From positions 248,001 through 312,000 of the forward strand of contig JAEURR010000003.1 of assembly GCA_016788115.1 (NCBI GenBank): a stretch of 64,000 nucleotides of DNA, written 5' to 3'. Every line of letters starts with the position of its first letter. Within the stretch, counting starts at the first letter, position 1. This document shows, piece after piece, positions 1 through 64,000 of the stretch. The stretch is from Chthonomonas sp. Its GTDB lineage: Bacteria > Armatimonadota > Fimbriimonadia > Fimbriimonadales > Fimbriimonadaceae. Under the pieces are notes generated by a model that was not told the origin of the DNA, did not search any database, and saw only the letters and a list, made by a program, of their open reading frames with translations. The translations under genes and the position numbers were made by a program.

Positions 1-131
1 ATGCGCAAGCCGTGTTGGATCAGGACCGCGCGGATATTTGAGTTCGGCGCAGGACCGACGACCCAAGGCCAGGCGATCAGCAGCCCGACGCTCAACAGCA
101 AGAACGCGGTCGTCCACCGATTCAGGGCCAT
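1..131 (-). CDS. Unknown membrane or exported protein, N-terminal fragment
   Basis: Only the first 43 codons lie inside the window; the gene runs off the left edge. The ATG (129-131) lies inside the end of rpe and overlaps it by ten bases (ATGGCCCTGA), the kind of coupling seen throughout this operon. The visible N-terminus is MALNRWTT followed by a hydrophobic stretch (about residues 9-25, FLLLSVGLLIAWPWVVG), which is a signal anchor or first membrane segment. Nothing in this fragment identifies a family. The call rests on the overlap, the reading frame staying open to the edge and the membrane-like composition. Confidence 0.5.
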   Translation of the reverse strand, partial: MALNRWTTAFLLLSVGLLIAWPWVVGPAPNSNIRAVLIQHGLR

Positions 132-763
132 GCCGATCGCAACGCCTGTACGGCGCTCTCCATGGGACCACGGGTGAGGTAGCTACCGACGACAAAGACA
201 TTCGCGCCGGCGGCCTTGGCTGTCGCCGCGGTCGTGTCGTCTATTCCGCCATCTACCTGGATCGGCAGGTCTGGCCGCCAACTTCTGAGGCGCTGCACCT
301 TTTCCAAACAAGACGGGATCAGCGCTTGGCCACCCCATCCAGGATTCACCGTCATGACCAGTGCCATGTCCATCACGTCCAGCAATGGGCGCAAAGCTTC
401 GACATCCGTGCTCGGGTTGATCGCGACTCCTGCCTCAATCCCCATCGCGCGAAGTTCGGAGCACAGTCGGTGCGAGTGGATGACCGCCTCGACGTGAAAG
501 ATGATGCGAAAACAGCCCGCATTCGCAAACGCCTCGAAATGCCGCTCAGGGGTCATCGTCATCAGGTGGGCCTCAACCGGGCAACTCGCGATCTCCACAG
601 CGCGCTTCGCCAAGTCCGCTCCGAAGGTGATCGGTGGCACGAACTGACCGTCCATCACATCCAAATGAATCAGGTCTGCCCCCAGCCCGCACACCTCTTC
701 GATCCGCGGCCGAAATTCCGCCGGGTCAAAGCTCAGGATCGAAGGAGCCAGAAGCGTCTTCAT
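122..763 (-). CDS. rpe: Ribulose-phosphate 3-epimerase
   Basis: Interconverts ribulose-5-phosphate and xylulose-5-phosphate in the pentose phosphate pathway, in the cytoplasm. The 213 residues cover the whole TIM-barrel family. Seen: the N-terminal LLAPSILSFD block, the metal/catalytic motif HLDVMDGQFVPPITFG (about 34-49), the EAHLMT strand, the MTVNPGWGGQ loop that closes over the phosphate, and QVDGGI with the catalytic aspartate. The start ATG overlaps the stop of the upstream PASTA-kinase gene as ATGA, so translation is probably coupled. Its place behind a kinase-like gene and aroK-aroB is an operon of convenience rather than a single pathway, although erythrose-4-phosphate from the same sugar pool feeds the shikimate route. 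Confidence 0.95.
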   Translation of the reverse strand: MKTLLAPSILSFDPAEFRPRIEEVCGLGADLIHLDVMDGQFVPPITFGADLAKRAVEIASCPVEAHLMTMTPERHFEAFANAGCFRIIFHVEAVIHSHRLCSELRAMGIEAGVAINPSTDVEALRPLLDVMDMALVMTVNPGWGGQALIPSCLEKVQRLRSWRPDLPIQVDGGIDDTTAATAKAAGANVFVVGSYLTRGPMESAVQALRSAWP

Positions 764-2511
764 GTTCGAGCCTCGGCGTCTGCCTGTTCCTTCGGCGCGT
801 TGCGCTGTGCCACAAACTCCCCGTCATAGAAAATCTTGAAAACAACATTGTCACCGTAGCCTGCGGTGCGGACTGTGATGACGTCGCCCGGCTGATGGTC
901 CTCTTCATAGACTTGCTCGGTCCCGTTGTCGTCGATCATATCGATGCGAACGCGGACGGCGATGGGCGCAGTCAGAGTGAACGACATCTCGTATCCGCGG
1001 CGCTCTCCGCGTGACGGCTCATTCGATCCGCGCGAACCGTTGCTCACGAACATCTGAATCGTCGATCCCTTCTCGATCTGGGTCCTTGGCTTCGGATTCT
1101 GCCGCACGACTTGCCCCTTGCTGAAGTCGCGGCTCGGCACCTCCTTCACCTCAACCTTCAGATTCGACTTTGTGAGCAGATCACGAGCCTCGCGAACCTC
1201 AAGCCCTAGAACGTCCGGGATTTCCACGATTCGCCGGCCGCCACTGACCTTGGCGTATATCGTCTCGCCGCTCTTTTGCCGAGTGTCCGCGGGCGGATCA
1301 ATCTCCAAGATGCGACCCTCCGGTTTATCACTAACGACCTCCTGGACCTTGAGCTTCAAACCCAGGTCTTCCAGGTCCTTGCCCGCCTGTATCGCGTTCT
1401 GGCCCACCAGGTTCGGTACGCGCACGAGCTTGGGAGACGTGACGTTCCAGAAAAGGTAAACGCCGATGAGCGCGAGAATCGCCAGCATGGCCAGATACGC
1501 CAGCGCAACGAGCCACCGTGGCAACGAATCGCTCAAATCGATCTCCTCTTCTTTCTTGGTTGGCCGAGCCTCGCGCGGCTCCTTCTGAATGACGCTCATT
1601 TTTGGCGCGACCAGTTGCGGACCAGGCTCGGGTGTCGGCGCGGGCGTGGGGCCGGTCGTGCGAATCGGCCAAGAAATCTGCTTCCCAAAGCGCAGTGCGT
1701 CTTGCAGTACCCGGAGGTCGCTCAGCATCGTTTGAGCGTCCTGGTACCGATCGTTGGGCGATTTGGCCATCGCCTTCTTGACGATTTCTTCGAGGATCGC
1801 GGGCACACCGGGGTTGGACATCCGCAGACTCGGAACCGGTGCGGTTGCGTGCTTCTCCGCCATCGAGTTCGGCGAGTCTGCACTAAAGGGGTACTTAGCG
1901 GTCAGCAGTTCGAACAGCATCACGCCGACTCCGTAGATGTCGGAACGCGGCGACAGCATCGCCCCCTGCGAGACTTCGGGCGCCATGTAGGGAGCCATCT
2001 CGGGGAGCACGATCGCTGCGGCGGTGCGGCTGCTCGCGTAGGCCGACCACATGCCAGGCAGTCCCAGCTTCACCTTGCCCTCCTGGGTGACAAAAACGTT
2101 CGCGCTGCTGACGTCGCCATGGCACTGGTTCTCGGAGTGCAGCACGCTCAACGCCTCGCAAACCCCGATTGCGGTCCCAATAGCCACGTGAGCGGAGAAC
2201 GGCGCGAGCTTACGGACTTTGCTCTGAAGCTGCGTGCCCGGCGGGAGTTCACTGACGATGAAGGGTTGGCCCTCGTGCTCGTCCAATTCCATCAGCCGCT
2301 CAAGGGAGCCATGCTGAAGGGCGCTGCTTATCGAGATCACTTCGCGCACTCGGTCCAGAAACGCCGGCTCCTCGCTGAACGGAGGCTGAATCATCCGGAC
2401 TTTGACTTCCCTGCCTGCCACGCGGTCTCGCACGCGGTAGGCGTGGAAAATGGGACCCTCTTCAAGTTCCTGGATGACTTCATAGCGGATGCGCAGCAGG
2501 GTGCCGATCAT
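760..2511 (-). CDS. Membrane PASTA-domain protein with degenerate Ser/Thr kinase fold (predicted pseudokinase)
   Basis: Layout over 583 residues: kinase-like domain (about 8-275), Pro/Lys-rich juxtamembrane linker (280-325), one membrane helix (about 332-355), two PASTA repeats (about 361-425 and 427-492), and a basic linker plus a C-terminal beta-rich tail outside. The kinase fold keeps the APE-like motif (MAPEV), DIYGVG and a late arginine. Key positions are altered: the glycine loop reads EEGPIFHAY, the VAIK lysine aligns with Arg39, HRDLKPxN reads HGDVSSAN (Asp133 and Asn138 kept, Lys replaced by Ser135), and DFG reads LPG. PASTA kinases normally sense peptidoglycan fragments and phosphorylate division or wall proteins. 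Loss of the DFG aspartate argues against normal catalysis, so a sensing or scaffold role is inferred. ATGA overlaps link it to both neighbours. Confidence 0.85.
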   Translation of the reverse strand: MIGTLLRIRYEVIQELEEGPIFHAYRVRDRVAGREVKVRMIQPPFSEEPAFLDRVREVISISSALQHGSLERLMELDEHEGQPFIVSELPPGTQLQSKVRKLAPFSAHVAIGTAIGVCEALSVLHSENQCHGDVSSANVFVTQEGKVKLGLPGMWSAYASSRTAAAIVLPEMAPYMAPEVSQGAMLSPRSDIYGVGVMLFELLTAKYPFSADSPNSMAEKHATAPVPSLRMSNPGVPAILEEIVKKAMAKSPNDRYQDAQTMLSDLRVLQDALRFGKQISWPIRTTGPTPAPTPEPGPQLVAPKMSVIQKEPREARPTKKEEEIDLSDSLPRWLVALAYLAMLAILALIGVYLFWNVTSPKLVRVPNLVGQNAIQAGKDLEDLGLKLKVQEVVSDKPEGRILEIDPPADTRQKSGETIYAKVSGGRRIVEIPDVLGLEVREARDLLTKSNLKVEVKEVPSRDFSKGQVVRQNPKPRTQIEKGSTIQMFVSNGSRGSNEPSRGERRGYEMSFTLTAPIAVRVRIDMIDDNGTEQVYEEDHQPGDVITVRTAGYGDNVVFKIFYDGEFVAQRNAPKEQADAEART

Positions 2512-2711
2512 GCTGGTTCCTCAGGCTTGATGAACGCGGCGACCATTGCACCCAAGACCAGCAATGCGCTCAGTAAGGGCATCGGCGCAGAGTCCATTCG
2601 ACGTGTCCATTCGGCTTGGGTCCCCGTCCATACCGCAACCTGACTGCCCGCGTATCCCCCGACCAAGAGGACGGCAGCAAGGGTGCCCAAAACGAGACGG
2701 AAAATCTTCAT
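2508..2711 (-). CDS. Small membrane protein with two hydrophobic segments, unknown function
   Basis: A 67-residue protein starting MKIFRLVLG. The ATG at 2709-2711 overlaps the aroB stop as ATGA; the frame stays open further upstream, but that part would lie inside aroB and is unlikely to be translated. Two hydrophobic segments are visible, about residues 4-20 (a membrane segment or signal) and 44-60 (LLSALLVLGAMVAAFI), joined by a polar loop with WTGTQAEWTRR. The stop overlaps the start of the PASTA-kinase gene, again as ATGA. Its fixed position directly before a membrane-bound kinase-like protein suggests a partner, but no family is recognised. Confidence 0.6.
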   Translation of the reverse strand: MKIFRLVLGTLAAVLLVGGYAGSQVAVWTGTQAEWTRRMDSAPMPLLSALLVLGAMVAAFIKPEEPA

Positions 2712-3730
2712 GGTAGGCCCAACAGTCGGCGCACAGCCCGAACGTCGACTTCGCTGCAAAGTTTACACGCTCCGGCCCCGGCAATCAGACTGAATGCGAG
2801 ACCGGATTGGGTCGCCTTCTTGTCGCTGGCCATCCGGGCCAGCAGCCGCTCGCCATCCAGCACCGCAGGAATCGCAACCGGTAGCCCCTGCGAGAGCATG
2901 TCGCGCTCAATGTCCCCGGCTGTCCCGGGGGGAGTGATTCCCAGCGCTTCGCCAAGACGCGCCTCCGCGACCATGCCAATGGCGACCGCCTCACCGTGGA
3001 GCAAATCTTGATACCCGAGCTCGGCCTCGATCGAATGACCGATCGTGTGACCGAAGTTCAAAGTCGCCCGCAATCCGGTCGTTTCGAACTCGTCCTCCTC
3101 CACGATCCTCCGCTTGATGTCGATGCTGCGCCATACCCACTCGCCCATTTTCGGATTGCCGGGTGCGATGGGAGCGCGTCTCAGTTCCTCCAGCAGCGCC
3201 GAATCCGCAATATAGCCGTACTTCCAGACCTCCGCGCTGCCATTGATGAGCTGCCGAGGCGCGAGGGTGCCGAGCGCGTCCGGGCAAACCACCACGCGAA
3301 CCGGAGGATGGAACGCACCGGCCAAATTTTTGCCGCCGCGAAGGTCGACCGCGACCTTGCCACCGACCGAGGAATCGACTTGGGCGAGAAGCGTGGTGGG
3401 AACTTGGACGACTTGCACGCCACGCATGTACGCGGCTGCCACGAATCCGACGAGGTCGCCAACGACGCCCCCGCCGATCGCGACCAGCGTCGCGTCGCGA
3501 GTGACCCTGCGTTCGGCCAACCACTCCAGACACCGCTCAAATTCAGAGATCGACTTGGAAGTCTCGCCCGACGCGACTTCATACACCAAGCGGTGCGAAA
3601 GGTGATGCCCCCAAAGCGCGGCGACCGAGGAGTCGATGAAGACGGGCTGCTCGGCGGGCAAGCTTCCAAGAAACTCGGCGAAGTGCTGCTCTTCGATGGG
3701 ATAGGATCCGCGCGAGTGGTGGACGATCAC
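2708..3730 (-). CDS. aroB: 3-dehydroquinate synthase
   Basis: Second step of the shikimate pathway: NAD- and metal-dependent cyclisation of DAHP to 3-dehydroquinate in the cytoplasm. The start chosen is GTG at 3728-3730, which overlaps the aroK stop as GTGA and gives a 340-residue protein beginning with V(M)IVHHSRGSYPI, a normal AroB N-terminus. A GGAGAAG ribosome site lies just upstream, inside aroK. A longer frame open to 3802 would sit inside aroK and was not used. Seen: ASGETSKS, the NAD-binding GGGVVGDLVGFVAA block, PTTLLAQVDSSVGGKVAVD, the metal-binding HTIGHSIE and LLHGEAVAIGM. aroK-aroB adjacency is common in bacteria. Confidence 0.95.
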   Translation of the reverse strand: MIVHHSRGSYPIEEQHFAEFLGSLPAEQPVFIDSSVAALWGHHLSHRLVYEVASGETSKSISEFERCLEWLAERRVTRDATLVAIGGGVVGDLVGFVAAAYMRGVQVVQVPTTLLAQVDSSVGGKVAVDLRGGKNLAGAFHPPVRVVVCPDALGTLAPRQLINGSAEVWKYGYIADSALLEELRRAPIAPGNPKMGEWVWRSIDIKRRIVEEDEFETTGLRATLNFGHTIGHSIEAELGYQDLLHGEAVAIGMVAEARLGEALGITPPGTAGDIERDMLSQGLPVAIPAVLDGERLLARMASDKKATQSGLAFSLIAGAGACKLCSEVDVRAVRRLLGLP

Positions 3731-4248
3731 TTCATCTTCTCCAGCTTGGTGAGGAGCGCCTGGGCAACCTGGGCAGAGTTGTCCCGATCGATGGGCATGC
3801 ACAGGTCGGCCTGGCGGTAGATCGGCAAGCGCGACTCCAGTATTTCATCGAACCGTTGCTCCCAGCCTTCGACCTCCAAGAGCGGGCGCTTCTTGCGGCT
3901 CACGGTCAGTCGCTCAATCAGCCGCTCGCGGGGCACGTCCAGGTAAATGATCAGCCCTATGCGACGCATGTGCCGCCAGTTCTCCTCTCGAAGGATGATT
4001 CCGCCCCCCGTCGCGAGCACCATCCCTTCCGGCTGCATCTCGCGCAAGATCGAAGTCTCGTGATCCCGGAAGGTCTGCTCTCCGTAGGTGGCGAAGATCT
4101 GCGATACCGGGCGTCCAAAGCGATTCTGGAGCAACACATCGGTATCCGCGAACGAGCGCCCGCTGAGCTTGGCGAGTTCGCGACCTACCATGGATTTTCC
4201 GGCCCCCATCATGCCGATTAGAATCCAACTTTGTTGCATCTTGCTCAT
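3727..4248 (-). CDS. aroK: Shikimate kinase
   Basis: Phosphorylates shikimate with ATP in the cytoplasm. The 173 residues match the family length. Seen: Walker A loop GMMGAGKS (about 12-19), the FADTDVLLQ shikimate-binding aspartate, FRDHE, the LATGGGI loop and the lid region with SRKKRPLL. The start codon has no clear Shine-Dalgarno sequence; the sequence before it (GTTGTTTCACA) is AT-rich and lies directly behind a terminator-like hairpin. aroK is the first gene of the aroK-aroB-67aa-pseudokinase-rpe operon. Confidence 0.95.
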   Translation of the reverse strand: MSKMQQSWILIGMMGAGKSMVGRELAKLSGRSFADTDVLLQNRFGRPVSQIFATYGEQTFRDHETSILREMQPEGMVLATGGGIILREENWRHMRRIGLIIYLDVPRERLIERLTVSRKKRPLLEVEGWEQRFDEILESRLPIYRQADLCMPIDRDNSAQVAQALLTKLEKMK

Positions 4249-4259
4249 TGTGAAACAAC

Positions 4260-4289
4260 GGCGCGGTGGAGCAAGTGCCCCACCGCGCC
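4260..4289 (-). terminator. Hairpin after the secretin gene
   Basis: A perfect 10-bp inverted repeat (4260-4269 with 4280-4289, GGCGCGGTGG/CCACCGCGCC) with a 10-base loop, 25 bases beyond the secretin stop codon. On the minus strand the following bases are GTTGTTTCAC, a weak U tract, so termination of the pilM-to-secretin operon may be partial and aroK could receive read-through. Confidence 0.55.
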
Positions 4290-4314
4290 AGAGAATCGCG
4301 TCGAAATCGACGGA

Positions 4315-5967
4315 TTAGGGAGCCAGACCGCCCATCTGATCATCTTCGACCACAATCGGGGTGACGAATATGAGGAGCTCAGAGTCGCTGCGCTGGGTGT
4401 TCGACGATCGGAACAGCTGACCGATGATCGGGAGATCAGACAGGATCGGGAATCGCGACGTGGAGGTCGTGGTTGCCTTTCGAGTCAGTCCACCGAGGGC
4501 GATCGTCTGGCCGCTCTTCACGCGGGCTACGACACCGATAGTCTGCGTCAGAATGTCGGGAATTTCTTGGCCGTCCGGGCCGCGCTTCAACTGACCGAAG
4601 TCAGCGATGGTCGGGTTCAGATACATGGTCACATAGCCGTCATCGTTGATGCGAGGTCGCACCACCAAGCCGGTATTGATCGTGATCTGCTGAGGCACCG
4701 AGTTCGTCTGGATACCGCCCGCGCCGTTGATCGTCTGGTTCAAGAAGATCGTGGTCTGGTTCTGCTGCGTGACGAACGCGGTCTGGTTGTTCAGAGTTCG
4801 AATAAGCGGAGCGTTGACGACCTTGCCCTGGCCATCCGAAAGGATGGTTCGGAGTCGCGTCGTGATGTTGCCCGTGGCGTAGTTGATGAAGATCGGGTCG
4901 CCGACGCGAGCGAAGGTGCCCGGTCGGTTGCCAGCGTTCACCGCGCCGCGTTGGTAGAGCCAGTCCATACCCAGCGATCGAGCCACCGATTGGCTGGTCG
5001 TGATGAATTCGACCTTGATGATGACCTGCTTGGGCACCGTGTCGAACATCGCCACGAGCTGTCGCAGCTGCTGGATCGCTTCGTCGTCGCCTTGCACGAT
5101 CAGCGAGTTGTCGCTGGGATCGTACGTGACGCGCTGAAGCCCATCGGGAGCGAAGCCCGTGCCTGCCTGGATCGCGCCGCCACCTTGGCCGGTGTTACCA
5201 CCGCCGCCACCGCCACCAAGACCCGCGCCGCCGCCACCGCCGCCGTTACCGCCACCACCGCCGCCGCGGACCTGGTTGGCCGTTTCTCCCGGAAGCTGAA
5301 TGTCGTTACCGCTGTTCTGGAAGCTGCCCGAGTCGGTCGGAAGCGTGCCCTTGTCGCCCTTCACCGGAAGTGCGTTGCCGGGGCTCATGACCGCAGAACC
5401 GCCTGCGCCAATCATGACCTGTGAGGTCGGGATCTGAGTCGTTCCACGCTGATCAATCTGGAAAGTGTTGACTTCCTTGAGACCGCGGTCAGGATCAAGG
5501 GCGATGCCTTGGAAGATCGCTTCATAGACGTGGCGCACGTCGGCGTTCATGATCTTGATGCGCTCGATCTTCATCGGTCGCTTGATCGCCGTTCCCGAAG
5601 GGTTGTTCGCCAACCGTGCTGGCCGCTGGCCCGCACGAATCACGAAGACGCCATTCTCGTCGCGCTCTGCCCAGCAGCCGGCAGCTTCGCAGATGTACTT
5701 GATCGCCTCTTCAGCAGTCACGCCCGACAGAGAAAGGTTGACCTTCTCATACGGAGTCTGCGACGGGGCAATCACGAACTGAAGGCCAGTTTGTCGAGTC
5801 AGCATCTGAGTTGCCTGGAGCAGGTCTGCATCTTTCAGGAAGATGTCCACCCGCTTGGCGAGCCCGCTAACCTGAGCCCATGCGATCTGGCCAACCACCG
5901 CTAGAGCGAGTACCGCTCCGCGAGTCAGTCGTTTTGCCACGTTATTGAACGTCATAGTCGTCTTCAT
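4315..5967 (-). CDS. pilQ: Type IV pilus outer-membrane secretin
   Basis: Forms the outer-membrane gate through which the pilus passes. Over 550 residues: signal peptide (about 1-31, ending QIAWAQ), an STN/N0 domain (about 40-112), an N1-like domain that starts near MKIERIKIMNADVRHVYEAI, a linker with long glycine runs (about 230-262), a further N domain (SDNSLIVQGDDEAIQQLRQL) and the secretin barrel (about 315-540) with the typical VARVKSGQTIALGGL and LPIIGQLFR blocks. The glycine-rich insertion inside the periplasmic part is unusual for PilQ. It is the last gene of the pilM operon and is followed by a hairpin. A type II secretion GspD is the alternative, but the pilM-pilN-pilO context favours a pilus. 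Confidence 0.9.
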   Translation of the reverse strand: MKTTMTFNNVAKRLTRGAVLALAVVGQIAWAQVSGLAKRVDIFLKDADLLQATQMLTRQTGLQFVIAPSQTPYEKVNLSLSGVTAEEAIKYICEAAGCWAERDENGVFVIRAGQRPARLANNPSGTAIKRPMKIERIKIMNADVRHVYEAIFQGIALDPDRGLKEVNTFQIDQRGTTQIPTSQVMIGAGGSAVMSPGNALPVKGDKGTLPTDSGSFQNSGNDIQLPGETANQVRGGGGGGNGGGGGGAGLGGGGGGGNTGQGGGAIQAGTGFAPDGLQRVTYDPSDNSLIVQGDDEAIQQLRQLVAMFDTVPKQVIIKVEFITTSQSVARSLGMDWLYQRGAVNAGNRPGTFARVGDPIFINYATGNITTRLRTILSDGQGKVVNAPLIRTLNNQTAFVTQQNQTTIFLNQTINGAGGIQTNSVPQQITINTGLVVRPRINDDGYVTMYLNPTIADFGQLKRGPDGQEIPDILTQTIGVVARVKSGQTIALGGLTRKATTTSTSRFPILSDLPIIGQLFRSSNTQRSDSELLIFVTPIVVEDDQMGGLAP

Positions 5968-6009
5968 CCCTCTACTGTCAAATCCAAATCTCGTGCGACA
6001 TTACCTGAT

Positions 6010-6693
6010 TTAGCCTCGGCCAAAACCGCCGCTGCCGCCACCGCTACCGCCGCCAAAGCCGCCGCCGCCACCACCGAAGCCGCCACCGCCGCCGCCGAAG
6101 CCGCCGCCACCGAGACCGCCGCTGCCGCCGCCGCCACCGAGGCCGCCACCGAAGCCGCCGCCGCCGCCATTACCACCGCCGCCGCCGAAGCCACCGGAAA
6201 CGATGACCGAGTTCTCAGGCTGCATGGTCGGATCCCACTCGGCATTGATCAGTCGAATGATCAAGAGCGGGTCTGCGTGGCGAATTTGGATTCGCTGCGG
6301 CATGTTGGTCGTGGTCGTCGTTGTGATCGGAGCCGTGGTGTCCGTACCACCGCCGAAGCCTGTGTCTTGCGGCTTCAGGATGATCGTGTAGATGCCACCT
6401 TCGACTCGATAGGTCGCATTAACCTGGTTCAAGATGTTGCGAAGAACCGTCTCAAACGGCGTCGGAGACGTGATGCTGATCGTCACTTCGCCCTGCACAT
6501 CGGAGTTGATGGAGTACGGGATTCCGACCTGTTTGAACAGGAGCCGAAGCGCATCGCGGACGTCGGCTTGCTGGAGTTCCAGTGCCGGGACGCTCACGTT
6601 CGCCGGGTCGATCTGAGCCGTGCCCTTGATGGGGGCACCAATCAGGATCGTGCTGAGCACGCCGATTGCTGCGAGTTTCCAGAGGTTCTTCAT
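6010..6693 (-). CDS. STN-domain (secretin N0-like) exported protein with polyglycine tail
   Basis: A 227-residue protein. The second of two close ATG codons (6691-6693) was chosen because AAGGA lies 9 bases before it; the first ATG (6697-6699) is also possible. Layout: signal peptide MKNLWKLAAIGVLSTILIG..., an STN/N0 domain (VPALELQQADVRDALRLLFKQ onward), an N1-like stretch (QRIQIRHADPLLIIRLINAEW), then about 60 residues that are nearly all glycine with scattered Phe, Leu and Ser up to the stop. It looks like the front half of a secretin without the barrel, placed directly upstream of a complete secretin that has its own STN domain. It may line the vestibule or bind the PilP-like lipoprotein; the function is not known. 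The glycine-coding repeats are GC-rich triplets. Confidence 0.75.
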   Translation of the reverse strand: MKNLWKLAAIGVLSTILIGAPIKGTAQIDPANVSVPALELQQADVRDALRLLFKQVGIPYSINSDVQGEVTISITSPTPFETVLRNILNQVNATYRVEGGIYTIILKPQDTGFGGGTDTTAPITTTTTTNMPQRIQIRHADPLLIIRLINAEWDPTMQPENSVIVSGGFGGGGGNGGGGGFGGGLGGGGGSGGLGGGGFGGGGGGFGGGGGGFGGGSGGGSGGFGRG

Positions 6694-6727
6694 AGTCATG
6701 GGTCCTTGTGTCTTAATTCTATCGCGA

Positions 6728-7471
6728 TTACTCACCGGCTGTCGCGTTTCCGCCGCCGCCACCACTGTCACGGGTATCCGCGCCCGGGCCACCGCCGGCG
6801 CGACGCCCACCGCCGCCACCGCCTGTGCCTCCCGATTCGCCTCCACCGCCTCCGACATCCAGTCGGCTTGCGAGTGGAACTACGATCTCGTGCGGCAGGT
6901 CCTTCGTCGTGCGTCGCAGAACCGCCTTTTCGTTATCGATCGAAACGACCACCCACTCACCGTTATTGAGCCGGGTGCCAGGTCGAATCTCGACCAATCG
7001 GCCGTTGATCTCCAGCAACGCGGCCACGCCGTTTGCCAAAATGATGCCCGCCAACCGGAGTCCGGGAGGCGCGGGAACAATTCGAGGGGTCCCTTCGTTC
7101 GGGTCGACCTGTTCGGTGGTAGGAGCGTACAGATCCGAGAATCCTCCAAGACCTTCCATTAGCCGAGCGACGGTCTGGGTTGACTCAAACTTCGTCTCCG
7201 AAGCGAGCAGCGACCAGGGGTCTTTGCGCGGTTCGCCAACCTTGCTGCCGGCGAGTTCGCGCAGTTCGGTCATATCTGGTGCCGACTGGTCCAGGGTTAT
7301 ACCGGCATCAGATTTGAATGCGTACCGCTGCCCCGGAGCCAACGCCGGCGGCGCACCCGGAGTCGCCGGACCTGGAGGAGTGGTCGTCGTTGCCGTGTCG
7401 CTGCCGCCGCCGCATCCAATGAGGGCGGTCGTCGCGAGAAACGATATCAAAGCAAAGTTTTTCAGTTTCAT
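6728..7471 (-). CDS. pilP: PilP-like pilus assembly lipoprotein
   Basis: A 247-residue lipoprotein: signal peptide with lipobox LIGC (Cys20), a Pro/Thr linker, then a region rich in short beta strands (GLRLAGIILANGVAALLEINGRLVEI, broken here by a natural repeat of the fold: GTRLNNGEWVVVSIDN), typical of PilP, and a glycine-rich tail of about 45 residues. In type IV pili PilP links the inner-membrane PilN-PilO pair to the secretin. The identification rests on the strand pattern, the lipobox and the position after pilO. The start overlaps the pilO stop as TGATG. Confidence 0.75.
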   Translation of the reverse strand: MKLKNFALISFLATTALIGCGGGSDTATTTTPPGPATPGAPPALAPGQRYAFKSDAGITLDQSAPDMTELRELAGSKVGEPRKDPWSLLASETKFESTQTVARLMEGLGGFSDLYAPTTEQVDPNEGTPRIVPAPPGLRLAGIILANGVAALLEINGRLVEIRPGTRLNNGEWVVVSIDNEKAVLRRTTKDLPHEIVVPLASRLDVGGGGGESGGTGGGGGGRRAGGGPGADTRDSGGGGGNATAGE

Positions 7472-8292
7472 CAGTTTGCCGCCGTCGTCTGCGCTCCAGG
7501 TCGACCAGGAGTCTCCGATGCTCGCGGAGGACCGCCAGCAGGTGCGCCACCTTCGGTGCCACCCGTCGGGCCGCCACCGGGCCCACTATTCTGATTGTCG
7601 CTCGAAGCGAGCTCCGGCACAGGGGGAGCGACCTTCGTAGCACGCAGGAATCCGACAATGCTCAACCGATAGGTACCTCGAAGCACGGGAGAAGTACCAG
7701 TAAGACTGAGACCGTCCGTCACTGCCATATAGTTCGGCAGATTGCTCCAAGACTCTACGTTCTCGGCGATCTGATCAAACGTACCTTCCACCACAATCGT
7801 GCCGAAATCGTAAACGACCACTGGGAAGTTGAGTGCGGGATAGTTGAAACCGGTTTCGACGATGTCCCGAGCCGACTGAGAGAAGTTCGGAACGACCGGA
7901 CCGGTGATCACCCGAACTCCGCCCTTCTTCACCTGGGCATTGACCGCAAGCTGAATGTTATTGCGGAAGCTTCGCGCGTCCTTGACGAGCTGCCATCGGT
8001 TCACCGAGAGATCGATACCACCCTTCACCAGCGAGGCGGGCGGCGTCTTGGCATCCACAACGCCGGACCACTCTTCGTCCAGAGCCGCAAGCTTCGCTTC
8101 GGCGTCCTTGACGCGTCGTTGAGCTGCGCCACGCTTCGCGATCTCGTTATTGTAGGCAGCGGTCGTCTCAGTGTACGAACTCGCTTCCGCCATGTTCGGT
8201 GAGTAGAACATGAAGAAACCGATCGCCAGTAGCCCGACGCACAGCAGCAAGCCGCTCAGGAGCCAGGTCAGAGGATTGAAGTTCTTAAGCAT
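7471..8292 (-). CDS. pilO: PilO-like pilus assembly protein
   Basis: A 273-residue bitopic inner-membrane protein. It has one N-terminal membrane helix (about 9-31, WLLSGLLLCVGLLAIGFFMF), a coiled-coil stretch (about 40-75) and a ferredoxin-like periplasmic domain with the IVVEGTFDQIAENVESWSNLP motif that is typical of PilO (a strand, then a helix packing on it). The last 50 residues are a Gly/Pro/Ala-rich tail (GPGGGPTGGTEGGAPAGGPP), an addition not usual in the family. It pairs with PilN to form the alignment complex between the cytoplasmic PilM and the PilP-like lipoprotein. Confidence 0.85.
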   Translation of the reverse strand: MLKNFNPLTWLLSGLLLCVGLLAIGFFMFYSPNMAEASSYTETTAAYNNEIAKRGAAQRRVKDAEAKLAALDEEWSGVVDAKTPPASLVKGGIDLSVNRWQLVKDARSFRNNIQLAVNAQVKKGGVRVITGPVVPNFSQSARDIVETGFNYPALNFPVVVYDFGTIVVEGTFDQIAENVESWSNLPNYMAVTDGLSLTGTSPVLRGTYRLSIVGFLRATKVAPPVPELASSDNQNSGPGGGPTGGTEGGAPAGGPPRASETPGRPGAQTTAAN

Positions 8293-8298
8293 GGTCGT

Positions 8299-9255
8299 TT
8301 ATCGATCCTCCGGAGAACCGCCCTGCGAAGGTCGGCCTGGGCCACCGCCCGGTACACCCGCAGGTGGAGCACCACCCGCCGGGAGCAGTCCGGGCCCTGC
8401 CGCGGCAGGAGGAGCGGCCGAGCCAGGGCCTACCGGAGCCAGCGAGGCACGTGGCACCGGAGTGCGGAAATCGTAGTTCAGCTGCTTGTCGGCCGGGATC
8501 GAAGGATCCATGTTCAGCACGACACCAAAGGTGACTTCAGACCACTTCGGCATAGCGCGTTTGGCATCGCGGGTACCCGTTCCAAAGTTGCCCGCGCCGG
8601 TAAACCCGTCGTTAGCATCCTTGGCTTGTTCGACCAAGTAGGCGATCCGCTCATCCGGCCCCTTGGATCCGTCCGGACGCATAAATGGCGGAATCCTTCC
8701 GGCCTTCACGAGGTGCGGAAGACCAATATTATCCGTCGCGTCTAACCCAGGGACGTACGTGTCGTTCAAATCAAAAGTCGAGCGGCTGACCTGAACCGCG
8801 CCGGGGATCCGTAGGAGCGCCAGCGCAGTGTCTGCATACTGCTGGTAAGTCTGCAGGACGCCGGTAACGGTCAACAAACAACCCGTCTCAGAAGCCGGTC
8901 GCACCGACATCGCGTTCACACGCATGTAAGAAGGGATGTAGGGCTGAATGGAGCGATAGAATTCCGTGTACTTGGTGTTCTGCGCGGTCATCGCCTTGTA
9001 CAGGTCCAGGTTTCGCTTGACCTCGGTACCCTGGGCGGCCTTCGCCTCCGCAGATTGCGCGAGCGCGACGACTGCATCGGCTTGCACCTTTGCTTCGTCC
9101 ATCTCGACCTTCGCCGCCTCACGCTTGCCCGATGAGTAGACACTCATGAAGCCAGCAAGCGCCGCGCCGCCGATGGCGAGCAACAAGCCGAGGACAAGAA
9201 AGGTTCGGCCTCGCGCGCCTTGAGTCACATATTTTGGGAGAAGATTAAGCTTCAT
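8299..9255 (-). CDS. pilN: PilN-like pilus assembly protein
   Basis: A 318-residue bitopic protein. The N-terminus MKLNLLPKYV matches the conserved PilN peptide (typically INLLP) that inserts into PilM. A membrane helix follows (about 17-38), then a coiled coil (40-85) and a small alpha/beta domain (about 105-160, MRVNAMSVRP...LLTVTGVLQTYQQYADTAL). Residues 160-270 carry an extra stretch not typical of PilN, and the last 45 residues are Pro/Gly/Ala-rich (APPAAAGPGLLPAGGAPP). Nine bases separate it from pilM. Confidence 0.85.
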   Translation of the reverse strand: MKLNLLPKYVTQGARGRTFLVLGLLLAIGGAALAGFMSVYSSGKREAAKVEMDEAKVQADAVVALAQSAEAKAAQGTEVKRNLDLYKAMTAQNTKYTEFYRSIQPYIPSYMRVNAMSVRPASETGCLLTVTGVLQTYQQYADTALALLRIPGAVQVSRSTFDLNDTYVPGLDATDNIGLPHLVKAGRIPPFMRPDGSKGPDERIAYLVEQAKDANDGFTGAGNFGTGTRDAKRAMPKWSEVTFGVVLNMDPSIPADKQLNYDFRTPVPRASLAPVGPGSAAPPAAAGPGLLPAGGAPPAGVPGGGPGRPSQGGSPEDR

Positions 9256-9264
9256 CGTAGTTTG

Positions 9265-10518
9265 TCAATCAAAAGCGATGTGAAGTGCGTTGCCGACAGC
9301 GATGGCGAACTCCGATCGGTGCGAATCTAGCTGATTCATATCCAGTCGGCGACCGGAGAGGCTGAGCCCCTTGAGCGGATCGTAATCCTGAACCTTGAGC
9401 CCAATCATGCGTTCAAGGTACTCCGAAAGTCCGCGAAGCTTTGCGCCGCCGCCGCACAGATAGATGGAATCGACGTCTCCGCCCTTGCTGCGGTAGTAGT
9501 CGATCGATCGGCGGAGCTCAGAGTAGAACTCCTCAAGGATCGCGGCCATTGCATTGTAAATCCGTGTGCTCTCTACATCGTCCGTTGGCGCAGCATCCGG
9601 AACGGGAGGTGGCGGCACGAATTCACCGGTCGTCTGATCGGCTTGAACATCGGCCGCGTACGGCTCGGCGTAAGGATTTGCCGCCGGCATCTGCATGGTG
9701 GGCGCAGGGTCCGAGGCAAAAGGATCGTAGGCCGGCGCAGCGGGTGTGCCGTATCCGCCGCCAATACCTGCGCTGTTGGGGACGCTGGCGCGGCTCTGTT
9801 TCAACGTCTCGGCTTCGGCTTCGTTGATGCCAAGATTGTCCACCAAAGCGCGCGTGATGTGGTAGCCACCGATCGGCACTTGCCGCGGCATCATCAGCTG
9901 CCCGTCCTTGTACATGTTGATGGAGGTCGTATTGTGGCCCATATCAACCACACACATCGTCTTGCCTGCGCCCGCGCCGCCGTAGCTCATCATCGCGCTT
10001 CGAGCCAGGCCCAGAGGCTCGACGTCAATTGCGTGCGGCTTACGTCCAGACTTGGTCACGACCTGGATCATGGTTTGGATCGCCGACTGCGGCGCGATCG
10101 CCATGACCACATCCATGTTGGGTGAATTCGGATCGTCGTTCGGGTACGCCCGGTAGTCGCTCTCTATCGTGCTTTCGGCGAACGGGATGTTACGACTGAT
10201 TTCGTAGTTCATCGTCTCCTTCAGCTCGTCTGAGGTCATCTTGGGCACTTCGAGCGTGCGTACCAGGACGGATGCCTGACCAGCGATGGACACGACGGCG
10301 AAGGGGGCGCTTGCCCCTGCGTCCGCGGCGAGGGACTTGACGGCGGCGGCAACGGCATCGGAATCGTAAACGCCCGCGCTGTCCACCGTCCCCTCCGGAG
10401 TCGGGCCGATGTTGAGCGCGGTGATGGCAGGTTCTCGACCTTGCATCTTGACCTCCGCGATCTTGATCTGTTGACTCCCGATGTCAATTCCGAGAACAGT
10501 GTTTAGCTTTTTCGGCAT
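9265..10518 (-). CDS. pilM: PilM-like actin-fold pilus assembly ATPase-fold protein
   Basis: Cytoplasmic actin/FtsA-like protein that binds ATP and the N-terminal peptide of PilN. Seen over 417 residues: phosphate-1 motif GIDIGSQQIKIAEV (about 10-23), MNYEISRNIPF, the CVVDMGHNTTSIN phosphate-2 loop, GGYHITRAL, and the C-terminal YLCGGGAKLRGLSEYLE adenosine motif. An insertion of about 70 residues (roughly 250-320), rich in Pro, Ala, Tyr and Asp, interrupts the fold before the last subdomain and is unusual. It is the first gene of the operon, with GGAG before the ATG and a good promoter 37-66 bases upstream. Confidence 0.9.
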   Translation of the reverse strand: MPKKLNTVLGIDIGSQQIKIAEVKMQGREPAITALNIGPTPEGTVDSAGVYDSDAVAAAVKSLAADAGASAPFAVVSIAGQASVLVRTLEVPKMTSDELKETMNYEISRNIPFAESTIESDYRAYPNDDPNSPNMDVVMAIAPQSAIQTMIQVVTKSGRKPHAIDVEPLGLARSAMMSYGGAGAGKTMCVVDMGHNTTSINMYKDGQLMMPRQVPIGGYHITRALVDNLGINEAEAETLKQSRASVPNSAGIGGGYGTPAAPAYDPFASDPAPTMQMPAANPYAEPYAADVQADQTTGEFVPPPPVPDAAPTDDVESTRIYNAMAAILEEFYSELRRSIDYYRSKGGDVDSIYLCGGGAKLRGLSEYLERMIGLKVQDYDPLKGLSLSGRRLDMNQLDSHRSEFAIAVGNALHIAFD

Positions 10519-10554
10519 ACTCCAATCCGCGCCACGGTTTAATGAGGCCCCCCT

Positions 10555-10584
10555 ATCTTACTACTGGGGTCTCAGGTGTGTCAA
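10555..10584 (-). promoter_or_regulatory. Sigma-70-type promoter for the pilM-N-O-P-secretin operon
   Basis: On the minus strand a perfect -35 box TTGACA (10579-10584), an 18-base spacer and a -10 box TAAGAT (10555-10560, four of six consensus bases). Transcription would begin near 10548, leaving a leader of about 30 bases before the pilM ATG. It lies just beyond the terminator of the giant-protein operon, so the two pilus operons appear to be expressed separately. Confidence 0.65.
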
Positions 10585-10681
10585 CGACCACAGGCTGAAT
10601 CTCTGACTTGGAAAAGACGCCAGAGGGGACCTGAATCGTTCGAACCGTGACTCTCGGCTTCTTTGACGCCTTGCCCAGGTT

Positions 10682-10719
10682 CAAAAGATACAGGGCCGAG
10701 AGGAAATCTCTCGGCCCTG
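10682..10719 (-). terminator. Rho-independent terminator of the minor-pilin/giant-protein operon
   Basis: A perfect 12-bp stem (10691-10702 with 10708-10719, CAGGGCCGAGAG/CTCTCGGCCCTG) with a 5-base loop, 23 bases past the stop of the 2318-residue gene. On the minus strand it is followed by TATCTTTTGA. No competing structure was seen. Confidence 0.8.
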
Positions 10720-10742
10720 AAGCGTGTGCCTCACCTGAGCAA

Positions 10743-13700
10743 CTAGTTGCCTGGCTGCGAGTTGATCACCGGCGCCCACGTCTGCATGAACACGTCCGGG
10801 GAGCCGTCGCGAGTGCTGGACCACAGCATCCACCATAGCCCAGGTCGCCCCAGGCCCGGTGCGCTGAACGCTCCCGAGAACGGATCGAGCATCAGCGTCA
10901 TCGACGATTCGGTTCCTGGCTCGCTGACCGGGATCGGGGTTTCGTCCATTTCGCCGACGTATCCGACACGCTGGGTGGTCTGGACTCGCTGCTGATTCCC
11001 GTTCGAATCGATGATCGTGTATCGAACGGTCAGCACTCGGCTTTCATTCTCAGACGTGACGTAGATGTTTCCGCGGACGGGATCGACCTGATAGAACGAG
11101 CCCGAGGCCATACCGCTTACCGAGAAGCGCACCAGCAAGCCCGAGGAGTTCAGCGCTGGCAGGCTCGGAAGCCGGAAACCGTGTCGAAGCGTACGGAGGT
11201 ACGGACGAACACCGGTGTTGGCTCCGCCCTGAGTCGCCGTTCGCGAGTACGACAAGATGTACCGATCGACTCGCATCTGGTTCGCTGCAGGGTCGAACAA
11301 CGATCCGCCACCAAACGTGAACGACTCGGACGCTGCGTAGGGCAGCTCAGTCTGATACCGATCGTCGAACACCATGTTGACGCCCGAGTAGTTCTGAGCC
11401 TCCGATTCGCTGATCCGCGCAAAGCGCGGGGTGGACCGTAGGATGAGCGTAGACTTGGTGGGCACCAACGCGCCAGCGAGCTTGACCGAGCCGTTGCTTA
11501 GGTCGATCTGCGCCTGTCCGCCAAAGATCGTATCCACGATCAGGAGCCGACTCGACGCGTCGTACTGCCGCGTGTTGTTGTCCAAGATCGACTCGTAGCC
11601 GCCGTTGACTCGCCGCAGCACATCGATGAACTCGCTGTTCAGCGGGTTGGCAATCACGCCTTCCACGGTGCCGTTCGTGTCCGTCGCATCGCTGCGCAGC
11701 TCCACGCCTCGACTCCAGTACGCGCCGGTGATTCGATCGTAGATCAGATCGTCGGTCCGGGTCGCCCAGACCTGCAAGAACGAGCCTGCGAATCTCTGCG
11801 GTACGCCCGCGTTGTTGCAGTTCATCGTTGCGAGATAGACTTCCGAGTTCGACTTGCCGCGGAGCTTGCCCGTAAACGAGAGCTGGATCTGAGGTCCAGG
11901 CACCGCCCCCAAGGCGTTGCGCAAGATCGCGCTCACCGAGCCAACGGTCTCGAACGACGAGTTGATCGCAAGCGAGCCCAGCACGCTGTTGCCCAATCGC
12001 ACCCATCCGCCGTTCGTGTAGACCGCCCAGTTCAACTGTTGCAAGCCACCCGACGTGGTCGTAAAGAACACGGTGGCGGTACTGCCTGTTTGGACAATCG
12101 AGGGTCGGCCGATCCTTGCGCCTTCCAGCGCAGTCGAGCCGCCCACCGCGAGCGGTGTGACGTTGTTGATCGTAACCTGGCCATTGGCGTTCGTAGTCAC
12201 CGTTGCGATGAACAACTGCGAAAGCCGAACGGTCTCGCCGTTGGCCGTCGTGGCCGAGGCTTCACCCACGAACGTCAGGTAGACAGAGTTGTTCAGACCG
12301 CGACCCGGGAAGTTCTGCAGCGGGTTGTACGCACCCATTGCTGGGAATGCGGGCATGCCGAAGCGAACCGTGGACGGGTTGATCGTCGTATTGGGACCAA
12401 CTCCGAAGAGGGCCTCGTACGATCCGCCCGGGAATGGAGTCTGGTTCTGGATGAACCATCGCTGGTTCGAAGCCGAGCCCCACTGGTCGAGGTCGTTGGT
12501 CGGGTTCGGAGCAATCGCGCCCGAGGGAGCGTCGCCGCGAAGCGAAGCCGCATACAGCGACCAGGTTGCTTGCGCCGCCGAATCGCTCTGCGTTCTCAGC
12601 CGCTGAGTCCAACCAGGGCCGCCGCCCGTGCTCTGTCGGTTCGAGCTGAAGACCACGACCAAGTTTCCGAAAGAGTCTCGGTATCCGGCAGGCTCTTGGT
12701 TCGCCCACATGAATCGGTGGTCATTGGCAATGGTGAGCGCATCGACCATCGAACCACTCTTGCGGGTGTTTCGATTGGTAATGCGTGCCTCAACGACTTC
12801 GAACGACAGCCGGATTCCCGGATCGATGTACGACTCGTAGATCGCGTTGCTTCCGGCTCCGGACAGCACGCCAATCGTCGGGATGCCACCCGCCGTGAAG
12901 ATCGTGTCTTCGAAGGCGTAGATGTCCTGGCGGTACTTGCCCACCGGCGTACCGATCGGGACCGAAACCGTCAGCTTCGGATCGTCAATCGGCGGGAAGC
13001 CAGAGTCGGCGACGCCCAAGTTGACGTTGCCACGACGAGGCGGAGCCAATCGCAGGCGGGTGGGAACACCATCCCCGACTCGCGACTTTTGCACAATCCG
13101 CTTGCGGTTGTAGGCAACGGGTGTGAGCGACTCGTCCAAGTCCGAATGCAGGTGACGGACCGTGTCCATCCACGCATTGAAGTTCAGGCTTGGGCTACCG
13201 AGCACGCGTGCTCGCGAGTCGTTCTGGATGTCCTTTCCGACCCGTACGTTGAGCAAGTTCACGTTCCCTTCATTCCAAACGGTGAAGGTGCGCGTGTACG
13301 AGCCCGCGGAGCCAAACGTCGCATCGTTCATCAAGAACGGATTCGAGCGCGGATCTTGACCAGGAAGGTAGATGCCACCTTGCGGTATCGGGCCGAGGTC
13401 CACCGTCGGCGATGTCGTGCTCAGCCGCTCATCGACGGCCACGTACGCAGCACCGCGATACTCACGGTAGGCAAACGCCGAGTCCTTCGTGAATTGCGAG
13501 ATACTCGTTCCGCCTGGATCGATGTAGACCCGGTTCCGGCTCTCGTACCACTGGGCGGTCGGCGGCTGGTACTTCGGCACATCCAACTGGAGTTGGAACT
13601 CGGTCGGACGCAACACGCGCGTCAGACCCGCGTTGTACGTCGCGACGTCCGTCTCGTAGGTCTCGCGCTCGACATCGCCGAAGATCGCGCCCTCGAGTTC

Positions 13701-16700
13701 GACGGGCTGGAAGACCGGGTTCTGTGCCAGGCCGTTCGGCTTGGCAGCGACTGTCAGCGCGTCGCGGCGGATGTTCGGGTAGTCAAGGCTCGTGTTCGAG
13801 TCCTCGGCATTGGGAGCATCCTCATAGCCGGCGAAGTAAGAAGGATCAAGCGTCTTGATGCGGAAGTCCGTTGCGACCGGATTATCGTTCGCATCGGTGA
13901 GCTTCCACACCATGTCTCCGCCTCGGAATCGGACGTTAGTCAGACCCTTGCCGAAGCCGTTCAGCAGCGACATCGCGCTGCGGTCCAGCACGAACATCAC
14001 GCTCTCGGCGGTCGTACCGTGTTTGACGAAATTGATCGGGTAATTCAGGACGTTGAATACCGAGTCGCCGAACCCTTGGCGGATAATCCGCAAGTTATTC
14101 GAGACGAACGAACCGTTCTGAAGCACCTCAGGCGAAGCGGGATTGAGCGTAACACCGATGGAGTCGCTCGTGCCACCCGCAGCCCCGCCGCTCAGCCTGG
14201 AAATCGCCAACGGATTCGCGAGCGTGTAAGTGAGCGAAGGAGCATAGTTCGCGTTGAGCAACGTGGCATTCGCCGATCCACGATTGGGGCGTGTGGCCAC
14301 CGCTGAGACGCGCATCGTCATGCTGCCCGGAGCCAGTCCGCTCGTACCCGTCCCGCGCAACGGGATCGCGATCAGCGAGACCGTGCCCAGATCGGGAGTC
14401 GTGCCCGTGACTGCGTAGGTCGGACCGAACTGCCGGCGCGTTGCCGAGTTTGTGGCCGTGACTTCGGCCTGGACCTGATAGGTCGTGGTGCCGGTCGGGT
14501 TTTCCGGAAGGTTGTAGACCATCACGTACAAGGTCTCGCCGTACTCAAATGCCGTACGGGTGACTTTCGACTTGATCGCCCCCGAAGTATTGGCCAGCGC
14601 CTGAATCTCAGCGTAAGCAACCGGCGTACCGTTCGCGAACTTCTGCCACAGTTTCTGATAGTCGTCAGGCAGCAGCAGCGTCGATCGGCTGTTCAGCGTG
14701 ATGCCGTTCAGGATATCGATGGTGGGGTCGTTCGGTGGAATCTCTTCGGCCACCGGCGAGTCGCCGGGCGTCAGAGCGAGGTCGCCGTCCGCGAAGTCGG
14801 GATCGTCGCCAAACGCGTACATCGTTCCGAGCGCATCAGCCACGTACATGAAGCCGTACTCCTCATCGAACGCAGCCGAAGGCGGCGTCCAACCAAGCGG
14901 CTTGCCACCGAAGGCAGGCGATGTCGCGCGTGTCCCTTCCAGCTTGTAACCACCCGCGTCGCGCAGGCCGGTTGCCGCCGGTCCGGATGAAAGCCGGTTC
15001 GTGTCGCCTGTTCGTGCGAAGTAACCCTTGATCTGGCCGGTGAGCATCGGCACCATCACCACGGGTCGGCCCTGCGGTGAAGGCGGTGCGCCCGTCGGAT
15101 AGTCCTGCGCGCCCGAGTTCTGAAGCGTATTCATGTACGTAAACCCGAGCGAGCCCGAGGGGCTGGCGTTGAGTTCGCTCGTACTCCAAAGCACTCCACC
15201 CGTGTTGGCATCAAATGCGTACAGCGACCTGTTCGGGTTGGCGATATAGAGGGTATCGGGCATACCGCCCGGGCCATCCACAATCGCATCGGGGACCACA
15301 ACCGGCGAACTCGACTCGAAGCCTCCGAAGAGGTTGATCGTGCCGGTACCGTCCGTGCTCCAGACGAGATTGCCGTCACCGTCCGCCTCTGGATCGTTTT
15401 GATCCAGTGCGTAGAGCTTCGAGTCGCCCGCACCGAAGAAGATCTTGCCAAATGCCACCGCGGGAGACATCGTGATCGAGCCAACTCCGAGCGGAGCCGC
15501 TGCGGCGGGGTACTGCCAAGTGATCGTCGTCGTGCGAGTGGCGGTCGAACCTGCCGCGTCGAGCGCATAAAGTCGTCCAAGTCGCGTCGGGACGAAGACT
15601 GTCGCCGTCGCTGGGCCGCCGCCGCTCGAGGTGGTCGAGACCGTCACCGAACCCGTGATGGGGCCGACGTTCAGCGCCGATGGGGCGGCTGGGTAGTCAT
15701 CCGGCCAACTCCAACGTCGCGTGGTGGTGCCATCGCCGCGACCCTGGGTGTCCAGACAGTAAACCTTGCCATTCTTCGAGCCGATGTACAGCAGGAATTC
15801 GGTGTCGGTCGCCAGCGGGCCAGTTTGCACTTCGGCGACTGCCGCCGAGGTCACGTCGAAGCCAGTCGGCATCTGGGCGATGCCATCGGGTCCGTCGATT
15901 CCCACGACCTTGTTCGGGTCGCTGCTAGCGGGCTTCTCGCTCGGCCAGACCCAATAGACTTCAGTTTTGCCCGTGTAGTTAGGGCCGGACTTGAGCCCGT
16001 CCGCATCCAAACAGTAGATGCGTCCGTTCTCCATCGCGACGATCGCAACGTCTCGGGTCGCCAGACCACTCGAGGTCTGAACCGGGATGCGCGTGAAGAG
16101 CGGAGTCGAGCGGATGCTCAGGTCCGCCGTGCGGACAAAGCGAATGCCATCGGCCAACACCGTGCGTCCGACGTCGGCTGCATTGGTGGTCTGGTTCGTC
16201 ACGGCGACCGACAAGGTCGCGGCCTCGTCGCTCTCGAACACGGAGACACCGCTGATGCTCAGCCGAGCCCACCGTGCGCTCGTCGTCTGGTCGACCGTCG
16301 CGGATCCGATCAGGAAACCGCCGCGGTAGATTTCGACCTGGGCTGCACGGGCCAGGGCCGAGTTTGCACCTGGCACCCACATATCAATCGAGTACTCGCC
16401 CGCGGGCAAACTGGGGCGATAGAACGCGCGCGCCGTCGGAGAAGCGGCAATCGCCGGAACCGAGGCGTAGTCGATCCCAAGGAATCCGGCCACCGCATTA
16501 TCTGGGCCGAAACCAGCACCGAGTTGTACGCCGTGAGACCGGTTGTCCATCGACACCGATTGGGTCGCTCGGCTCAGGCCGCCGATGTCCGCACCAAGAA
16601 TCCAATCTCGCTTCTCAGCAACATAGCGATCGGATTCTGACGTGGTATCGGCTAGCTGCCGGGTCGCGGGCCAGGACCAGACGATGTTGCGTCGCGTGAC

Positions 16701-17699
16701 GCCGCCCGGGTTCGGCTCAGTCGCATCAACCTTGAGACCGCTGTGGTTGTAACTCGAAACGATGCCGAGCGCGTAGTTCTCAACCGAGGATCCGACTTGC
16801 AGGCTCGTTGGATCGTTGCGGGTACCCAGGGTGCGAAGCGGGAACTGTCCGCCCGCCGTGATGCGCCCCAAAACCGGAGCGGCCACCGTCTCGCCGACGG
16901 TATCCAACGCTCGGACCGAACGGGCCGAGTCCGCGTAAACCACGATCGCGGGGCGAGTATCCGTAAGTTCGCCAGTCCCGGTCCGCGGAACCGTGTTCAG
17001 CAGCCGAATCGTGATCTGCGCACCCGTGGCGCGGAAGGTGCGATCGGTCGCCAAGCCGCCGTTACCCAGGCGAGTTTCGCCGCCGCCCGCGTCCGTATCA
17101 ACAACATCGACCACCGGGTTGCCCGGATTGGCTTCGTTCTCAACGCCGACGATCTCATACACAAAGTACCGCTGCGGGTAGTAAAGCCCCGGTCCGAGCG
17201 GCGCACCCGCGTCCAAGACTTCGGTCGGTCCGACCGGGATGTTCACGAAGAGCTGATAGTCTTTTCCAATGGCCGAGGAGAATCGCCATTCAAACGTATT
17301 GGCGGTGCCCGTCGCCGGAACATTGGGGTTTTCCGAGTTTTGCGCGGGAGTGGTGTACGAGTAGTTGTATTCGGCGCGACCCACAATCGGGTTCTTCAAA
17401 GTTGCGTTGAAAGCACGCACTTCGCCGGTCGGCGCAAGCCAATCCGCGGGGTTGAAAGCAACGCCCGAAGAGGTCTCCCAGTTGTCGAGGTCTGCTTGAA
17501 TCGCGCGTACGGGGTCCCACCACCGTAGCCGCAGCCGTCCAGGAGTATCGTTCTGCACGTCACCCACCTGGAGACCGGTCCGCGCACTATCGCCCCTAAA
17601 CGTGGGGTACGTCGATTCTGCGCCGACCCACAAGGCGGCGAGACCGACGAGCGCGAGTGCGAAACCACTCTTAACTGCAAGATTCCACTTGGCTTTCAT
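10743..17699 (-). CDS. Giant exported beta-propeller protein, candidate pilus-tip adhesin
   Basis: 2318 residues with a signal peptide (about 1-28, ending WVGAES). The mature start YPTFRGDSARTGLQ is the hallmark of PQQ-like propeller proteins. About residues 425-525 resemble a Golvesin-type C-terminal/carbohydrate-binding module (AGEYSIDMWVPG ... RWARLSI ... VLADGIRFV). Residues about 540-970 hold repeated blades (RIYCLDADG, KVYCLDTQGRG, RLYALDAAG, KLYALDQND, SLYAFDANTGGVLW). The remaining 1300 residues are beta-rich and unassigned, with no membrane anchor or sorting motif at the end. As last gene after the PilX-like and 1531-residue genes, it takes the position PilY1 has in other operons, so a tip or surface role is inferred; the propeller resemblance is not proof. 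Cysteines are few. Confidence 0.8.
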   Translation of the reverse strand: MKAKWNLAVKSGFALALVGLAALWVGAESTYPTFRGDSARTGLQVGDVQNDTPGRLRLRWWDPVRAIQADLDNWETSSGVAFNPADWLAPTGEVRAFNATLKNPIVGRAEYNYSYTTPAQNSENPNVPATGTANTFEWRFSSAIGKDYQLFVNIPVGPTEVLDAGAPLGPGLYYPQRYFVYEIVGVENEANPGNPVVDVVDTDAGGGETRLGNGGLATDRTFRATGAQITIRLLNTVPRTGTGELTDTRPAIVVYADSARSVRALDTVGETVAAPVLGRITAGGQFPLRTLGTRNDPTSLQVGSSVENYALGIVSSYNHSGLKVDATEPNPGGVTRRNIVWSWPATRQLADTTSESDRYVAEKRDWILGADIGGLSRATQSVSMDNRSHGVQLGAGFGPDNAVAGFLGIDYASVPAIAASPTARAFYRPSLPAGEYSIDMWVPGANSALARAAQVEIYRGGFLIGSATVDQTTSARWARLSISGVSVFESDEAATLSVAVTNQTTNAADVGRTVLADGIRFVRTADLSIRSTPLFTRIPVQTSSGLATRDVAIVAMENGRIYCLDADGLKSGPNYTGKTEVYWVWPSEKPASSDPNKVVGIDGPDGIAQMPTGFDVTSAAVAEVQTGPLATDTEFLLYIGSKNGKVYCLDTQGRGDGTTTRRWSWPDDYPAAPSALNVGPITGSVTVSTTSSGGGPATATVFVPTRLGRLYALDAAGSTATRTTTITWQYPAAAAPLGVGSITMSPAVAFGKIFFGAGDSKLYALDQNDPEADGDGNLVWSTDGTGTINLFGGFESSSPVVVPDAIVDGPGGMPDTLYIANPNRSLYAFDANTGGVLWSTSELNASPSGSLGFTYMNTLQNSGAQDYPTGAPPSPQGRPVVMVPMLTGQIKGYFARTGDTNRLSSGPAATGLRDAGGYKLEGTRATSPAFGGKPLGWTPPSAAFDEEYGFMYVADALGTMYAFGDDPDFADGDLALTPGDSPVAEEIPPNDPTIDILNGITLNSRSTLLLPDDYQKLWQKFANGTPVAYAEIQALANTSGAIKSKVTRTAFEYGETLYVMVYNLPENPTGTTTYQVQAEVTATNSATRRQFGPTYAVTGTTPDLGTVSLIAIPLRGTGTSGLAPGSMTMRVSAVATRPNRGSANATLLNANYAPSLTYTLANPLAISRLSGGAAGGTSDSIGVTLNPASPEVLQNGSFVSNNLRIIRQGFGDSVFNVLNYPINFVKHGTTAESVMFVLDRSAMSLLNGFGKGLTNVRFRGGDMVWKLTDANDNPVATDFRIKTLDPSYFAGYEDAPNAEDSNTSLDYPNIRRDALTVAAKPNGLAQNPVFQPVELEGAIFGDVERETYETDVATYNAGLTRVLRPTEFQLQLDVPKYQPPTAQWYESRNRVYIDPGGTSISQFTKDSAFAYREYRGAAYVAVDERLSTTSPTVDLGPIPQGGIYLPGQDPRSNPFLMNDATFGSAGSYTRTFTVWNEGNVNLLNVRVGKDIQNDSRARVLGSPSLNFNAWMDTVRHLHSDLDESLTPVAYNRKRIVQKSRVGDGVPTRLRLAPPRRGNVNLGVADSGFPPIDDPKLTVSVPIGTPVGKYRQDIYAFEDTIFTAGGIPTIGVLSGAGSNAIYESYIDPGIRLSFEVVEARITNRNTRKSGSMVDALTIANDHRFMWANQEPAGYRDSFGNLVVVFSSNRQSTGGGPGWTQRLRTQSDSAAQATWSLYAASLRGDAPSGAIAPNPTNDLDQWGSASNQRWFIQNQTPFPGGSYEALFGVGPNTTINPSTVRFGMPAFPAMGAYNPLQNFPGRGLNNSVYLTFVGEASATTANGETVRLSQLFIATVTTNANGQVTINNVTPLAVGGSTALEGARIGRPSIVQTGSTATVFFTTTSGGLQQLNWAVYTNGGWVRLGNSVLGSLAINSSFETVGSVSAILRNALGAVPGPQIQLSFTGKLRGKSNSEVYLATMNCNNAGVPQRFAGSFLQVWATRTDDLIYDRITGAYWSRGVELRSDATDTNGTVEGVIANPLNSEFIDVLRRVNGGYESILDNNTRQYDASSRLLIVDTIFGGQAQIDLSNGSVKLAGALVPTKSTLILRSTPRFARISESEAQNYSGVNMVFDDRYQTELPYAASESFTFGGGSLFDPAANQMRVDRYILSYSRTATQGGANTGVRPYLRTLRHGFRLPSLPALNSSGLLVRFSVSGMASGSFYQVDPVRGNIYVTSENESRVLTVRYTIIDSNGNQQRVQTTQRVGYVGEMDETPIPVSEPGTESSMTLMLDPFSGAFSAPGLGRPGLWWMLWSSTRDGSPDVFMQTWAPVINSQPGN

Positions 17700-17714
17700 A
17701 GCAATACTTCACGA

Positions 17715-20700
17715 TCAGGGCCGGTCAGCAAAGACCGGCGTCTGCAAAGATCGAAGGCCGTTGATCGGCGGCAGTTCGAAACGAATGGACTGAGTCGAGA
17801 ACCCAAGGTTCAGTGCGGTCAGGTTGTAGTCCGAGTACTGGATCATCAGCACTTCACCGGCAAAGTCCGTGAGCGAGGTCGATCCCAGTGTTTGGCCGTT
17901 GTAACCGTTCACGACGATGACTTCCCCACTGCTGAGGTGGCGTGCGTACATCGCGGTCAAGCTCTTCGGGTTGGTGAATGCAAGGACGTTGGACGGCGAA
18001 CGTCGCATGGCGGTGTACGCCCGCTTCGGCAGCATCCAGACGGCGGTCCACTTGCCCGCCAACTTCTGGAGCTCAACGACACCCGAGCCGTCGGCGACCA
18101 TGACTTGCAGGTTCCCCGCACCGTCATAGCGCAATGTCACCGAGTTCAGCCCCGCAAACTTCTTCGTCTGGGACCCGGCAACAGCGGCGGCATCGAAGAT
18201 ACCGGTAGTCGGATTCCAGAGCGTGTTCGCAGGGATATCGGGCGATGCGTAGTTCGTGATGAGCTCAGACGAGCCCACCGCGGGGTCGTAGAGGACGATT
18301 CCACCGTTGCCCGTCTGGACGTCGACCGACGTTTCCGTCGTGTTCAGGCCGACCGAGCGGCTGCCCGGCTCGACGTTGCCAAACCCAAATGCATAAACTG
18401 GCTTGCGTCCGCCCGCGCCGTCGTCGTAGTAAACACGTCCGATGCTGTTGTATGCGTAGTTGCGGCCAGACAGTTCAGAGCGCGTGTGCCACAGCAGCAT
18501 GCCCAAACCGGGAGTGACACCGGTTGCAGGGTCGGTGTAAGTCACGACGCTGCCGACCCGCTTCGTGGCCGCATTGTACGAGTAGCGGTCCACCAGCTCA
18601 ATCACTCGGGCATTGCCCGAATCGGCGATCAGCCAGTGACGCCAATATTCAGTCGTCTGAGCATTCGTGAATGGGTTGTTCGCCGCATTAACGATGCTGG
18701 TGTACGTCACCACGTCTCGCGGAAGCCGCAGGCTTGGGTTCGGGTTTCGGCCCACACCATCGGGTCGGAAATTCGGGTCGAGTCGCATCGCGCTCAAGGT
18801 GCGAAGCTCTTGGCCCAACGAGTCAAGCCGTACAATCCGATCGTTGCCCGTGTCCACCACCAGGTAGCCACTGGCACCGAATGAGTAGACCCGGCTTGCC
18901 TTCGAGACTTGCGCCCGCGTGTTGGCGTAGTTCACCGGAATCTCAGCACCGCTCGCAATCGATTGGTCGGAAGCCCACATTGGGTTGCCCGCAGCGTCGA
19001 CGCGAAGGATGCGGCCCTCATCGGCAATCAAGAAGTCGCCGCGCGTGAATCCGAGGGTGCGGCCGCTCCCCCAAGCCGTGAGCGCACCGTCACCGAGCGC
19101 AATGCCGTCAATCGTCGCAGTCCCAAGAACCGCTTGATTGAAGCGGATCTGCAGATCGGTCTGATTGCGGACGCCCGCAAACGAGGGCCACACGATGTAC
19201 GGCGACGGTCGGATGTCCGACGGGTTCGATCCGTACAGTTGGTTCAGGTATCGCTGCCACGGTCGAGGCTTGTAGCCCGCGGTGGTCATCCAAGCGTACG
19301 CCGTGCTGGGCGAAATGAGGTCGGAGGGCGCGATGCGCGTGTTGATTCCGAAGATCAGGCCCTGGCTGGCCCCGAAGGGATTGCCCGTGTTGATGATCGC
19401 GGGGATCAGGCTCGGCCCGCCGGCATACAACGTGTCGCCAGCGATCATCGCGTTGCCCGAAGCCTGCAAGCCCGTAAACACCGTGTACCACTTGAGCGGA
19501 TTCCATCGGCCCGCGGCATTGCCGGGGATGAAGTACCCGTCGGACTGCGCCATCTCGGGTTCGACGATGATCTCGCTCTGGCCCGCTTGTCGGATGACAA
19601 TCGGAAGGTTGATCGCCAGACAATCGCGGATCCGGCCCCGGGTGGTCTGCATAAAGCTGTTGATGCGCAACCGGCCCGGTCGGCCCGGCTGCGAAGCGTC
19701 TTGCTCGTAGATGTATGCACCCGCCGCAAGGAAGTTAGTCTGCGGACTCGCAGTCTCCGTACGACCCGGATCGGGCTGACTGATCACAAAGTTCAGCGCG
19801 AGGTTGTTCAGGATCAGCTCACTCGTCTGCGGGTTCGCATCAAGCGCGATCAACGCGGTACACGGAGCAGGCTGACCAAAGACCTTCTTGGTGGTGGCCA
19901 CCGCGAAGTAGGCGGTATCGCCACGAACCACTGGGCCACCGATGAATCGGCTGTTCTCAAGCTTCGTGTTCAGGAACGAAGGCAGGATGTTCAGCAGATT
20001 GTCATAGTCCACCAACGACGGGCCGTAGTTCTTCGAACTGCCGTTGACCGTCAAGGCGACGTCATCGTAAAGCTCCCAGCGGTAGAGCATGCGGAAGTCG
20101 CCGCGGCCCTCTTCGCGCATGACGAAGACGGACCCACCCGTGTAACCGGAAGAGTTCGCGGGCGGCGAAGTCACCGCGATCACGTTGCCCACCGAAGTCA
20201 GCGCGATGTTGCCAATGACGTCACGGCGTGGGATGCTCTGATCTGGGAACTGCAGGTTGCCGCGAACGAACTGATCCGAGTTTGCCGCGCCCAGGCTGCC
20301 GGTTGTCGGAGCCGCCCAGTCGAGCGTGTAGTCCACGCGGACTGAGCAGTTGGGCGTTGGGCCGCTGATCGAGAGTCCGGCACCCGCGAGGTTGACGGGC
20401 ACTTGAATCGAGCCGTTCTGCGAACCGTTCACGACCGGAGCCCCAGTGAGAGCGATCGCCAAAAGGCTATCGGCAACGGGTCGGCCATCGTTGTAGATGA
20501 GCGAAATCTTGACGCCGAAGCTGGTGCCTGGGGCATCGTAGATGGGCAACTGCTGCAGCGAAGCGCGGGTCGTGATCTCAAGCGTGCCCGCATTCTCAAT
20601 AACGGCCACCGGGCTCTCGCCGCGCGCACCGGCCCAGACGCTCGTCAAACCAGCCGGAGTTCGAGTCGGCTCGTCCTTCTGTGTGGGGATGTACACCACG

Positions 20701-22310
20701 CGATCGACGCCACCCGAGTTATCCATAATCGGAATGTAACCCACGGTGGGGCTATTGCTCGGACGACCCATGCGCGGAGAGTTCTCCAGCGAGAACGGGC
20801 GTCCGCCGGTTGCCGCCGGGAGGATCGCTCCGGTGCGGGCGTCAAACGCCCACATGCGACCTCGGCCCGAGCCATCCGTGTCTCCGACGTAGCCAAGCCC
20901 TTCGTGGATCGTCGGTGCGCTGACCTTCGATCCGCCCTGGATCGCGCCCGGAGCCGCGACGCTATAAACCAATGCGGGAGCCGCAAGCGAAGCGGGGTTG
21001 ACCGCGTAGGCCTGGACCGTCCCCGTCGAGCTCATAACGAAAATGAGTTGCCCACGGCCAGGCACATCGGCCAGAACCGGAGAGGTCGCGAAATCGCCAT
21101 TGGCTACCCAAAGCACGTCCGAAGTCGAACCGAATGCGTTTTGGATTCCATCGTCGGGATCACCGTCGCCATTTAGGTCCTTGTCGGGGTCGTTGTCAAG
21201 GGCAATCAGGCTACCGCCGCTGACCATGAACACCATGCCGTGCGCATGGACCGCCGTCGTCCCGGGGGTCGGGACCGTTGGATGCTGGAACCGTTGGATG
21301 AGCGGCGCAGTCACGTCTACCGCGGTGGAAAGCATCTTTCGGGAACCGCCCGCAGGTGCAGGGTAGGTCGTGTTGAGCGAAAGAATATTGACCACCAGTT
21401 TGGCTGCAACAGCGTAGTAGGCATCGCGTACGGATGCGCCGGAGGTGAAACCGGTGTTTGCCGTCACCGTGGTGCCCGCGCGTGCTCGGTTCAGCACCGA
21501 GGCGATCCCCGCGGTTGAGATGATCATCGTCCCCTCGCCCAGTTGCGCGGTCGAGATCACGTTCGAGTCTGCGGCCACGTCCACGGCCGCGCGTGGATTC
21601 AACGAGTCGGGTTGGATCCAGCTTTGACTCTGTGCCAATGCGCCAAGCGTCGTAATCGGCCCCGTAGCCAGCGTCGATGCACCGCGCAGTGCGGTCAGCT
21701 CGTCGATGGTCAAGGTGTTGGGGGTACTCAGAATCGGGTGACTGACGTCCAAGAACAGCGGGCCCGAAGCGCTCTTGATGGCAAATGGAATCGGGGCTGG
21801 GTTGGCAGTATCCGCGCTCGCACCCGCGGTCACGTCGATCCACAAGAGACCACCTTGGTCCACATAGCGGCGCAGCTTCTCGCGGTCTTTGGGCGATAAG
21901 CCGAGGCGCGAATTCACGCTCATCAGCAAGATGTCGTACTGCGAGAGCACGTTGTCGCTGGCATCGTTCAGGCTAACTTCCCAGTAGCCTGCGTGCATCT
22001 TGGTCATCCGCTGACCCAAACCGATTGTGTTGCCGCTCCAGCGGTTGTTGATCGCTCGGCTCACGATCCCGGTCGAACGCGGATTGTCAAACGACCAGTT
22101 CGCGGGCTTGATCGCCCGATCACGGTCGAGGGCAAACCACACGTGCGGAGTCGGCGAGGGCAGTTCGATGCCTGATACCGGGTTTTGAACGACCAAAACC
22201 CCCGCGCGAATTTGCACGGAGGTGGTGGCGAACGATTGCTGAGCCAGCGCAGCAGCGGTGGACAGGATCGAAACCCCGAGGACGAAAAGACTCTTCAGAT
22301 GGATTGTCAT
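17715..22310 (-). CDS. Large exported protein with beta-propeller and NHL-like repeats, PilY1-like position
   Basis: 1531 residues with a signal peptide (about 1-24, ending AALAQQ). Residues about 115-160 resemble the DUF4159/GATase-like fold: YDILLMSVNSRLGLSP followed by an LRRYVDQGGLLWIDV strand. A PQQ-like propeller begins near 350 (MVFMVSGGSLIALDND) and carries an acidic loop with the pattern DxDxDLNGDGDPDDG (about 370-385), a likely calcium site. Near 1150-1240 there are NHL-like repeats (YLVVDTGNDRIVRL, HWLIADSGNARVIEL). The start overlaps the stop of the PilX-like gene as ATGA, so the two are made together; 15 bases separate it from the 2318-residue gene. PilY1 of other bacteria is also a propeller protein with bound calcium, which supports an analogous role. 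Confidence 0.8.
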   Translation of the reverse strand: MTIHLKSLFVLGVSILSTAAALAQQSFATTSVQIRAGVLVVQNPVSGIELPSPTPHVWFALDRDRAIKPANWSFDNPRSTGIVSRAINNRWSGNTIGLGQRMTKMHAGYWEVSLNDASDNVLSQYDILLMSVNSRLGLSPKDREKLRRYVDQGGLLWIDVTAGASADTANPAPIPFAIKSASGPLFLDVSHPILSTPNTLTIDELTALRGASTLATGPITTLGALAQSQSWIQPDSLNPRAAVDVAADSNVISTAQLGEGTMIISTAGIASVLNRARAGTTVTANTGFTSGASVRDAYYAVAAKLVVNILSLNTTYPAPAGGSRKMLSTAVDVTAPLIQRFQHPTVPTPGTTAVHAHGMVFMVSGGSLIALDNDPDKDLNGDGDPDDGIQNAFGSTSDVLWVANGDFATSPVLADVPGRGQLIFVMSSTGTVQAYAVNPASLAAPALVYSVAAPGAIQGGSKVSAPTIHEGLGYVGDTDGSGRGRMWAFDARTGAILPAATGGRPFSLENSPRMGRPSNSPTVGYIPIMDNSGGVDRVVYIPTQKDEPTRTPAGLTSVWAGARGESPVAVIENAGTLEITTRASLQQLPIYDAPGTSFGVKISLIYNDGRPVADSLLAIALTGAPVVNGSQNGSIQVPVNLAGAGLSISGPTPNCSVRVDYTLDWAAPTTGSLGAANSDQFVRGNLQFPDQSIPRRDVIGNIALTSVGNVIAVTSPPANSSGYTGGSVFVMREEGRGDFRMLYRWELYDDVALTVNGSSKNYGPSLVDYDNLLNILPSFLNTKLENSRFIGGPVVRGDTAYFAVATTKKVFGQPAPCTALIALDANPQTSELILNNLALNFVISQPDPGRTETASPQTNFLAAGAYIYEQDASQPGRPGRLRINSFMQTTRGRIRDCLAINLPIVIRQAGQSEIIVEPEMAQSDGYFIPGNAAGRWNPLKWYTVFTGLQASGNAMIAGDTLYAGGPSLIPAIINTGNPFGASQGLIFGINTRIAPSDLISPSTAYAWMTTAGYKPRPWQRYLNQLYGSNPSDIRPSPYIVWPSFAGVRNQTDLQIRFNQAVLGTATIDGIALGDGALTAWGSGRTLGFTRGDFLIADEGRILRVDAAGNPMWASDQSIASGAEIPVNYANTRAQVSKASRVYSFGASGYLVVDTGNDRIVRLDSLGQELRTLSAMRLDPNFRPDGVGRNPNPSLRLPRDVVTYTSIVNAANNPFTNAQTTEYWRHWLIADSGNARVIELVDRYSYNAATKRVGSVVTYTDPATGVTPGLGMLLWHTRSELSGRNYAYNSIGRVYYDDGAGGRKPVYAFGFGNVEPGSRSVGLNTTETSVDVQTGNGGIVLYDPAVGSSELITNYASPDIPANTLWNPTTGIFDAAAVAGSQTKKFAGLNSVTLRYDGAGNLQVMVADGSGVVELQKLAGKWTAVWMLPKRAYTAMRRSPSNVLAFTNPKSLTAMYARHLSSGEVIVVNGYNGQTLGSTSLTDFAGEVLMIQYSDYNLTALNLGFSTQSIRFELPPINGLRSLQTPVFADRP

Positions 22311-25300
22311 GGCGTGACCTCACCAAAGTAGGCGAGTTGGCTACTGACCGGCAGCCGCGGAGCGGCGGGGAGCACCCACCGACCGTCAGGTGTTGTGCGA
22401 ATCGGATCGTTCGGATCGCTCGAAGCACTGGCCGTTCCCAGCGCGGAGTCGTAGGTCAGGATCAGGTTCGGCACGTTGGGTACGGAGCCGTCGGTGACGG
22501 TGATGTCGAACCCAGCCGGAACGTGCTGGCGCGGGATCAGCTTGCCCGTCGCGGCCACGGTTCGCGGCATCCAACCCCAGAGTCGCTGCCAAGCGGCCTG
22601 AACGGAAATGGGCACCGGCATGTTCTCGCTGATGCTGCCGTTGATCTTGACGCGGACGTTCATCGGCTCATTGAAGAACGGCTTCTCCGGCATCGCGCCG
22701 AAGTCATCAAACCGTTCTTGCTGGGCGGCGGCCAAGCCGATAGCCGTCACACGATTCTCAAAGCGAGCGCGTGTGTCGTTCGGGTCGATGTTGAACGGCA
22801 GACCAGGAATGACGAAGAACGAACCCTCTTCGGCATAGCAGATCGCGTCGATCTGGATGTCGTAGGGAGTCACGGCGACGCGAGCGACTTCGTAGTTCGA
22901 GGACTTCAGACCCGCGATACCGTCGAGCGAGAGCTCAAACTCCGTCTCGTCTTGCAGCGCGAGCGAGGTGAACACACCGGAGACCACTCGACCACCCGTA
23001 TCGACCGAAGTCTGGTCGGCAAGCGGAAGCGAAATCGTCTCAAACGTCGGGTACGTATTGCGACCGGGGGTTCCTAGACCGTAGAGCGGCACGTTCACGG
23101 GAGTGGTTCCTGCGGGCGTGTAGTACGGTCGGACGAGTTCGTTGAACGTCTGCGGCGTTCGGGTCGCTTCGTCTAAGTAGCTAGGAAACTGATAGGCGAG
23201 CGGGTTGACCGCGCCACCTGCGAACGGGTGCGGCAAGACGTTCAGGTTCAAGAACGCAGGGCCCCCGTCGTCAGCAGCGTGCGAGATCAGCAGCTTGCTG
23301 GCGATCGGGGCGTTCGAGTTCGCCTCGGCATAGCGCGACGCGTACGATCTCCAGGTGGACGGATTGTTTGCCTGCGAGCCCGTGAACGCATCGGTCTCCG
23401 GGTTCAGTAGGAACTGCGTCTGCAACCGGAGTCGGCTCGTGATGCCGTCGGGGGTCACCTCAACCGCGTTCTGCGTCAGTACTCCGGGGGTGGCGTTTTT
23501 AGAGGTCAGTGTCTGGTCCGGACCAGGGCCGAAGAACTGTGTCGTGTTCACACAGACGTAGTCCTTGGCCAGAAGCGCGCACATCGACTTCGACGGGTTG
23601 CCGATGACCGAGCCATTCGACGGCGAAGTCACGCCCTTGGTGATGCTCCCATCAATGTAGATGGAGCCCATCGACACGACGGTGACCTGCCTATCGGTGG
23701 GGATGACGCCGCGGACGCGGACGTCGCCCTCGAAATAGAGCACGCCATTGAACGGGAATCCTTCTGCCAGCACTCGATTCTGCAGTGCGCCGGTGAGCTG
23801 AGCGTCGTTGACCTCCATCAGATCAGGGCTGACGACGCTATTGATCACATAGGTCCCAGCACCGAGTCCGACGAGCCGGAACCGAGCGGTGTAGCTACCA
23901 GTATCCGAGCCGTCCGGTCGTCGCCAGGTCGGCTGACCCGAGCGGCTGTCGCGGGTGATTTCAAAGCCGTTTGCGTTCAGTCGAAGGTATGCAGCCAGCG
24001 GAACATAGTAAGGTCCGACCCATCCGCCTGTCTTGCTCGTGGCCGCCTTGTTCGGGTTCAGCCAGTCCTGCATGACGCTGCGGGCGCTGCCGGAACGAAT
24101 CCGCTCGTCCTCGTCCTGCGCGTCGCCCCGCTCGTTCGCCGAGGCCACCACGTAGATCCCTTCGCCGTAGCCGAGCCGGCCCGTGTTTCGTCCGAAGACG
24201 ATTCGGCCGCTGTCGCGCGACAGGGTAATGTAGCGCTGGATGTTCGTCGCCGGATCGACCTGAAGGATTGATGGCGGCTCCTTGCGCGGGATGCTGCGTG
24301 CGTACCCGTTCGGGTCTGTGTCGCGCGATCCGTCGCGGATGACACCGCGCAGGGTCTCAAAGGTGCCGGTACGGCTGTCGAGCTCGTTGCCGCTGCGGAT
24401 CGGATCAAAGCCTCCGCCCGAAACGACCGCACCGTTCTTGATGACGGTGAAGTCGAGTTCAGAGGCGTTGTTCTGCGGCCGAATCGTCCCGGCAACTGCC
24501 CACATATCGCCCAAGTCGGAGTTTACAAAGACTTGCGATCGACCGTGGATTGTCACATCCGCATTGCTGTAGAGCGAACCAGAGCCAATGGAGTAACCAG
24601 CGCTGCTGGTGGCCAGCCCACCAAACTGGCTGACGATCCGCACGGGACGGCCGTCGTAATTGATGCCAAGCCCCTCGTCACCGGGAACCGCCGCGGTGAG
24701 CGAACCCAAATCAGCCGCATTGCTGGTCTTAAACTTGTTGGTGATAAACCGCGCGGTCTCCGTGATGCCAATCGTTGCAAACGCGAGTTGCTTGCGTGAA
24801 GTCGCATTCAGCGAGGCGTCGAGTCCGCGCGCCTTGCCGAGCGCGGCGAGGAACTCAGCCGCATTTGCAAAGCCCGTGACCTGAATCGCCGGAGTGGACG
24901 CAATCGTGGGGTCGCTTGGATTCACGCGGCCCGCGCGACCAATCGACTCGATCACGATGTAGTTGCGCGCCTTTCCGGGCTGTCGCAGAGCGCCCGAAGG
25001 GGTATCGAAGAGCGACCAATCAGCCGGAGCGTAGCGAACGCGCACCAGCGAGCGGCCCCTGTCGAAGTCGATGCGGGTGTAGGGTCCAAGGCCGTCCGGG
25101 CCACCCTTGTCGATGAGCCCGGGTCGGATCGCGTAGTTCGTTCCATCACGGAGATACAGCGCATCCGGATCGCGCACGAATCCGCCCACGGGCGTCAGTC
25201 CGGTACGAACCGGCCGCCAGTCGGCACCCAGAGCGCTCGTCAAGAGCTGCGAATGTGCATAGCGAACGCCAGCCTCGGCGAGGTCTGTGGCGACCGTACG

Positions 25301-25459
25301 CTGCTTGGATCGCCCCGTCTGGGTGATGTTGCGGCTCACGAGTCCCGCAAACACGAAGCCAAGAATGAGCATGATGCCCAAGACAAGCAACGCGATGATC
25401 AGGGTTTGCCCCGACTGTCGGTGAGTTCGAATCGACTGTTTCTCTTGATGCATGTCCAA
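22307..25459 (-). CDS. Oversized PilX/GspK-like minor pilin
   Basis: 1050 residues. A short basic leader ends QSG, followed by QTLIIALLVLGIMLILGF, a PilX_N-type hydrophobic segment with no glutamate at position 5 of the mature form, as is usual for PilX and GspK. The segment continues with AGLVSRNITQTGRSKQRTVA, a typical alpha1 spine, and DLAEAGVRYAHSQLL. The remaining 970 residues are a beta-rich exported region (PilX of Pseudomonas has about 195 residues in all). It sits between the PilW-like gene and the 1531-residue propeller gene, with ATGA coupling to the latter. The minor-pilin call is firm for the N-terminus; the C-terminal domain has no recognised family. Confidence 0.8.
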   Translation of the reverse strand: MDMHQEKQSIRTHRQSGQTLIIALLVLGIMLILGFVFAGLVSRNITQTGRSKQRTVATDLAEAGVRYAHSQLLTSALGADWRPVRTGLTPVGGFVRDPDALYLRDGTNYAIRPGLIDKGGPDGLGPYTRIDFDRGRSLVRVRYAPADWSLFDTPSGALRQPGKARNYIVIESIGRAGRVNPSDPTIASTPAIQVTGFANAAEFLAALGKARGLDASLNATSRKQLAFATIGITETARFITNKFKTSNAADLGSLTAAVPGDEGLGINYDGRPVRIVSQFGGLATSSAGYSIGSGSLYSNADVTIHGRSQVFVNSDLGDMWAVAGTIRPQNNASELDFTVIKNGAVVSGGGFDPIRSGNELDSRTGTFETLRGVIRDGSRDTDPNGYARSIPRKEPPSILQVDPATNIQRYITLSRDSGRIVFGRNTGRLGYGEGIYVVASANERGDAQDEDERIRSGSARSVMQDWLNPNKAATSKTGGWVGPYYVPLAAYLRLNANGFEITRDSRSGQPTWRRPDGSDTGSYTARFRLVGLGAGTYVINSVVSPDLMEVNDAQLTGALQNRVLAEGFPFNGVLYFEGDVRVRGVIPTDRQVTVVSMGSIYIDGSITKGVTSPSNGSVIGNPSKSMCALLAKDYVCVNTTQFFGPGPDQTLTSKNATPGVLTQNAVEVTPDGITSRLRLQTQFLLNPETDAFTGSQANNPSTWRSYASRYAEANSNAPIASKLLISHAADDGGPAFLNLNVLPHPFAGGAVNPLAYQFPSYLDEATRTPQTFNELVRPYYTPAGTTPVNVPLYGLGTPGRNTYPTFETISLPLADQTSVDTGGRVVSGVFTSLALQDETEFELSLDGIAGLKSSNYEVARVAVTPYDIQIDAICYAEEGSFFVIPGLPFNIDPNDTRARFENRVTAIGLAAAQQERFDDFGAMPEKPFFNEPMNVRVKINGSISENMPVPISVQAAWQRLWGWMPRTVAATGKLIPRQHVPAGFDITVTDGSVPNVPNLILTYDSALGTASASSDPNDPIRTTPDGRWVLPAAPRLPVSSQLAYFGEVTP

Positions 25460-25466
25460 GCTCTAC

Positions 25467-27779
25467 TTAGCGGGTGAAGTTCCTCACCGTCGCTGAACCC
25501 CGCAGACTCACACTCTGCGCATTCGGCAGGTTGCTTTGCGAGTAGTTTCGAATCGTCAAGTTCACGTCCATCAGTTGCCGCGTGTCGTAATCAACCGCGA
25601 ACACATCCGTGGACTCTGTGAATTGGAAGCGGTAGCTCACCGAGATGTTCCAGGCGCGTCCGGTGGGTGGGCCTGCAGGAATCGGCGATTGCGGATCGGA
25701 ATTGAACTCCAGGTAGCCTGCCTTGAACCGCGGTTGCAGTACTGCGTAGGCAAAGTTCGTCGGATCATAGGTCGTCGGGTCACTCAAGATGCCCGGGTAG
25801 CCAAGCTCGGCATACGCTGCCTGAGTCAGATCGCGTCGGTCCACGTAGTTGATGAAGTATTGGTTCGGGCCGACGTTGACGTTGCCGCTCGTGTCCGCGC
25901 CGACGCGGGTGTACCGAATGGGTGCACCGTAGCTCGGTCCAGGGATCTGGTTCGGGCCAATCACGACCTCACTCCCGGGAACGATGCGTGCCCGTGCGAA
26001 CCCTTGCGTCGGGTGCAGGGGGCTCACGGTGCCATCGGCGCACGGCAAGAACCGTAGGTCCACAAATCGCTTGCAGAAGTCGCTCTTGTCGAGGTTCGGG
26101 CAGAGGGCCGTCCAGTTGTTCCACAGCACGTTGAATCGACTGTTGATCTGGGACGTGGGGCTGCTCGGCAGGTTCACCACCTGCGTCCAGTCACCCGGTG
26201 CGCTTGGCCCTGCTTGGCTCGGAATCAGTTCCGCACCGCCGGTCGTCACTGGGCGGTTGTCGGTCACACCGGCTACAACGGTCGTGCCGACTTCTTCGAT
26301 TCCAAAGCTTGCCTTCACCTGACCCGAGCTCGGATCGACAACGAACGGCACAAACCGCGATCGCATCGCTGCGTCACCCAGCCAGCCGCTACGGCCGTTG
26401 GCCTGGTTCACAGCGTAAGTGAACGGGAAGTTCACGGCAGCAGTGGCGGGGACGATGTTGCGATCGCGACCCGCGGCCGCGCCATAGGCCGACATGTCGA
26501 ACGTCTCGGTGCCGGCGGTGAGCTCGGCACCCGTTCCTGGGAAATCGTAGAGGCTATAGCCAACAGCTTGGCCACTGACGATTCGCTCGCGGCCGATCAG
26601 ATACGGAGTACCCGGCTGCCACGTGCCGAAATTCGTCCAAGGTGCGGCGCCGTTGTACTGACTCGGCCACATGCGGATGACCGAGTTAGCCCACGCCCCG
26701 AATTTGGTGCGCATGACATCCGGTCCCATCTTCACGGCATTGTCAAACTCCAGACCGCTGCGAACAACGACACCACCTTCAACCGGTTCGCTTGCCACCC
26801 GACCCGGGCGGAACTGAACCAGCGACAAGATGCGAGGCACGTTGCCATCGTAAAGTGCGCGGAACGTCGCCTTGTCGTAAATCGGCTGGATCATGTCGTA
26901 ACGGCTGAGCTCGGTCACGACGCGGGACCGTGCCCGCCAGCGCTTGATTAGGTCGGCTTTGGCGGTCCGCTCGGCGGCCGAGTATGCGCCACCGCCCGGC
27001 TTGGTTTCGGTTGCACCGTACTGCCGGAAGAAGCTTGGATCGTCGAGGTCGAGGACGCCATCCCCGTTCAGGTCCGGGAATAGGCTGGCGTTGATCTCCC
27101 ATCGATCCAGCGCTCGGTTGTAAGTCTTGTAGTCCACGTCCGCACGGTAGAGCACGTACAGGTTGTCCTGCCCTGCGCCGCGCTGAAGGATCGCATCGTA
27201 TGGGTTGTTGTAGCGGGCACCGATCTGCTCGTTTCGCACCCCCGTCGCTGGCGTCACGCCGAATGGATCGCGTAGGCCGATGAAGTAGCGGACCATGCGG
27301 AACCCTTGGGCCGTCGGCAACGTGACCTGTCCGACCGGCGTGCGCAAGGTCGGGTCCTCTCGCCAGTTGGCAGGGTCGTCTGGGTTCCCGTTCGGGTTGA
27401 TCAGCAAGTTCGGGTTGAGCAGAGCACCACTCGGCCCGCGCAAGGGCTCACCAGCACTCGGCACCAAGATATCGATCTTGCTGTAGGCCAAGCGGATCAG
27501 CTCAGGCTGGGTGTTAAGCCCGGGAACAACGACGTCAATCGAGCCAAGGTCGCCCGAGTTGTCGCGCACTCCCGCAGCGTTCGAGACCTCGCGGGTCACC
27601 TGGTCGATCAAAATGCGCGCGCGATCTTGCGCGTCGGCAAAGCCTTGACCAGCCCGGGTGAAGTTGAAGCTCTGTACCACTGGCAGCGTGATGATCGTGA
27701 GCAAAATGCCCGTGATGGCCATTACCGTCAGAAGTTCGATGAGCGTAAAAGCGCCGGATACGCGGGGTCGTCTCGTCAT
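25467..27779 (-). CDS. Oversized PilW/GspJ-like minor pilin
   Basis: 770 residues from the ATG at 27777-27779, which overlaps the PilV-like stop as ATGA; an earlier in-frame start would lie inside that gene. Prepilin leader MTRRPRVSGA, then FTLIELLTVMAITGILLTII with Glu at +5, then a helix with QGFADAQDRARILIDQVTREV. The body is several times the usual 200-270 residues and beta-rich. It contains a dockerin/EF-hand-like loop DLNGDGVLDLDDPSF (around nucleotides 27035-27080), a likely calcium site. The -1 residue is Ala rather than Gly. Confidence 0.8.
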   Translation of the reverse strand: MTRRPRVSGAFTLIELLTVMAITGILLTIITLPVVQSFNFTRAGQGFADAQDRARILIDQVTREVSNAAGVRDNSGDLGSIDVVVPGLNTQPELIRLAYSKIDILVPSAGEPLRGPSGALLNPNLLINPNGNPDDPANWREDPTLRTPVGQVTLPTAQGFRMVRYFIGLRDPFGVTPATGVRNEQIGARYNNPYDAILQRGAGQDNLYVLYRADVDYKTYNRALDRWEINASLFPDLNGDGVLDLDDPSFFRQYGATETKPGGGAYSAAERTAKADLIKRWRARSRVVTELSRYDMIQPIYDKATFRALYDGNVPRILSLVQFRPGRVASEPVEGGVVVRSGLEFDNAVKMGPDVMRTKFGAWANSVIRMWPSQYNGAAPWTNFGTWQPGTPYLIGRERIVSGQAVGYSLYDFPGTGAELTAGTETFDMSAYGAAAGRDRNIVPATAAVNFPFTYAVNQANGRSGWLGDAAMRSRFVPFVVDPSSGQVKASFGIEEVGTTVVAGVTDNRPVTTGGAELIPSQAGPSAPGDWTQVVNLPSSPTSQINSRFNVLWNNWTALCPNLDKSDFCKRFVDLRFLPCADGTVSPLHPTQGFARARIVPGSEVVIGPNQIPGPSYGAPIRYTRVGADTSGNVNVGPNQYFINYVDRRDLTQAAYAELGYPGILSDPTTYDPTNFAYAVLQPRFKAGYLEFNSDPQSPIPAGPPTGRAWNISVSYRFQFTESTDVFAVDYDTRQLMDVNLTIRNYSQSNLPNAQSVSLRGSATVRNFTR

Positions 27780-29695
27780 TGGTCCACTCCGGTCTTCGTG
27801 AGGAAGGTCTCGGTCTCGCTTCGCCTTTGACCGCGCAACCACACTTCCAGTTCCGAGAGATTCTGCGTTGGATCTGCCTTCAAAGTCATGAACTGTGGGT
27901 TATAGGTCACGCGGACGCTGACACTCGAGCCGCGTACTCGTCGGACCGCGAACCCGTAGCTGAAGTCGAGCACCGCACCCGAGCCAGCGCTGGGTCGAAT
28001 ATCGATCGTTCCGAGTCGCAGATCTCCCGTCGCGGGAGGTCCGATGATGAATTCCTGATCTCGGATGACTTGCACCGCCGGGTTCACGCCATCGCGGAAG
28101 TAGATCTCACCGATGGTCACGCGCTTGCCGACGTCGGACAGCGGGAAGTAGATGCGGAACGCTTGGCCGCTCAGGCCGTCCGCCAATCCAGGGAAGCACT
28201 GGTCCCACGTGATGCGCGGGCCCCAAGCCGACAGGTAGGTGGTCGCACCCTTGATCGGCTGCACCGCCCACTCACCCTTGGCCCGGTACAGAACTCGGAT
28301 CGGGCGTCCCTTGACGTCGTCAGCACGAACCGCTGTCGCCTGGCCTGGGAAGATCACGTCGGCCGAGAGGCCGTTCGCTGCGTTGTTGTCCACGTCGATC
28401 ATGCGGACAATGCCGTTTGACTTGTCGACGTTGTAGGAGTTCGGCTCGTAGAGCGCGCCGGTCTCCATGTCCATCACGACCACGTCGCGTCCGCCGGAAG
28501 TCAGCTGGATCCCATTGTAGGTTTTGCCGTCGGCATCCTGGTTGCCCTGCACCTTGAGCGCATTGAGCGAAAGTTTGATGAGATACGGCGAATTGGCGGG
28601 AACGCGGAAGTCGTCGCGGATGATCCGCCAGTCCAGGGCGTTATAGTCCACCCGAGCGGCGAGCGGCAGCCGCCCACGGCCGCGCATCTCCTTGTACTCG
28701 AAGCCCGACGGGTTGAAGAGCAATTGCCCCAGTCCGTAGTTCAGCGGAATGTACTCGTAGACCGCGTCATCCAGCAGCGACGGGTTTGCGACTGCATCAG
28801 TGAACGTCGCTACGGACTGGAACAGCCGCGCGACTCGCAGCGAGTCCCAGTCGGCGCGGACGTAGCCCGGAATCAGGCTCGCCAGCGACACTTGGGTGTA
28901 GAACCGCGAGTTCGGAGCCGTCGCCGAGGCGATGTTATTGACAGTGAAAACGCTTGAGCGCGCCTCTTGATTGCCGCCGTTGTTCACGAAGTAAGTCAGC
29001 GAAATTCGGAACGAGCGATTGAAGGACGGGGCTCGGTACGGTCCTTGCGGCAGGTAGATCAGGTTGTTCTCATCGTCGAAAAGACACACGTAGTCGCGGA
29101 ATCTCTCGCGGAGGATGTTGTCCGTCTCCCGCGTTGCGAGGTTGTTGCCGTACACCTGCAGCGCGTTGGCGGCGACGGTGGGGACGCTGATCGGCGCAAA
29201 GTTCAGGATCATCAGCGAGCCATAGAGCGCGCCAGAAGACTGCGGGATGAAGCGGGGAGCCGGGATCACTCGACCCTCGCCGATGATTCCGCGGAAACGA
29301 TTGGCAGAGGTGAAGTATTGCCAGGGGCCAGTGCCGAAGCCCGACACCAAAGTTCCGTCTTGCTGTAGCGCCGTCGTGCCAGTGGGCACGCCGTCATTGA
29401 GCGTGGCATTGACGTCAATGTCCGCGAAGAATCCCGTCGCGGTGTTGCTGTCGTTGTTCGCGACAATCGCTTCAGGAAGTTGCTCGGAGAGTCCCTTCAG
29501 GCGCTCCATCTCCGTACGTGCAAGTTGGTTTGCCATGGTCGCATCGCGTGACTGACGCAAGATGCCCAAGCCTCGCGGGAAGATCTGCACGACGGCCAAG
29601 ATCCCGATGAGGAACACCACGATCACGACGAGCAGCTCGATGAGGCTCGTGCCGCGTCGCATCCGGCTTCTGGATTGAAGTGTGGTACCAGTCAT
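27776..29695 (-). CDS. Oversized PilV-like minor pilin
   Basis: 639 residues. Leader ending SRMRRG, then TSLIELLVVIVVFLIGILAV with Glu at +5, followed by QIFPRGLGILRQSRDATMANQLARTEMERLK (shown here in part only: RDATMANQLARTEMERLK), which is the classic PilV pattern of a helix containing an AxxQxARTEME-type run. PilV proteins are usually near 180 residues. The extra 450 residues form a beta-rich region of unknown family. The gene is coupled to the PilW-like gene by ATGA and is preceded by the small pseudopilin gene. Confidence 0.8.
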   Translation of the reverse strand: MTGTTLQSRSRMRRGTSLIELLVVIVVFLIGILAVVQIFPRGLGILRQSRDATMANQLARTEMERLKGLSEQLPEAIVANNDSNTATGFFADIDVNATLNDGVPTGTTALQQDGTLVSGFGTGPWQYFTSANRFRGIIGEGRVIPAPRFIPQSSGALYGSLMILNFAPISVPTVAANALQVYGNNLATRETDNILRERFRDYVCLFDDENNLIYLPQGPYRAPSFNRSFRISLTYFVNNGGNQEARSSVFTVNNIASATAPNSRFYTQVSLASLIPGYVRADWDSLRVARLFQSVATFTDAVANPSLLDDAVYEYIPLNYGLGQLLFNPSGFEYKEMRGRGRLPLAARVDYNALDWRIIRDDFRVPANSPYLIKLSLNALKVQGNQDADGKTYNGIQLTSGGRDVVVMDMETGALYEPNSYNVDKSNGIVRMIDVDNNAANGLSADVIFPGQATAVRADDVKGRPIRVLYRAKGEWAVQPIKGATTYLSAWGPRITWDQCFPGLADGLSGQAFRIYFPLSDVGKRVTIGEIYFRDGVNPAVQVIRDQEFIIGPPATGDLRLGTIDIRPSAGSGAVLDFSYGFAVRRVRGSSVSVRVTYNPQFMTLKADPTQNLSELEVWLRGQRRSETETFLTKTGVDQ

Positions 29696-29745
29696 TTCAG
29701 TCGATCCAAGTCAAAAAATCTCATGGGAAAGGGACAAGTTAGGCG

Positions 29746-30573
29746 TCAGGGCATGATGCGCCAAGACCGATCGAAGACTTCGCGAGAGTCGAATGGCTTC
29801 GCGCCGCCACCGAGGAAGAGGACCACGTCCAACTTCGCCCGTTCGGGCAACCCGGTTGACCCGTACTCTCGGTAGAAGCTGTTCCAGGTGATGACCGTCC
29901 CCTCGGGCGGGTCGCTGTACCCAAGTTGACGCGGATCGTCGTTCGCGCTACCGGTGCCGAGGCCCTGCTGAGTCCAGAACAGTGCATAGCGCAGTTCCGT
30001 GCGGGTCCCACCCGAGCCGTTGCGCGTGAGCGCCACGTCGTAACCCGAAACGCGATAGAACTGAAGCGGAGTGGATGCGGCATCAAGCGGGATGCTCGTT
30101 ACGGTCCGCGTCGGGCCAAAAGCCTGGCGCGAGCCGACGACATCGTCGGTATTGTCCACCTTGTTGTCACCGTTCAGGTCAATCTGAGGTGCAGTTCCGA
30201 CCGCGCGAGAATCAGCGTTGGGCCACACGGCGGAAGTGATGTCGGTCTGGGCAGCGCGAAGCGGTACGGGGCGGAACGTGTCGATGCTTTCCACGCGCTT
30301 GGGATACAGGTAGGTGCGCAGCTGATTGGCGGGGATGACATTCGAAGTGCCTTCGTACAGCGTGACGTAACCCAAGAGCGCAGGCGGGTAGCCACCCTGG
30401 TCCACACGATAGACCTGGAGTGCCGAGCGCAGCGAGTTCATGTTCGACAGGTCACTGCTGCGATTGGCGCTCACTTTGGTCCTGGAATAGACCGGCGTGA
30501 TAATGGCCGCAAGCACCGCGATGATCGCGATGACGGTAAGCAGCTCAAGCAAAGTGAATGCGCGCGTTCTCAT
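29746..30573 (-). CDS. Type IV pilin/pseudopilin (FimU/GspG/PilE-like)
   Basis: 275 residues from the ATG at 30571-30573, with GAGGG just upstream; a TTG 42 bases earlier was rejected. Prepilin leader MRTRA is followed by FTLLELLTVIAIIAVLAAII, with Glu at +5, then SRTKVSANRSSDLSNMNSL and a GspG-like helix (LRSALQVYRVDQGGYPPAL). The C-terminal part includes the calcium-loop-like IDLNGDNKVDNTDDVV. Of the four pilin-like proteins this is the only one of nearly normal size, so it may be the pilin that starts the tip complex or a major subunit. Alanine replaces the usual glycine at -1. Confidence 0.85.
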   Translation of the reverse strand: MRTRAFTLLELLTVIAIIAVLAAIITPVYSRTKVSANRSSDLSNMNSLRSALQVYRVDQGGYPPALLGYVTLYEGTSNVIPANQLRTYLYPKRVESIDTFRPVPLRAAQTDITSAVWPNADSRAVGTAPQIDLNGDNKVDNTDDVVGSRQAFGPTRTVTSIPLDAASTPLQFYRVSGYDVALTRNGSGGTRTELRYALFWTQQGLGTGSANDDPRQLGYSDPPEGTVITWNSFYREYGSTGLPERAKLDVVLFLGGGAKPFDSREVFDRSWRIMP

Positions 30574-30637
30574 AACCCTCGTTCCAATTCTCCGTGACTC
30601 TACGACTAGCTTCAATGTTCTTGTGTTCCCGTGAAAA

Positions 30638-31666
30638 TTACAAAGTGCGACCGGGGCCGTAAATGTACGTCTCGATCATCGTGGCAAGCTGCGGCTCGAA
30701 GAGCGCGGCCAGCACCGCACCGATGGCCAGATAGGGTCCAAAAGGAATCGTGGTAAGTCCCACGAAATCGTCTTCCTCTTCGACTGACTCCAATGCGTAA
30801 GGGTTCTCTCCGAACCAAGATTCGTACAGTTTTGGTCGAAAGAGTCCGACCACGTCGATCGCCAGCAAGTACCCAAGCCCGCATTTGAAGATCGACGCAA
30901 TCGACTCTGGCTCGTACGGTTCTTCGTCCTCGTCCCCCGCGGGCTCGTCGCTGACGCCCTGCGCCTTCCGCACCAGCAACTGCGCAATTCCCCCCACGGC
31001 ACCAACGATAACCGCGAGGCCAATGGTCATGCCCGTGGCAGCCGGGAAAAGGACCGCTCCGAACCCACGTGCCATCTTGATGTCGCCGTGACCCATGGCG
31101 TCCTTGCCAAAAAGCAGTCGCCCGAGCAAGGTGATGAACCAAATCGTAAGCGTCCCCACCAGCGCCCCCGCGATCGCACTCGGCATGCCCCAGGTCATCG
31201 CGCGTGGCGATCCGACGACAAAGAGACTCACGTTGTAAAGGAGCCCGATGATCAGCATGGCCGCATTCACTTGGTCGGGGATGATGTAGTACTTCACGTC
31301 GATGAAGAACGCACTTACCAGCGCGGCCGCAAGCGCGCAAAGGAAGAGTGCCCGAATGGGATCAGACCCCGCGATCAGGTTTTGCCACCAGAACAGTGCG
31401 AAGAGCACCCCTGTGACGAGTTCGACAATAAAGTACCGCGCGGGGATACCGACTTGGCAGTGGCGGCAGCGGCCTCGCAACACGAGCCACGATAACAGTG
31501 GGATGAGATCGGGGAGTGTGAGGCGCGCCTTGCACTTGGGACAAAAGCTGTTCTTGGGTTCCTGAATGGAGAGCCCCAGCGGCAGTCGGTAGATGACTAC
31601 GTTCAGGAAACTGCCAATGCTCGCGCCGATCATAAGGCCGACGACCCATGTCCACTCAGGAAACAT
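30638..31666 (-). CDS. pilD: Prepilin peptidase/N-methyltransferase
   Basis: Inner-membrane aspartyl protease that cuts prepilin leaders and usually methylates the new N-terminus. Over 342 residues: first helix with IGASIGSFLNVVIYRLP, the zinc-binding CPKC (42-45) and CRHC (67-70) pairs, catalytic aspartate in FIDVKYYIIPDQ and the second in AMGHGDIKMARG. An extra segment of about 75 residues (roughly 235-310), very acidic (DEDEEPYEPES, ESVEEEDDF), is inserted before the last membrane helix and is not typical. First gene of the operon with the pseudopilins it would process. Confidence 0.95.
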   Translation of the reverse strand: MFPEWTWVVGLMIGASIGSFLNVVIYRLPLGLSIQEPKNSFCPKCKARLTLPDLIPLLSWLVLRGRCRHCQVGIPARYFIVELVTGVLFALFWWQNLIAGSDPIRALFLCALAAALVSAFFIDVKYYIIPDQVNAAMLIIGLLYNVSLFVVGSPRAMTWGMPSAIAGALVGTLTIWFITLLGRLLFGKDAMGHGDIKMARGFGAVLFPAATGMTIGLAVIVGAVGGIAQLLVRKAQGVSDEPAGDEDEEPYEPESIASIFKCGLGYLLAIDVVGLFRPKLYESWFGENPYALESVEEEDDFVGLTTIPFGPYLAIGAVLAALFEPQLATMIETYIYGPGRTL

Positions 31667-32009
31667 AGTTAGGCATTCCCCTCATACCGCTTAGCGGTGC
31701 GTTCCCTCGCCCCCACCGTTCAGGAAGTATGGCGCACCGGTGGGATGCTTTGCCGGAATCAAAAGGAAAGGAGGCGGGACTTCTTTCGAGGTTCCGCCTC
31801 CTAGGGAGAGAGGATGTGTTGTGTTCAGGAGTTAGAGGCTTGTTGCTGCGCTCGTTCCATCAAAAGTAACCACCCCCCGACTGGTCCAGTTCCCGCAGCA
31901 ACTATTTTTTTCTTCCTCGTATTCGTGCGGGCCAGCACGATACCGGGCTGTGGAATCCAACTCTTGCTTGAAGGTTTGGGGCCTTCCCGACGGGTTTCAG
32001 GGTGCACAT
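31667..32009. other. Divergent intergenic region between pilD and cheC
   Basis: The only gene-free stretch above 300 bases. It holds an inverted repeat ACCGCTTAGCGGT (31686-31698) near the pilD start, a strong hairpin (31769-31802), and a long stem followed by seven T residues (31842-31911). No convincing sigma-70 promoter was found for pilD or cheC by eye. AGGGTG lies five bases before the cheC ATG. A 64-codon minus-strand frame here starts with TTG, has no ribosome site and was not accepted as a gene. Confidence 0.7.
31769..31911 (+). ncRNA. Candidate structured RNA with intrinsic terminator
   Basis: Two strong secondary structures lie in tandem. The first pairs 31769-31780 with 31791-31802 (AGGAGGCGG/CCGCCTCCT plus a three-pair extension with one GU) around a 10-base loop; its 5' arm contains an AGGAGG Shine-Dalgarno-like core. 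The second pairs 31842-31850 with 31894-31902 (GTTGCTGCG/CGCAGCAAC), encloses the small palindrome ACTGGTCCAGT (31880-31890), and is followed by TA and T7 (31905-31911). A plus-strand transcript would terminate there, either a small RNA or an attenuating leader before cheC. No known RNA family is recognised. Confidence 0.3.
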
Positions 32010-32636
32010 ATGAGTTCAAACATCGAAAAATTGGGGCCGGTCGCTTTCTCTGCGATCAGTGAGATCGCGAACATAGGGCTGGGCAAAGCGATGACATCGC
32101 TCGCCGACCTGACCGGGCGCACCTTCCACATCAGTATCCCGAACCTAGATTCCGTCCCCGTCGCGACTCTATCCGAGTTCGTCGGTGGCCCTGAAGAGCT
32201 ATGCGTCGCAACGGTCATGTCCATTGAGGGCGACGTCCACGGTTACGCCTCGTTCGTTTTCGACTGGGCGAGCGCCCAACAGCTCTGGAAGATGGTGCTC
32301 GGGACCGAGCCAGCCGGGTACGACCAGATCGACGAACTCCACGTCTCGATGATGCTGGAGTTCGGGAACATCCTCAACTCAAGTTTTCTGAACGCCATTT
32401 CCGAGATGACCGACTTGCGCCTGCATGCCACTCCGCCTCAACTCGGAGTCGAAATGGCGGCCGCACTTGGCTACGCAATGATGTGCCAAGCGGCCGAGCC
32501 CGAACATCTGGCGATTACCATCGAGGCGCGACTCACGGATGAAGACGTCGAAGTCTCGGGCTTCTTCATTTTCTTTGCGGACATCGAAGGATTGACAGTC
32601 ATTCTGAATCGACTGGGAATCTCGGAGGCGGCCTAA
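32010..32636 (+). CDS. cheC: CheC-family CheY-P phosphatase
   Basis: Removes phosphate from CheY-P and binds CheD. 208 residues from the ATG at 32010, which has AGGGTG upstream; the frame is open further upstream but without support. Both CheC active-site motifs (S/D-x3-E-x2-N-x22-P) are present: S-AIS-E-IA-N near residue 15-22 with a proline 23 residues after the Asn, and S-MML-E-FG-N in the second half with a matching proline. FliY and CheX are related, but the two-site layout and the adjacent cheD indicate CheC. First gene of a seven-gene operon. Confidence 0.9.
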   Translation: MSSNIEKLGPVAFSAISEIANIGLGKAMTSLADLTGRTFHISIPNLDSVPVATLSEFVGGPEELCVATVMSIEGDVHGYASFVFDWASAQQLWKMVLGTEPAGYDQIDELHVSMMLEFGNILNSSFLNAISEMTDLRLHATPPQLGVEMAAALGYAMMCQAAEPEHLAITIEARLTDEDVEVSGFFIFFADIEGLTVILNRLGISEAA

Positions 32637-32638
32637 CC

Positions 32639-33160
32639 ATGCCCGACGTTATGAACGTGGGGATGGGCGACCTGTGCGTTGCCAAGGGTCCCGCTCTGTA
32701 CCAGTGCATTGGACTGGGTAGCTGCATCGGGTTCACGGCATTCGATCCCCGGGCCGAAGTCTCCGGCTGTGTACACATCATGCTGCCTGAGCACTTCAAG
32801 GGCAAGCCAGTCGACAAGGTGGGCAAATATGCCGACCTCGCCATCGACGAACTGATCGCCCAAATGGCCGCACTGGGGGCCAATCCACGCCTCCTTCGAT
32901 GCGCCTATGCGGGCGGCGCACAGGTGTTCAAGTTCGGAGAACAAACGTCCAACAATCTCCAAATAGGGAGTCGCAACGCGGAAATGGTGCAACAGATGAC
33001 ACGGAAATTGGGTCTTCGACCGCATGCTACGGACGTAGGAGGCACGATGGGCCGCACTCTCAATTTTGATGCCGTCAGCGGCATCGTCAAAGTTCGAACA
33101 CTGCATCAAGAAGAGCGCATCTTAGCGGAGCTGAACCTCATGTCAGCGCGCGCAGCATAA
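32639..33160 (+). CDS. cheD: Chemoreceptor glutamine deamidase CheD
   Basis: Deamidates glutamines on chemoreceptors and stimulates CheC. The 173 residues include the catalytic cysteine in GLGSCIG (Cys29), the histidine in SGCVHIMLP (His46) and a later YAGGAQVF block. Two bases separate it from cheC, so the CheC-CheD pair is intact. The receptors themselves are not encoded in this window. Confidence 0.95.
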   Translation: MPDVMNVGMGDLCVAKGPALYQCIGLGSCIGFTAFDPRAEVSGCVHIMLPEHFKGKPVDKVGKYADLAIDELIAQMAALGANPRLLRCAYAGGAQVFKFGEQTSNNLQIGSRNAEMVQQMTRKLGLRPHATDVGGTMGRTLNFDAVSGIVKVRTLHQEERILAELNLMSARAA

Positions 33161-33164
33161 GACC

Positions 33165-34034
33165 ATGTCAGAACAACTGATCACAATCGAAGAAATCGTC
33201 TCGCGTACGACCGACCTCCCGTCGATTCCCGCGGCGGCACTCAAGGTTTTGCAGGAGACCGAGTCCAGCACCTCGACCGCGAGTTCGGTAGCGCAAATTC
33301 TAAGCACCGACCAGGCCCTGAGCGCGCGCATTCTCCGGCTCGCCAACAGCGCCTACTATGGACTGTCGCGCCGCGTCGGCAATTTGTCGGAAGCGGTCGT
33401 CGTTCTGGGTATGCGGACCGTTCGCAACCTGGCGATCGTCGCCAGCAGCTACCCATGGATGACCAAGCCTGTTCCGGGGTACGAACTCGGTACCAAGGAG
33501 CTGTGGCTGCACAGCTTTGGAGTCGCCATCGGCGCGCAGTTGGCCGCAAAACGCGCAAACTCGCCGTTGGAAGAGCAAGCATTCACCTCGGGTCTTCTGT
33601 GCGATATCGGCAAGCTCGCGCTCAGCGTGTGGTTCGAGAACAAGACCGATAAGATGCTCCAGCTTGCTCAGGCCAAGCGCACGTCGTTCATCCAAGTCGA
33701 GCGCATGCTCCTGGGATATGACCACGCAGAAGTGGGCGCGCATCTGGCTGAAAGTTGGAATTTCCCCAAAGAGATCGTCAACGCGATCAAGTACCACCAC
33801 GACCCGGATGCTTGCGAGGACCGCACCCTATTGGTCGACTGCGTTCACTTCGGCGACTACATCACTATGCTCATGGGCTTTGGATTGGGCGGCGACGGCA
33901 TGCAATACCGGTTCTGTGAGAGCACGCTTGAGCGACTGGGCATCGAGCCCGACGACCTCGACGATGTGATCAGCGAATTCGTGACTCAGTACGAGGCCTA
34001 CGAGAAGATGTTTGAAGAGCTCCAAGCAGCATGA
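33165..34034 (+). CDS. HDOD-domain regulatory protein
   Basis: 289 residues made almost entirely of one HDOD domain: LPSIPAAALKVLQ at the start, STDQALSARILRLANSAYYG, SEAVVVLGMRTVRNLAI and a pseudo-HD segment around the GLLCDIGKLALSVW and GYDHAEVGAHLAESW stretches. HDOD proteins are HD-fold proteins without phosphohydrolase residues. They often act in two-component, motility or c-di-GMP signalling. The gene lies inside the che operon, four bases after cheD and overlapping cheB as ATGA, so a role in the same pathway is likely but its partner is unknown. Confidence 0.9.
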   Translation: MSEQLITIEEIVSRTTDLPSIPAAALKVLQETESSTSTASSVAQILSTDQALSARILRLANSAYYGLSRRVGNLSEAVVVLGMRTVRNLAIVASSYPWMTKPVPGYELGTKELWLHSFGVAIGAQLAAKRANSPLEEQAFTSGLLCDIGKLALSVWFENKTDKMLQLAQAKRTSFIQVERMLLGYDHAEVGAHLAESWNFPKEIVNAIKYHHDPDACEDRTLLVDCVHFGDYITMLMGFGLGGDGMQYRFCESTLERLGIEPDDLDDVISEFVTQYEAYEKMFEELQAA

Positions 34035-35065
34035 AGAAACGAGTACTTGTTGTTGACGATTCGCCCTTCATTCGCCGGGTCTTGCTTGACTGGATCAAGA
34101 CCGAATCGGACTTTGAGATTGTGGGCACCGCCGCAAATGGCAACGAAGCGATCCGCCTCGCTGCGGAGCTGAAGCCCGACATCATCACGATGGACGTCGA
34201 GATGCCGCATTGCGACGGGCTGACGGCCCTGCAGCACATAATGGAGGCGAGCCCAACTCGCGTCCTCATGGTCAGCAGCATCACGACCCAGGGAGCGACC
34301 TCCACGATGAAGGCCCTCGAATTGGGCGCAATCGACTTCGTGACCAAGCCGCAAAGCAGCTCGAGCATCCACTTCTTGGGAGTGCGTGACGAGCTCATCG
34401 GAAAACTCCGAGCCTGTAGCGAAGCCCGCGTTCGACCGTCAGCGTTCCGCACGTGCCCGGCTGTCAAATTCCGTGGTGGGCGGACCGACCAAGTTGTCGT
34501 GATCGCCAGCTCGACCGGCGGACCGCGAGCGCTCAGCGCCCTTTGGACCAGCCTTCCCCACAATTTTCCGGCCGCGATCCTTGTAGTGCAGCATATGCCC
34601 GTCGGATTCACCGCGAGCCTCGCCCAGCGGCTGAATGCCATCGGCAATGTGCCGGTTCGCGAAGCCAAATCGGGTGACCGAGTCGAAGCCGGTCAGGCGT
34701 TGATTTGCCCGGGCGGCCAGCATATGTTCGTCCGTCAGGGTGGGCTCATCGAGCTCAACGAAGATCCGCCGATCCACGGTGTCCGGCCAGCAGCGGACCA
34801 CCTGTTCAATTCTGCGATCGAGGTGTACCGACGCCGACTCTTGGGAGTTGTCCTCACCGGCATGGGTCACGACGGCACCGCCGGAGCTTGTGCCTTGCGT
34901 AAAGCAGGCTCGCACGTGTACGGCGAATCGGCCGAAACGTGCACGATCTACGGCATGCCCCGCGCCGCCAAGGAAGCAGGCGGCATCACCGCTGAATTCC
35001 CAATACACGAAATGGCCATGGCGATCACCGCTGGCCTGAAGGAGAGACTCGAGAATGCTTCCTAA
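34031..35065 (+). CDS. cheB: Chemotaxis methylesterase/deamidase CheB
   Basis: 344 residues with an N-terminal receiver (about 1-125; acidic pair DD9-10, phosphoacceptor Asp55 in IITMDVEMP, Lys in FVTKP) joined by a short linker to the CheB methylesterase domain (about 153-342; serine in ASSTGGP, histidine in VVQHMP, aspartate in TGMGHDGTAG). It removes methyl groups from receptors after phosphorylation by CheA. No CheA is nearby. Confidence 0.95.
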   Translation: MKKRVLVVDDSPFIRRVLLDWIKTESDFEIVGTAANGNEAIRLAAELKPDIITMDVEMPHCDGLTALQHIMEASPTRVLMVSSITTQGATSTMKALELGAIDFVTKPQSSSSIHFLGVRDELIGKLRACSEARVRPSAFRTCPAVKFRGGRTDQVVVIASSTGGPRALSALWTSLPHNFPAAILVVQHMPVGFTASLAQRLNAIGNVPVREAKSGDRVEAGQALICPGGQHMFVRQGGLIELNEDPPIHGVRPAADHLFNSAIEVYRRRLLGVVLTGMGHDGTAGACALRKAGSHVYGESAETCTIYGMPRAAKEAGGITAEFPIHEMAMAITAGLKERLENAS

Positions 35066-35882
35066 TCAGACGCAGTGGGACACGTTCTATCGCAACGTGC
35101 AGGCCAAGTCGGGTCTGGACCTTTTCCAGTACAAGCCTGGGCAGATCCAGCGCCGCATCATGACGATGATGGAGACCCGCGAGGTTCAGACCCTCGACCA
35201 GTTCTGGAAGTCGTTACTGGCCGACCCGAACGGGATGGAGTGGCTGCTGGACAAACTCGCGATCAACGTAAGCGAACTCTTCCGAAATCCAGAAAAGTGG
35301 GAAGAGATGCGAACCCAGATCCTGCCGCTGCTGCTCAAGAAGACGAGCCGCATCAAGGCATGGAGCGCGGGTTGCAGCATCGGCGCGGAAGCGCACTCCT
35401 TGGCGGTCCTCTTCGCCGAGTACTTCAAGGGTCCGCACACTATCGTCGGCACGGATATCGATCAGGCTGCGCTCAAGCAGGCCCGCGACGGCACCTACAA
35501 ACGCAATGAAGTGAATGCAATGCCGCCTGCGCTCCGCGATAAGTACTTCACGGGAGACGACGGCGAATACACCGCCAAGCCCGAGATCAAGAAGTTCGTG
35601 AGTTTCAAGACGGGCAACCTGCTCGCGGATCGATTCGACACCGGCTTTGACCTGATCATGTGCCGGAACGTCGTCATCTACTTCACCGACGAGTGCAAGG
35701 ACAAGCTGTACCGTCGGTTCTTCGACGCTTTGAAGCCGGGGGGAATTCTCTTCGTCGGCAGCACCGAGCGAATATTCGGGGCTCAGAACATCGGCTTTGA
35801 TCAAAAGATTCCTTTCTTCTATCAGAAACCATCAGCAAGCAACCAATCATTGGGGGATACATCATGGCGAACCGCATCTTAA
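35055..35882 (+). CDS. cheR: Chemotaxis methyltransferase CheR
   Basis: SAM-dependent methyltransferase that acts on receptor glutamates. 275 residues: N-terminal helical domain (SGLDLFQYKPGQIQRRI), then the Rossmann domain with INVSELFRNP, KAWSAGCSIGAEAHSLA (SAM site), GTDIDQAAL, MCRNVVIYF and LFVGSTERI. The start has AAGGAG ten bases upstream, inside cheB, and overlaps its end by 11 bases. The 3' end overlaps cheY by 19 bases. Confidence 0.95.
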   Translation: MLPNQTQWDTFYRNVQAKSGLDLFQYKPGQIQRRIMTMMETREVQTLDQFWKSLLADPNGMEWLLDKLAINVSELFRNPEKWEEMRTQILPLLLKKTSRIKAWSAGCSIGAEAHSLAVLFAEYFKGPHTIVGTDIDQAALKQARDGTYKRNEVNAMPPALRDKYFTGDDGEYTAKPEIKKFVSFKTGNLLADRFDTGFDLIMCRNVVIYFTDECKDKLYRRFFDALKPGGILFVGSTERIFGAQNIGFDQKIPFFYQKPSASNQSLGDTSWRTAS

Positions 35883-36229
35883 TCACCGACGACGCATTGT
35901 TTATGCGAGTCACGTTGAAAAACATCCTGACCCAGCACGGCTTCGAGGTCGTGGGAGAAGCTCAGAACGGTGTTGAGGCCGTCAAGCTCTACCAGGAGCT
36001 CAAGCCCGATCTCGTGACCATGGACATCACCATGCCCGAGATGGACGGACTTCAGGCGCTGAAGGAGATTCGGTCTGCGGACCCGAATGCCAAGGTCGTC
36101 ATGTGCACCGCCATGGGCCAGAAGAACATGGTTGTCGACGCCATTCAGTCGGGCGCTAAGGACTTCATTGTCAAGCCGTTCCAGCCTGATCGCGTCGTCG
36201 AGGCTGTCCGCAAGCAACTGGCTGCCTGA
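35864..36229 (+). CDS. cheY: CheY-type single-domain response regulator
   Basis: 121 residues, just one receiver domain: acidic pair DD9-10, phosphoacceptor Asp54 in LVTMDITMPEMDG, Thr in MCTAMG and Lys in FIVKPF. A strong GGGGG site precedes the start inside cheR. It is likely the target of both phosphatases encoded here (CheC and CheX). With no flagellar gene in view, its output may be the type IV pilus motor or a transcription step; this is inference. Confidence 0.95.
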   Translation: MANRILITDDALFMRVTLKNILTQHGFEVVGEAQNGVEAVKLYQELKPDLVTMDITMPEMDGLQALKEIRSADPNAKVVMCTAMGQKNMVVDAIQSGAKDFIVKPFQPDRVVEAVRKQLAA

Positions 36230-36249
36230 GATCACGACCGTAACACCTT

Positions 36250-36729
36250 ATGAAAGCGATCTACATCAATCCATTTGTTAAGGGTGCCTCGGATGTCCTT
36301 ACCACGCTCATCGCCGTAGCGCCCAAGCTTGAGGCGGTGACGGCGCGCCCCCAGATGTTCACATCCAAGTGGATGAACGTCACGTGCGGCATCACGGGCG
36401 ATTTGCAGGGGCAGGTGGTTTTCAGCATGGACGAACCCACTGCCAACAGCGTCGCATCGCGGATGCTTGGCGGCATGGAGCTCACCCAGGAACTGCTCAC
36501 CAGCTCGCTCGCGGAGCTCGGAAACATGATCAGCGGCAACAGCCTCTCGCAGCTTTCAGCGAGTGGGCTCGTGTGCGACATCACGCCCCCAAGTCTGATT
36601 TGTGGACAAGACATCCAGATCAACACGTTTGATGTGCCGACCGTCGTGATCCCCCTCGCGATCGAAGGCGTCGGGTCGCTCGAAATCAATCTCAGTGTCA
36701 AGGAGCGCGTGGCCGCGCAAGCAGCCTAA
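36250..36729 (+). CDS. cheX: CheX-type CheY-P phosphatase
   Basis: 159 residues, one CheC/CheX fold with a single active site (S-LA-E-LG-N-MISGN), consistent with CheX. It begins MKAIYINPFVKG and contains SMDEPTANSVASRMLGG. CheX is usually the most active of the family and works as a dimer. Having cheC, cheD and cheX in one operon is known from spirochaetes, thermotogae and firmicutes. A strong terminator follows, closing the operon. Confidence 0.9.
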   Translation: MKAIYINPFVKGASDVLTTLIAVAPKLEAVTARPQMFTSKWMNVTCGITGDLQGQVVFSMDEPTANSVASRMLGGMELTQELLTSSLAELGNMISGNSLSQLSASGLVCDITPPSLICGQDIQINTFDVPTVVIPLAIEGVGSLEINLSVKERVAAQAA

Positions 36730-36749
36730 CGCGCTGAACAACTCGGTTT

Positions 36750-36791
36750 CCAGGACTTCCGGGCGGAAATGTCTGGAGGTCCTGGTTTTTT
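36750..36791 (+). terminator. Rho-independent terminator of the che operon
   Basis: An 11-bp stem with one GU pair (36750-36760 with 36775-36785, CCAGGACTTCC/GGAGGTCCTGG), a 14-base loop, and six T residues (36786-36791), 20 bases after the cheX stop. Confidence 0.85.
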
Positions 36792-36840
36792 GTAGGACTG
36801 CAGCCAGTGAGCTGCAAAATGGCGTATACCGGTTGTAACC

Positions 36841-37695
36841 ATGGAACGAAAACGGTTTCCGGACATTGCAGCATCGGCGTTCGTTTCGGACGCGGACCGG
36901 CGTGCGATCGCAGCGCTGAACAAAGTGCCGCTGCTCCCTACGGTCGTTCAGAAGTTCCATGAGATCGGCGCTGATCGCTGGATGTATTGCTGGAATATGA
37001 GCCAGGCCGTCCGCTGTGGTCCACGACAGTACCGCACGCTCTGGCAGATCCTGCGCGAATCGTGCGACGTACTCGATATGCCCGAGCCCGAGTTGTACGT
37101 GACCAACAATCCGTTCACGAACGCCTTCGCGGGCGGCGTCGAACGCCCGTACATCACCCTGCGCTCGTCCGCGGTGGATGCCCTTTCAGACGAGCAACTC
37201 TACCATCTGATCGGGCACGAGCTTGGCCATATCAAAGCTGGCCATATCTTGTACTTCTCCATCGCACGCATCCTCGCCCCGCTGCTGGAGATGCTTGGTC
37301 GCCGCACCCTGGGTCTGTCCGACGTCGCTGGGATGGCGCTCATGATGGCATTGTCCGAATGGTCCCGTCAGGCAGAAGTATCCGCTGATCGCGCGGGCCT
37401 GCTTGTCTCCCAGAATCTAGAAACGTCCGTCGACGTGAACATCATGCTCGCCGCCGGACCGTCGAGATTGCAACACGAGCTGGATCGTGACGCCTTCATG
37501 GAGCAGGCGCGGGCCTACCAAGAGATGAGCTTTGCAGATTCGATGGGCAAGATGTTCTTGTGGGTCTTTGGCAACTGGACCGCCACGCACCCGATGCCGG
37601 TCCACCGTGCCCAGCAGCTTGAGCGCTGGTTCCTTAGCGGTGACTACCAGCGCATTCTCGGCGGTGATTATCGCAAGGAAACGAGCGCGGCCTAA
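36841..37695 (+). CDS. M48-family zinc metallopeptidase
   Basis: 284 residues with the zinc motif HELGH in LYHLIGHELGHIKAGH (His/Glu/His) and the third ligand region in EVSADRAGLL. The layout resembles HtpX/Ste24-type M48 proteases, but only weakly hydrophobic stretches are present (around SIARILAPLLEML and DVAGMALMMAL), so membrane anchoring is uncertain. The family cuts or clears misfolded membrane proteins; the substrate is unknown here. No clear ribosome site; TATACC lies 9 bases before the ATG. The stop codon interlocks with that of the convergent isochorismatase-like gene (CTAA). Confidence 0.85.
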   Translation: MERKRFPDIAASAFVSDADRRAIAALNKVPLLPTVVQKFHEIGADRWMYCWNMSQAVRCGPRQYRTLWQILRESCDVLDMPEPELYVTNNPFTNAFAGGVERPYITLRSSAVDALSDEQLYHLIGHELGHIKAGHILYFSIARILAPLLEMLGRRTLGLSDVAGMALMMALSEWSRQAEVSADRAGLLVSQNLETSVDVNIMLAAGPSRLQHELDRDAFMEQARAYQEMSFADSMGKMFLWVFGNWTATHPMPVHRAQQLERWFLSGDYQRILGGDYRKETSAA

Positions 37696-38258
37696 CCGCT
37701 CAGAGCGGCGGCTTTGACGAGTCCGAGCACGGTCTTGAAGGCCGCATGCTCCGAACTCTCCAACCACTCGTAGGTCACCGATTCCGTGTGCGATTCTATG
37801 CAGCCGATGGCTGCCATCCGTTGCAATGCCGTGCGGCGCGTCTCTGCGCCTCGCCCGGTGATCGCATCGGTGGCAAGCACCACTTGGAATCCGTGCTCGA
37901 TCAAATCGTGGGCCGTCTGGGTCACACAGATGTGCGTCTCCGCGCCGACCAGAACGACTTGCTTACGCCGCATTTTTCGGAGTTCCAGGTCGACGCCCGT
38001 CGCCCGCCAAGCGCTGAAAGCCGTCTTCGGAAACACCGTGGCTGTCGCGGGGAGTACCTCCAAGATCCGCTCGTCAGTGTGCCCCATCCGTGCCGGCACC
38101 TGCTCGGTCGCGAGGATCGGGACGTTCATCGCCGCCGCCACTTGGACCAAAAACCGCGCCCGCATCACGACTTCATCCCGACCCGGCATCGGGGCCATGA
38201 AGCTAGGCTGCAGATCGACAACCATCAAGACCGAGTCGTTCGCGTGGGCAAGGGCCAT
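37692..38258 (-). CDS. Isochorismatase-like cysteine hydrolase
   Basis: 188 residues with the Asp-Lys-Cys triad of the family: Asp in LMVVDLQPSF, Lys in VFPKTAFSA and Cys in GAETHICVTQTAHDL, plus the cis-peptide region AETHICV. Members act on isochorismate, nicotinamide, N-carbamoyl compounds and others; the short form without extra domains and the absence of siderophore genes argue against a true isochorismatase. It lies 8 bases after PGI/PMI and may be co-transcribed with it. The substrate cannot be told. Confidence 0.85.
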   Translation of the reverse strand: MALAHANDSVLMVVDLQPSFMAPMPGRDEVVMRARFLVQVAAAMNVPILATEQVPARMGHTDERILEVLPATATVFPKTAFSAWRATGVDLELRKMRRKQVVLVGAETHICVTQTAHDLIEHGFQVVLATDAITGRGAETRRTALQRMAAIGCIESHTESVTYEWLESSEHAAFKTVLGLVKAAALSG

Positions 38259-38266
38259 GTTTACTC

Positions 38267-39331
38267 CTAGGGCACGTTTGCCAGTTCACCCTTCAGGGTG
38301 TTGATGTGGTCAATGTTCTCGGGATCGACGTCGTTCAGCGCCGCAAGATACAGCGATACGAAGTCGCCGTAGAGCGTAAGTCCGATCATTTTCTCAAGAA
38401 GCGTTCCGCCCGGCGCGGTCACCGTGTGGATCTCGCTGACGCCCTGGATCAGCCGCGACGTGACTTCCGCGCGCTTCTTCATCTTTGCGCTCTCGGTGCC
38501 GTCCTGCAGAACGACCGTCAGCCAGTTCGCCACGCCTTGGCCGTCGGCCTGCACCCAACCCAAGATTTCGTTGTGATTGAGCTCGGGGAAGGCGTTGGCG
38601 AAGACCATGTTCTTGGAATTCTCGTTGATCTGACCCTTCCAGCGGTTCGCCACAATCCCCTGCCAGTTGCCGAGTCCGTAGAGCGTTCCGACCTTGCCGT
38701 GCATAGCAAGCGCAAGCTGTTTGGTGGGGTTCGATTCGACCTCGACGCCGATAGACCACTTCGCCACACAGTCGTTGATGTGCTGAACGAGCGCGCCCAT
38801 GTCATTTGCCGGAATCAGCCCGAGCTTTTCCATCGCGACGATGACGGGGATGAGGTTGAATCCGAGCGCCGTGCGCGGAGGCTGTCCACCTGGAATGAGC
38901 ACGACTGGGAAACCGTCGGCCTTGGCGAGTTCGGCCAGCTTGCCGCCGCTCGTCACACACAGGATGCTCGCGCCGCTGCGCTTGGCTTGGCTGTAGGCGC
39001 TCAGCGTCTCTTCGGTGTTGCCACTGTAGCTGCTGGCGACCACCAGCGATCCGCTCCCGATGTAAGTGGGCAACGTGTACTCGCGGTTGACGATGAATGG
39101 GACTTTGGCTCCGTGATCAAACAGCGCACGAACAAAGTCGCCGCCGACTGCGGAACCGCCCAAACCCGTGAGCAGGACGTGGTCGGGAGTCGCCTTCCAA
39201 TCGGGCAAACTGCTCGCCTGCGCGATCTCGTTGGCCCTCTGGACTTGGGTCCCGAACTCGCAGGTGAGACGGTACATTCCCTTGGGGTCGTTGCGGAGAA
39301 CGTAAAATTCTTGGTCAAGATCGTGCGGCAT
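38267..39331 (-). CDS. Bifunctional phosphoglucose/phosphomannose isomerase (SIS family)
   Basis: 354 residues with two SIS domains. Seen: VLLTGLGGSAVGGDFVRAL, the sugar-phosphate loop ASSYSGNTEETLSAY, and the C-terminal PMI/PGI region with NSKNMVFANAFPELNHNEI. This short archaeal-type PGI/PMI interconverts fructose-6-P with glucose-6-P and mannose-6-P, feeding glycolysis and nucleotide-sugar synthesis. A TAACCT box lies 7 bases before the ATG with no convincing Shine-Dalgarno, a possible leaderless start. Confidence 0.9.
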   Translation of the reverse strand: MPHDLDQEFYVLRNDPKGMYRLTCEFGTQVQRANEIAQASSLPDWKATPDHVLLTGLGGSAVGGDFVRALFDHGAKVPFIVNREYTLPTYIGSGSLVVASSYSGNTEETLSAYSQAKRSGASILCVTSGGKLAELAKADGFPVVLIPGGQPPRTALGFNLIPVIVAMEKLGLIPANDMGALVQHINDCVAKWSIGVEVESNPTKQLALAMHGKVGTLYGLGNWQGIVANRWKGQINENSKNMVFANAFPELNHNEILGWVQADGQGVANWLTVVLQDGTESAKMKKRAEVTSRLIQGVSEIHTVTAPGGTLLEKMIGLTLYGDFVSLYLAALNDVDPENIDHINTLKGELANVP

Positions 39332-39360
39332 CCCCGTAAGGTTACCCCCAGCCTAAACGG

Positions 39361-39396
39361 CGCGACTCCTGGGGACCACAGTCACCAGGAGTCGCG
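39361..39396 (-). terminator. Hairpin terminator after ssb
   Basis: A perfect 12-bp stem (39361-39372 with 39385-39396, CGCGACTCCTGG/CCAGGAGTCGCG) with a 12-base loop, 21 bases past the ssb stop. The minus-strand sequence that follows is CCGTTTAGG, so the U tract is short. It probably ends the rpsF-ssb operon. Confidence 0.6.
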
Positions 39397-39417
39397 AATC
39401 AGGTTCGAAAGGGCCGC

Positions 39418-39825
39418 TTACTCGTCTGCAAACGGATCGTACTCGTCGGCCCCTGTGGATGGGCTCTGAGTGACGGCCGCAGCAACCGGGGTTCCGGCAT
39501 CATCGCGGGCTCGGTCCAGCCCCTGCACACTCTCAGCTACGATCTCCACCACCTCACGGTTGGTGCCGTCGTTTGCGGTGTACTTCCGGGCCTGCAACCG
39601 ACCGTCCACCGAGACGAGCCGACCCTTAGTCAGGTAGTTGCCCACGTAATCCGCAGTTTTGTCCCAGGCAATGACGCGGAAGAAATCGGCGTCCGGCGAA
39701 CCGTCCTGCGGCTTGATCTTCTTCTGAACAGCAATTGAGAAATCGACGACTGACTTGCCGCCCGTGGTGGTTCGCACCTCGGGATCGCGAGTGAGACGCC
39801 CAACGAGAACGACGCGATTGACCAT
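39418..39825 (-). CDS. ssb: Single-stranded DNA-binding protein
   Basis: 135 residues: OB fold (about 1-105) starting MVNRVVLVGRLTRDPEVR, with DFFRVIAWDKTADYV and KGRLVSVDGRLQARKY, then a short flexible tail ending in the acidic tip ADEYDPFADE. That tip is the partner-binding end of bacterial SSB, with aromatic and acidic residues instead of the common DDDIPF. It follows rpsF by five bases. rpsF-ssb is a standard pair, but the usual rpsR and rplI do not follow. Confidence 0.95.
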   Translation of the reverse strand: MVNRVVLVGRLTRDPEVRTTTGGKSVVDFSIAVQKKIKPQDGSPDADFFRVIAWDKTADYVGNYLTKGRLVSVDGRLQARKYTANDGTNREVVEIVAESVQGLDRARDDAGTPVAAAVTQSPSTGADEYDPFADE

Positions 39826-39830
39826 CTGAT

Positions 39831-40121
39831 TTATGCCTCTTGGAGGAAGATTCGATGACGGATCACGTCATCGCTGTTGCGCATCTGGCGATTCAGCTCT
39901 TGCGGAACCTTGGCATCTGCTTCAAAGTTCATGAGGACATAGTTGCCCTCCTTGTGGCCGTTGATCTCGTAGGCAAGCTTGCGCTTTTCCCACTTGCCAG
40001 CGGCTTCGACGGTACCACCCTGGGCCTCGACGACGCCCTTGAATCGATCGGCGATCGCCTGAACCTCGGTGTCGTTGAGGCTCGGTGCAACAATATAGAA
40101 CGCTTCGTACTTACGTGACAT
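39831..40121 (-). CDS. rpsF: 30S ribosomal protein S6
   Basis: 96 residues, full length, with the family pattern MSRKYEAFYIVAPSLND, GGTVEAAGKWEKRKLAYEI and GNYVLMNFEAD. S6 binds the central domain of 16S rRNA together with S18. GGGAG lies upstream of the start. The leader contains a GCC-GAAA-GGC hairpin that could be part of an autoregulatory S6:S18 binding site; this was not tested. Confidence 0.97.
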   Translation of the reverse strand: MSRKYEAFYIVAPSLNDTEVQAIADRFKGVVEAQGGTVEAAGKWEKRKLAYEINGHKEGNYVLMNFEADAKVPQELNRQMRNSDDVIRHRIFLQEA

Positions 40122-40286
40122 GGAATTTGTGATGCTCCCTATGGACTTTGACTCGTTTGGTGGCTACCACAGGGGCAGCAGAGAGCCTTTCGGCAATCGC
40201 TAAGAATACCTCATTCGATCCGAAATCCTGAGCACGTTTCGGGTCTGAAATGCGTTCATACTGGCAACAGCGCCCCAGAATGCCCC

Positions 40287-41189
40287 ATGAAACGATGCCC
40301 GCAATGCCAGTCCTTTAACGCCGTCGATGCCAAATTCTGCAGCAACTGCGGCGCAAACTTGGCTGGGCCCGCGGCCACCTACCAGACTCCGCAAGTGAGC
40401 CGCCCGGTCATGACACCCACGGCCCGCCGAGCAGGGTGGCCACTCGCCATCGCCGTTCTGCTTGGGATCGTCGCCATCGGTTTCGGCTCTGCGGGACTCC
40501 TGAAGGCAGTCTTTAAACCCAGCAGCAGCGGCGTCACGCAAGCCACGGCCCAACCTGCGTCTGGACTCACCCAAGCCCAGGCCGCACCCGAGTCCGGGAT
40601 CACCAAGGCGCCCGCACCCTCGCGCACGCGCATGCCCGAAGACGTTCGCCAGTACTTGCTGCACGTCGAGGCGACGGAAAAACAGCGGCGGCAGATCGCG
40701 CTGAAGCACCTCGGGGTTGTGCGCGTGAAGATGACAGAACTCATGGCAGGCGGCGGTCTGGATGCACTGAAGGACATCATGAATTCGGATCCATTGGGCG
40801 AAGACCCGAAGTCGCCCGCCGACAAACTGAAGGTCGACTTCGCCGCCATGCGCAGCGACTGGCGCGCGGTCCTCGACTTCTTGAACACCAAGACTCCGCC
40901 CGGCGAATGCCAAGCGCTCCACGACTCGTACGACCAGTCCGTCCGCGAAACGGGTGCGCAGATTTTGAATTTGCTGGACATCTTGGACCACGCCAGCAGC
41001 GACCCAGCGAGTGCTGTTTCGACTCTCGAAGGGATGAAGGGCGCGAGCAAAGACATCGAACAAGCCGCCCGCAAGGCCAACGACGAAGTTGAGTCCATCT
41101 GCCAGCGCTACGATGAGCGAGCTTGGTTCTCCATCAGCGACGACTTCGGCGGCGACGGTGGCATGCTGAAGTCGATGGGCGGCCTCTGA
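40287..41189 (+). CDS. Zinc-ribbon membrane protein of unknown function
   Basis: 300 residues: a zinc ribbon at the start (CPQC at 4-7, CSNCG near 18-22), a Pro/Thr-rich stretch, one membrane helix (about 51-73, WPLAIAVLLGIVAIGFGSAGLL), a low-complexity linker (SSGVTQATAQPASGLTQAQ) and a helical C-terminal domain (about 110-300) with many heptad-like runs. The topology would put the ribbon in the cytoplasm and the helical part outside. No family is recognised for the C-terminal domain. It faces away from rpsF across 165 bases in which no strong promoter was seen. Confidence 0.8.
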   Translation: MKRCPQCQSFNAVDAKFCSNCGANLAGPAATYQTPQVSRPVMTPTARRAGWPLAIAVLLGIVAIGFGSAGLLKAVFKPSSSGVTQATAQPASGLTQAQAAPESGITKAPAPSRTRMPEDVRQYLLHVEATEKQRRQIALKHLGVVRVKMTELMAGGGLDALKDIMNSDPLGEDPKSPADKLKVDFAAMRSDWRAVLDFLNTKTPPGECQALHDSYDQSVRETGAQILNLLDILDHASSDPASAVSTLEGMKGASKDIEQAARKANDEVESICQRYDERAWFSISDDFGGDGGMLKSMGGL

Positions 41190-41194
41190 CCCCC

Positions 41195-41243
41195 CAAAAA
41201 ACGCTCAACCCGCCTCGGAAAATCCGAAGACGGGCCGTAGCGT
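41195..41243 (-). terminator. Terminator of the PEP-CTERM gene
   Basis: A long hairpin with internal loops: ACGCT (41201-41205) with AGCGT (41239-41243), CCCG with CGGG, and CGGA with TCCG around a small A-rich loop. On the minus strand it is followed directly by six T residues (41196-41201). It lies between two convergent genes and may also slow plus-strand transcription, where no T tract follows. Confidence 0.65.
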
Positions 41244-41271
41244 CTTGCGTTGACGGTTTTCTAGAGAAGAC

Positions 41272-42018
41272 TTAGCTGCGTCGCTTGCGGAGCAACGCGA
41301 GCGCTCCGACTCCGAGCGCGAGGAACGTGCCTGGTTCGGGTACGGCAGTGCCGCTGACGGTCAACATTTCGTACCGGATCTTGCCGGATGTATTCGTCAC
41401 CGAGTACGAAGAACCGCCCGGCCCTGATCCCGCGTTGCCAGTCGTGGCATAACCGGTTGCACCGGTGATCGAGCCGACATTGCCAAAGATCGTAACGATC
41501 CGGAACGTCACAGCGGCTTTGTTGTTCAGATTGCTGAAGCTCGAGAGATTGACCGAAGTCGCAATCCAGTTATTCTCCGTGCCTGGGTTTTCGATATCGG
41601 CAAGGGTGGAGAAGCCCGAACCGGCATCGGCAAGAACGCGTATCCACCGCGAAGAGCCCGCGTCATGTCGGCGACCAAAGTCAAGAGACAGCGAGCCATA
41701 GCCCAGCGTACTGATGGTGAACTGGATACCACCCGTACCACTTCCCGTGCCCTGGGCTGGGTAGTTGTAGGTGCGCAACGCGGTATTGTCGGCTACAGTC
41801 GTGTCGCCGCTGCCCGTCCCGAGCGCACCACCGTTGTTGGCGAAATCGGCCGTGCAGTTCAGCGCACTGACCGTACCCGTGCCAACGCTAGCGGCATAGC
41901 TGCCAGTTGACGTGGAAGAGTCCGGTGGGTTTGAGTTGAAATTCCATTGCGTGACGATGACAGCCTGAGCACCCAAGCTGGCCGCAATCAGTCCTACGGT
42001 CGCGAAAACTCTTGACAT
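41272..42018 (-). CDS. PEP-CTERM sorting-domain exported protein
   Basis: 248 residues from the ATG at 42016-42018, with GGAG and AGGG upstream; an ATG 18 bases earlier has its AAGGA directly abutting it and was not used. Signal peptide (MSRVFATVGLIAASLGAQA), a beta-rich Ser/Thr/Gly/Asn body of about 190 residues, then the sorting signal: VPEPGTFLALGVGALALL with the basic end RKRRS. Such proteins are processed by an exosortase and are usually linked to exopolysaccharide. No exosortase is in this window, but an initiating sugar transferase lies at 53.8 kb. Confidence 0.9.
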   Translation of the reverse strand: MSRVFATVGLIAASLGAQAVIVTQWNFNSNPPDSSTSTGSYAASVGTGTVSALNCTADFANNGGALGTGSGDTTVADNTALRTYNYPAQGTGSGTGGIQFTISTLGYGSLSLDFGRRHDAGSSRWIRVLADAGSGFSTLADIENPGTENNWIATSVNLSSFSNLNNKAAVTFRIVTIFGNVGSITGATGYATTGNAGSGPGGSSYSVTNTSGKIRYEMLTVSGTAVPEPGTFLALGVGALALLRKRRS

Positions 42019-42123
42019 TTCCCTTGCTCCTTGCATTCCTTGCGGTCAACAGAATCGGACCGCCAAGTACTATCGGCGCGACGGGACCCGTTTTGTGGCA
42101 TCAAATCTCAGATTCGCTAGAAC

Positions 42124-43014
42124 CTAGTAATTTGTGCCAGCAAGTTCGAGGATGCGGCGAGCATATTCTGGCGCGGCGACCTTCACGACCTGGGCATGCC
42201 CGGCGTGGGGAACCACCCAGACCTTCAGCTGGCTCGCGGCCGCCAGGCGATCCGCATTGTCTTGTGGCATGAGGATGTCGTCCTGTGCGTGGATGATCAG
42301 CCCCGGCCGACCACGCCAACTCGCTGCCGCATCAACTGGCCGCACGGTCGATGCTCGGCTCCCCGAGAGCAGCTCTGAAATCCAAAGAACGGGTCGCAGG
42401 ACGATTGAGCCTTTGGGCATCACCAGGTCCAGCCACCGAGCGGAAGTTTCATCCAGTGAAGCAAATGTGCTCTCGCTAACGATCGCGTAGACCTCGTCCT
42501 CTAGGTCTTCAGAAGCCAGCCAGCATGCTGCGGCACCCAAGGAGACCCCAACCAGGACGATCCGAGGTCGAGGGCCAACCTTCTCGCGAACCCACTTGAC
42601 GGTCCCGATGACTTCTTGCGCTTCGGGCCGCCCGAACCCCACTCGGGAGCAAGGATTCTCCCCATGCCCGGCCATCCACGGGAGGACGACGGCTACCGAT
42701 TCGTTGCCGACGAACTCCCGCGCCAGCGCCTGCCAGCTGCGAGGCGAGCCCCCATACCCGTGCACCATCACGAACACGACAGAGCCATCGAACCGGTCTT
42801 GAAGCAGGCTGTCCGACGCAAACACCGGTAGTGCGTACTTTGGGAGAGGGATCGATACGGACGAAACGCCCGCGACTTCGGGTGCACCCCCCGGTGAGCG
42901 ATGCGAAACATAGAACCAAGCCAGCGCGCAGCACGCGCCACCATAGACGGACAGAACGAGTAGGAGAACCCACACGATCTTACGAGACCGACTTTTCCGC
43001 CGCCACCACTGCAT
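42124..43014 (-). CDS. Membrane-anchored alpha/beta hydrolase
   Basis: 296 residues: N-terminal basic stretch and one membrane helix (about 12-35, IVWVLLLVLSVYGGACCALAWF), then an alpha/beta hydrolase fold with VMVHGYGGSPRSW (oxyanion loop), the nucleophile elbow GVSLGA, the Asp in HAQDDILMP and the His in VPHAGHAQV. It probably cuts esters or lipids on the outer side of the inner membrane; the substrate is unknown. The start lies 35 bases inside the end of folD. Confidence 0.85.
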   Translation of the reverse strand: MQWWRRKSRSRKIVWVLLLVLSVYGGACCALAWFYVSHRSPGGAPEVAGVSSVSIPLPKYALPVFASDSLLQDRFDGSVVFVMVHGYGGSPRSWQALAREFVGNESVAVVLPWMAGHGENPCSRVGFGRPEAQEVIGTVKWVREKVGPRPRIVLVGVSLGAAACWLASEDLEDEVYAIVSESTFASLDETSARWLDLVMPKGSIVLRPVLWISELLSGSRASTVRPVDAAASWRGRPGLIIHAQDDILMPQDNADRLAAASQLKVWVVPHAGHAQVVKVAAPEYARRILELAGTNY

Positions 43015-43849
43015 TGCTCAATAGACTCGCGACCGTCATCGGTCCAACACCGCCCGGTACGGGGGTGATCCAGCTTGCCACTTCGACACACGATTCGAAG
43101 TGACAATCCCCGACGTCGGCAGACCGACCTTCGACCTTGTTGTAGCCTGCATCCAGCACGATTGCGCCGGGCTTGATCCAGTCCCCGCGCACCATCTCGG
43201 CGCGACCCACAGCTGCCACGAGCACGTCCGCCGTACGGCAGAGCTCGGGCAATTCCACAGTCTTGGAGTGCGCGATCGTCACCGTGGCATTCTTCTGAAG
43301 CAACATGAGCGCCGCGGGTTTGCCCAGGATGACACTCCGCCCGATCACGACCGCCCGCTTGCCGGTCACATCTAGCCCGTAGTGGTCCAGCATCGCCATC
43401 ATCCCCATTGGCGTTGCGCACCGAAATCCGGGCATGTCGCCGACGAGTCGGCCAAGCGATTGGGGCGTGATGCCATCCACGTCCTTTGTATCGCCCAAAG
43501 CTTCGAGCGCCGCCTCTTCATCCAGGTGCTTTGGGAGCGGATGCTGGATCAACACTCCGTGCACCGCCGGGTCGGCGTTGAGCCCGTGAATGTGGTCGAT
43601 CAGCGCAGTCTGTTCCGAGTGGTCATCCACTTCGTACTGCGTGCTCTCGATTCCGACCTCCTCGCACCATTTGCGCTTCATCCGCACGTACGAGAGGCTA
43701 GCGGGGTCCTGAGATGCGACAACCACATGCAGTCTGGGAGTCACGCCGCGCGCACGCAGCCAATCCACCCGAACTTTGAGCTCGGATCGCACTTGTTTGG
43801 ACAGCGCCTTTCCGTCAAGGACTTTAGCGGTCATCGTTGTCTGAGTCAT
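42980..43849 (-). CDS. folD: Bifunctional methylenetetrahydrofolate dehydrogenase/cyclohydrolase
   Basis: Makes 10-formyl-THF in one-carbon metabolism. 289 residues: KVLDGKALSKQVRSEL, SYVRMKRKWCEEVGI with the catalytic Tyr/Lys pair, the GVLIQHPLPKHL loop, the NADP-binding VVIGRSVILGKPAALMLL and the C-terminal TPVPGGVGPMTVASLL. A second ATG (43832-43834, MTAKVLDG) aligns better with the family start than the first; both lack a strong ribosome site and overlap the end of nusB. Confidence 0.95.
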   Translation of the reverse strand: MTQTTMTAKVLDGKALSKQVRSELKVRVDWLRARGVTPRLHVVVASQDPASLSYVRMKRKWCEEVGIESTQYEVDDHSEQTALIDHIHGLNADPAVHGVLIQHPLPKHLDEEAALEALGDTKDVDGITPQSLGRLVGDMPGFRCATPMGMMAMLDHYGLDVTGKRAVVIGRSVILGKPAALMLLQKNATVTIAHSKTVELPELCRTADVLVAAVGRAEMVRGDWIKPGAIVLDAGYNKVEGRSADVGDCHFESCVEVASWITPVPGGVGPMTVASLLSNAVVAAEKSVS

Positions 43850-44441
43850 TCGTTCGAAGAGTCCACGCGCCCGCCTTTACCATCTCGTCGTACTGCGGAG
43901 TGCCTTCTGCGACGAGCTCTTCCAGTTCTTCGTCGTCCGACGGCACGACGGGTTCATCTTCAGCGACAGGCTCCTCCTCCTCGGGCGCGGACCAATCGGC
44001 CTTGGGCGACTGGAGCAAAAGCTTGGCAAGCAAGCCGTTCACAAAACGCGCGCTCTCGACACTACCGTAGAGCTTGGCCAGCACCACCGCTTCGTTGATC
44101 GTCACCTTGGGCGAGAGCTTCGGCATGAAGAAGAGCTCGTATGCCGCCAAGCGCAGGATCGCCCGGTCCAAGATCGCCACGCGGTACCAGTCCCAACCAG
44201 GAGCTAGGAGCGGGGTGATCTTGTCGTCCAGCATCTGCCTGCGGGTAGCGACGCCAAAGATCGCCGTCTTGATGTACTCCAGCGCTTCTGGGGCGTACGA
44301 CTCGTAGTCCAGTACCACCCGCAGAGCCTCGTCCGGCGGGATCTGACTGATCGTCATGGCGTAGATGCCCTGGATCGCAGCCTCCCGCGAGGCGCGGCGA
44401 CTTCTTACAAGCTTTGTTTCGGATTGCGATGGTTCAGGCAT
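43824..44441 (-). CDS. nusB: Transcription antitermination factor NusB with acidic C-terminal extension
   Basis: 205 residues from the ATG at 44439-44441, which overlaps the accC stop by eight bases; an earlier in-frame start lies inside accC. The NusB helical fold runs to about residue 150 (SRRASREAAIQGIYAM, LDRAILRLAAYELFFMP, KVTINEAVVLAKLYGSVESARFVNGLL, shown here only by these pieces). The last 55 residues are strongly acidic (EEEEPVAEDEPVVPSDDEE) and are absent from common NusB. It works with NusE in rRNA antitermination. Confidence 0.9.
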   Translation of the reverse strand: MPEPSQSETKLVRSRRASREAAIQGIYAMTISQIPPDEALRVVLDYESYAPEALEYIKTAIFGVATRRQMLDDKITPLLAPGWDWYRVAILDRAILRLAAYELFFMPKLSPKVTINEAVVLAKLYGSVESARFVNGLLAKLLLQSPKADWSAPEEEEPVAEDEPVVPSDDEELEELVAEGTPQYDEMVKAGAWTLRTNDSDNDDR

Positions 44442-45798
44442 TTGATGGCACCTCGGCCAGCATCTTGGGCACAAAGGCAGTGTTCACTTGCCCAGAGACG
44501 TAGTCGGGGTGTTCCACCAAGCGGCGCAAGAATGGGATGTTTGTCACGATCCCTTCCACGTGAAATTCGTGAAGTGCGGACCGCAACAAGCGAATAGCAT
44601 CGGCGCGGTCACTACCGGTCACGATTAGCTTGGCGATCATCGGATCGTAGAACGGGCTGATCGAAAAGCCTGCATAGACATGCGTGTCGATGCGAATACC
44701 GCGTCCGCCGGGTGCGTCCCAGCGAGTGATACGGCCCGTGCTCGGCGCGAAGTCCTTGTCGGGGTCTTGAGCGGTAATCCGAGCCTCGATCGAGTGGCCT
44801 TCGAGCGAAACTTGCGCTTGTCGCAATCCTAACTTCTCCCCGGCAGCGATGAGAATCTGCAACTTGACCAAGTCCAGACCGGTTATCTCTTCGGTGACCG
44901 GGTGTTCGACCTGCAGGCGGGTGTTCATTTCCAAGAAGTAGAACGACTTCCCATCCTTGTCGAGCAAGAATTCGACAGTACCCGCGTTGGCATAGCCGAC
45001 AGCGAGCGCGACTCGGACTGCCGCCTCGCCCATCGCCTTGCGAACGCGCGGATCGACCGCGGAACTGGGCGCTTCCTCGACGATCTTCTGGTGCCGCAAA
45101 TTCTGGACTGAGCACTCGCGCTCGCCCAGGTAAACCATGTTCTTGAACTCGTCACCAATGACCTGGATCTCGACGTGGCGCGGCTCGACGACGCACTTCT
45201 CCACGATCATTTCGTCGTTGCCAAAGCTCGCTTGCGCTTCGCTCTGAGCGATTTTCCACAGTTTCGGTAGATCAGACGCCGAATCGACGCGCCGAATCCC
45301 CCGCCCTCCGCCGCCGGCGACTGCCTTAAGCAGCACCGGATAGCCGATCTTCTCCGCAACCTTCATCGCGTCGGCGTCCGTCGCAACCGCGCCCTCGCTC
45401 CCCGGCACAACCGGGCACTTGGAAGCGATCGCGGCCTGCTTGGCTCGCGCTTTGTCGCCCATCGCGCGGATCGCTTCGACGGGCGGACCGATGAACTTCA
45501 CTCCGATGCTTGCAAGCGCATCCGCGAAATTGTCGCGTTCGCTGAAGTAACCGTAACCGGGGTGGACGGCTTCCGCGCCACTGATCTCAACCGCCATAAG
45601 CACGTTTGGCAGGTTCAGGTAGCTATCGCCGTTGGTCGCCTCGCCGACGCAGATTGCTCGATCGGCGATGCGCACGTGGGTCGAATCAGCATCGGCCTTC
45701 GAGTAGATGGCGACCGACTCAATGCCCATCTCGCGGCACGCGCGAATGACCCGACAGGCGATCTCCCCACGATTGGCAATTAAGATTCGTTTGAACAT
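44434..45798 (-). CDS. accC: Biotin carboxylase subunit of acetyl-CoA carboxylase
   Basis: 454 residues. Carboxylates biotin on the carrier protein with ATP and bicarbonate, the first step of fatty acid synthesis. Seen: MFKRILIANRGEIACRVIRA, GYGYFSERDNFADA, the ATP-grasp glycine loop AVAGGGGRGIRRV, MIVEKCVVEPRHVEIQ, FYFLEMNTRLQVEHPVTE and the C-terminal FAPSTGRITRW. All of these are intact. The nearby accB-like protein lacks a biotinylation lysine, so the true carrier must be made elsewhere. Confidence 0.97.
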   Translation of the reverse strand: MFKRILIANRGEIACRVIRACREMGIESVAIYSKADADSTHVRIADRAICVGEATNGDSYLNLPNVLMAVEISGAEAVHPGYGYFSERDNFADALASIGVKFIGPPVEAIRAMGDKARAKQAAIASKCPVVPGSEGAVATDADAMKVAEKIGYPVLLKAVAGGGGRGIRRVDSASDLPKLWKIAQSEAQASFGNDEMIVEKCVVEPRHVEIQVIGDEFKNMVYLGERECSVQNLRHQKIVEEAPSSAVDPRVRKAMGEAAVRVALAVGYANAGTVEFLLDKDGKSFYFLEMNTRLQVEHPVTEEITGLDLVKLQILIAAGEKLGLRQAQVSLEGHSIEARITAQDPDKDFAPSTGRITRWDAPGGRGIRIDTHVYAGFSISPFYDPMIAKLIVTGSDRADAIRLLRSALHEFHVEGIVTNIPFLRRLVEHPDYVSGQVNTAFVPKMLAEVPSNA

Positions 45799-45804
45799 CT
45801 GCGC

Positions 45805-46134
45805 TTAGAACCCCTCGTGCCCCAAATGCTTGCACTGAATCGTCCCTTCGGCCGCATCGTACTTGTAAGGCTTGTGGTCGATCGGACACTCAAAAGTCGC
45901 TTTGGAAAGTCGCAAGACGCTCAAGTCGGTTGGGTTCGTCGCGTCCGGTTCGGAAGTCTTGTAAACCTCCAGGGCCTGGCGGATCGTGCGCAGGTTGCTC
46001 GTGCAAACTTCGTCCTTTGCCCGAGCGATGGACTGGCCGACCACCGTTTCGCCAACTTGGTCTTTCCGTTTGTTCTCGGTCTCGCAGCCTGCCAAACAGG
46101 CGGCCGTAAGCAGGATCAGCGCAGCAACTTTCAT
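45805..46134 (-). CDS. Small lipoprotein with pseudopilin-like helix motif
   Basis: 109 residues with a lipoprotein signal (MKVAALILLTAACLAGC, Cys17) and a soluble part in which CTSNLRTIRQALEVYKTSEP resembles the helix after the membrane segment of GspG/ComGC pseudopilins (NLRTALELYK type). The C-terminal half (KATFECPIDHKPYKYDAAEG) also resembles pseudopilin C-termini. The pilin leader and hydrophobic helix are replaced by a lipobox. It is wedged between the accB-like gene (ATGA overlap) and accC. Function unknown. Confidence 0.75.
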   Translation of the reverse strand: MKVAALILLTAACLAGCETENKRKDQVGETVVGQSIARAKDEVCTSNLRTIRQALEVYKTSEPDATNPTDLSVLRLSKATFECPIDHKPYKYDAAEGTIQCKHLGHEGF

Positions 46135-46544
46135 GAGCTCACCTTCACCTTGGCGAGGACCTGGCCGTACTCCACCGGGTCTCCATCCTTCACCAACACT
46201 TCTACGACCTCACCCTCGGCTTTCGATACGACGTCGTTGTCCAAACCAACCGCCTGGACGACTCCGACGATCGCGCCCGAAGTGACCTTACCGCCGACTT
46301 TCAGCGGCTCGCTCCCGTTCCCGAAGTAACCCACGCACGGGGAGGTGATCTCCTTGGTCAGCGGGCCCATTTCAACGGCGGCATTGGCCTCAGACAAGTC
46401 AAGCGAAGCAGACTCTGGCTCCGCGTCGGGGTCCATAACAGCCGAAAACTTAAACTCGCCCTGGCGCAAGGTTACGGAGCGAAACCCGAACTCGCGAGCG
46501 GTCTTAAGTGCGTGGCGCACCACCTCGGAACCGACTTCAGCCAT
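46131..46544 (-). CDS. Biotin carboxyl carrier-like protein without the biotinyl lysine
   Basis: 137 residues from the ATG at 46542-46544 (MAEVGSEVV). The N-terminus (HALKTAREFGFRSVTLRQGEF) follows the BCCP pattern, then comes an Ala/Glu/Ser linker and a biotinyl/lipoyl domain (about 62-135: TSPCVGYFG, LKVGGKVTSGAIVGVV, EGEVVEVLVKDGDPVEYGQVL). Where BCCP has E-A-M-K-M, this protein has Q-A-V-G-L (97-101): the biotin-accepting lysine is Gly100. The reading was checked against the codons. It cannot carry biotin at that site. In plants, biotin-less BCCP homologues (BADC proteins) inhibit acetyl-CoA carboxylase; a regulatory role here is inference. Confidence 0.85.
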   Translation of the reverse strand: MAEVGSEVVRHALKTAREFGFRSVTLRQGEFKFSAVMDPDAEPESASLDLSEANAAVEMGPLTKEITSPCVGYFGNGSEPLKVGGKVTSGAIVGVVQAVGLDNDVVSKAEGEVVEVLVKDGDPVEYGQVLAKVKVSS

Positions 46545-46601
46545 AGGCGGGAGTGTACCGTCTCCCGAGAGGACCCACCGCAATTCAGGTATTAATGGGC
46601 T

Positions 46602-47960
46602 GTGCTGCGCGCGTCACCCTCCCCAGGGTTGGAACCACGCCCAATTGAGCGTGTTTTGCGGCCGTTTCAAGCGTTCGCAGAGCGTGAGGCTTCGGGCGGC
46701 ATCATGCTGCTCGTCTGCGCGTTGCTGGCGATCCTTCTCGCGAACTCCTCATGGGCTCCGGGCTACTTTGGAGTATGGGAGGCGCCGGTCGCGATCAAGG
46801 TCGGCACGTTTGAGCTCGCCAAGCCGCTGCTCTTGTGGATCAACGACGGACTCATGGCGGTGTTCTTTTTCGTCATTGGTCTGGAGATCAAGCGCGAAAT
46901 CCTCGTCGGCGAACTCACGAGTCTGAAGCGCGCAGCCTTCCCGATGTCCGCCGCGCTCGGAGGGATGCTCGTTCCGGCGGGAATCTACGCCGCGTTCAAC
47001 CTGGGTAAGCCGGGCATGATCGGGTGGGGTGTGCCGATGGCCACCGACATCGCCTTTGCACTGGGCATCCTTGCCCTCCTCGGCAGCCGAGTACCGTTCG
47101 CACTCAAGGTATTCCTCGCTGCGCTAGCCATCGTGGACGACCTGGGAGCGGTCCTTGTCATCGCACTCTTCTACACCACTCAGATTGATGGCACCTCGCT
47201 CCTAGTCGCGCTCGCGATCTACGGACTCATGTGGCTGCTGAACTGGGCGGGGGTCCGTCGCATGATGGCGTTCGGCCTGCTCGGGACGCTCATGTGGTAC
47301 TTCGTGCTCAAGGGTGGGGTCCACGCGACCATTGCGGGCGTGCTAACGGCCTTCGTAATCCCGGCGCAGGCGCGCGTCGACTCCGCGAAGTTCGTGGCCC
47401 GGGCCAAAAACCTCGTCACCGAGTTCGCACAGTCGGGCTCATCGGGCAAGACCGAACTACTGAACGAGACGCAAGACTCGGTGCTCCACGCGCTGGAGAT
47501 GGACATTGAGCACGTGAGCACTCCGCTGCAACGCATGCTCCACGCGTTCCACCCCTGGTCCACCTACGCGATCATGCCCGTTTTTGCCCTCGCCAACGCT
47601 GGCGTCGCGGTCAGCGGCTCGCAACTCGAAACGGCTCTCACCGATCCCGTCACCCACGGCGTGACGTTCGGCCTGCTGGTTGGCAAACCGGTAGGAATTT
47701 TCTTGTTCACCCTCCTTGCCGTAAAGCTCGGTTTGGCAGCTCTGCCGCGGGGGGTGACTTGGCGCATGGTCGCCGCGACCGGCATGCTCGCGGGCATCGG
47801 TTTCACCATGTCGCTGTTCATCACGTCACTGGCGTTCGAGAATGCTCCCACGCTTGCGGGAGATGCGAAGATCGGCGTCCTGAGCGGGTCGCTCATCGCC
47901 GGGCTAATCGGCTACTTCTGGCTCAAGAGCTCAGTGCGCGGTCGACGCGCGGCAGACTAA
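46602..47960 (+). CDS. nhaA: Na+/H+ antiporter NhaA
   Basis: 452 residues with about 12 membrane segments. Exchanges external H+ for internal Na+. Seen: [13 protein letters not shown]-like N-terminus ([16 protein letters not shown]), [19 protein letters not shown], the ion-binding region [15 protein letters not shown] and [19 protein letters not shown] with the essential Asp pair, and [10 protein letters not shown] in the C-terminal half. Starts with GTG at 46602; TATTAAT lies five bases before it. The stop interlocks with that of purE (CTAA). Confidence 0.93.
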
Positions 47961-48448
47961 CGATCCTTCACGCGGGTGCTCATCGCATGGACAAGTTGGA
48001 CTTGGTCCTGCCGGAAATGCTCCAGCCGCGAAGCCAGTTCTGGTTCGTGAACCGCCAGCATCTGTACCGCAAGTAGCCCGGCGTTGCGTGAGTTCCCGAT
48101 GGCCACGGTGGCGACAGGCACGCCCCCCGGCATCTGCAGAATGCTGTAGAGCGAATCGACCCCGCTCAGCGCTTTGGTGGGTACCGGGACACCAATCACA
48201 GGCAACGTGGTCATGCTCGCCACCATGCCCGGCAGATGGGCCGCGCCGCCGGCCCCCGCGATGATCACTTTGAGCCCACGTGTCCGCGCGGATTTCGCGT
48301 ACTCCACCATCTTGTCAGGAGTCCGGTGGGCGCTGACGACATCGGTCTCGTATGGGATGCCGAAGTCTCGCAGCACCGCCTCTGCATCGAGCATTGTCTC
48401 CAAATCGCTCTCGCTGCCCATGATGATCCCTACGCGCGCCGTGCTCAT
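47957..48448 (-). CDS. purE: N5-carboxyaminoimidazole ribonucleotide mutase
   Basis: 163 residues from the ATG at 48446-48448 with GGAAGAG directly upstream; an earlier frame extension was not used. De novo purine synthesis. Seen: [25 protein letters not shown] with the catalytic His, [38 protein letters not shown] and [10 protein letters not shown]. purK does not lie next to it. Confidence 0.95.
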
Positions 48449-48498
48449 CTCTTCCAGTATGGCGTGGCCCCTGCGCAAATTCACGCTACAATGTTGCC

Positions 48499-49476
48499 AT
48501 GGCTTTGACCGGTCTCAATGCCCACACACACGCGCGAAACCCAGGGTCGCCCCTCGATCTCGACTGGGTCGAATCGACGCACGTAAACCGCAGCGCCGTC
48601 GATCGTCGCGTCCAAACGCTGGCGGGTCGCCGAACGGTGAAGAAGGATTGGCAAGCGGCGTGGCTCCTACGCGCCATCACGTGTATGGACCTGACGACCC
48701 TCGCAGGTGACGACACTCCCGGGACTGTCCAACGTCTATGCGCCAAGGCGCGCATGCCGATGCGAGCCGACCTCGCGGCTGCGCTCGGGTTCGAGCCCGG
48801 TGAGCTCACTGTGGCCGCCGTCTGCGTGTACCACGCGCACGTCGAGACTGCGGTCAAGGCGCTCAAAGGAACGAACATCCCAGTTGCGGCCGTCGCCGCA
48901 GGATTTCCGCACGGCCAGAGCCCGTTTCGGGAGCGGATCCACGAGATCCAGGCCAGCGTCGCGGCGGGGGCCAAAGAGATCGACATCGTCATCAGTCGGC
49001 AACATGTGCTGACCGGCGATTGGCAGGCGCTCTACGACGAAGTGCAGCAGTTCCGCGAGGCGTGTGGCGACGCGCATCTCAAGTCCATCCTCGCGACTGG
49101 CGAGCTCGGGACGCTCACCAATGTGGCCCGCGCCAGCCTCGTGTGCATGATGGCAGGCAGCGACTTCATCAAGACGAGCACGGGCAAAGAGTCCGTCAAC
49201 GCCACATTGGGCTTCGGGCTCGTGATGGCGCGGCAGATACGCGCTTTCAAGGCACGCCACGGATACCGCGTCGGGTTCAAGCCCGCAGGCGGGATTCGCG
49301 CCGCGAAGCAATCGAGCGATTGGCTGATCCTCATGAAGGAGGAACTCGGAAACGAGTGGCTGCAGCCCGACTTGTTCCGCCTCGGCGCGAGCACCCTCCT
49401 CACCGACATCGAGCGACAGCTTGAGCACTACGTCACAGGCCGCTACTCGGCCAACCATCGCCATCCATTGGGTTAA
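48499..49476 (+). CDS. deoC: Deoxyribose-phosphate aldolase
   Basis: 325 residues. Splits 2-deoxyribose-5-phosphate to acetaldehyde and glyceraldehyde-3-phosphate. Seen: [54 protein letters not shown] (metal-free barrel loop), [11 protein letters not shown] with the Schiff-base-region Lys, [15 protein letters not shown] with the proton-shuttle Lys, and GFKPAGGIR. Longer than E. coli DeoC, as in the DeoC class that is often paired with an aldehyde dehydrogenase. A TACAAT box lies six bases before the ATG with no Shine-Dalgarno. Confidence 0.95.
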
Positions 49477-49479
49477 GCC

Positions 49480-51822
49480 ATGAGCATCAAAGAGATCCTT
49501 ACCACTATGGAATACGGACCCGCACCCGAAGGTGCCGAGGTCGTGAACGCTTGGCTCGAAGGCCACAACCGCAAGTTTGGGTTGTTCATCGGGGGCTCGT
49601 GGCGCGAAGCATCCCACCACTTCCCCTCCAACAACCCCGCGAACGGGGCAGAGATCGCCCAGGTTGCACAGGCCTCCAATGCAGAAGTCGATGAAGCGGT
49701 CAACGCCGCACGCGCAGCCCTGGGCCCGTGGCAGGCGCTCGGCTGCGCCGGCCGAGCAAAGGTGCTGTACGCCCTCGCGCGTGCCGTCCAGAAACACACG
49801 CGCCACTTGGCAGTGCTCGAATCGATGGACAATGGCAAGCCGATCCGCGAGACCCGCGACATCGACGTCCCCCTCGTCGCGCGTCACTTCTACCATCATG
49901 CAGGCTGGGCGCAGCTTCTCGAATCGGAGTTCCCGGAGTACGAGGCAGTCGGCGTTTGCGGGCAGATCATCCCGTGGAATTTTCCGCTGCTGATGCTTTC
50001 ATGGAAGATCGCTCCCGCGCTCGCCGCAGGCAACACCGTCATCCTCAAGCCAGCCGAGTTCACATCGCTAACCGCCTTGCGATTCGCCGAACTCTGCACG
50101 GAAGCCGGAGTCCCACCCGGCGTAGTGAACATCATTACCGGCGACGGCGAGACCGGACGCTGCATTGTCGAGCACCCAGGCATCGACAAGATCGCCTTCA
50201 CAGGTTCGACCGAAGTCGGACGGATTCTTCGCACCGCCACAGCAGGCACGGGCAAGAAGCTCAGCCTGGAGCTGGGCGGCAAATCGCCTTTCATCGTCTT
50301 CGAAGACGCCGACCATGACGGCGCAATCGAGGGCCTCGTCGATGCCATTTGGTTCAATCAGGGGCAAGTCTGCTGTGCCGGTTCGCGCCTGCTGGTCCAA
50401 GAGGGGATCGCAACCCGATTCATCGAGAAGTTGAAAGCGCGCATGGCCACTCTGCGGGTCGGCGACCCATTGGACAAGGCGGTCGATGTCGGTGCCGTCG
50501 TCGATCCAATCCAGCGGCAGCGCATCGACGAGCTTGTGCAGCAAGGCGTTGCCGAGGGAGCCGAACTGTATCAAGTCTCCGAGTGCCCAACCGTCGGATG
50601 CTTCTACCCGCCGACGCTGCTCACGAATGTAGGCCCCGCTTCGACGGTGGCACAAGTCGAAATCTTCGGTCCCGTCCTAGTCGCCATGACTTTCCGTACG
50701 CCGGACGAGGCGATTGCGCTGGCGAACAACACCGTCTACGGCCTTGCATCGAGCATTTGGACGGAGAACCTGAACGTCGCACACGACATGGCCGCGCGTG
50801 TGAAGGCTGGTTCGGTGTGGGTCAATTGCACAAACCAATTCGATGCGGCCAGCGGATTCGGCGGCTACAAGGAGTCGGGATTCGGGCGCGAAGGCGGCAA
50901 GGAAGGGATGTACGAGTACCTTCGTCCCCGCCCGGCAACGGTGTCGGCACCCGCGCTAGCCACGACGAACCCCGGCGAAGCGCCCCAAGGGGAGATGGAC
51001 CGCACACATAAGCTGTACATCGCTGGCAAACAGGCGCGCCCAGACGGCGGATACTCGCTGATATACGAGACCGCGCACGGCCCGGTGGCGGTGTCACGTG
51101 GCAACCGTAAAGACCTTCGCAACGCCGTGGAGTCTGCTGAATCGACCGCCTGTGCATGGGCTTCTCAAACCAGTCATGCACGGGCACAGATTCTCTACTA
51201 CCTCGGCGAGAACCTGTCGGCGGCACGCGACCAGATGGTCAATGCACTGACGGCCCTGGGAGCAAGTGCCGAGGATGCCCATCGCGAGATGGACGCCTCG
51301 ATCGAGCGCTGCATGTGGTACGCGGCTTGGGCCGATAAGAACGACGGCAAAGTCCACTGTGTCCCGATGCGTGCGCTGGTCTACACCCGCAACGAACCGA
51401 TCGGCTCGTGCGCGGTGATCTGTCCGCCGGAGAGCCCGTTGCTGGGATTTCTGTCCACGGTGCTGCCGCTCCTGTCGCAGGGTAACACCGTCGTCGCAGT
51501 CCCGAGCGTCTACAACCCGCTCCCCGCGTGCGAGCTCATCCGCGTGATTGAAGCGAGCGACGTGCCAGCCGGTGTGCTCAACATCGTCACCGGCACGCAT
51601 GCCGAGCTCGTCAAGACCTTGGCCGAGCACGAAGCGATTCAGGCAATCTGGCACTTCGGAGATGCTGAAGGGGGTACCGCGATCGAGAAGCTGAGCGCGG
51701 CGAACCTGAAGCAAACGTGGTGCAGTCTCGGGAAGCCGGTGGACTGGTACGCCCGCCCAAGCCGCGAGTTCTTGCGACGCTCGGTGCAGGTCAAGAACAT
51801 CTGGACTCCTTACGGAGCTTAG
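49480..51822 (+). CDS. Two-domain aldehyde dehydrogenase, ALDH16 type
   Basis: 780 residues. The first domain (about 25-485) is a complete ALDH: IIPWNFPLLMLSWKIAPALA, FTGSTEVGRI, the base in LELGGKSPF and the nucleophile in FNQGQVCCAGSRLL, and GSVWVNCTNQFDAASGFGGYK. The second (about 500-780) is a smaller ALDH-like domain with NEPIGSCAVICPPESPLLGFL and GNTVVAVPS but no catalytic Cys/Glu pair, as in ALDH16 proteins where this part supports the dimer. Three bases after deoC, so the acetaldehyde from DeoC is a likely substrate (inference). Stop codon interlocks with the convergent transketolase gene (TTAG). Confidence 0.9.
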   Translation: MSIKEILTTMEYGPAPEGAEVVNAWLEGHNRKFGLFIGGSWREASHHFPSNNPANGAEIAQVAQASNAEVDEAVNAARAALGPWQALGCAGRAKVLYALARAVQKHTRHLAVLESMDNGKPIRETRDIDVPLVARHFYHHAGWAQLLESEFPEYEAVGVCGQIIPWNFPLLMLSWKIAPALAAGNTVILKPAEFTSLTALRFAELCTEAGVPPGVVNIITGDGETGRCIVEHPGIDKIAFTGSTEVGRILRTATAGTGKKLSLELGGKSPFIVFEDADHDGAIEGLVDAIWFNQGQVCCAGSRLLVQEGIATRFIEKLKARMATLRVGDPLDKAVDVGAVVDPIQRQRIDELVQQGVAEGAELYQVSECPTVGCFYPPTLLTNVGPASTVAQVEIFGPVLVAMTFRTPDEAIALANNTVYGLASSIWTENLNVAHDMAARVKAGSVWVNCTNQFDAASGFGGYKESGFGREGGKEGMYEYLRPRPATVSAPALATTNPGEAPQGEMDRTHKLYIAGKQARPDGGYSLIYETAHGPVAVSRGNRKDLRNAVESAESTACAWASQTSHARAQILYYLGENLSAARDQMVNALTALGASAEDAHREMDASIERCMWYAAWADKNDGKVHCVPMRALVYTRNEPIGSCAVICPPESPLLGFLSTVLPLLSQGNTVVAVPSVYNPLPACELIRVIEASDVPAGVLNIVTGTHAELVKTLAEHEAIQAIWHFGDAEGGTAIEKLSAANLKQTWCSLGKPVDWYARPSREFLRRSVQVKNIWTPYGA

Positions 51823-52643
51823 AGTGCTTCGAGCTCAGCGAGCGCGCGGTCGAATTCGTGGCCCCGCGCCGTGCGATAGTGCCACAGGACGGTGTTCTCC
51901 ATGAAGCTGACACCCTTGCCTTTGGTCGTGTGCGCGAGGAGCACCTTGGGCTTGCCCGTCTCGGCGCGCATCGCCTCGAACTGAGCCTTGATCGCCGCGT
52001 GGTCGTGGCCGTCGCATTCATACACGGCCCAGCCAAAGGCGCGCCACTTGTCCGCGAACGGCTCAAGCTGTAGCGTATCCGCCACCGGAGCCAGGGATTG
52101 GATCTTGTTGAAGTCCACGACCGCGATCAGGTTGTCGAGCTTGTGGTGCCCAGCGAACAGGATCGGCTCCCAGTTGGAACCCTCATCGCACTCGCCATCG
52201 CTCAGGAGCACGAAGACCCGGTGCCGCCTGCCATCGAGCATTGCGCCATAGGCCATCCCGCACCCAACGCCGAGCCCGTGACCGAGTGAGCCTGTGGCAA
52301 GCTCCACCCCGGGGATCCCGAGGAACGTCACATGACCGCTGAGGTCGCTGCCGTTTTGATAGTGGCCTTCAAGCCGCTCGACGGGGAAGAACCCGCGCTC
52401 AGCTAGGGCGGCATACACTCCCGCGCCTGCGTGCCCCTTGCTCAAGATGAACCGATCCCGATCCGCCCAAGTCGGGTTTGCGGGATCGACGCGAAGCTCA
52501 TGTCCATAGAGCACCGCAACGAGGTCGGTCATGCTGAGGACCGCCCCGATGTGCGAGCTTCCGCCCCGGCTTGTCATACGCAATGCGTGGATCCGGATCC
52601 TCTTGGCGAGGCCCTCAGTCTCGATCGGCGGGGCCGCGTTCAC
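51819..52643 (-). CDS. Transketolase, N-terminal (ThDP-binding) subunit
   Basis: 274 residues equal to the first half of a transketolase: ALRMTSRGGSSHIGAVLSMTD, RFILSKGHAGAGVYAAL, LATGSLGHGLGVGCGMAYG, and the ThDP/Mg motif LLSDGECDEGSNWEP with NKIQ. The C-terminal half (pyrimidine-binding) is not next to it; downstream is a convergent ALDH gene. It overlaps DegT as ATGA, so it may work in sugar-precursor synthesis for the same polysaccharide, with its partner elsewhere. Confidence 0.9.
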   Translation of the reverse strand: MNAAPPIETEGLAKRIRIHALRMTSRGGSSHIGAVLSMTDLVAVLYGHELRVDPANPTWADRDRFILSKGHAGAGVYAALAERGFFPVERLEGHYQNGSDLSGHVTFLGIPGVELATGSLGHGLGVGCGMAYGAMLDGRRHRVFVLLSDGECDEGSNWEPILFAGHHKLDNLIAVVDFNKIQSLAPVADTLQLEPFADKWRAFGWAVYECDGHDHAAIKAQFEAMRAETGKPKVLLAHTTKGKGVSFMENTVLWHYRTARGHEFDRALAELEAL

Positions 52644-53770
52644 GCGCCGTAGAAACCTCGGACGTGATCGGCAACGTAGTTCACTTCGTCATCGGTTAGC
52701 GTCATGTTCATGGGCAGCATGATGCATCGCTCGAAGTACCGCTCGGTGTTCGGGAGTCGATAGCCGCTGTAACCAAGCTTCTCAAACTGATGCACGGCCT
52801 TGCCGCCCCACTGGATGAGGGTTCCGATGCCCATCTCACGCAGGTGCGCCTTGAGCTCGTCGCGACGATCTGCCTGCATCTCGTAGTTCTGGTAGGTGTC
52901 CAGGTGGTCGCCGCCCTCGACGGGTGCGGGCGGGAGTTGCATCTGCTCCAGATCTCCCAATCGAGCCTGGTAGATCGAGGCAATCTCGCGGCGGCGACGG
53001 ATGATCTCCGCGTAGTCCTTGAACTGGAGGTCGAGGAACGCGGCCTGGAGATTGTCCAGTCGCGAGTTGTGTCCCCACATGGTGACGTCGCCGTCGTGGT
53101 TACGACCGTGGTCGCGCAGCAGCCGCGCGGTGTTGGCAATTGCGTCGTCATTGGTGACAAGCGCACCGCCATCGCCCATGCAGCCGAGGATCTTGGCCGG
53201 ATAGAAACTGTAGACGCCCGCCTTGCCGAAGGTTCCTGCGTATCGGCCCTTGAATTGTGAGCCGAGCCCCTGCGCCGAGTCTTCAACGATCATCAGCCCG
53301 TGCTCATCGCAAATGGCCTGGATCGCGTCCATGTCGGCGGTTCGCCCGTTGAGCTGGACCGGCATGATCGCGCGCGTCTTAGGAGTGATGGCAGCGCGAA
53401 TCGCGTCGGGGTCGATGAGCCCATCCTCAAGTCGGCAGTCGACGGGGATCGGCACGCCACCCACAAGTGCCACGGAAGCAGGCGAGGCGACCATCGTGTG
53501 GCTGGGGAAAATGACTTCGTCGCCCGGCTGCAGCCCGGCTGCGCGCCAAGCAAGCATCAGCGCGTCGGTCGCATTGGCCATGCCCACGGCGTGCTTCACG
53601 CCGAGGTAGCTGGCGAGGTTCGCTTCAAAGTCGGCGAGATCGCGTTGCATGATGAACGCGCCGCGTCCGAGGACATCGCGGAAGATAGCGACGAGTTGCT
53701 CTTCGAACTCGCCGAACGCCTTGGGGTAGTTGAAAAACGGAACCGAACGGATCTCAGTCGCAAAAGCCAT
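52640..53770 (-). CDS. DegT/DnrJ/EryC1/StrS aminotransferase
   Basis: 376 residues, PLP-dependent, acts on keto sugars bound to nucleotides. Seen: SVPFFNYPKAFGEFEE, GVKHAVGMANATDALMLAWRA, GDEVIFPSHTMVASPASV, PVQLNGRTADMDAI, EDSAQGLGSQFKG, the Lys in YSFYPAKILGCMGDGGAL and HNSRLDNLQAAFL. The exact sugar is not determined. A promoter with perfect TATAAT precedes it and AGGTG lies before the ATG, so the aminotransferase and transketolase half can be made without the upstream genes. Confidence 0.9.
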   Translation of the reverse strand: MAFATEIRSVPFFNYPKAFGEFEEQLVAIFRDVLGRGAFIMQRDLADFEANLASYLGVKHAVGMANATDALMLAWRAAGLQPGDEVIFPSHTMVASPASVALVGGVPIPVDCRLEDGLIDPDAIRAAITPKTRAIMPVQLNGRTADMDAIQAICDEHGLMIVEDSAQGLGSQFKGRYAGTFGKAGVYSFYPAKILGCMGDGGALVTNDDAIANTARLLRDHGRNHDGDVTMWGHNSRLDNLQAAFLDLQFKDYAEIIRRRREIASIYQARLGDLEQMQLPPAPVEGGDHLDTYQNYEMQADRRDELKAHLREMGIGTLIQWGGKAVHQFEKLGYSGYRLPNTERYFERCIMLPMNMTLTDDEVNYVADHVRGFYGA

Positions 53771-53794
53771 AAAACACCTGAATAGTTACAGGCA

Positions 53795-53800
53795 ATTATA
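53795..53800 (-). promoter_or_regulatory. TATAAT -10 box before the DegT aminotransferase gene
   Basis: A perfect TATAAT on the minus strand, 24 bases before the ATG of the aminotransferase gene; start of transcription would be near 53788. No good -35 box was found 17 bases upstream (AGGCTA), so it may depend on an activator or be weak. Confidence 0.5.
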
Positions 53801-53821
53801 GCTGATGGAGGCTGGACTAGC

Positions 53822-54532
53822 CTAGATCTGCGGTTCGCGGGCGCTCTCCGAAAGCTCGACAGCCGCATGGGTCATACGCTGCTGGTCCAGCACTGGCACC
53901 AACCGCGGGACGACCGCGTCGATCTCGCTCGGATAGAAGCTCTTGTCAAAAATGCGCCGCGCCGTGTACATCAAAATCTTGATATCACCCATCACCGTAT
54001 GGTTCGCGCGGTAGTACAGCTGCAGCTTGAGCTTGCCCGGACGGATGTACTGCTCGTACCCGGCATCCACGTCCTCCAGTCCTGCGAGGATGGCGCCCTC
54101 GTCGCTGTTCCAGATGCTCGCCCAGTCAGTGATCCCGGGCCGGAGGTCGAGGATCGGCTTCTCCTCGGGCGTGTACATGTCGGTGTACTTCTTCACCTCG
54201 GGCCGAGGTCCAACGAAGCTCATATCCCCTATGAATACATTCATGAACTGCGGGATTTCGTCTAGCTTGAACTTGCGAATGAACTTGCCGGACTTGGTGA
54301 TGCGGCTATCGGTGTCGGCGGTGCTCGGACCCCCAATTTTGTCCGCGTTCGTGACCATGCTGCGGAACTTAAAGATCCGGAACGGGACGCCGTTCAGACC
54401 CGTGCGCTCGCCGCGGTAAAAGACCGGCCCCTTCGAATCGAGCTTGATCCATAGGGCGGTCAGCAAGAGGATCGGGGAGAACACGATCAAACCGATTGCG
54501 GAAAAAACGAGGTCAAAAAGTCGCTTGGCCAT
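53822..54532 (-). CDS. Initiating sugar-phosphate transferase for surface polysaccharide
   Basis: 236 residues of the bacterial sugar transferase (WcaJ/WbaP C-domain) family that moves a sugar-1-phosphate to undecaprenyl phosphate. Seen: a membrane hairpin near the N-terminus (LFDLVFSAIGLIVFSPILL), the KFRSMVTNAD and KFKLDEIPQFMNVFIGDMSFVGPRPE active-site blocks (given here as KFRSM, DEIPQ and SFVGPRPE) and LRPGITDWASIW. The C-terminal tail is longer than in minimal members. Downstream lies an aminotransferase, which fits an EPS or O-antigen role. Confidence 0.93.
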   Translation of the reverse strand: MAKRLFDLVFSAIGLIVFSPILLLTALWIKLDSKGPVFYRGERTGLNGVPFRIFKFRSMVTNADKIGGPSTADTDSRITKSGKFIRKFKLDEIPQFMNVFIGDMSFVGPRPEVKKYTDMYTPEEKPILDLRPGITDWASIWNSDEGAILAGLEDVDAGYEQYIRPGKLKLQLYYRANHTVMGDIKILMYTARRIFDKSFYPSEIDAVVPRLVPVLDQQRMTHAAVELSESAREPQI

Positions 54533-54571
54533 AGGACTCGCACACAGAGTCTATGAGTTTACCAAACTAGG

Positions 54572-56017
54572 TTAAGGACGCTCTTTCGGGAGCAACAGCG
54601 CGCCCAGCCCGACAAGCAGCCCAAACCATCCGAAGAAGTGTCGAAATCGGAACGTGTCAGAGCCTGCTGGCATCACCACCTCAGCGCGCATCGCCACGTT
54701 CGCCCCCAGCGGCGCGCGCACGATCTCATGTCCCTTGGCGTCGATGACCCGCGACACGCCAGTGCTCGCGGAGCGAAGCGTCGGCAATCCGGTTTCGATG
54801 CTCCGCCAGATCGCGCCGTCCGCAAGCTGCGGGATGGCGGGGGTACCGGCATACCAATCGTCGATCGACATGATGGCCAGGAATCGCGACCCCTGATCGG
54901 CCATCTTGCGAGCCACGTCCGGGAAGAGCCCCTCGAAGCAAAGCAGCGCGCCGCCCCGCAAGCCAGCAATCTCGATGGACTGAGCCGTCGCACCGGGGGA
55001 GAGATCGGCGCTCGGCAAGTTGAAACCCTTCAAGAACGACAGTTGCCTGCGAAACGGCACGTACTCCCCAAACATGACCAGCCGCGTCTTATCCGCCCAC
55101 TGGACCTCGCCGCTGGGCAGCCGAACAAATGCGCTTTGGTGGCTCTTTCCGCTCTCCTCGCGGACGCCCCCGTACAGCACTGGCACAGTTGCGCCTGGCG
55201 AAATATCTGCGCCCTGCGCCGCGATCCCCTCCGGCAGCACAATAAATCGGCTGCCGTTCCCCGACGCCTGCGCGACGATCTCGCGTGCGGCTTGCAGCGC
55301 CTTGGCATTCGAACTGGCGGGATCCCCAAACGCTAGATCGACACCGGGCTGCCCGATAGTCACCACAACCCGATCACCCACTACCTCCCGCGAGTACCGC
55401 ACGACCGACAGAAGCAGGAGGGCGGCACAGACAAGGATGGGGGTCATCAAGCGCTGTCGATCCGGCCGTTGGAACAGTTGCCAGACGATCACGTTCACGA
55501 GCGCCACCCACGCGGACACAAAGAACACTTCGCCGTACGACGCGTTCTGGATCAACCACGGAATCCCGGTCAGGGGACTGGCCAGGAGCCCCCACGGGAA
55601 CGCCAACCCAGGAAAGGTCGAGCGAAGCGCTTCGATCCCACCCCATGCGAGCGGGATCGCGAGCAACCAATCCCGCTGGATGCAGGCGTGGAGCATAATC
55701 CCCAGCAGACCAAAGAACCACACCACGAGCAGGGGGATGAGCAACCACGGGATGAGAGCCATCCCGACAGAGCCCGTCCAACGACCGACGAACGGAACGA
55801 TCCACCAACATTGGACCAGCCAGAAAACGGTCCCGAACAGCAGCCCCGACCGCCATGCGCCACGGCGATCAGTATCAGAAAGCGCATGCAACCACGGCAC
55901 CAACGCGACGAACACCAGCAGAAACAGGTTCATTGGCGCAAATGCCAGTTGCATGAGCGCGGCAGAGACCAGCGTGGGGACCGCCTTATGCTTTAGGATC
56001 TGCTGTATGATTCGCAT
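54572..56017 (-). CDS. lnt: Apolipoprotein N-acyltransferase
   Basis: 481 residues. Adds the third acyl chain to lipoproteins in the inner membrane. An N-terminal part with six to seven membrane segments is followed by a nitrilase-type domain (about 225-460): catalytic Glu in FIVLPEGIAA, Lys in ADKTRLVMFGEYVPF and Cys in ALLCFEGLFPDV. The last helix (FFGWFGLLVGLGALLL) crosses the membrane again. Substrates in this window include the PilP-like and accB-adjacent lipoproteins. The start overlaps the end of the histidine phosphatase gene by 32 bases and has no clear ribosome site. Confidence 0.93.
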   Translation of the reverse strand: MRIIQQILKHKAVPTLVSAALMQLAFAPMNLFLLVFVALVPWLHALSDTDRRGAWRSGLLFGTVFWLVQCWWIVPFVGRWTGSVGMALIPWLLIPLLVVWFFGLLGIMLHACIQRDWLLAIPLAWGGIEALRSTFPGLAFPWGLLASPLTGIPWLIQNASYGEVFFVSAWVALVNVIVWQLFQRPDRQRLMTPILVCAALLLLSVVRYSREVVGDRVVVTIGQPGVDLAFGDPASSNAKALQAAREIVAQASGNGSRFIVLPEGIAAQGADISPGATVPVLYGGVREESGKSHQSAFVRLPSGEVQWADKTRLVMFGEYVPFRRQLSFLKGFNLPSADLSPGATAQSIEIAGLRGGALLCFEGLFPDVARKMADQGSRFLAIMSIDDWYAGTPAIPQLADGAIWRSIETGLPTLRSASTGVSRVIDAKGHEIVRAPLGANVAMRAEVVMPAGSDTFRFRHFFGWFGLLVGLGALLLPKERP

Positions 56018-56657
56018 CGATCATGGGGGCGCTGGCCAATTCCAGGTGCGCGGTGTCGGCGTAGCGAGTCAGCGTCCAGTGGCCGTCAGGCTGCCGATGG
56101 ACTTCGGAGATGGCGGTGTTGCCAAAGCGAAAAGAACGCGCGGTTGCGTGGGTTCCCCCGAGGAGTTGCGCGAGCAAGACCCCGCATGTACCTCCGTGTG
56201 AGACGACGGCGATGTGTCCGGCGAGTTCATCGAGCTCATTGACGAACCGCTCGACACGGTACCAGACGTCCACGAGCGACTCCCCGTCGCCAATGCGCGT
56301 CGTAAGCGGATCGCAATCGGGGTCGGTCTCGTAGAGTTGGAACGCAGCGCGAATCTCCTGGTATGGACGCCCTTCCATCCGGCCAAACGAGCGTTCGCGC
56401 AGATCGGGCGTGCTGCGCATTGAGGTTCGTGCCGAGCCAGCGATCTGCTCCGCGGTTTGCCGTGCACGCTGCAGGTCGCTGGTGATGACGAGCCCCAGCG
56501 GAACTTCCTCGAACGCCATCCCGACCTGGAGAGCTTGCTGAAATCCCTCTTCGTCGAGCGGAATGTCGGAGTGCCCTTGCGCACGACCGTCAAGGTTCCA
56601 CGCCGTCTGGCCGTGCCGGACGATGTAAAGAACCAGCAGCGGTTTGCGCTCATTCAT
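55986..56657 (-). CDS. Histidine phosphatase superfamily protein (phosphoglycerate mutase/CobC-like)
   Basis: 223 residues from the ATG at 56655-56657 (MNERKPLLVL). Catalytic RHG in LYIVRHGQTAWN, second arginine in VITSDLQRARQTAE, glutamate in LRERSFGRMEG and the second histidine in IAVVSHGGTCGVLL. The family spans phosphoglycerate mutases, CobC and general phosphatases; no cobalamin gene is nearby, so the substrate is open. It overlaps both the MmgE/PrpD and lnt genes. Confidence 0.9.
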   Translation of the reverse strand: MNERKPLLVLYIVRHGQTAWNLDGRAQGHSDIPLDEEGFQQALQVGMAFEEVPLGLVITSDLQRARQTAEQIAGSARTSMRSTPDLRERSFGRMEGRPYQEIRAAFQLYETDPDCDPLTTRIGDGESLVDVWYRVERFVNELDELAGHIAVVSHGGTCGVLLAQLLGGTHATARSFRFGNTAISEVHRQPDGHWTLTRYADTAHLELASAPMIDANHTADPKA

Positions 56658-58245
56658 AACCGGGTCGGTCGGTGATCGCAACGTCGAAGATCTTCGCGAG
56701 GTCTTCCGCCGAGCACCGGCCCAAAGACTGAAGCTTGGTTAGGAACGCAGTGCGGTCCGCGTCCGAGTCGATTGCCAGAGATCCGAGCAACTGGAACTTA
56801 TGGTCGAGGATGTCGCTGAGGTCAGCGGTGGTATTGCGTGCATGCCCGCCGGGGAACATCACAAACCCACTGTCGAACTCCTGCGCCCCGTCGGAGATGG
56901 AGATCGACGTGGGGATCCCCTCGGGATACTTGGCGTCGTACTCGGCCCCACCGTGGACAAAATCGATCTTATCCATGAGTGCCCGGGTCTGCGGGTGGTG
57001 GATGGCCGTGTCCGCCACCTGATAATCGTACGGCGAAAGCATCAGCGCCTTCCAGATCGCGTCGTTCGCGCCCCCTCCAGACGGCAACGTCCCTTCGGCA
57101 GCTACGTGGTCGCACGCTTTGCGCAGCAGCGTGGCGACGATATACGCCATCGAGTGGTCGGCACTCTGCCGAGTGGTGGGGTTTCGCTTCATCGGGTTGC
57201 CGATGATGCCGAATGCGGGCTCGTACGCAACGATGCGGATCTTTTGGATCGCTGCGCCCCCGTTCGCCAGAAGGTGCGGATTCTTGGCGACCAAGTCGAT
57301 CGCACCCTGCAGCGCGCCCGCTGACTGATGCTCGTACAGACCGAGCTTAAAGTGCATTCCCATGACCGCGAAGTCGTCGCCGGAGTGGGACAGGACGAGG
57401 TCGAACGGGCAGTCTCCCTGCTCCTTCCACCGCTCGGCACCCGTTGTGGTGGGCTCGAAGAAACGGAAGATCGCCTCCGGATTGCGGAAGATGTCCTTCG
57501 GCCCAACAAAGCCCGCCATCGCCCGCTTGGCAAAGAGCACCGCCGCCTCAGTGGAGATGGCCGCGCTCGCGCCCTTCGAGTCGCTCAGCTGCTTGCCCGC
57601 GCGAATCGCGCGCCATGGAATGCTGTGGGCCACGACCATGCCGATGGCCGATTCGATCTGCTCTGCCGTCGCCCCCATCAGCGCGCCGTAGATCGCAGCT
57701 GAAGCGATCGCGCCGTGGACGACGTGGTCGATCTTGTACGTCTTCAGGCTAAACACTTCAGCAAGCCGACCGCGGATCTCGTCGAGCAGCACCATGGCTC
57801 GGAGCGCGGTCGCGCCATCCAAGCCCCGTTGCTGACATGCGGCAATGACCACCGGATAGAAGTCGTTGTGGCCAAATTCTCCGGCGGTGTGACCCATCTC
57901 GGGTCGATAGCCGAAGTTCGTTCCGTTGCTGTCCCATTCGCGAACCGCTGACGAGTTCGCGACGACGGCTTTCTCGGCTTTGACCTTTGCACTAGACCCG
58001 AAGACCGTCGCGCCCCGTGCGTCCGGATAGTCGAGCGCTTCGCGGCGCAACAGAGTCGGTGCGTTGGTACCGAGCGCAAGTGCGGAGAGGCCGCAGAGGA
58101 CCGCATCCGTATGGAATAGCATGACTCGGTGCAGCACCCCCTCACTGGGGCCGGGGCCGAGCTTGCCGGACAAGAAGTCAATCGCAAACTGGCCGAGCCC
58201 GAGGGCCTGATTCGAATCGCGGGAAAGAGTGATGCTCGTGGACAT
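56650..58245 (-). CDS. MmgE/PrpD-family protein (2-methylcitrate dehydratase-like)
   Basis: 531 residues. Seen: VREWDSNGTNFGYRPEMGHTAGEFG (split here: VREWDSNGTNF and EMGHTAGEFG), the helical middle with FSLKTYKIDHVVHGAIASAA and HSIPWRAIRAGKQLSDSKGA, and a C-terminal domain with FEPTTTGAERWKEQGDCPFD and NPMKRNPTTRQSADHSMAYI. The last stretch matches the PrpD pattern in which NPxTRxxADHSxxY carries catalytic residues. In the methylcitrate cycle it dehydrates 2-methylcitrate; prpB and prpC are not in view, so another dehydratase or decarboxylase role is possible. A CATAAT box lies nine bases before the ATG. Confidence 0.9.
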   Translation of the reverse strand: MSTSITLSRDSNQALGLGQFAIDFLSGKLGPGPSEGVLHRVMLFHTDAVLCGLSALALGTNAPTLLRREALDYPDARGATVFGSSAKVKAEKAVVANSSAVREWDSNGTNFGYRPEMGHTAGEFGHNDFYPVVIAACQQRGLDGATALRAMVLLDEIRGRLAEVFSLKTYKIDHVVHGAIASAAIYGALMGATAEQIESAIGMVVAHSIPWRAIRAGKQLSDSKGASAAISTEAAVLFAKRAMAGFVGPKDIFRNPEAIFRFFEPTTTGAERWKEQGDCPFDLVLSHSGDDFAVMGMHFKLGLYEHQSAGALQGAIDLVAKNPHLLANGGAAIQKIRIVAYEPAFGIIGNPMKRNPTTRQSADHSMAYIVATLLRKACDHVAAEGTLPSGGGANDAIWKALMLSPYDYQVADTAIHHPQTRALMDKIDFVHGGAEYDAKYPEGIPTSISISDGAQEFDSGFVMFPGGHARNTTADLSDILDHKFQLLGSLAIDSDADRTAFLTKLQSLGRCSAEDLAKIFDVAITDRPGYE

Positions 58246-58266
58246 GCTAGGGGGATTATGGCCCCT

Positions 58267-59157
58267 CTAGAACACTTCGCACAGCATGCATCGGACCGAT
58301 CCACCACCGATCGCTTCGATGGTAGGAATCTTCAGTGCCACCAGCTTTCCGTGCTCTGCGAGCGCCTTTCGTTGTCCCTGCGTGAATGCACCAAATGCTT
58401 GCTCTGAGAGCGCGATGACGGGACCGGATGCGCCGCCTAATTCGAGCAGATTTCCGCAGAAGTGGGTCATTTGATCCTCGGTGATCGTGACGACAAGCTT
58501 GCCACTATATGTCAACTGTTCGCGAATCCGGTTCGCGGTGGGGCGGTCAGAGATCACGTCCTCGCACAGCACGGCGAATCCACTGCCAATGGCCATCATC
58601 ACGTTGGTGTGGTAGATGGGGAGGTCGCCCGGTCCGAGGGTCTCGAACAAAGTCAAATCGAATCCCATGTGCGCTGCCCAGCGTCGCGCAAGGTCGGCAT
58701 CCGTCCGTGGTGAGAGCGCGGCGTACGCCGTCCGTTGGGCCCGATCAAGGACTAAGCTCCCCGTCCCCTCCAGGGACTTCCCTGACTCTTCGGCGGGGGT
58801 CAGATCGAAGGTCTCACGAGGGCCAAAAGCCTCCAGCAACGCAGGCAATCGTTCCCGACGACGGCTCTCGGTCGCCATGGGATACAGGCACGCCTGCCCG
58901 CCCGCGTGGAAGCTGATCCAGTTGTTGGGGAAAACCGCGTTCGGCTGGGCTACTTCTGCAGGATCGTCCAACACCGTCACCCGAACCCCTGCTGCTCGGA
59001 GCAGTTGCACCGCTCCGTCAAACTCTGCGCACGCCATCGCTCGCACTTCAGCGTCGGGCACCGCGGGAGGATGCTGAAACGAGTTCGAAGCGGAGGTCGC
59101 GGGATCGAACTTGAAGCCCGTCGGTCGGCGCATGATCACGTGGCTCGCAAGGTTCAT
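58267..59157 (-). CDS. Pentein-fold amidinotransferase/deiminase, CtlX-like
   Basis: 296 residues from the ATG at 59155-59157. Family features: HVIMRRPTGFKFDPATSASNSFQ-like opening (IMRRPTGFKFDPAT), QPNAVFPNNWISFH, ESGKSLEGTGSLVLD with the catalytic Glu, YHTNVMMAIGSGFAVLCED with the His, and a C-terminal Cys in IGGGSVRCMLCEVF. CtlX-type enzymes hydrolyse citrulline, and relatives act on dimethylarginine. The catalytic Glu-His-Cys set is intact. A TAGAGT box lies six bases before the ATG and there is no Shine-Dalgarno. Confidence 0.85.
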   Translation of the reverse strand: MNLASHVIMRRPTGFKFDPATSASNSFQHPPAVPDAEVRAMACAEFDGAVQLLRAAGVRVTVLDDPAEVAQPNAVFPNNWISFHAGGQACLYPMATESRRRERLPALLEAFGPRETFDLTPAEESGKSLEGTGSLVLDRAQRTAYAALSPRTDADLARRWAAHMGFDLTLFETLGPGDLPIYHTNVMMAIGSGFAVLCEDVISDRPTANRIREQLTYSGKLVVTITEDQMTHFCGNLLELGGASGPVIALSEQAFGAFTQGQRKALAEHGKLVALKIPTIEAIGGGSVRCMLCEVF

Positions 59158-59186
59158 CGCTGGTACTCTAACCCCAAAGCCACCCC

Positions 59187-59540
59187 ATGAGCCAGATACT
59201 CGAGACGTTTCCAAACCCTGCGCCCCACCGCGCGTACACCATCACCCATAGTTTCCCCGAGTTCACAAGCGTTTGTCCTAAGACCGGGATGCCCGACTTT
59301 GCGACGATCGACCTGGATTACATCCCCGGCGACACGTGCATCGAATTGAAGTCGCTGAAGTACTACTACTTTTCGTTCCGCGACAAAGGGATTTTCTATG
59401 AGGCGGTGACGAACCAACTCCTGGAAGAGCTCTCGGGATGCTGCAACCCCCGGTGGATGCGCGTGACCGGACGATTCGCCGTGCGCGGCGGCATCGCTAG
59501 CGTCATCGTCGCCGAAACCGGCCCTAAGCCGGTCGGATGA
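59187..59540 (+). CDS. queF: 7-cyano-7-deazaguanine reductase (short QueF)
   Basis: 117 residues, the short single-domain form. Reduces preQ0 to preQ1 with NADPH for tRNA queuosine. Seen: catalytic Cys in [16 protein letters not shown] (Cys30), [24 protein letters not shown] with the family QueF motif (given as [15 protein letters not shown]), and [13 protein letters not shown]. The last 17 bases overlap the end of the convergent hydrolase. No other queuosine gene is in the window. Confidence 0.95.
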
Positions 59541-60678
59541 CGCACGGGATCGAACCGAGTAGGCACCGCTCAAACTGCGCGACCAAGAGGTAGGCCACTG
59601 GGTCGGAGCCGGGGCGATACTCAAATGCGCCAGAAGTACCGCTCTGCTGATCCACTACGGTCCAAGTCGAGTCGGCGAACCAGTTGTTCGGTCCTTCTGC
59701 GCGCCAGCACTGAACCTGTGCGGGCTGGGACGATCTCCACTGTCCGTCCATCCCTGCATCGAAAGACGGGAGTTCAAACCCACCGGTCACACCATCGAGG
59801 AACCCGGTTAGACCGGGAATGTCCCAGGCTCGATCGCCAACTCCGTGATCTTCGTTCGGGTAGGTAAGCACTCTCGGCTGACCGGGAATGGTGTCCCAGT
59901 AGTGCCTCGCGGCGTCGACCGTCCAGTACGCGTCATTGGACCCGTGAAAGAGCATGACTGGGCATTGAACTCGCGATAGACCAAAGTACGGGTCCACGTC
60001 GCGCACGAGCTGTCGCCCCTCTTCGGTACTCACCGTTTCTTGCAGTTCGCGCCGAGTATAGTCATCGATTTTCGGGCTGTAAGTGCCCCACGCCTCCAGC
60101 TGTGCGGGCATCTGACGCATCATGTCGAGGTTGTCGAAGACCCGCGGTGCCAGCCCGCACGTTCGCTGCGCAGCGGTGATCCCGGTGAGCCACGCCGTCC
60201 AGCCACGCTTGCTTGCTCCGGTCACCACGAACGATTCGAATCCCTGGTGCTCCAGCAGATCCATCGCTCCATGGGCAGCATCGACCATCGGGAACAGCAG
60301 CGGCCACGAGGGGTCTCCCGTCTCCAGGCGCATCCGGAACGTGTGCGCGATGAGGTCGTCTTCGCGCATCTCCCAGAGCGGCTGATTTGGGATGTCAAAG
60401 AGCACTGCAACCGGGACGCCGATGCTAGACGCCATAAGCCCGGCTCGCGCCAGATCCACCCCGTTGGGCGGTCCGCCGGTGATCTCGAGCACACAGACAT
60501 CGGTTCGACGCGCATGGTTCGGGACGTGCAGATGCAACGCGCACTCCCAAGGGACCCCTTGCCAGAACGAGTTCTGAACCTGCCACCGCATGGAGCCGCC
60601 GGGCGCGTGCACCGCCTGAGCAGTCCGCGTCTCACGCGAGTTTTGGAGGAACGCATCCAGCGCGCTTGGGGAATCCAC
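59524..60678 (-). CDS. PhoPQ-activated pathogenicity-related (PqaA-like) alpha/beta hydrolase
   Basis: About 384 residues. The family opening [10 protein letters not shown] begins just after the GTG at 60676-60678, taken as start; upstream the frame stays open to 60873 but would run over the promoter and start of the plus-strand gene. Seen: [16 protein letters not shown], the nucleophile loop in [33 protein letters not shown] with an Asp, and [13 protein letters not shown] with the His. No signal peptide fits this start. PhoPQ_related proteins are hydrolases of unknown substrate. Start codon uncertain. Confidence 0.75.
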
Positions 60679-60729
60679 CCTGTGAAAGTACCCGGGTGAA
60701 CCATCGCCACGAACTGCGACGTCTTCGCC

Positions 60730-60758
60730 TTGACATTGCTCCTCAAAGGTGGGACAAT
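60730..60758 (+). promoter_or_regulatory. Sigma-70 promoter of the Cu-amine-oxidase-N-like gene
   Basis: A perfect -35 box TTGACA (60730-60735), a 17-base spacer and a -10 box GACAAT (60753-60758, four of six). Transcription would begin near 60765, giving a leader of about 50 bases before the ATG at 60815. Best promoter match on the plus strand in the window. Confidence 0.75.
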
Positions 60759-60814
60759 GGACCCATCGCGAACAGCGGACCACGAGAGAGAGGGGTCTGC
60801 CCAAGGTGTTACCC

Positions 60815-62215
60815 ATGAATATCGCTTTCAAGAAGAGTTTGCCGGTACTGATTGCCCTGGCAGTCAGTTGCACTGGAATGGCCGTTCAGGAGATAAACAT
60901 CGACAAGGCTGTCAACAGCCCATCGATTACGATTCGGTACACGAAGATGCGGGCCGCCATGATTGAGCTGAAGCTGAACGGCGCAAGTATCAGTACGCGC
61001 AAGCTCACGGGCAACTCCACCGAAGGCGAGACGAACTTCTCCATCGACGTCACGTCCCTCACCGACGGCGACAACAAGCTCGAAGTCCTCATCTACGATG
61101 CCGAAGGACGGCTCCTGGGCACGCAGACTTCGACGCTGCAAGCCGAGGGTGAGAACCACAGCGCCGTCCAACTCCAGGGCGTCAAGCAGGGCGAGACCGT
61201 TCGAGGCGCCATCGAGATCAAACTCGGCGTCAACCGCGACTTCCGCGAAATGTACGTCAGCTTCTTCGTTGACGAGCAGTGGAAGGCGCTGAAGAACTTC
61301 CCACCCTACAGCTACATTTGGGACACGACCGGCATGACCAACGGTTGGCACGAAGTCCAGGCTTGGGTGGTAGACGAAAACAACAACACCTTCAAGACCC
61401 GCAAGGTGAAGGTTTACGTGAACAACCCCGGTGGTCGCACCGAGCGCGTGACCAGCACCCCGACGACGGCACCCAAGCCCGAAGTTACAAAGCCGGTGGC
61501 CAAACCGCTGCCGACGGTCGCAGTCAAGGCTCCGCTCCCCGTGAGCCTTAGCTCCACCACGATTTCCGCAAGCATCGGCAAGTCGTCGGGGATGAAGCGC
61601 ACGACGGCGCTCCCTTCGGTTCAAGCCGATCAGCGACTCATGATGCCGACCGGAGCACGGGTCGTCACCAAACCGACGGTAACGGCCCCTCAGAAGCCAG
61701 TTGTGACGCCCGCCGCAAAGCCGACAGTCACAAAGCCAGCAGTCGTGAAGCCGACGGTAAGCAAGCCGGTCGTCAAGCCGGCCGCAGTCGCCCCGATTCA
61801 GACAGCGACCACGAACGCCACGCGACTCACGCTCGGCAAAGGGACGCGACTGCCGAACCTGACCAGCTTCAACATCTCTCTGAACAACAGCCTCGTCGCC
61901 TTCGACGTCATGCCGCGAGTTGAGGATGGAGTCGCGCTCACGCCGTTCCGTCATCTCTTTGAGCACGCAGGCGGCAAGGTCAAGTGGGACAACACCCAGA
62001 AGAGAGTCTCGGCCAAGTCAAAGTCGAGTTCGGTCGATCTGCAGATCGGTCGCGCCGACGCCAAGGTCAACGGTCGAACGGTTCAGATGGAGCGACGTGC
62101 TTTCATCGATCACAGCCGAACGATCGTCCCGCTCAGCTTCTTCTCCGACGCACTGAACGTGAACATCGAGTTCGACAAGGCGACGAACCACGTGTTGATC
62201 ACGGAAAAGAAGTAA
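60815..62215 (+). CDS. Exported protein with Ig-like and copper-amine-oxidase-N-like domains
   Basis: 466 residues from the ATG at 60815, with AAGGTG upstream. Signal peptide (MNIAFKKSLPVLIALAVSCTG). Ig-like N-terminal domains with NSPSITIRYTKMRAAMIELK and SYIWDTTGMTNGWHEVQAW, a Lys/Pro/Thr/Val-rich linker with tandem KPTV, KPVV and KPAV repeats (about 220-350), and a C-terminal Cu_amine_oxidN1-like domain (FRHLFEHAGGKVKWDNTQKR, RADAKVNGRTVQMERRAFI, RTIVPLSFFSDALNVNIEFD). That domain is common in wall- or envelope-binding proteins and has no oxidase activity on its own. The basic linker could cross the cell wall. Confidence 0.88.
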   Translation: MNIAFKKSLPVLIALAVSCTGMAVQEINIDKAVNSPSITIRYTKMRAAMIELKLNGASISTRKLTGNSTEGETNFSIDVTSLTDGDNKLEVLIYDAEGRLLGTQTSTLQAEGENHSAVQLQGVKQGETVRGAIEIKLGVNRDFREMYVSFFVDEQWKALKNFPPYSYIWDTTGMTNGWHEVQAWVVDENNNTFKTRKVKVYVNNPGGRTERVTSTPTTAPKPEVTKPVAKPLPTVAVKAPLPVSLSSTTISASIGKSSGMKRTTALPSVQADQRLMMPTGARVVTKPTVTAPQKPVVTPAAKPTVTKPAVVKPTVSKPVVKPAAVAPIQTATTNATRLTLGKGTRLPNLTSFNISLNNSLVAFDVMPRVEDGVALTPFRHLFEHAGGKVKWDNTQKRVSAKSKSSSVDLQIGRADAKVNGRTVQMERRAFIDHSRTIVPLSFFSDALNVNIEFDKATNHVLITEKK

Positions 62216-62244
62216 CCCGGTAGCCATACCTGCACATTCAAAGG

Positions 62245-62282
62245 GCCCCTGCGGAACGATCTCCGCAGGGGCGCCGTCTTTT
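62245..62282 (+). terminator. Rho-independent terminator after the Cu-amine-oxidase-N-like gene
   Basis: An 11-bp perfect stem (62245-62255 with 62262-62272, GCCCCTGCGGA/TCCGCAGGGGC), 6-base loop, and GCCGTCTTTT after it. It lies 30 bases past the stop. Confidence 0.7.
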
Positions 62283-62417
62283 GACCGGCTTGCTTTGAAA
62301 ACCGCCATCTCTGACAGGGTTTGAACCCTCCAGTTTTGGCCTCAACAGACCACTATTCACGATAGGCACTTTCACAGATCAACGTGTTGCAGATCGAAAA
62401 GGTGGGAGCAGAAATTC

Positions 62418-62786
62418 ATGGCACAGAACACTGACGACGGCAGAAGGTTTAGTCGATTCGACACACTGGAGTACGCACTCCTTATGTCGAGTGGGCTTGA
62501 TGAGCCGCTTCCTGCGATTATCGTGGACATCAGTCTCGGTGGACTGCAACTCCGCACGCGCGTCCCGCTAGAATCGGGCGACGAATTCCTCATGCAGATC
62601 GGACAAGGTTACGAGAACCCGATCACGACCGCCGTGGAAGTACGGTACTGCGCCAAGATCCCGCATACTGGGCTCCATTCGGTCGGTGTCCGCTTCTTAC
62701 CGGGCCACTCCGAGCAGCGGATGCGCTTGGTCCACTATATCCACGACGCTTTCGCCAAACAGGGCGACAAGCTACTCGCCAGCTAA
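62418..62786 (+). CDS. PilZ-domain protein (c-di-GMP effector candidate)
   Basis: 122 residues. RRFSRFD near residue 9-15 is close to the RxxxR box, and IIVDISLGGLQLRTR holds the D/NxSxxG box. MQIGQGY and GVRFLPGHSEQRMRL complete the PilZ barrel. The domain usually binds c-di-GMP and often acts on motility or EPS. GGGAG lies ten bases before the ATG. Confidence 0.9.
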   Translation: MAQNTDDGRRFSRFDTLEYALLMSSGLDEPLPAIIVDISLGGLQLRTRVPLESGDEFLMQIGQGYENPITTAVEVRYCAKIPHTGLHSVGVRFLPGHSEQRMRLVHYIHDAFAKQGDKLLAS

Positions 62787-62807
62787 ATCATCCTCCAAAA
62801 TCAAAAG

Positions 62808-62840
62808 GTCCCAGAAGCGAACTCCTGGGCCCTCTTTTTG
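62808..62840. terminator. Bidirectional terminator between PilZ and the IscA-like gene
   Basis: Stem CCCAG (62811-62815) with CTGGG (62826-62830), extended by GG/CC across one mismatch. On the plus strand CTCTTTTTG follows (T5 at 62836-62840). On the minus strand CCTTTTGATTTT follows, so it can serve both convergent genes. Confidence 0.65.
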
Positions 62841-62854
62841 CGCCTGGTGTTGGC

Positions 62855-63244
62855 TTATTTGCTACAGCCGCAGCCACCGCATCCGCCGCCGCCTGCTCCC
62901 GGACCACCCTCTTCGCCGGTGGCGAAGCTGGAGCCACAGCCGCACGACTGCGTCGCATTCGGGTTCTCGATCTTGAACCCGCCTCCCATGGCGTCCTCGA
63001 CGTAATCGACTTCGGAACCCTCCATGTAGTGCAGGCTCATCGGATCGATCACGATTTTCACGCCGTCTTGCTGGAAGATCTGGTCGCCCTGCTCGGGTTC
63101 GTTGTCATCGATCGCCATGCCATACGAGAGTCCGGAGCAACCGCCGCCTGCGACCCAAACGCGCAAGGCAGCATCGTTCTTCTGCTGGCTCTGCATCAGG
63201 TCCTTCAGCTCGTTGGCTGCTCGGGGGGTCAAAGTGATTGCCAT
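62855..63244 (-). CDS. A-type iron-sulfur carrier (IscA/ErpA/HesB) with Gly/Cys-rich tail
   Basis: 129 residues. The family core (about 1-108) starts AITLTPRAANELKDLM and has the three Fe-S ligands: Cys36 in GGGCSG, Cys101 and Cys103 in QSCGCGSSF. After the usual end, a tail of about 20 residues, GEEGGPGAGGGGCGGCGCSK, adds three more cysteines. The extra cysteines could bind metal or be disordered. A TAAACT box lies six bases before the ATG with no Shine-Dalgarno. Confidence 0.93.
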   Translation of the reverse strand: MAITLTPRAANELKDLMQSQQKNDAALRVWVAGGGCSGLSYGMAIDDNEPEQGDQIFQQDGVKIVIDPMSLHYMEGSEVDYVEDAMGGGFKIENPNATQSCGCGSSFATGEEGGPGAGGGGCGGCGCSK

Positions 63245-63418
63245 AGGGATAGTTTACTCCGTGTTATAGTTTCAATACGTCTGATCAGCGCGGTCGGTGC
63301 AACGCGCGAGCCGAGTTTGCGCTGAAAGCCCTAAGATTCACTAGGGTGGTCCCCCCACGATCGTGAAGCATCGGCTAAAATACGGGGACGGGAGCTTCTT
63401 CCCCAGGAAACCAGTTTC

Positions 63419-63667
63419 ATGCCCTACGTTGTAGCCGAACCCTGCATTGGTGTAAAAGATAAGTCCTGTCTGACGGTCTGCCCGGTGGACTGCATTTATG
63501 AGATCGACGATCAGGTGGTGATTCACCCGGACCAGTGTATCGACTGTGGTCTGTGCGAGCCCGAGTGCCCCGTTACCGCCATCTTCGTCGACACCGACGT
63601 GCCGCCTCAATGGAAGAACTTCATCGAGAAAAATGAGGTTGAGGCGAAGCGAATCGCAGGCGGCTAA
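63419..63667 (+). CDS. 7Fe-type ferredoxin
   Basis: 82 residues. Cysteines fit a [3Fe-4S] plus [4Fe-4S] ferredoxin: Cys9, Cys17, Cys21 and Cys25 in PCIGVKDKSCLTVCPVDC, then Cys40, Cys43, Cys46 and Cys50 in CIDCGLCEPECP. Electron carrier in the cytoplasm. AGGAAA lies upstream of the ATG, and TAAAAT (63375-63380) could be its -10. The stop interlocks with that of the PilZ gene (CTAA). Confidence 0.93.
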   Translation: MPYVVAEPCIGVKDKSCLTVCPVDCIYEIDDQVVIHPDQCIDCGLCEPECPVTAIFVDTDVPPQWKNFIEKNEVEAKRIAGG

Positions 63668-64000
63668 GCCGCGTTCGGGAATAGCCTTAGCCAGCGACCG
63701 CGGCTGATGCGGTCCTCGATGTGCAGCTTGATGCCCAGCCGAAATCGTCCGTGGCTATCTTCGGGCTTGCAGTAGCGCACTTCGCCCTTGCCTGTGACTG
63801 TGCCGTGCGCGGAGTGTACGGCGATGTCCACCACGGTGCCGCGCTCGATGTTCAACAACCCGACCAAGCCTACTCCTGAGGACGAAATGTCTTGGACGTC
63901 CATGTCGTACTTCTGGTCGCCGTGGGTCAGATCGCAGAAAATGCCAAACCGAGTGGCCTGAAACCTCACTGACTCGGTGGGTGACGTCAAACGAAGGTTT
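63664..64000 (-). CDS. PilZ-domain protein, N-terminus at window edge
   Basis: About 108 residues are visible and the frame remains open to the right edge. The upstream codons do not include an ATG inside the window; GTG (63967-63969) and TTG (63988-63990) are possible starts, so the gene may continue beyond. The visible part has DVQDISSSGVGLVGLL (D/NxSxxG box), GEVRYCKPEDSHGRFRLGIKL and a basic end RGRWLRLFP, all PilZ-like. The arginine box lies near the uncertain N-terminus (VRFQATRFG). Second PilZ gene within 1.3 kb. Confidence 0.8.
   Translation of the reverse strand, partial: NLRLTSPTESVRFQATRFGIFCDLTHGDQKYDMDVQDISSSGVGLVGLLNIERGTVVDIAVHSAHGTVTGKGEVRYCKPEDSHGRFRLGIKLHIEDRISRGRWLRLFPNAA

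Follow-up and report, generated by a model that had tools for sequence, protein, structure and literature searches.

Secretin vestibules measure 6–9 nm, and how they avoid leaks while passing a pilus is an open question. The locus described here bears on it. In a stretch of 64,000 nucleotides of DNA from the armatimonadotal Chthonomonas sp. of the family Fimbriimonadaceae (the window), a small gene, designated X, lies within a type IV pilus operon directly before a complete secretin gene, and its product resembles the front of a secretin followed by a glycine-rich tail. Why would a pilus operon encode this module a second time, as a protein of its own? An earlier, sequence-only reading of the locus offered two answers: a second ring layer in the periplasm, or a decayed duplicate kept for its tail. 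Here, we argue that X is probably an extra part of the pilus pore that helps to seal it. The features on which the argument draws are collected in Table 1.

Table 1. Gene X, its parts and the surrounding pil operon (positions in the window)
Feature	Position	Strand	Basis
Gene X, judged a detached secretin N0 protein, 229 aa	6010..6699	minus	ORF list and relatives
X signal peptide, residues 1-29	6613..6699	minus	by reading; similar N-termini in relatives
X N0/STN domain, about residues 40-108	6376..6582	minus	PF07660; PilQ N0 in PDB; model
X first half of N1, about residues 135-153	6241..6297	minus	alignments to 6w6m and PilQ N0-N1
X Gly-aromatic tail, residues 169-229	6013..6195	minus	residue composition
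pilQ secretin, 550 aa, own signal peptide, diverged N0, secretin domain	4315..5967	minus	Pfam, TIGR02515
Gly-rich insert splitting PilQ N1 at the point matching the end of X	5176..5265	minus	sequence
pilP-like lipoprotein gene, Gly-rich C-terminus	6728..7471	minus	lipobox by reading; order and synteny
pilO-like gene	7471..8292	minus	order and synteny
pilN-like gene	8299..9255	minus	order and synteny
pilM	9265..10518	minus	PF11104 1.5e-42
aroK (shikimate kinase), canonical gene after pilQ	3727..4248	minus	by reading; cluster order PMC7545093
aroB (3-dehydroquinate synthase)	2708..3802	minus	by reading

The length of 229 aa results from an ATG at 6699; an in-frame ATG at 6693 is an alternative start, giving the open reading frame 6010-6693. 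The signal peptide (by reading) and the STN domain that had been proposed for X are borne out, the latter by a profile match to PilQ N0 and by Pfam (PF07660, E 8.8e-6), where the single sequence scores 25.9 bits, below the curated cut-off of 28.4. The X profile aligns to residues 157-285 of Vibrio cholerae PilQ (6w6m), through N0 and into the beginning of the domain after it, with an E-value of 7e-11. Of the proposed N1-like domain, the first half is present, as the first strand and helix only; the second half is absent, with none in 76 X records except for a weak remnant at locus L067. The tail, described as about 60 residues of almost pure glycine, is 61 residues long and glycine-rich but less pure than that, at 79% Gly, with 10% aromatic residues (Phe 10%) and no Asp or Glu at all.

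Among the traits of the PilQ family, X has the N0/STN domain (PF07660 below its cut-off, with profile and fold matching the N0 of PilQ and LspD). Pfam finds the secretin domain PF00263 in the adjoining pilQ and not in X, and TIGR02515, the curated PilQ model with a cut-off of 284 bits, gives X 21.2 bits. Because it has no secretin domain, half an N1 and 21 of the 284 bits, X is, as judged from its domains, a detached secretin domain and not a secretin. Other classes of protein do not fit either. TsaP and pilotins are accessory ring proteins of secretins with LysM/FlgT or lipoprotein/TPR domains, for which Pfam and curated-model searches returned no match in X. In TonB-dependent signalling proteins, the STN domain is followed by a plug and barrel or works with a FecR partner, and none of these is found in X or among its neighbours.

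The gene order of the operon is pilM, pilN-like, pilO-like, pilP-like lipoprotein, X, pilQ, aroK and aroB, in which pilN, pilO and pilP, lacking any Pfam match, take their names from position and synteny. In the available sections of PMC7545093, the canonical cluster of proteobacteria runs pilMNOPQ and then aroK and aroB; X is therefore an insertion between P and Q. The gene directly after X does encode a complete secretin with an STN of its own, as had been read, although this STN is weak (PF07660, E 0.019), next to clear matches to PF00263 (7.3e-38) and PF03958 (1.3e-6). A frameshift or other assembly artefact separating the two genes is ruled out: 42 bases lie between the X stop and the pilQ ATG, and the same two-gene layout recurs in relatives, including the single-contig genomes G009, G020 and G029. 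Elsewhere in the operon, the PilN-, PilO- and PilP-like proteins (window 6728-9255) carry Gly/Pro-rich low-complexity C-terminal tails, as do those of many relatives, and a gene for a 2318-aa secreted protein (window 10743-17699, same strand) opens the gene block upstream of pilM. The same genome also encodes, at G000:C5:26401-26802 and 225702-227489, a 258-aa protein in which two stretches resemble STN, and another secretin, of 898 aa, with a strong STN.

X is present in 38 of the 41 genomes of the order (its own genome counted), with no internal stops among the order-level matches listed. The three genomes without it have contigs that end within the operon before X, which accounts for its absence: after pilM in G003, in pilP in G040 and after pilO in G025, where pilQ resumes at the start of another contig. 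In a phylum sample of 151 genomes, the X profile matches 123 at 1e-8, and loci were read from part of these. Of the 28 genomes without a match at this threshold, 20 were searched for PilM and 16 of these were read; G097, G121 and G145 were left out of the reading, and G088 has no PilM. Ten of the 16 span the interval as far as pilQ, and each of these ten carries an X-like gene before pilQ, encoding a diverged STN protein with a tail of Gly, Ser, Asn, aromatic residues and Arg. The X profile scores best at L160 and L166 (9e-4 and 2e-9) and is the only one to match L158 (3e-4). The PilQ profile scores above it at L162 and L167 and alone matches L156, L157, L161 and L170 (9e-5 to 4e-3), while the gene at L163 has no profile match and was picked by eye. 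The contig breaks inside the gene at L165 and L169 and before it in four more of the 16.

Over all loci read (two duplicate contigs dropped), X lies directly upstream of 78 of 79 full-length PilQ frames; in L124, where two PilQ frames overlap, the second is the lone exception. Because most loci were retrieved by way of X, this count is biased; the ten found through PilM are free of that bias. Absence of X from all relatives, which would have spoken against the sequence-only reading, is thus excluded, as it is found throughout the phylum. A scan of genome contigs for X returned three loci, all from Armatimonadota, and a search of a plasmid collection returned nine records, all from Acinetobacter, Escherichia and Neisseria, which cover at most 61% of the query; the only annotated match among them is a PilQ. 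X is a conserved component of the Armatimonadota pil operon for which our literature searches found no description; the Fimbriimonas genome paper, in its available sections, names PilQ and PilM and does not mention X (PMC4072686).

The relation of X to its neighbour is clearest in N0. The N0-N1 regions of X and PilQ are homologous (hhalign 99.6%, 19% identity). Against the solved PilQ N0 domains in the PDB, the X profile reaches a best value of 7e-11, and the N0 profile of the neighbouring PilQ proteins reaches 3e-6 against the same domains. An Arg in helix 1, as in the PilQ of V. cholerae and Neisseria meningitidis, occurs in 36/36 X rows; in the PilQ column paired with it by profile alignment, Arg is outside the five commonest residues. 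Likewise, a V-Q-G stretch that is 97-100% conserved in X is lost in the neighbouring PilQ. By these alignments, it is X that keeps the canonical PilQ N0 signature, and not the adjoining PilQ. A structure model of full X from the isolated sequence has a pLDDT of 37.6, too low to be informative. The four-sequence AlphaFold model, reliable for N0 only, gives X an N0 fold at a pLDDT of about 80, whose best Foldseek matches are the N0 domains of LspD and N. meningitidis PilQ. According to the available sections of PMC3441751, the binding site for PilP on N. meningitidis PilQ lies around the first helix and strand of N0. From this binding and the canonical N0 of X, we infer that X holds the PilP-facing N0 ring.

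The end of the conserved part hints at where X came from. X breaks off partway through N1, at the point where the PilQ proteins next to it bear a Gly-rich insert of their own, and an extra X copy at L067 (1873-2796) runs through the Gly stretch into a PilQ-like N1 strand. The alignment of this strand scores 85, a value reached by 0/500 shuffles (the best scores 57); the N1b profile finds L067 only, and weakly (E 0.069). For L069, a supposed trace of the second half of N1 is unsupported, as 472/500 shuffles reach its score. Given the stop at the insert site and the L067 remnant, X resembles a PilQ front cut at a disordered loop. X may have arisen as such a front that became a gene of its own, by duplication or by the split of a longer PilQ. 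Everything after the Gly-rich N1 insert would then have been lost from X, leaving the loop as a free tail.

The tails vary in sequence: after insertion and deletion, the types GGGGF, GGF, GGYGGF, GSSGGF, GGMGGM and GNNSGYG are found. Their composition varies less, with medians over 62 X tails of 70% Gly, 14% aromatic residues and no acid. In 57 tails with 4144 residues together, Phe makes up 10%. Residues more than one base away from any Gly codon (F, Y, L, M, N, I) number 904, including 20 Trp, which were counted in this class although Trp is one base from GGG; of the one-base neighbours of Gly codons, A, V, D and E together number 88, and S and R 360. The C-terminal residue (n=79) is Arg in 31 proteins, Phe in 28, Tyr in seven and Trp in three. 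Some tails are short, and 6/79 X proteins have less than 50% G+S+N in their last 50 residues; one of these six Gly-poor tails is from L067, which has two X copies, and possibly belongs to its unlinked paralogue. Gly-richness is not peculiar to X, since the ends of PilN, PilO and PilP are also Gly-rich in part of the genomes; the aromatics are. Those ends contain Pro, with medians of 36-44% Gly and 2.5% aromatic residues, while in the same comparison the X tails have medians of 70% and 12.5%, and the PilQ insert 60% and 5%. What seems to be conserved is therefore the chemistry of the tail (Gly with F/Y/W, almost no acid, and an Arg or aromatic end) and not its sequence, which would make it a deeply conserved bacterial low-complexity tail.

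The reading that we favor, and to which we give about an even chance, is that X is a separate subunit of the Armatimonadota type IV pilus secretin, whose lowest, PilP-facing ring has become a protein of its own with tails that act as a diaphragm or gasket. Its parts are not equally firm: X as a ring partner of the pilus secretin is well supported, while a role of the tails as a periplasmic gate or diaphragm is what we infer. X would form an N0 ring stacked under PilQ, with its first strand and helix docking PilP and hence the PilN/PilO inner-membrane platform. Each ring would carry about 12-15 tails that point into the channel; they and the Gly-rich inserts in PilQ N1 would make up a soft, cohesive diaphragm across the wide periplasmic vestibule, shut when the pilus is absent and closing round a passing pilus. 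By rough arithmetic, 14 tails of ~60 small residues (~4600 cubic angstrom each) would take up ~40% of the volume of a cylinder with a width of 80 angstrom and a height of 30, which would suffice for a soft plug. The second periplasmic ring layer of the sequence-only reading fits the N0 fold, the operon position and the near one-to-one pairing with PilQ; the ring itself is predicted. If a separate, deletable gene does encode the lowest ring together with a candidate soft gate, the roles of N0 and of a disordered gate become testable with the secretin intact.

X might also be a docking ring only, an N0 adaptor between PilP and PilQ whose tail is a passive spacer or a stand-in for the lost N1 half, without any gating. 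We think this unlikely, though it deserves to be taken seriously: N0 is the conserved part of X, tail sequence and length drift, and PilN, PilO and PilP carry Gly-rich tails as well. However, the tail is nearly always kept, with many residues that are not one base from Gly codons and very little acid, and a neutral spacer would have no need of such conserved chemistry. There is a smaller chance that X aids the multimerization of PilQ or its arrival at the outer membrane, with a chaperone-like tail or one that binds membrane or peptidoglycan. X is a separate exported protein encoded beside pilQ, and its tail ends in F, W or Y in 38/79 proteins and in R in 31/79, a faint likeness to the outer-membrane C-terminal signal. 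Against this role, searches of X for a pilotin, TPR or LysM domain, or for any other domain known from assembly factors, found none, and N0 domains build rings and are not among the known pilotin folds. The tail could conceivably leave the cell as a sticky, silk-like attachment segment, since its Gly-aromatic repeats are reminiscent of structural low-complexity proteins. The pili of Fimbriimonas are thought to serve attachment, according to the available sections of PMC4072686; yet the conserved half of X is a periplasmic secretin N0 domain and its gene keeps a strict place in the inner part of the pil operon, which makes a surface or matrix protein improbable.

X is under strong purifying selection. 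Within one genus, the domain part has a median dN/dS of 0.072 over the 36 pairs among nine pilQ-adjacent copies, where the median dS is 0.95, and of 0.069 over the 45 pairs among ten unlinked copies. Mean column identity is 47% in X (36 sequences) versus 42% in PilQ N0-N1 (32 sequences). A decayed pilQ duplicate kept for its tail would explain the missing second N1 half and secretin domain, but with dN/dS near 0.07 within that genus, retention throughout the phylum, no internal stops among the order-level matches listed and an N0 closer to the canonical form than the one in the intact PilQ, this reading has almost nothing left to recommend it.

A separate subunit with a soft gate would have partial counterparts in known systems. 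X shares the N0 fold and signature and the first N1 half with the N0-N1 of type IVa PilQ secretins (N. meningitidis 4ar0/4av2, V. cholerae 6w6m), as well as the gene neighborhood pilMNOP-Q-aroKB; unlike them, it is a separate chain without a secretin domain or complete N1 and with a Gly-aromatic tail. The N0-N1 of HofQ, the DNA-uptake secretin of Escherichia coli, also matches the X profile (2y3m, 1.2e-6), but that protein is a complete single-chain secretin. FG-nucleoporins offer a looser parallel, with ring-anchored, disordered Gly/Phe tails able to fill a channel; there is no homology, the Gly content of X is far higher and no transport receptor is known. It is a tentative and rather doubtful extension that the whole phylum splits its pilus secretin in two and keeps the channel sealed by Gly-Phe/Tyr low-complexity tails, arranged in a ring and acting as a cohesive meshwork, similar in principle to the FG barrier of nuclear pores. 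There is also a likeness to Gate 2 of Thermus thermophilus PilQ, which likewise places extra glycine-containing material at N1 beside the N0 ring. According to the available sections of PMC5745081, this gate is periplasmic, lies at the N1 ring and consists of additional loops that contain several glycines; both Thermus PilQ gates open upon pilus extrusion (PMC5745081 and PMC4463427, available sections). The Thermus loops lie within a single PilQ chain, whereas Armatimonadota have a free tail on a second protein in addition to the PilQ insert.

Several loci deserve separate mention. The contigs of G005, G010, G015, G036 and G021 end near X, some of them within the tail, which means that the gene may be lost or split in short-read assemblies. 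In one family (L156, L157 and L158), X has, in addition to the tail, a long Gly-rich stretch or linker that separates N0 from N1. Unlinked extra copies of X occur in L106, L114, L117, L118, L122 and L068, and some X proteins may therefore serve elsewhere. At L068 (5442-6871), genome G011 has two tandem extra copies away from pilQ, with short, Gly-poor tails, besides its pilQ-adjacent X. In one genus (L106, L137-L145), a second, unlinked X-like gene encodes a Trp-rich tail and is under strong purifying selection.

Follow-up and report, generated by a model that had tools for sequence, protein, structure and literature searches.

A cassette of seven genes, spanning ~21 kb and lying entirely on the minus strand, was found in a stretch of 64,000 nucleotides of Chthonomonas sp. 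DNA (the window), and it probably encodes an enlarged priming and tip complex of an Armatimonadota type IVa pilus. Tip complexes set what type IV pili hold and when they extend, and they are known from few phyla. The cassette appears to be a large, undescribed variant of a known adhesive or DNA-catching tip complex and a phylum-wide signature. Neither the cassette nor any Armatimonadota pilus tip was found described in searches of the literature. The gene order proposed in an earlier note on this DNA, which runs from a prepilin peptidase through a pilin, V639, W770 and X1050 to the giants Y1531 and Y2318, was confirmed.

Table 1 Features of the pilus cassette and of the neighbouring pilM-to-pilQ operon in the window.
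Feature	Position	Strand	Details
Prepilin peptidase PilD	30638..31666	-	342 aa; Peptidase_A24 E 9.8e-12, A24_N_bact E 5.5e-32
Minor pilin, FimU/GspH position	29746..30615	-	289 aa from TTG, 275 from ATG; Glu5 present
V639, PilV/GspI-like large minor pilin	27776..29695	-	TIGR02523 PilV E 2.3e-7, N-terminal ~63 residues
W770, PilW/GspJ-like large minor pilin	25467..27779	-	N_methyl E 3.7e-5; weak Verru_Chthon N-terminal match
X1050, tip pilin in PilX/GspK position, without Glu5, beta-rich body	22307..25459	-	Alignment of 25 members, model
Y1531, exported giant	17715..22310	-	DUF4159-like region, two propellers, Ca motif
Y2318, exported giant	10743..17699	-	BamB-like propeller, Golvesin_C-like domain
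Intrinsic-terminator-like hairpin	10691..10719	-	12 pairs, 9 GC; directly 3' of Y2318
Sigma-70-like promoter before pilM	10555..10584	-	10/12 positions
PilM, first gene of next operon	9265..10518	-	PilM_2 E 1.5e-42; downstream neighbour also in relatives
Three small proteins, PilN/PilO/PilP positions	6728..9255	-	Named by position
STN-domain protein	6010..6858	-	STN E 1.6e-5
Secretin PilQ	4315..5967	-	Secretin E 7.3e-38

The genes of the cassette were tightly spaced. V and W overlapped by 4 bp, as did X and Y1531 (ATGA at the X stop), and the remaining gaps were 7–50 bp. The hairpin behind Y2318 is likely the end of the cassette transcript. Two sigma-70-like sites were found in 20 kb, compared with 3.6 expected by chance, so that the promoter before pilM is weak alone. 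Given the tight spacing, the hairpin and the promoter-like site, the cassette genes are probably transcribed together, with the PilM-to-secretin genes in a second transcript. Homologues of the cassette genes in dozens of genomes were 24–55% identical, near full length and almost all without stop codons, indicating that the cassette genes are real.

The Pseudomonas-type fimU-pilV-pilW-pilX genes encode proteins of about 170–270 residues, accompanied by one PilY1 near 1150. Against these sizes, as given in the earlier note, V, W and X exceed canonical minor pilins about 3–5-fold in length. The first pilin, V and W were matched by N_methyl or pilin models; for the first pilin, the N_methyl match had an E value of 4.5e-5 and the N terminus was GspG-like (E 4.8e-11). 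W and V have the N-terminal pilin part in common. In the window, the first pilin, V and W carried Glu5, and it was absent from X in 25 of 25 members, with the X N terminus reading G/QTLII. The same residue is missing from PilX and GspK, and the PilX of M. xanthus has been placed on top of the minor-pilin stack (PMC7541494). The cassette resembles the FimU-PilV-PilW-PilX-PilY1 complex of Pseudomonas and Myxococcus (PMC7541494) in its order of four pilins with a large exported propeller protein behind them, in the likeness of V to PilV, in an X without Glu5 like PilX, in the PilY1 calcium motif of Y1531, and in its linkage to PilD and the pilM-to-pilQ genes.

The structure model of X1050 (pLDDT 84, pTM 0.87) showed an N-terminal helix of 57 residues (18–74) and then a large beta-rich body. 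After realignment, the top structural match was the tip pilin ComZ (6QVI; rmsd 4.6, 272 residues spanning 226–1043) with a Z of 7.8, and a Z below 8 may reflect a common arrangement and is in the range reached by models without clear relatives. With its long N-terminal helix and this best match, the predicted fold did not refute the pilin reading of the earlier note. The tip pilin ComZ of Thermus resembles GspK, has a beta-solenoid inserted into it and binds DNA together with the adjacent PilA2 (PMC6561018). In both the cassette and the ComZ/PilA2 tip of Thermus thermophilus, smaller minor pilins accompany a GspK-like tip pilin whose beta domain is very large, but X1050 is about twice the length of ComZ, V and W are also enlarged, and two exported giants are added. 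In comparison with ComZ-type solenoid pilins, Foldseek gave an E value of 0.004 for the X1050 model, and its best matches shared jelly-roll pieces only (TM about 0.1 by query). A PDB sequence search with X1050 returned no match, ComZ included. The predicted resemblance of X1050 to ComZ is a good lead that is helped by gene position and is not proof; the modest Z and the putative status of the solenoid weigh against the tip-complex reading.

The likeness to ComZ bears on the ligand. Within the tip-complex reading, the cassette could form the tip of a competence pilus, in which X1050 would be a DNA receptor like ComZ, V would be a PilA2-like partner, the giants would stabilise or gate the tip, and the main job would be DNA uptake. 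ComZ being the best structural match of X and a DNA binder points in this direction, as do the PilC of this genome, which gave its top score with the Thermus PilC model, and the ComEC core present in 21 of 21 genomes. However, the similarity to ComZ is modest and only at the level of the fold, ComEC is widespread and was also present in 10 of 14 control genomes, and the CBM-like and Golvesin_C parts point to glycans and not to DNA. We consider a main role in DNA uptake to be fairly unlikely.

Attachment to polysaccharides, in which X, through its jelly-roll region, and Y2318, through Golvesin_C, would bind polymers of the cell surface or of biofilms, is a tentative but reasonable choice of ligand within the same reading. 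Residues 641–869 of X1050 gave CBM6/35/36-like jelly-roll matches with a Z of about 6, which for a model of 1050 residues does not rise above noise. Golvesin_C, here only a putative binder, was found in 12 of 16 Y2318 proteins (best E 1.3e-27); the window protein was not among the 12 and aligned with the domain at about 385–525. Passages of the Fimbriimonas genome paper considered the pili to be attachment organs, the fimbriate strain being non-motile (PMC4072686), and a lectin-bearing modular pilin provides a precedent (PMC9934059). The adhesion to polymers put forward in the earlier note is reduced to a suggestion drawn from weak CBM-like similarity and the Golvesin_C domain. Surface polysaccharide and DNA are the most likely ligands of the tip, with no firm choice between them.

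By sequence, the two giants differ from PilY1 and from each other. Y1531 has a signal-peptide-like N-terminal segment. A DUF4159 match was found in 13 of 16 Y1531 members, and the window protein matched only below threshold (region 116–165). A model of residues 340–1531 (pLDDT 87, pTM 0.79) contained two propellers: model residues 1–751 aligned with BamB (Z about 19, 310 residues; about 340–1090 of the protein) and model residues 750–1192 aligned with six-bladed NHL/Pizza6 propellers (Z about 21; about 1090–1531 of the protein). Foldseek matched the model to multi-propellers of the DDB1 type, a likeness at the fold level only. The seven-bladed PilY1 propeller (3HX6) was not among the best 50 structural matches listed for Y1531, in which BamB-like and six-bladed propellers dominated, and a PDB sequence search with Y1531 yielded no match. 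For Y2318, PQQ_2 was found in 16 of 16 members (window protein E 1.3e-6), a BamB-like propeller lies at about 630–840 with PDB profile matches to propeller proteins and BamB, and a long conserved C-terminal part has no assigned fold. The earlier description of both as propeller proteins therefore held by sequence for Y2318 and did not for Y1531, the propellers of which were seen in the structure model. Y1531 and Y2318 were rejected as plain duplicates, given that hhalign detected only a propeller similarity of 165 columns with 76% probability.

Calcium motif 1 of PilY1, Dx(D/N)xDGxxD (PMC13190605), was found at residues 378–386 of Y1531 (DLNGDGDPD), early in the BamB-like propeller. It occupied one alignment column in 25 of 31 Y1531 homologues, compared with 0.004 per protein expected by composition, and was not found in Y2318. 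Against its weight for the tip-complex reading, the motif resembles common EF-hand-like loops, and an independent origin is possible. The lack of the PilY1 domain PF05567 also counts against this reading: there was no match up to an E value of 1 in Y1531 or Y2318 of the window, and scans of 16 members per family at 0.01 and 0.1 gave none either. A genome search for PF05567 gave 0 of 61 relatives, and the control genomes were silent too, so that the absence of the domain rests on the direct protein scans. The cassette thus differs from the FimU-PilY1 complex in having two giants instead of one PilY1, neither with PF05567; a DUF4159-like N region and two propellers set Y1531 apart from PilY1, and Y2318 combines a BamB-like propeller with Golvesin_C. 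The proposal that the same FimU-PilV-PilW-PilX-PilY1 complex is built here was supported by the gene order, the X without Glu5, the linkage to PilD and pilM-pilQ, and the constant X-Y1531 pair. For the giants, which by sequence are not of the PilY1 family, it is an analogy.

Downstream of the cassette, the window proteins in the PilN, PilO and PilP positions had no Pfam match, and the orthologues of the PilN- and PilO-position proteins in a relative matched GspL_C and T2SSM weakly. The pilB/pilC/pilT motor was absent from the window, as the earlier note had stated. PilB, PilT and PilC lay together elsewhere in the same genome (C5:456-464 kb), the assembly of which is 97% complete and comprises 9 contigs with 2.4 Mb in total. 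The gene order in a further family of Armatimonadota (L239) was PilB-like end-PilT-PilC-PilD-pilin-V-pilin-W-X1283, with the PilB-like ATPase end named from its sequence, and the X of 1283 residues was homologous to the X1050 family over much of its length (hhalign E 3e-29). The PilT-PilC-PilD linkage in this family is the strongest sign that the cassette has a type IV pilus role and not one in secretion only.

These linkages also bear on whether the cassette could instead encode a pseudopilus like that of type II secretion, with X as a GspK-like cap and Y1531 and Y2318 as exported substrates, pushed through the secretin to end up as adhesins or enzymes on the cell surface and not at a pilus tip. 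The X-family N termini matched GspK weakly (E 0.007), and such a pseudopilus would also accommodate the GspG-like first pilin and the weak GspL_C and T2SSM matches in the relative. The PilX-PilY1 pair itself has been likened to GspK and its substrate (PMC7541494), and an earlier annotation put 21 T2SS genes in Fimbriimonas, according to a passage of its genome paper (PMC4072686). However, as in type IV pili, the actin-like PilM has a gene of its own, with no fused GspL, and a PilT-family retraction ATPase is encoded beside PilC and PilB and is linked to the cassette in the L239 family. A pseudopilus is in our judgement quite improbable, and membership in the type II secretion systems, which have a fused GspL and no retraction ATPase, was rejected on the separate PilM and the presence of PilT.

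The cassette was conserved well beyond the window. Among named genome records, X1050 matches were almost all from Armatimonadota, the nearest being from Fimbriimonadaceae, the family to which the window genome belongs. X1050 homologues were present in 272 of 291 Armatimonadota genomes and Y1531 homologues in 238; in the 194 genomes that were >90% complete, the numbers were 189 and 172, respectively. Among 61 relatives, 59 had Y1531 homologues and 53 had Y2318 homologues. By the listed coordinates, 127 genomes had both genes. In 122 of them Y1531 came directly after X with no change of strand and a median gap of 15 bp; the pair was divided between contigs in the other five, and in none did the two genes lie apart on a single contig.

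The order pilin-V-W-X-Y1531-Y2318 was common to four families of the order and recurred in Chthonomonadia. PilD headed it in three of the four families examined and also in other classes, and was not found adjoining the cassette in family f2. Where the contig read that far, the pilM-to-pilQ genes, aroB and a PASTA kinase gene lay downstream in relatives. The retention of order and sizes across families and classes suggests that the large sizes are old and maintained, and the linkage of giant and pilin genes persists throughout the order and in other classes, so that the unlinked arrangement named in the earlier note as a refuting condition was not seen there.

Two groups of genomes depart from this pattern and count against the tip-complex reading. 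In lineages f6 to f9, an X homologue was kept and Y1531 was not detectable, suggesting that X can function without Y1531. Within the family of the window genome, a genus with a reduced genome of 1.5 Mb had the pilin and shorter V (262–318 aa), W (492–538) and X (599–685) proteins and no recognisable giants. In one of the two genomes of this genus (G030), PilM lay at another locus, preceded by proteins of 546 and 1456 aa that had no profile similarity to the giants. Judging from the shortened proteins, the extra domains are probably modules that a pilin core can do without.

In an enlarged type IVa tip complex, PilD would cleave the four prepilins, and the first pilin in the FimU/H position, V and W would form a connecting stem. 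X, with its very large beta-rich body and no Glu5, would cap the fibre like ComZ and GspK. Y1531, exported by its own signal peptide, may dock on X as PilY1 does on PilX, and its calcium site and two propellers could control extension and adhesion. Y2318 would be a second exported partner and perhaps the outermost ligand-binding part. PilB and PilC would extend the fibre through the PilQ channel, and PilT would retract it. With about 110 Da counted for each residue, the six products together come to about 0.7 MDa. A bolder reading, which we hold to be somewhat unlikely, is that of a phylum-specific class of tip of ~0.7 MDa, with priming, calcium control and ligand binding taken over by a cap pilin of solenoid or jelly-roll type and by two giant propeller proteins unrelated to PilY1 by sequence. 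If true, passing or parking at the PilQ gate would need another solution than in known pili.

Other pilin sets with large members were compared with the cassette. The Verru_Chthon cassette (TIGR02596, TIGR02599, TIGR02600) likewise has a pilin-like set with one very long member, and the N termini of W and some X members matched it weakly. Membership was rejected, with W at 20 bits against cut-offs of 70 and 256.5 and X at most at about 15 bits against a cut-off of 332, all matches being confined to the N-terminal pilin part. The Verru_Chthon cassette is not known to have giant propeller partners. In Streptococcus sanguinis, the tip minor pilins PilB and PilC are also enlarged by grafted adhesive modules, but PilC is only about 53 kDa, the modules are others, and there are no exported giant partners (PMC9934059). 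Because oversized modular minor pilins are already known in Thermus and Streptococcus (PMC6561018, PMC9934059), the cassette is a variant, and the new class of pilus tip proposed in the earlier note was too strong a claim. The pili passages of the Fimbriimonas genome paper reported PilB, C, D, Q, M and T and many PulG-like genes, with no tip complex (PMC4072686).

A phylum-wide operon with pilins of 600–1100 residues and partners of 1500–2300 residues shows how far a tip can grow. With the cassette, one could examine how the secretin is passed or plugged by a bulky tip and whether an unrelated protein can fill the role of PilY1. The reading also suggests what some of the largest conserved but uncharacterised Armatimonadota proteins may do. 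The window genome also carried two smaller V-W-X-type sets, with X-like proteins of 624 and 598 aa and no adjoining Y-type gene; M. xanthus and the window genome are alike in having several minor-pilin clusters.

Two smaller minor-pilin cassettes (L213 and L214) are present in the source genome, G000, in both of which the V- and W-like pilins are normal-sized and giant propeller partners are lacking. The several PilT-like ATPase genes that are clustered elsewhere in this genome with a further PilB-like gene (L215) would seem to be more than needed for one pilus. Across the whole 2.4 Mb genome, the N-methylation motif yielded 35 matches, mostly single genes of 250-385 aa.

Locations of genes around the cassette and of related pilus genes elsewhere.
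Feature	Genome	Position	X-like protein (aa)
aroB and PASTA-domain kinase genes	G000	window 760-4248	
Che-type and HDOD genes	G000	window 31950-35882	
Smaller minor-pilin cassette L213	G000	C7:93.6-97.2 kb	624
Smaller minor-pilin cassette L214	G000	C5:403.7-407 kb	598
ATPase gene cluster L215	G000	C6:190-199 kb	
Second PilM-like gene (example)	G001	C1:12895-13929	
Motor-pilin run L239	G063	C1:130000-149900	

Genes for CheC-like, CheD, HDOD, CheB and CheR proteins are divergent from pilD, and the CheC-CheD-HDOD trio was also found near the cassette in the two same-genus genomes (L069 and L070). The pilus is possibly under chemosensory control. Downstream of the secretin gene, the position of aroB and the PASTA-domain kinase gene was stable throughout the order.

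Relatives carried a second, better-scoring PilM-like gene outside the cassette locus. In another Armatimonadota family, the end of a PilB-like gene, PilT, PilC, PilD, pilin, V, pilin, W and X1283 formed a single run (L239) that lacked the giants. The reduced genus with 1.5 Mb genomes (G030 and G159; L232, L233 and L234) retained shortened pilin-V-W-X genes, amounting to a deletion experiment made by nature; in G030, the PilM locus was apart from these genes, behind unrecognised proteins of 546 and 1456 aa.

Two bins, Methanoregulaceae archaeon SJ84 and Propionibacteriaceae UBA6122 (L154 and L205), are probably misnamed, since they contain the X gene of the cassette; the full pilin order was observed in L205. 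Genome G162 had two X-Y1531 sets (C43 and C14), one of which had a score identical to that of the G164 set (C59), suggesting mixed binning.

Follow-up and report, generated by a model that had tools for sequence, protein, structure and literature searches.

A BCCP paralog without its biotinyl lysine that heads the accC operon of Armatimonadota, a probable bacterial counterpart of plant BADC

Plants possess BADC proteins, relatives of BCCP that lack the biotinylation motif and occur alongside a lysine-bearing BCCP and biotin carboxylase (BC) (PMC11926652). Earlier work took BADC as an inhibitor of acetyl-CoA carboxylase (ACC), but BADC helps BC-BCCP assembly, and its structural data have been argued to misfit a pure inhibitor model and to favour a "glue" role; these noncatalytic subunits were presented in 2025 as unique to the plant enzyme (PMC11926652). 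Several bacterial systems offer partial parallels. In BC1 of Chloroflexus aurantiacus, a hairpin ahead of the BCCP core forms the BC tetramer and increases activity even in the absence of that core (PMC11077971), while noncatalytic "glue" (epsilon) subunits are described for actinobacterial acyl-CoA carboxylases (PMC11926652). The N-terminal domain of Escherichia coli AccB autoregulates transcription of accBC (PMC3896788). For a bacterial BCCP without its lysine, our search of the open-access literature found no paper.

The accC operon and its first gene

The window, by which we mean the whole analysed stretch of 64,000 nucleotides from a Chthonomonas sp. (contig C3 of the 2.4-Mb genome G000), carries on its minus strand an operon with the following features:

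46131..46544, minus strand: BCCP paralog without the biotinyl lysine, 137 aa, ATG start, operon head (open reading frame, profile matches, family alignment, AlphaFold2 and PDB match)
46245..46247, minus strand: codon GGT for Gly100, at the position of the biotinyl lysine (sequence and column alignments)
46437..46529, minus strand: predicted N-terminal helix and beta-hairpin, residues 6-36, the BCCP segment outside the biotinyl domain (AlphaFold2; weak alignment to the E. coli BCCP N-terminus in 4hr7)
46140..46358, minus strand: biotinyl-type barrel domain, residues 63-135, with a short thumb (Pfam match, AlphaFold2, PDB match, thumb lengths)
46552..46557, minus strand: TACACT within GGTACACT, a candidate -10 box that precedes the start codon by a few bases (upstream sequences by eye)
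45805..46134, minus strand: small lipoprotein-like ORF, 109 aa, related to pilin-like proteins (place kept in relatives)
44434..45798, minus strand: accC, biotin carboxylase, here AccC1 (profile match)
43824..44474, minus strand: nusB, after accC in the conserved operon (gene order and profile search)
42980..43849, minus strand: folD, after nusB in the conserved operon (conserved order; name from sequence and context)

The first-pass annotation had read the E-A-M-K-M site of the first gene as Q-A-V-G-L, with Gly100 for the lysine, and had placed the gene beside biotin carboxylase. Both statements are borne out. The ORF reads G-V-V-Q-A-V-G-L-D-N-D-V, with Gly100 at the biotinyl lysine position, and the gene heads the accC operon, where one small ORF that overlaps its end by 4 bases separates it from accC. 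By its score to PRK08591 (646 bits, above the cut-off) AccC1 is typical of AccC, and the order of BCCP-like gene, pilin-like ORF, accC, nusB and folD recurs throughout the phylum Armatimonadota.

Retention of the remaining biotinyl fold and of a BCCP-type N-terminus, also part of that earlier reading, agrees with profile and structure predictions. Pfam Biotin_lipoyl covers residues 65-132 at 36.1 bits against a cut-off of 22.1, and AlphaFold2 (mean pLDDT 84) predicts a helix (6-19), a hairpin (23-28/31-36), a low-confidence linker (42-54) and a barrel with a pLDDT of about 95. The closest PDB match of the predicted fold is 1bdo, the biotinyl domain of E. coli ACC (BCCP). To the NCBIfam BCCP model TIGR00531 the protein scores 51.9 bits, below the cut-off of 115.2, which most canonical copies in the phylum also miss at 68-114 bits, and its N-terminal region aligns weakly with that of E. 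coli BCCP (9.7 bits). The biotinyl-type barrel is thus present, as the Pfam score and the 1bdo match indicate, and the lysine of E-x-M-K-M is absent; judged from its sequence, the 137-aa protein is a BCCP paralog without the biotinyl lysine and is unable to carry biotin in the usual way.

Conservation of Gly100 in relatives, which had been left as a check, was found in full: glycine occupies the site in all 30 sequences aligned from this GTDB family (the window protein and 29 relatives, nearly all of different genera, 34-47% identical to it). The usual site block is A-L-G-[LI]-x-N-[DE], and most invariant columns of this alignment fall in the barrel domain. A sequencing error or frameshift at the site is ruled out because all 30 aligned family members have Gly. 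When the genome collection was scanned with a pattern from a subset of the alignment, one narrow enough to say nothing on absence elsewhere, 10 loci were returned, labelled Armatimonadota/Armatimonadetes, Fimbriimonas/Fimbriimonadaceae or Chthonomonas.

The protein might still be a carrier, modified on another lysine or by another group, as a few copies in other families with a lysine one place on would allow. For the window protein this is most improbable, since it has no lysine within 4 residues of the biotinyl site and none near the hairpin tip, and since no conserved lysine takes over from the missing one among the 30 aligned relatives.

Most of the 30 orthologs in the alignment have a GGTANNNT-like box between a few and about 20 bases 5' of their start codon, which suggests a promoter close to the start and a near-leaderless operon mRNA. 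The small ORF is retained between the BCCP-like gene and accC in most relatives. Some of its homologs (L087, L088) begin with a type IV prepilin-like signal, and the window version is lipoprotein-like; AlphaFold2 predicts its structure with confidence (pLDDT 92), and a Foldseek search returned no significant match and some insignificant ones to pilins.

Two BCCP types and their partners across Armatimonadota

At least two matches to the TIGR00531 BCCP model were found in each of the 60 sampled genomes, which represent 29 families. The canonical EAMK copy lies away from accC and has its lysine in all 50 genomes in which the site was read. In the window genome it is found at C6:86908-87339, so that the search for a normal accB proposed in the first-pass annotation has a positive outcome and the idea that the gene is missing from this genome is rejected. 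The other copy, that of the operon, was read in 80 genomes from 29 families, the window not included. It adjoins accC on the upstream side in about 73 of these, the remaining 7 operon-type copies having no adjacent accC within the stretch fetched. Lysine is present at its site in 20/80; the others have Gly (44), Arg (8), His (3), Thr (2), Ser (1), Asp (1) or Asn (1). Copies that read EALGK or EALRK, with the lysine one place later, occur at L172, L173, L175 and L177 (families f41, f43 and f45). At one further locus (L201; G128 C1:5225000-5229000), the canonical accB lies near an AccC of the second type, unlike in the window genome.

The motif V-E-[YF]-G near the C-terminus marks 77 of the 80 operon copies and none of the 50 canonical ones, and a barrel-domain tree from which the site was omitted separates the two types by a single branch (SH-aLRT 94), although with 73 columns only its inner order is untrustworthy. 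The single separating branch together with this marker therefore identifies operon and canonical copies as old paralogs. From domain start to lysine the canonical copies measure exactly 39 residues; in the operon copies a shorter thumb loop mostly reduces this distance to 34. Compared with E. coli-type AccB/BCCP (TIGR00531, 1bdo/4hr7), the window protein shares the fold, the helix-hairpin, the linker, the place before accC and a V-E-[YF] element; it differs in the missing biotinyl lysine, the shorter thumb, a score well below the cut-off and the provision of the carrier from a second gene.

In two reduced 1.5-Mb genomes of the same family (G030 and G159, 97% complete), operon copy, canonical BCCP and AccC1-like gene are all absent, and the only AccC kept is 48-50% identical, a level that matches the second AccC type. 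From this joint absence, the lysine-less protein seems to go together with ACC. Two other genomes (G183 and G253) combine a Gly operon copy with a single AccC, as counted in drafts that are 97-98% complete and in which a second gene could have been missed. The AccC encoded with the lysine-less protein should therefore carboxylate the biotin of the lysine-bearing canonical BCCP in both of them. In the window genome, which also has an AccD-AccA pair and one biotin ligase domain, a second AccC (C8) adjoins an enoyl-CoA hydratase-like gene and has the look of a subunit of a catabolic acyl-CoA carboxylase. We reject it as the ACC enzyme, given this neighbour and the lack of a second AccC in the two Gly lineages.

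Repeated change at the lysine, selection and biotin supply

On an AccC tree of 74 proteins, parsimony, which is blind to the direction of gain or loss, counts at least 11 changes between lysine and non-lysine at the site and 17 residue changes. K, G, S and D all occur within a single family, and other families mix K with R or K with H. As lysine is the ancestral BCCP state, these changes are most naturally read as repeated loss. The loss noted in the first-pass annotation stands, and its extent across the phylum and the seven replacing residues lay beyond the reach of that reading. The operon protein could descend from an ordinary second BCCP, the copies with and without lysine may differ in role, and the quarter of operon copies that have the lysine may still be carriers.

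Should the operon copy be a second BCCP that lost carriage after duplication and is now decaying, kept by its operon position alone, the variety of residues that replace the lysine and the shortened thumb would be accounted for. We regard such relaxation as very unlikely in view of dN/dS values of 0.12-0.36 in pairs of lysine-less copies (Nei-Gojobori, with synonymous sites near saturation in several pairs), of the open frames and invariant columns across the 30 relatives and of the near-universal retention of the gene. A pseudogene is rejected on the same dN/dS, conservation and retention, and by these measures the lysine-less copy is under purifying selection. Since the gene is retained while its lysine is lost, selection preserves something other than biotin carriage.

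A bioB gene scoring above its curated cut-off was found in 5 of the 60 Armatimonadota genomes, and the phylum may for the most part rely on external biotin. The operon lysine is kept in 4/5 genomes with bioB versus 16/55 without (Fisher p 0.038), an association that comprises 2-3 phylogenetically independent pairs only and is therefore not significant, so that a link between lysine loss and biotin auxotrophy is only suggestive.

Probable role in the biotin carboxylase complex

The recurrent loss of the lysine suggests that the protein now helps to build or control ACC rather than to join its chemistry. We consider it probable that the paralog belongs to the biotin carboxylase complex as an assembly subunit without carrier function and is the bacterial equivalent of BADC, with a probably independent origin. 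Made together with AccC from the accC operon and no longer taking biotin, it would most likely bind AccC, and possibly biotinylated BCCP too, through its helix-hairpin and barrel surface. By occupying carrier positions in the BC-BCCP subcomplex it would let the complex assemble or hold together, while the separately encoded EAMK-type BCCP would do the carboxyl transfer; a scaffold that needs no biotin is a possible benefit. We infer both the binding to AccC and canonical BCCP and the assembly role, which is favoured because the lysine can be lost while helix-hairpin, barrel and position ahead of accC persist. The short thumb of most operon copies speaks against it, the plant BADC interface being thought to involve the BCCP thumb, and so do the weak N-terminal alignment to E. 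coli BCCP, the 7 operon-type copies with no adjacent accC and the copies that retain the lysine.

The parallel with BADC drawn in the first-pass annotation is a good one, as the protein is a BCCP homolog without the biotinylation motif that coexists with a lysine-bearing BCCP and, as the single AccC of G183 and G253 indicates, with an AccC that should serve that carrier. Unlike BADC, it is bacterial, is encoded in the accC operon and shows at least 11 changes between lysine and non-lysine within one phylum, and an origin separate from that of the plant protein, by convergence, is presumed and most likely. With BC1 (PDB 8HZ4) it shares a hairpin N-terminal to the biotinyl core, the predicted helix-hairpin lying at the corresponding place; BC1 is a fusion protein with a working EAMKM core, and the hairpins are likened by position, not residue by residue. 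The actinobacterial epsilon subunits, which we set beside the paralog by description only, are noncatalytic assembly subunits of a bacterial biotin carboxylase complex, and they are not known to be relatives of BCCP.

The same annotation had favoured a brake, in which the paralog takes the places of BCCP on AccC, lowers ACC activity and thereby tunes fatty-acid synthesis. The loss is the same as in BADC, for which inhibition was the early model, a lysine-less carrier in the complex would cut the number of active carriers per complex, and the gene is encoded with accC. A permanent brake, co-encoded at the operon head almost throughout the phylum, would, however, be wasteful, and the structural data on BADC argue against a pure inhibitor model (PMC11926652). 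Inhibition of ACC by the paralog is possible and not specifically supported, and we hold it to be unlikely; the constant place at the operon head, the near-universality and the joint absence with AccC1 and canonical BCCP accord better with a constitutive subunit for assembly than with an inhibitor that can be dispensed with.

Regulation, rather improbable in our judgement, would mean that the paralog kept a regulatory role like that of E. coli AccB after a second BCCP took over carriage. Its position as the first gene of the accC operon, the predicted retention of its N-terminal part and the precedent of AccB autoregulation (PMC3896788) are consistent with this, but a well-conserved barrel would then be needless, and no DNA-binding feature was seen in the paralog.

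Beyond an assembly role, we propose, at somewhat less than even confidence, that in Armatimonadota a scaffold dedicated to the heteromeric ACC, free of biotin and derived from BCCP, arose repeatedly when the operon-encoded second BCCP lost its lysine, separately from BADC and possibly to spare biotin in organisms unable to make it. The bacterial system resembles BADC in composition and probably in role. Noncatalytic BCCP-like subunits of ACC have been described as plant-only (PMC11926652), and most sampled Armatimonadota families would have a bacterial counterpart. Annotation may label such genes accB although they carry no biotin at the usual site. The repeated changes at the lysine would provide natural replicates for asking whether such a subunit is glue or brake, through which part BCCP binds AccC and what makes carriage dispensable.
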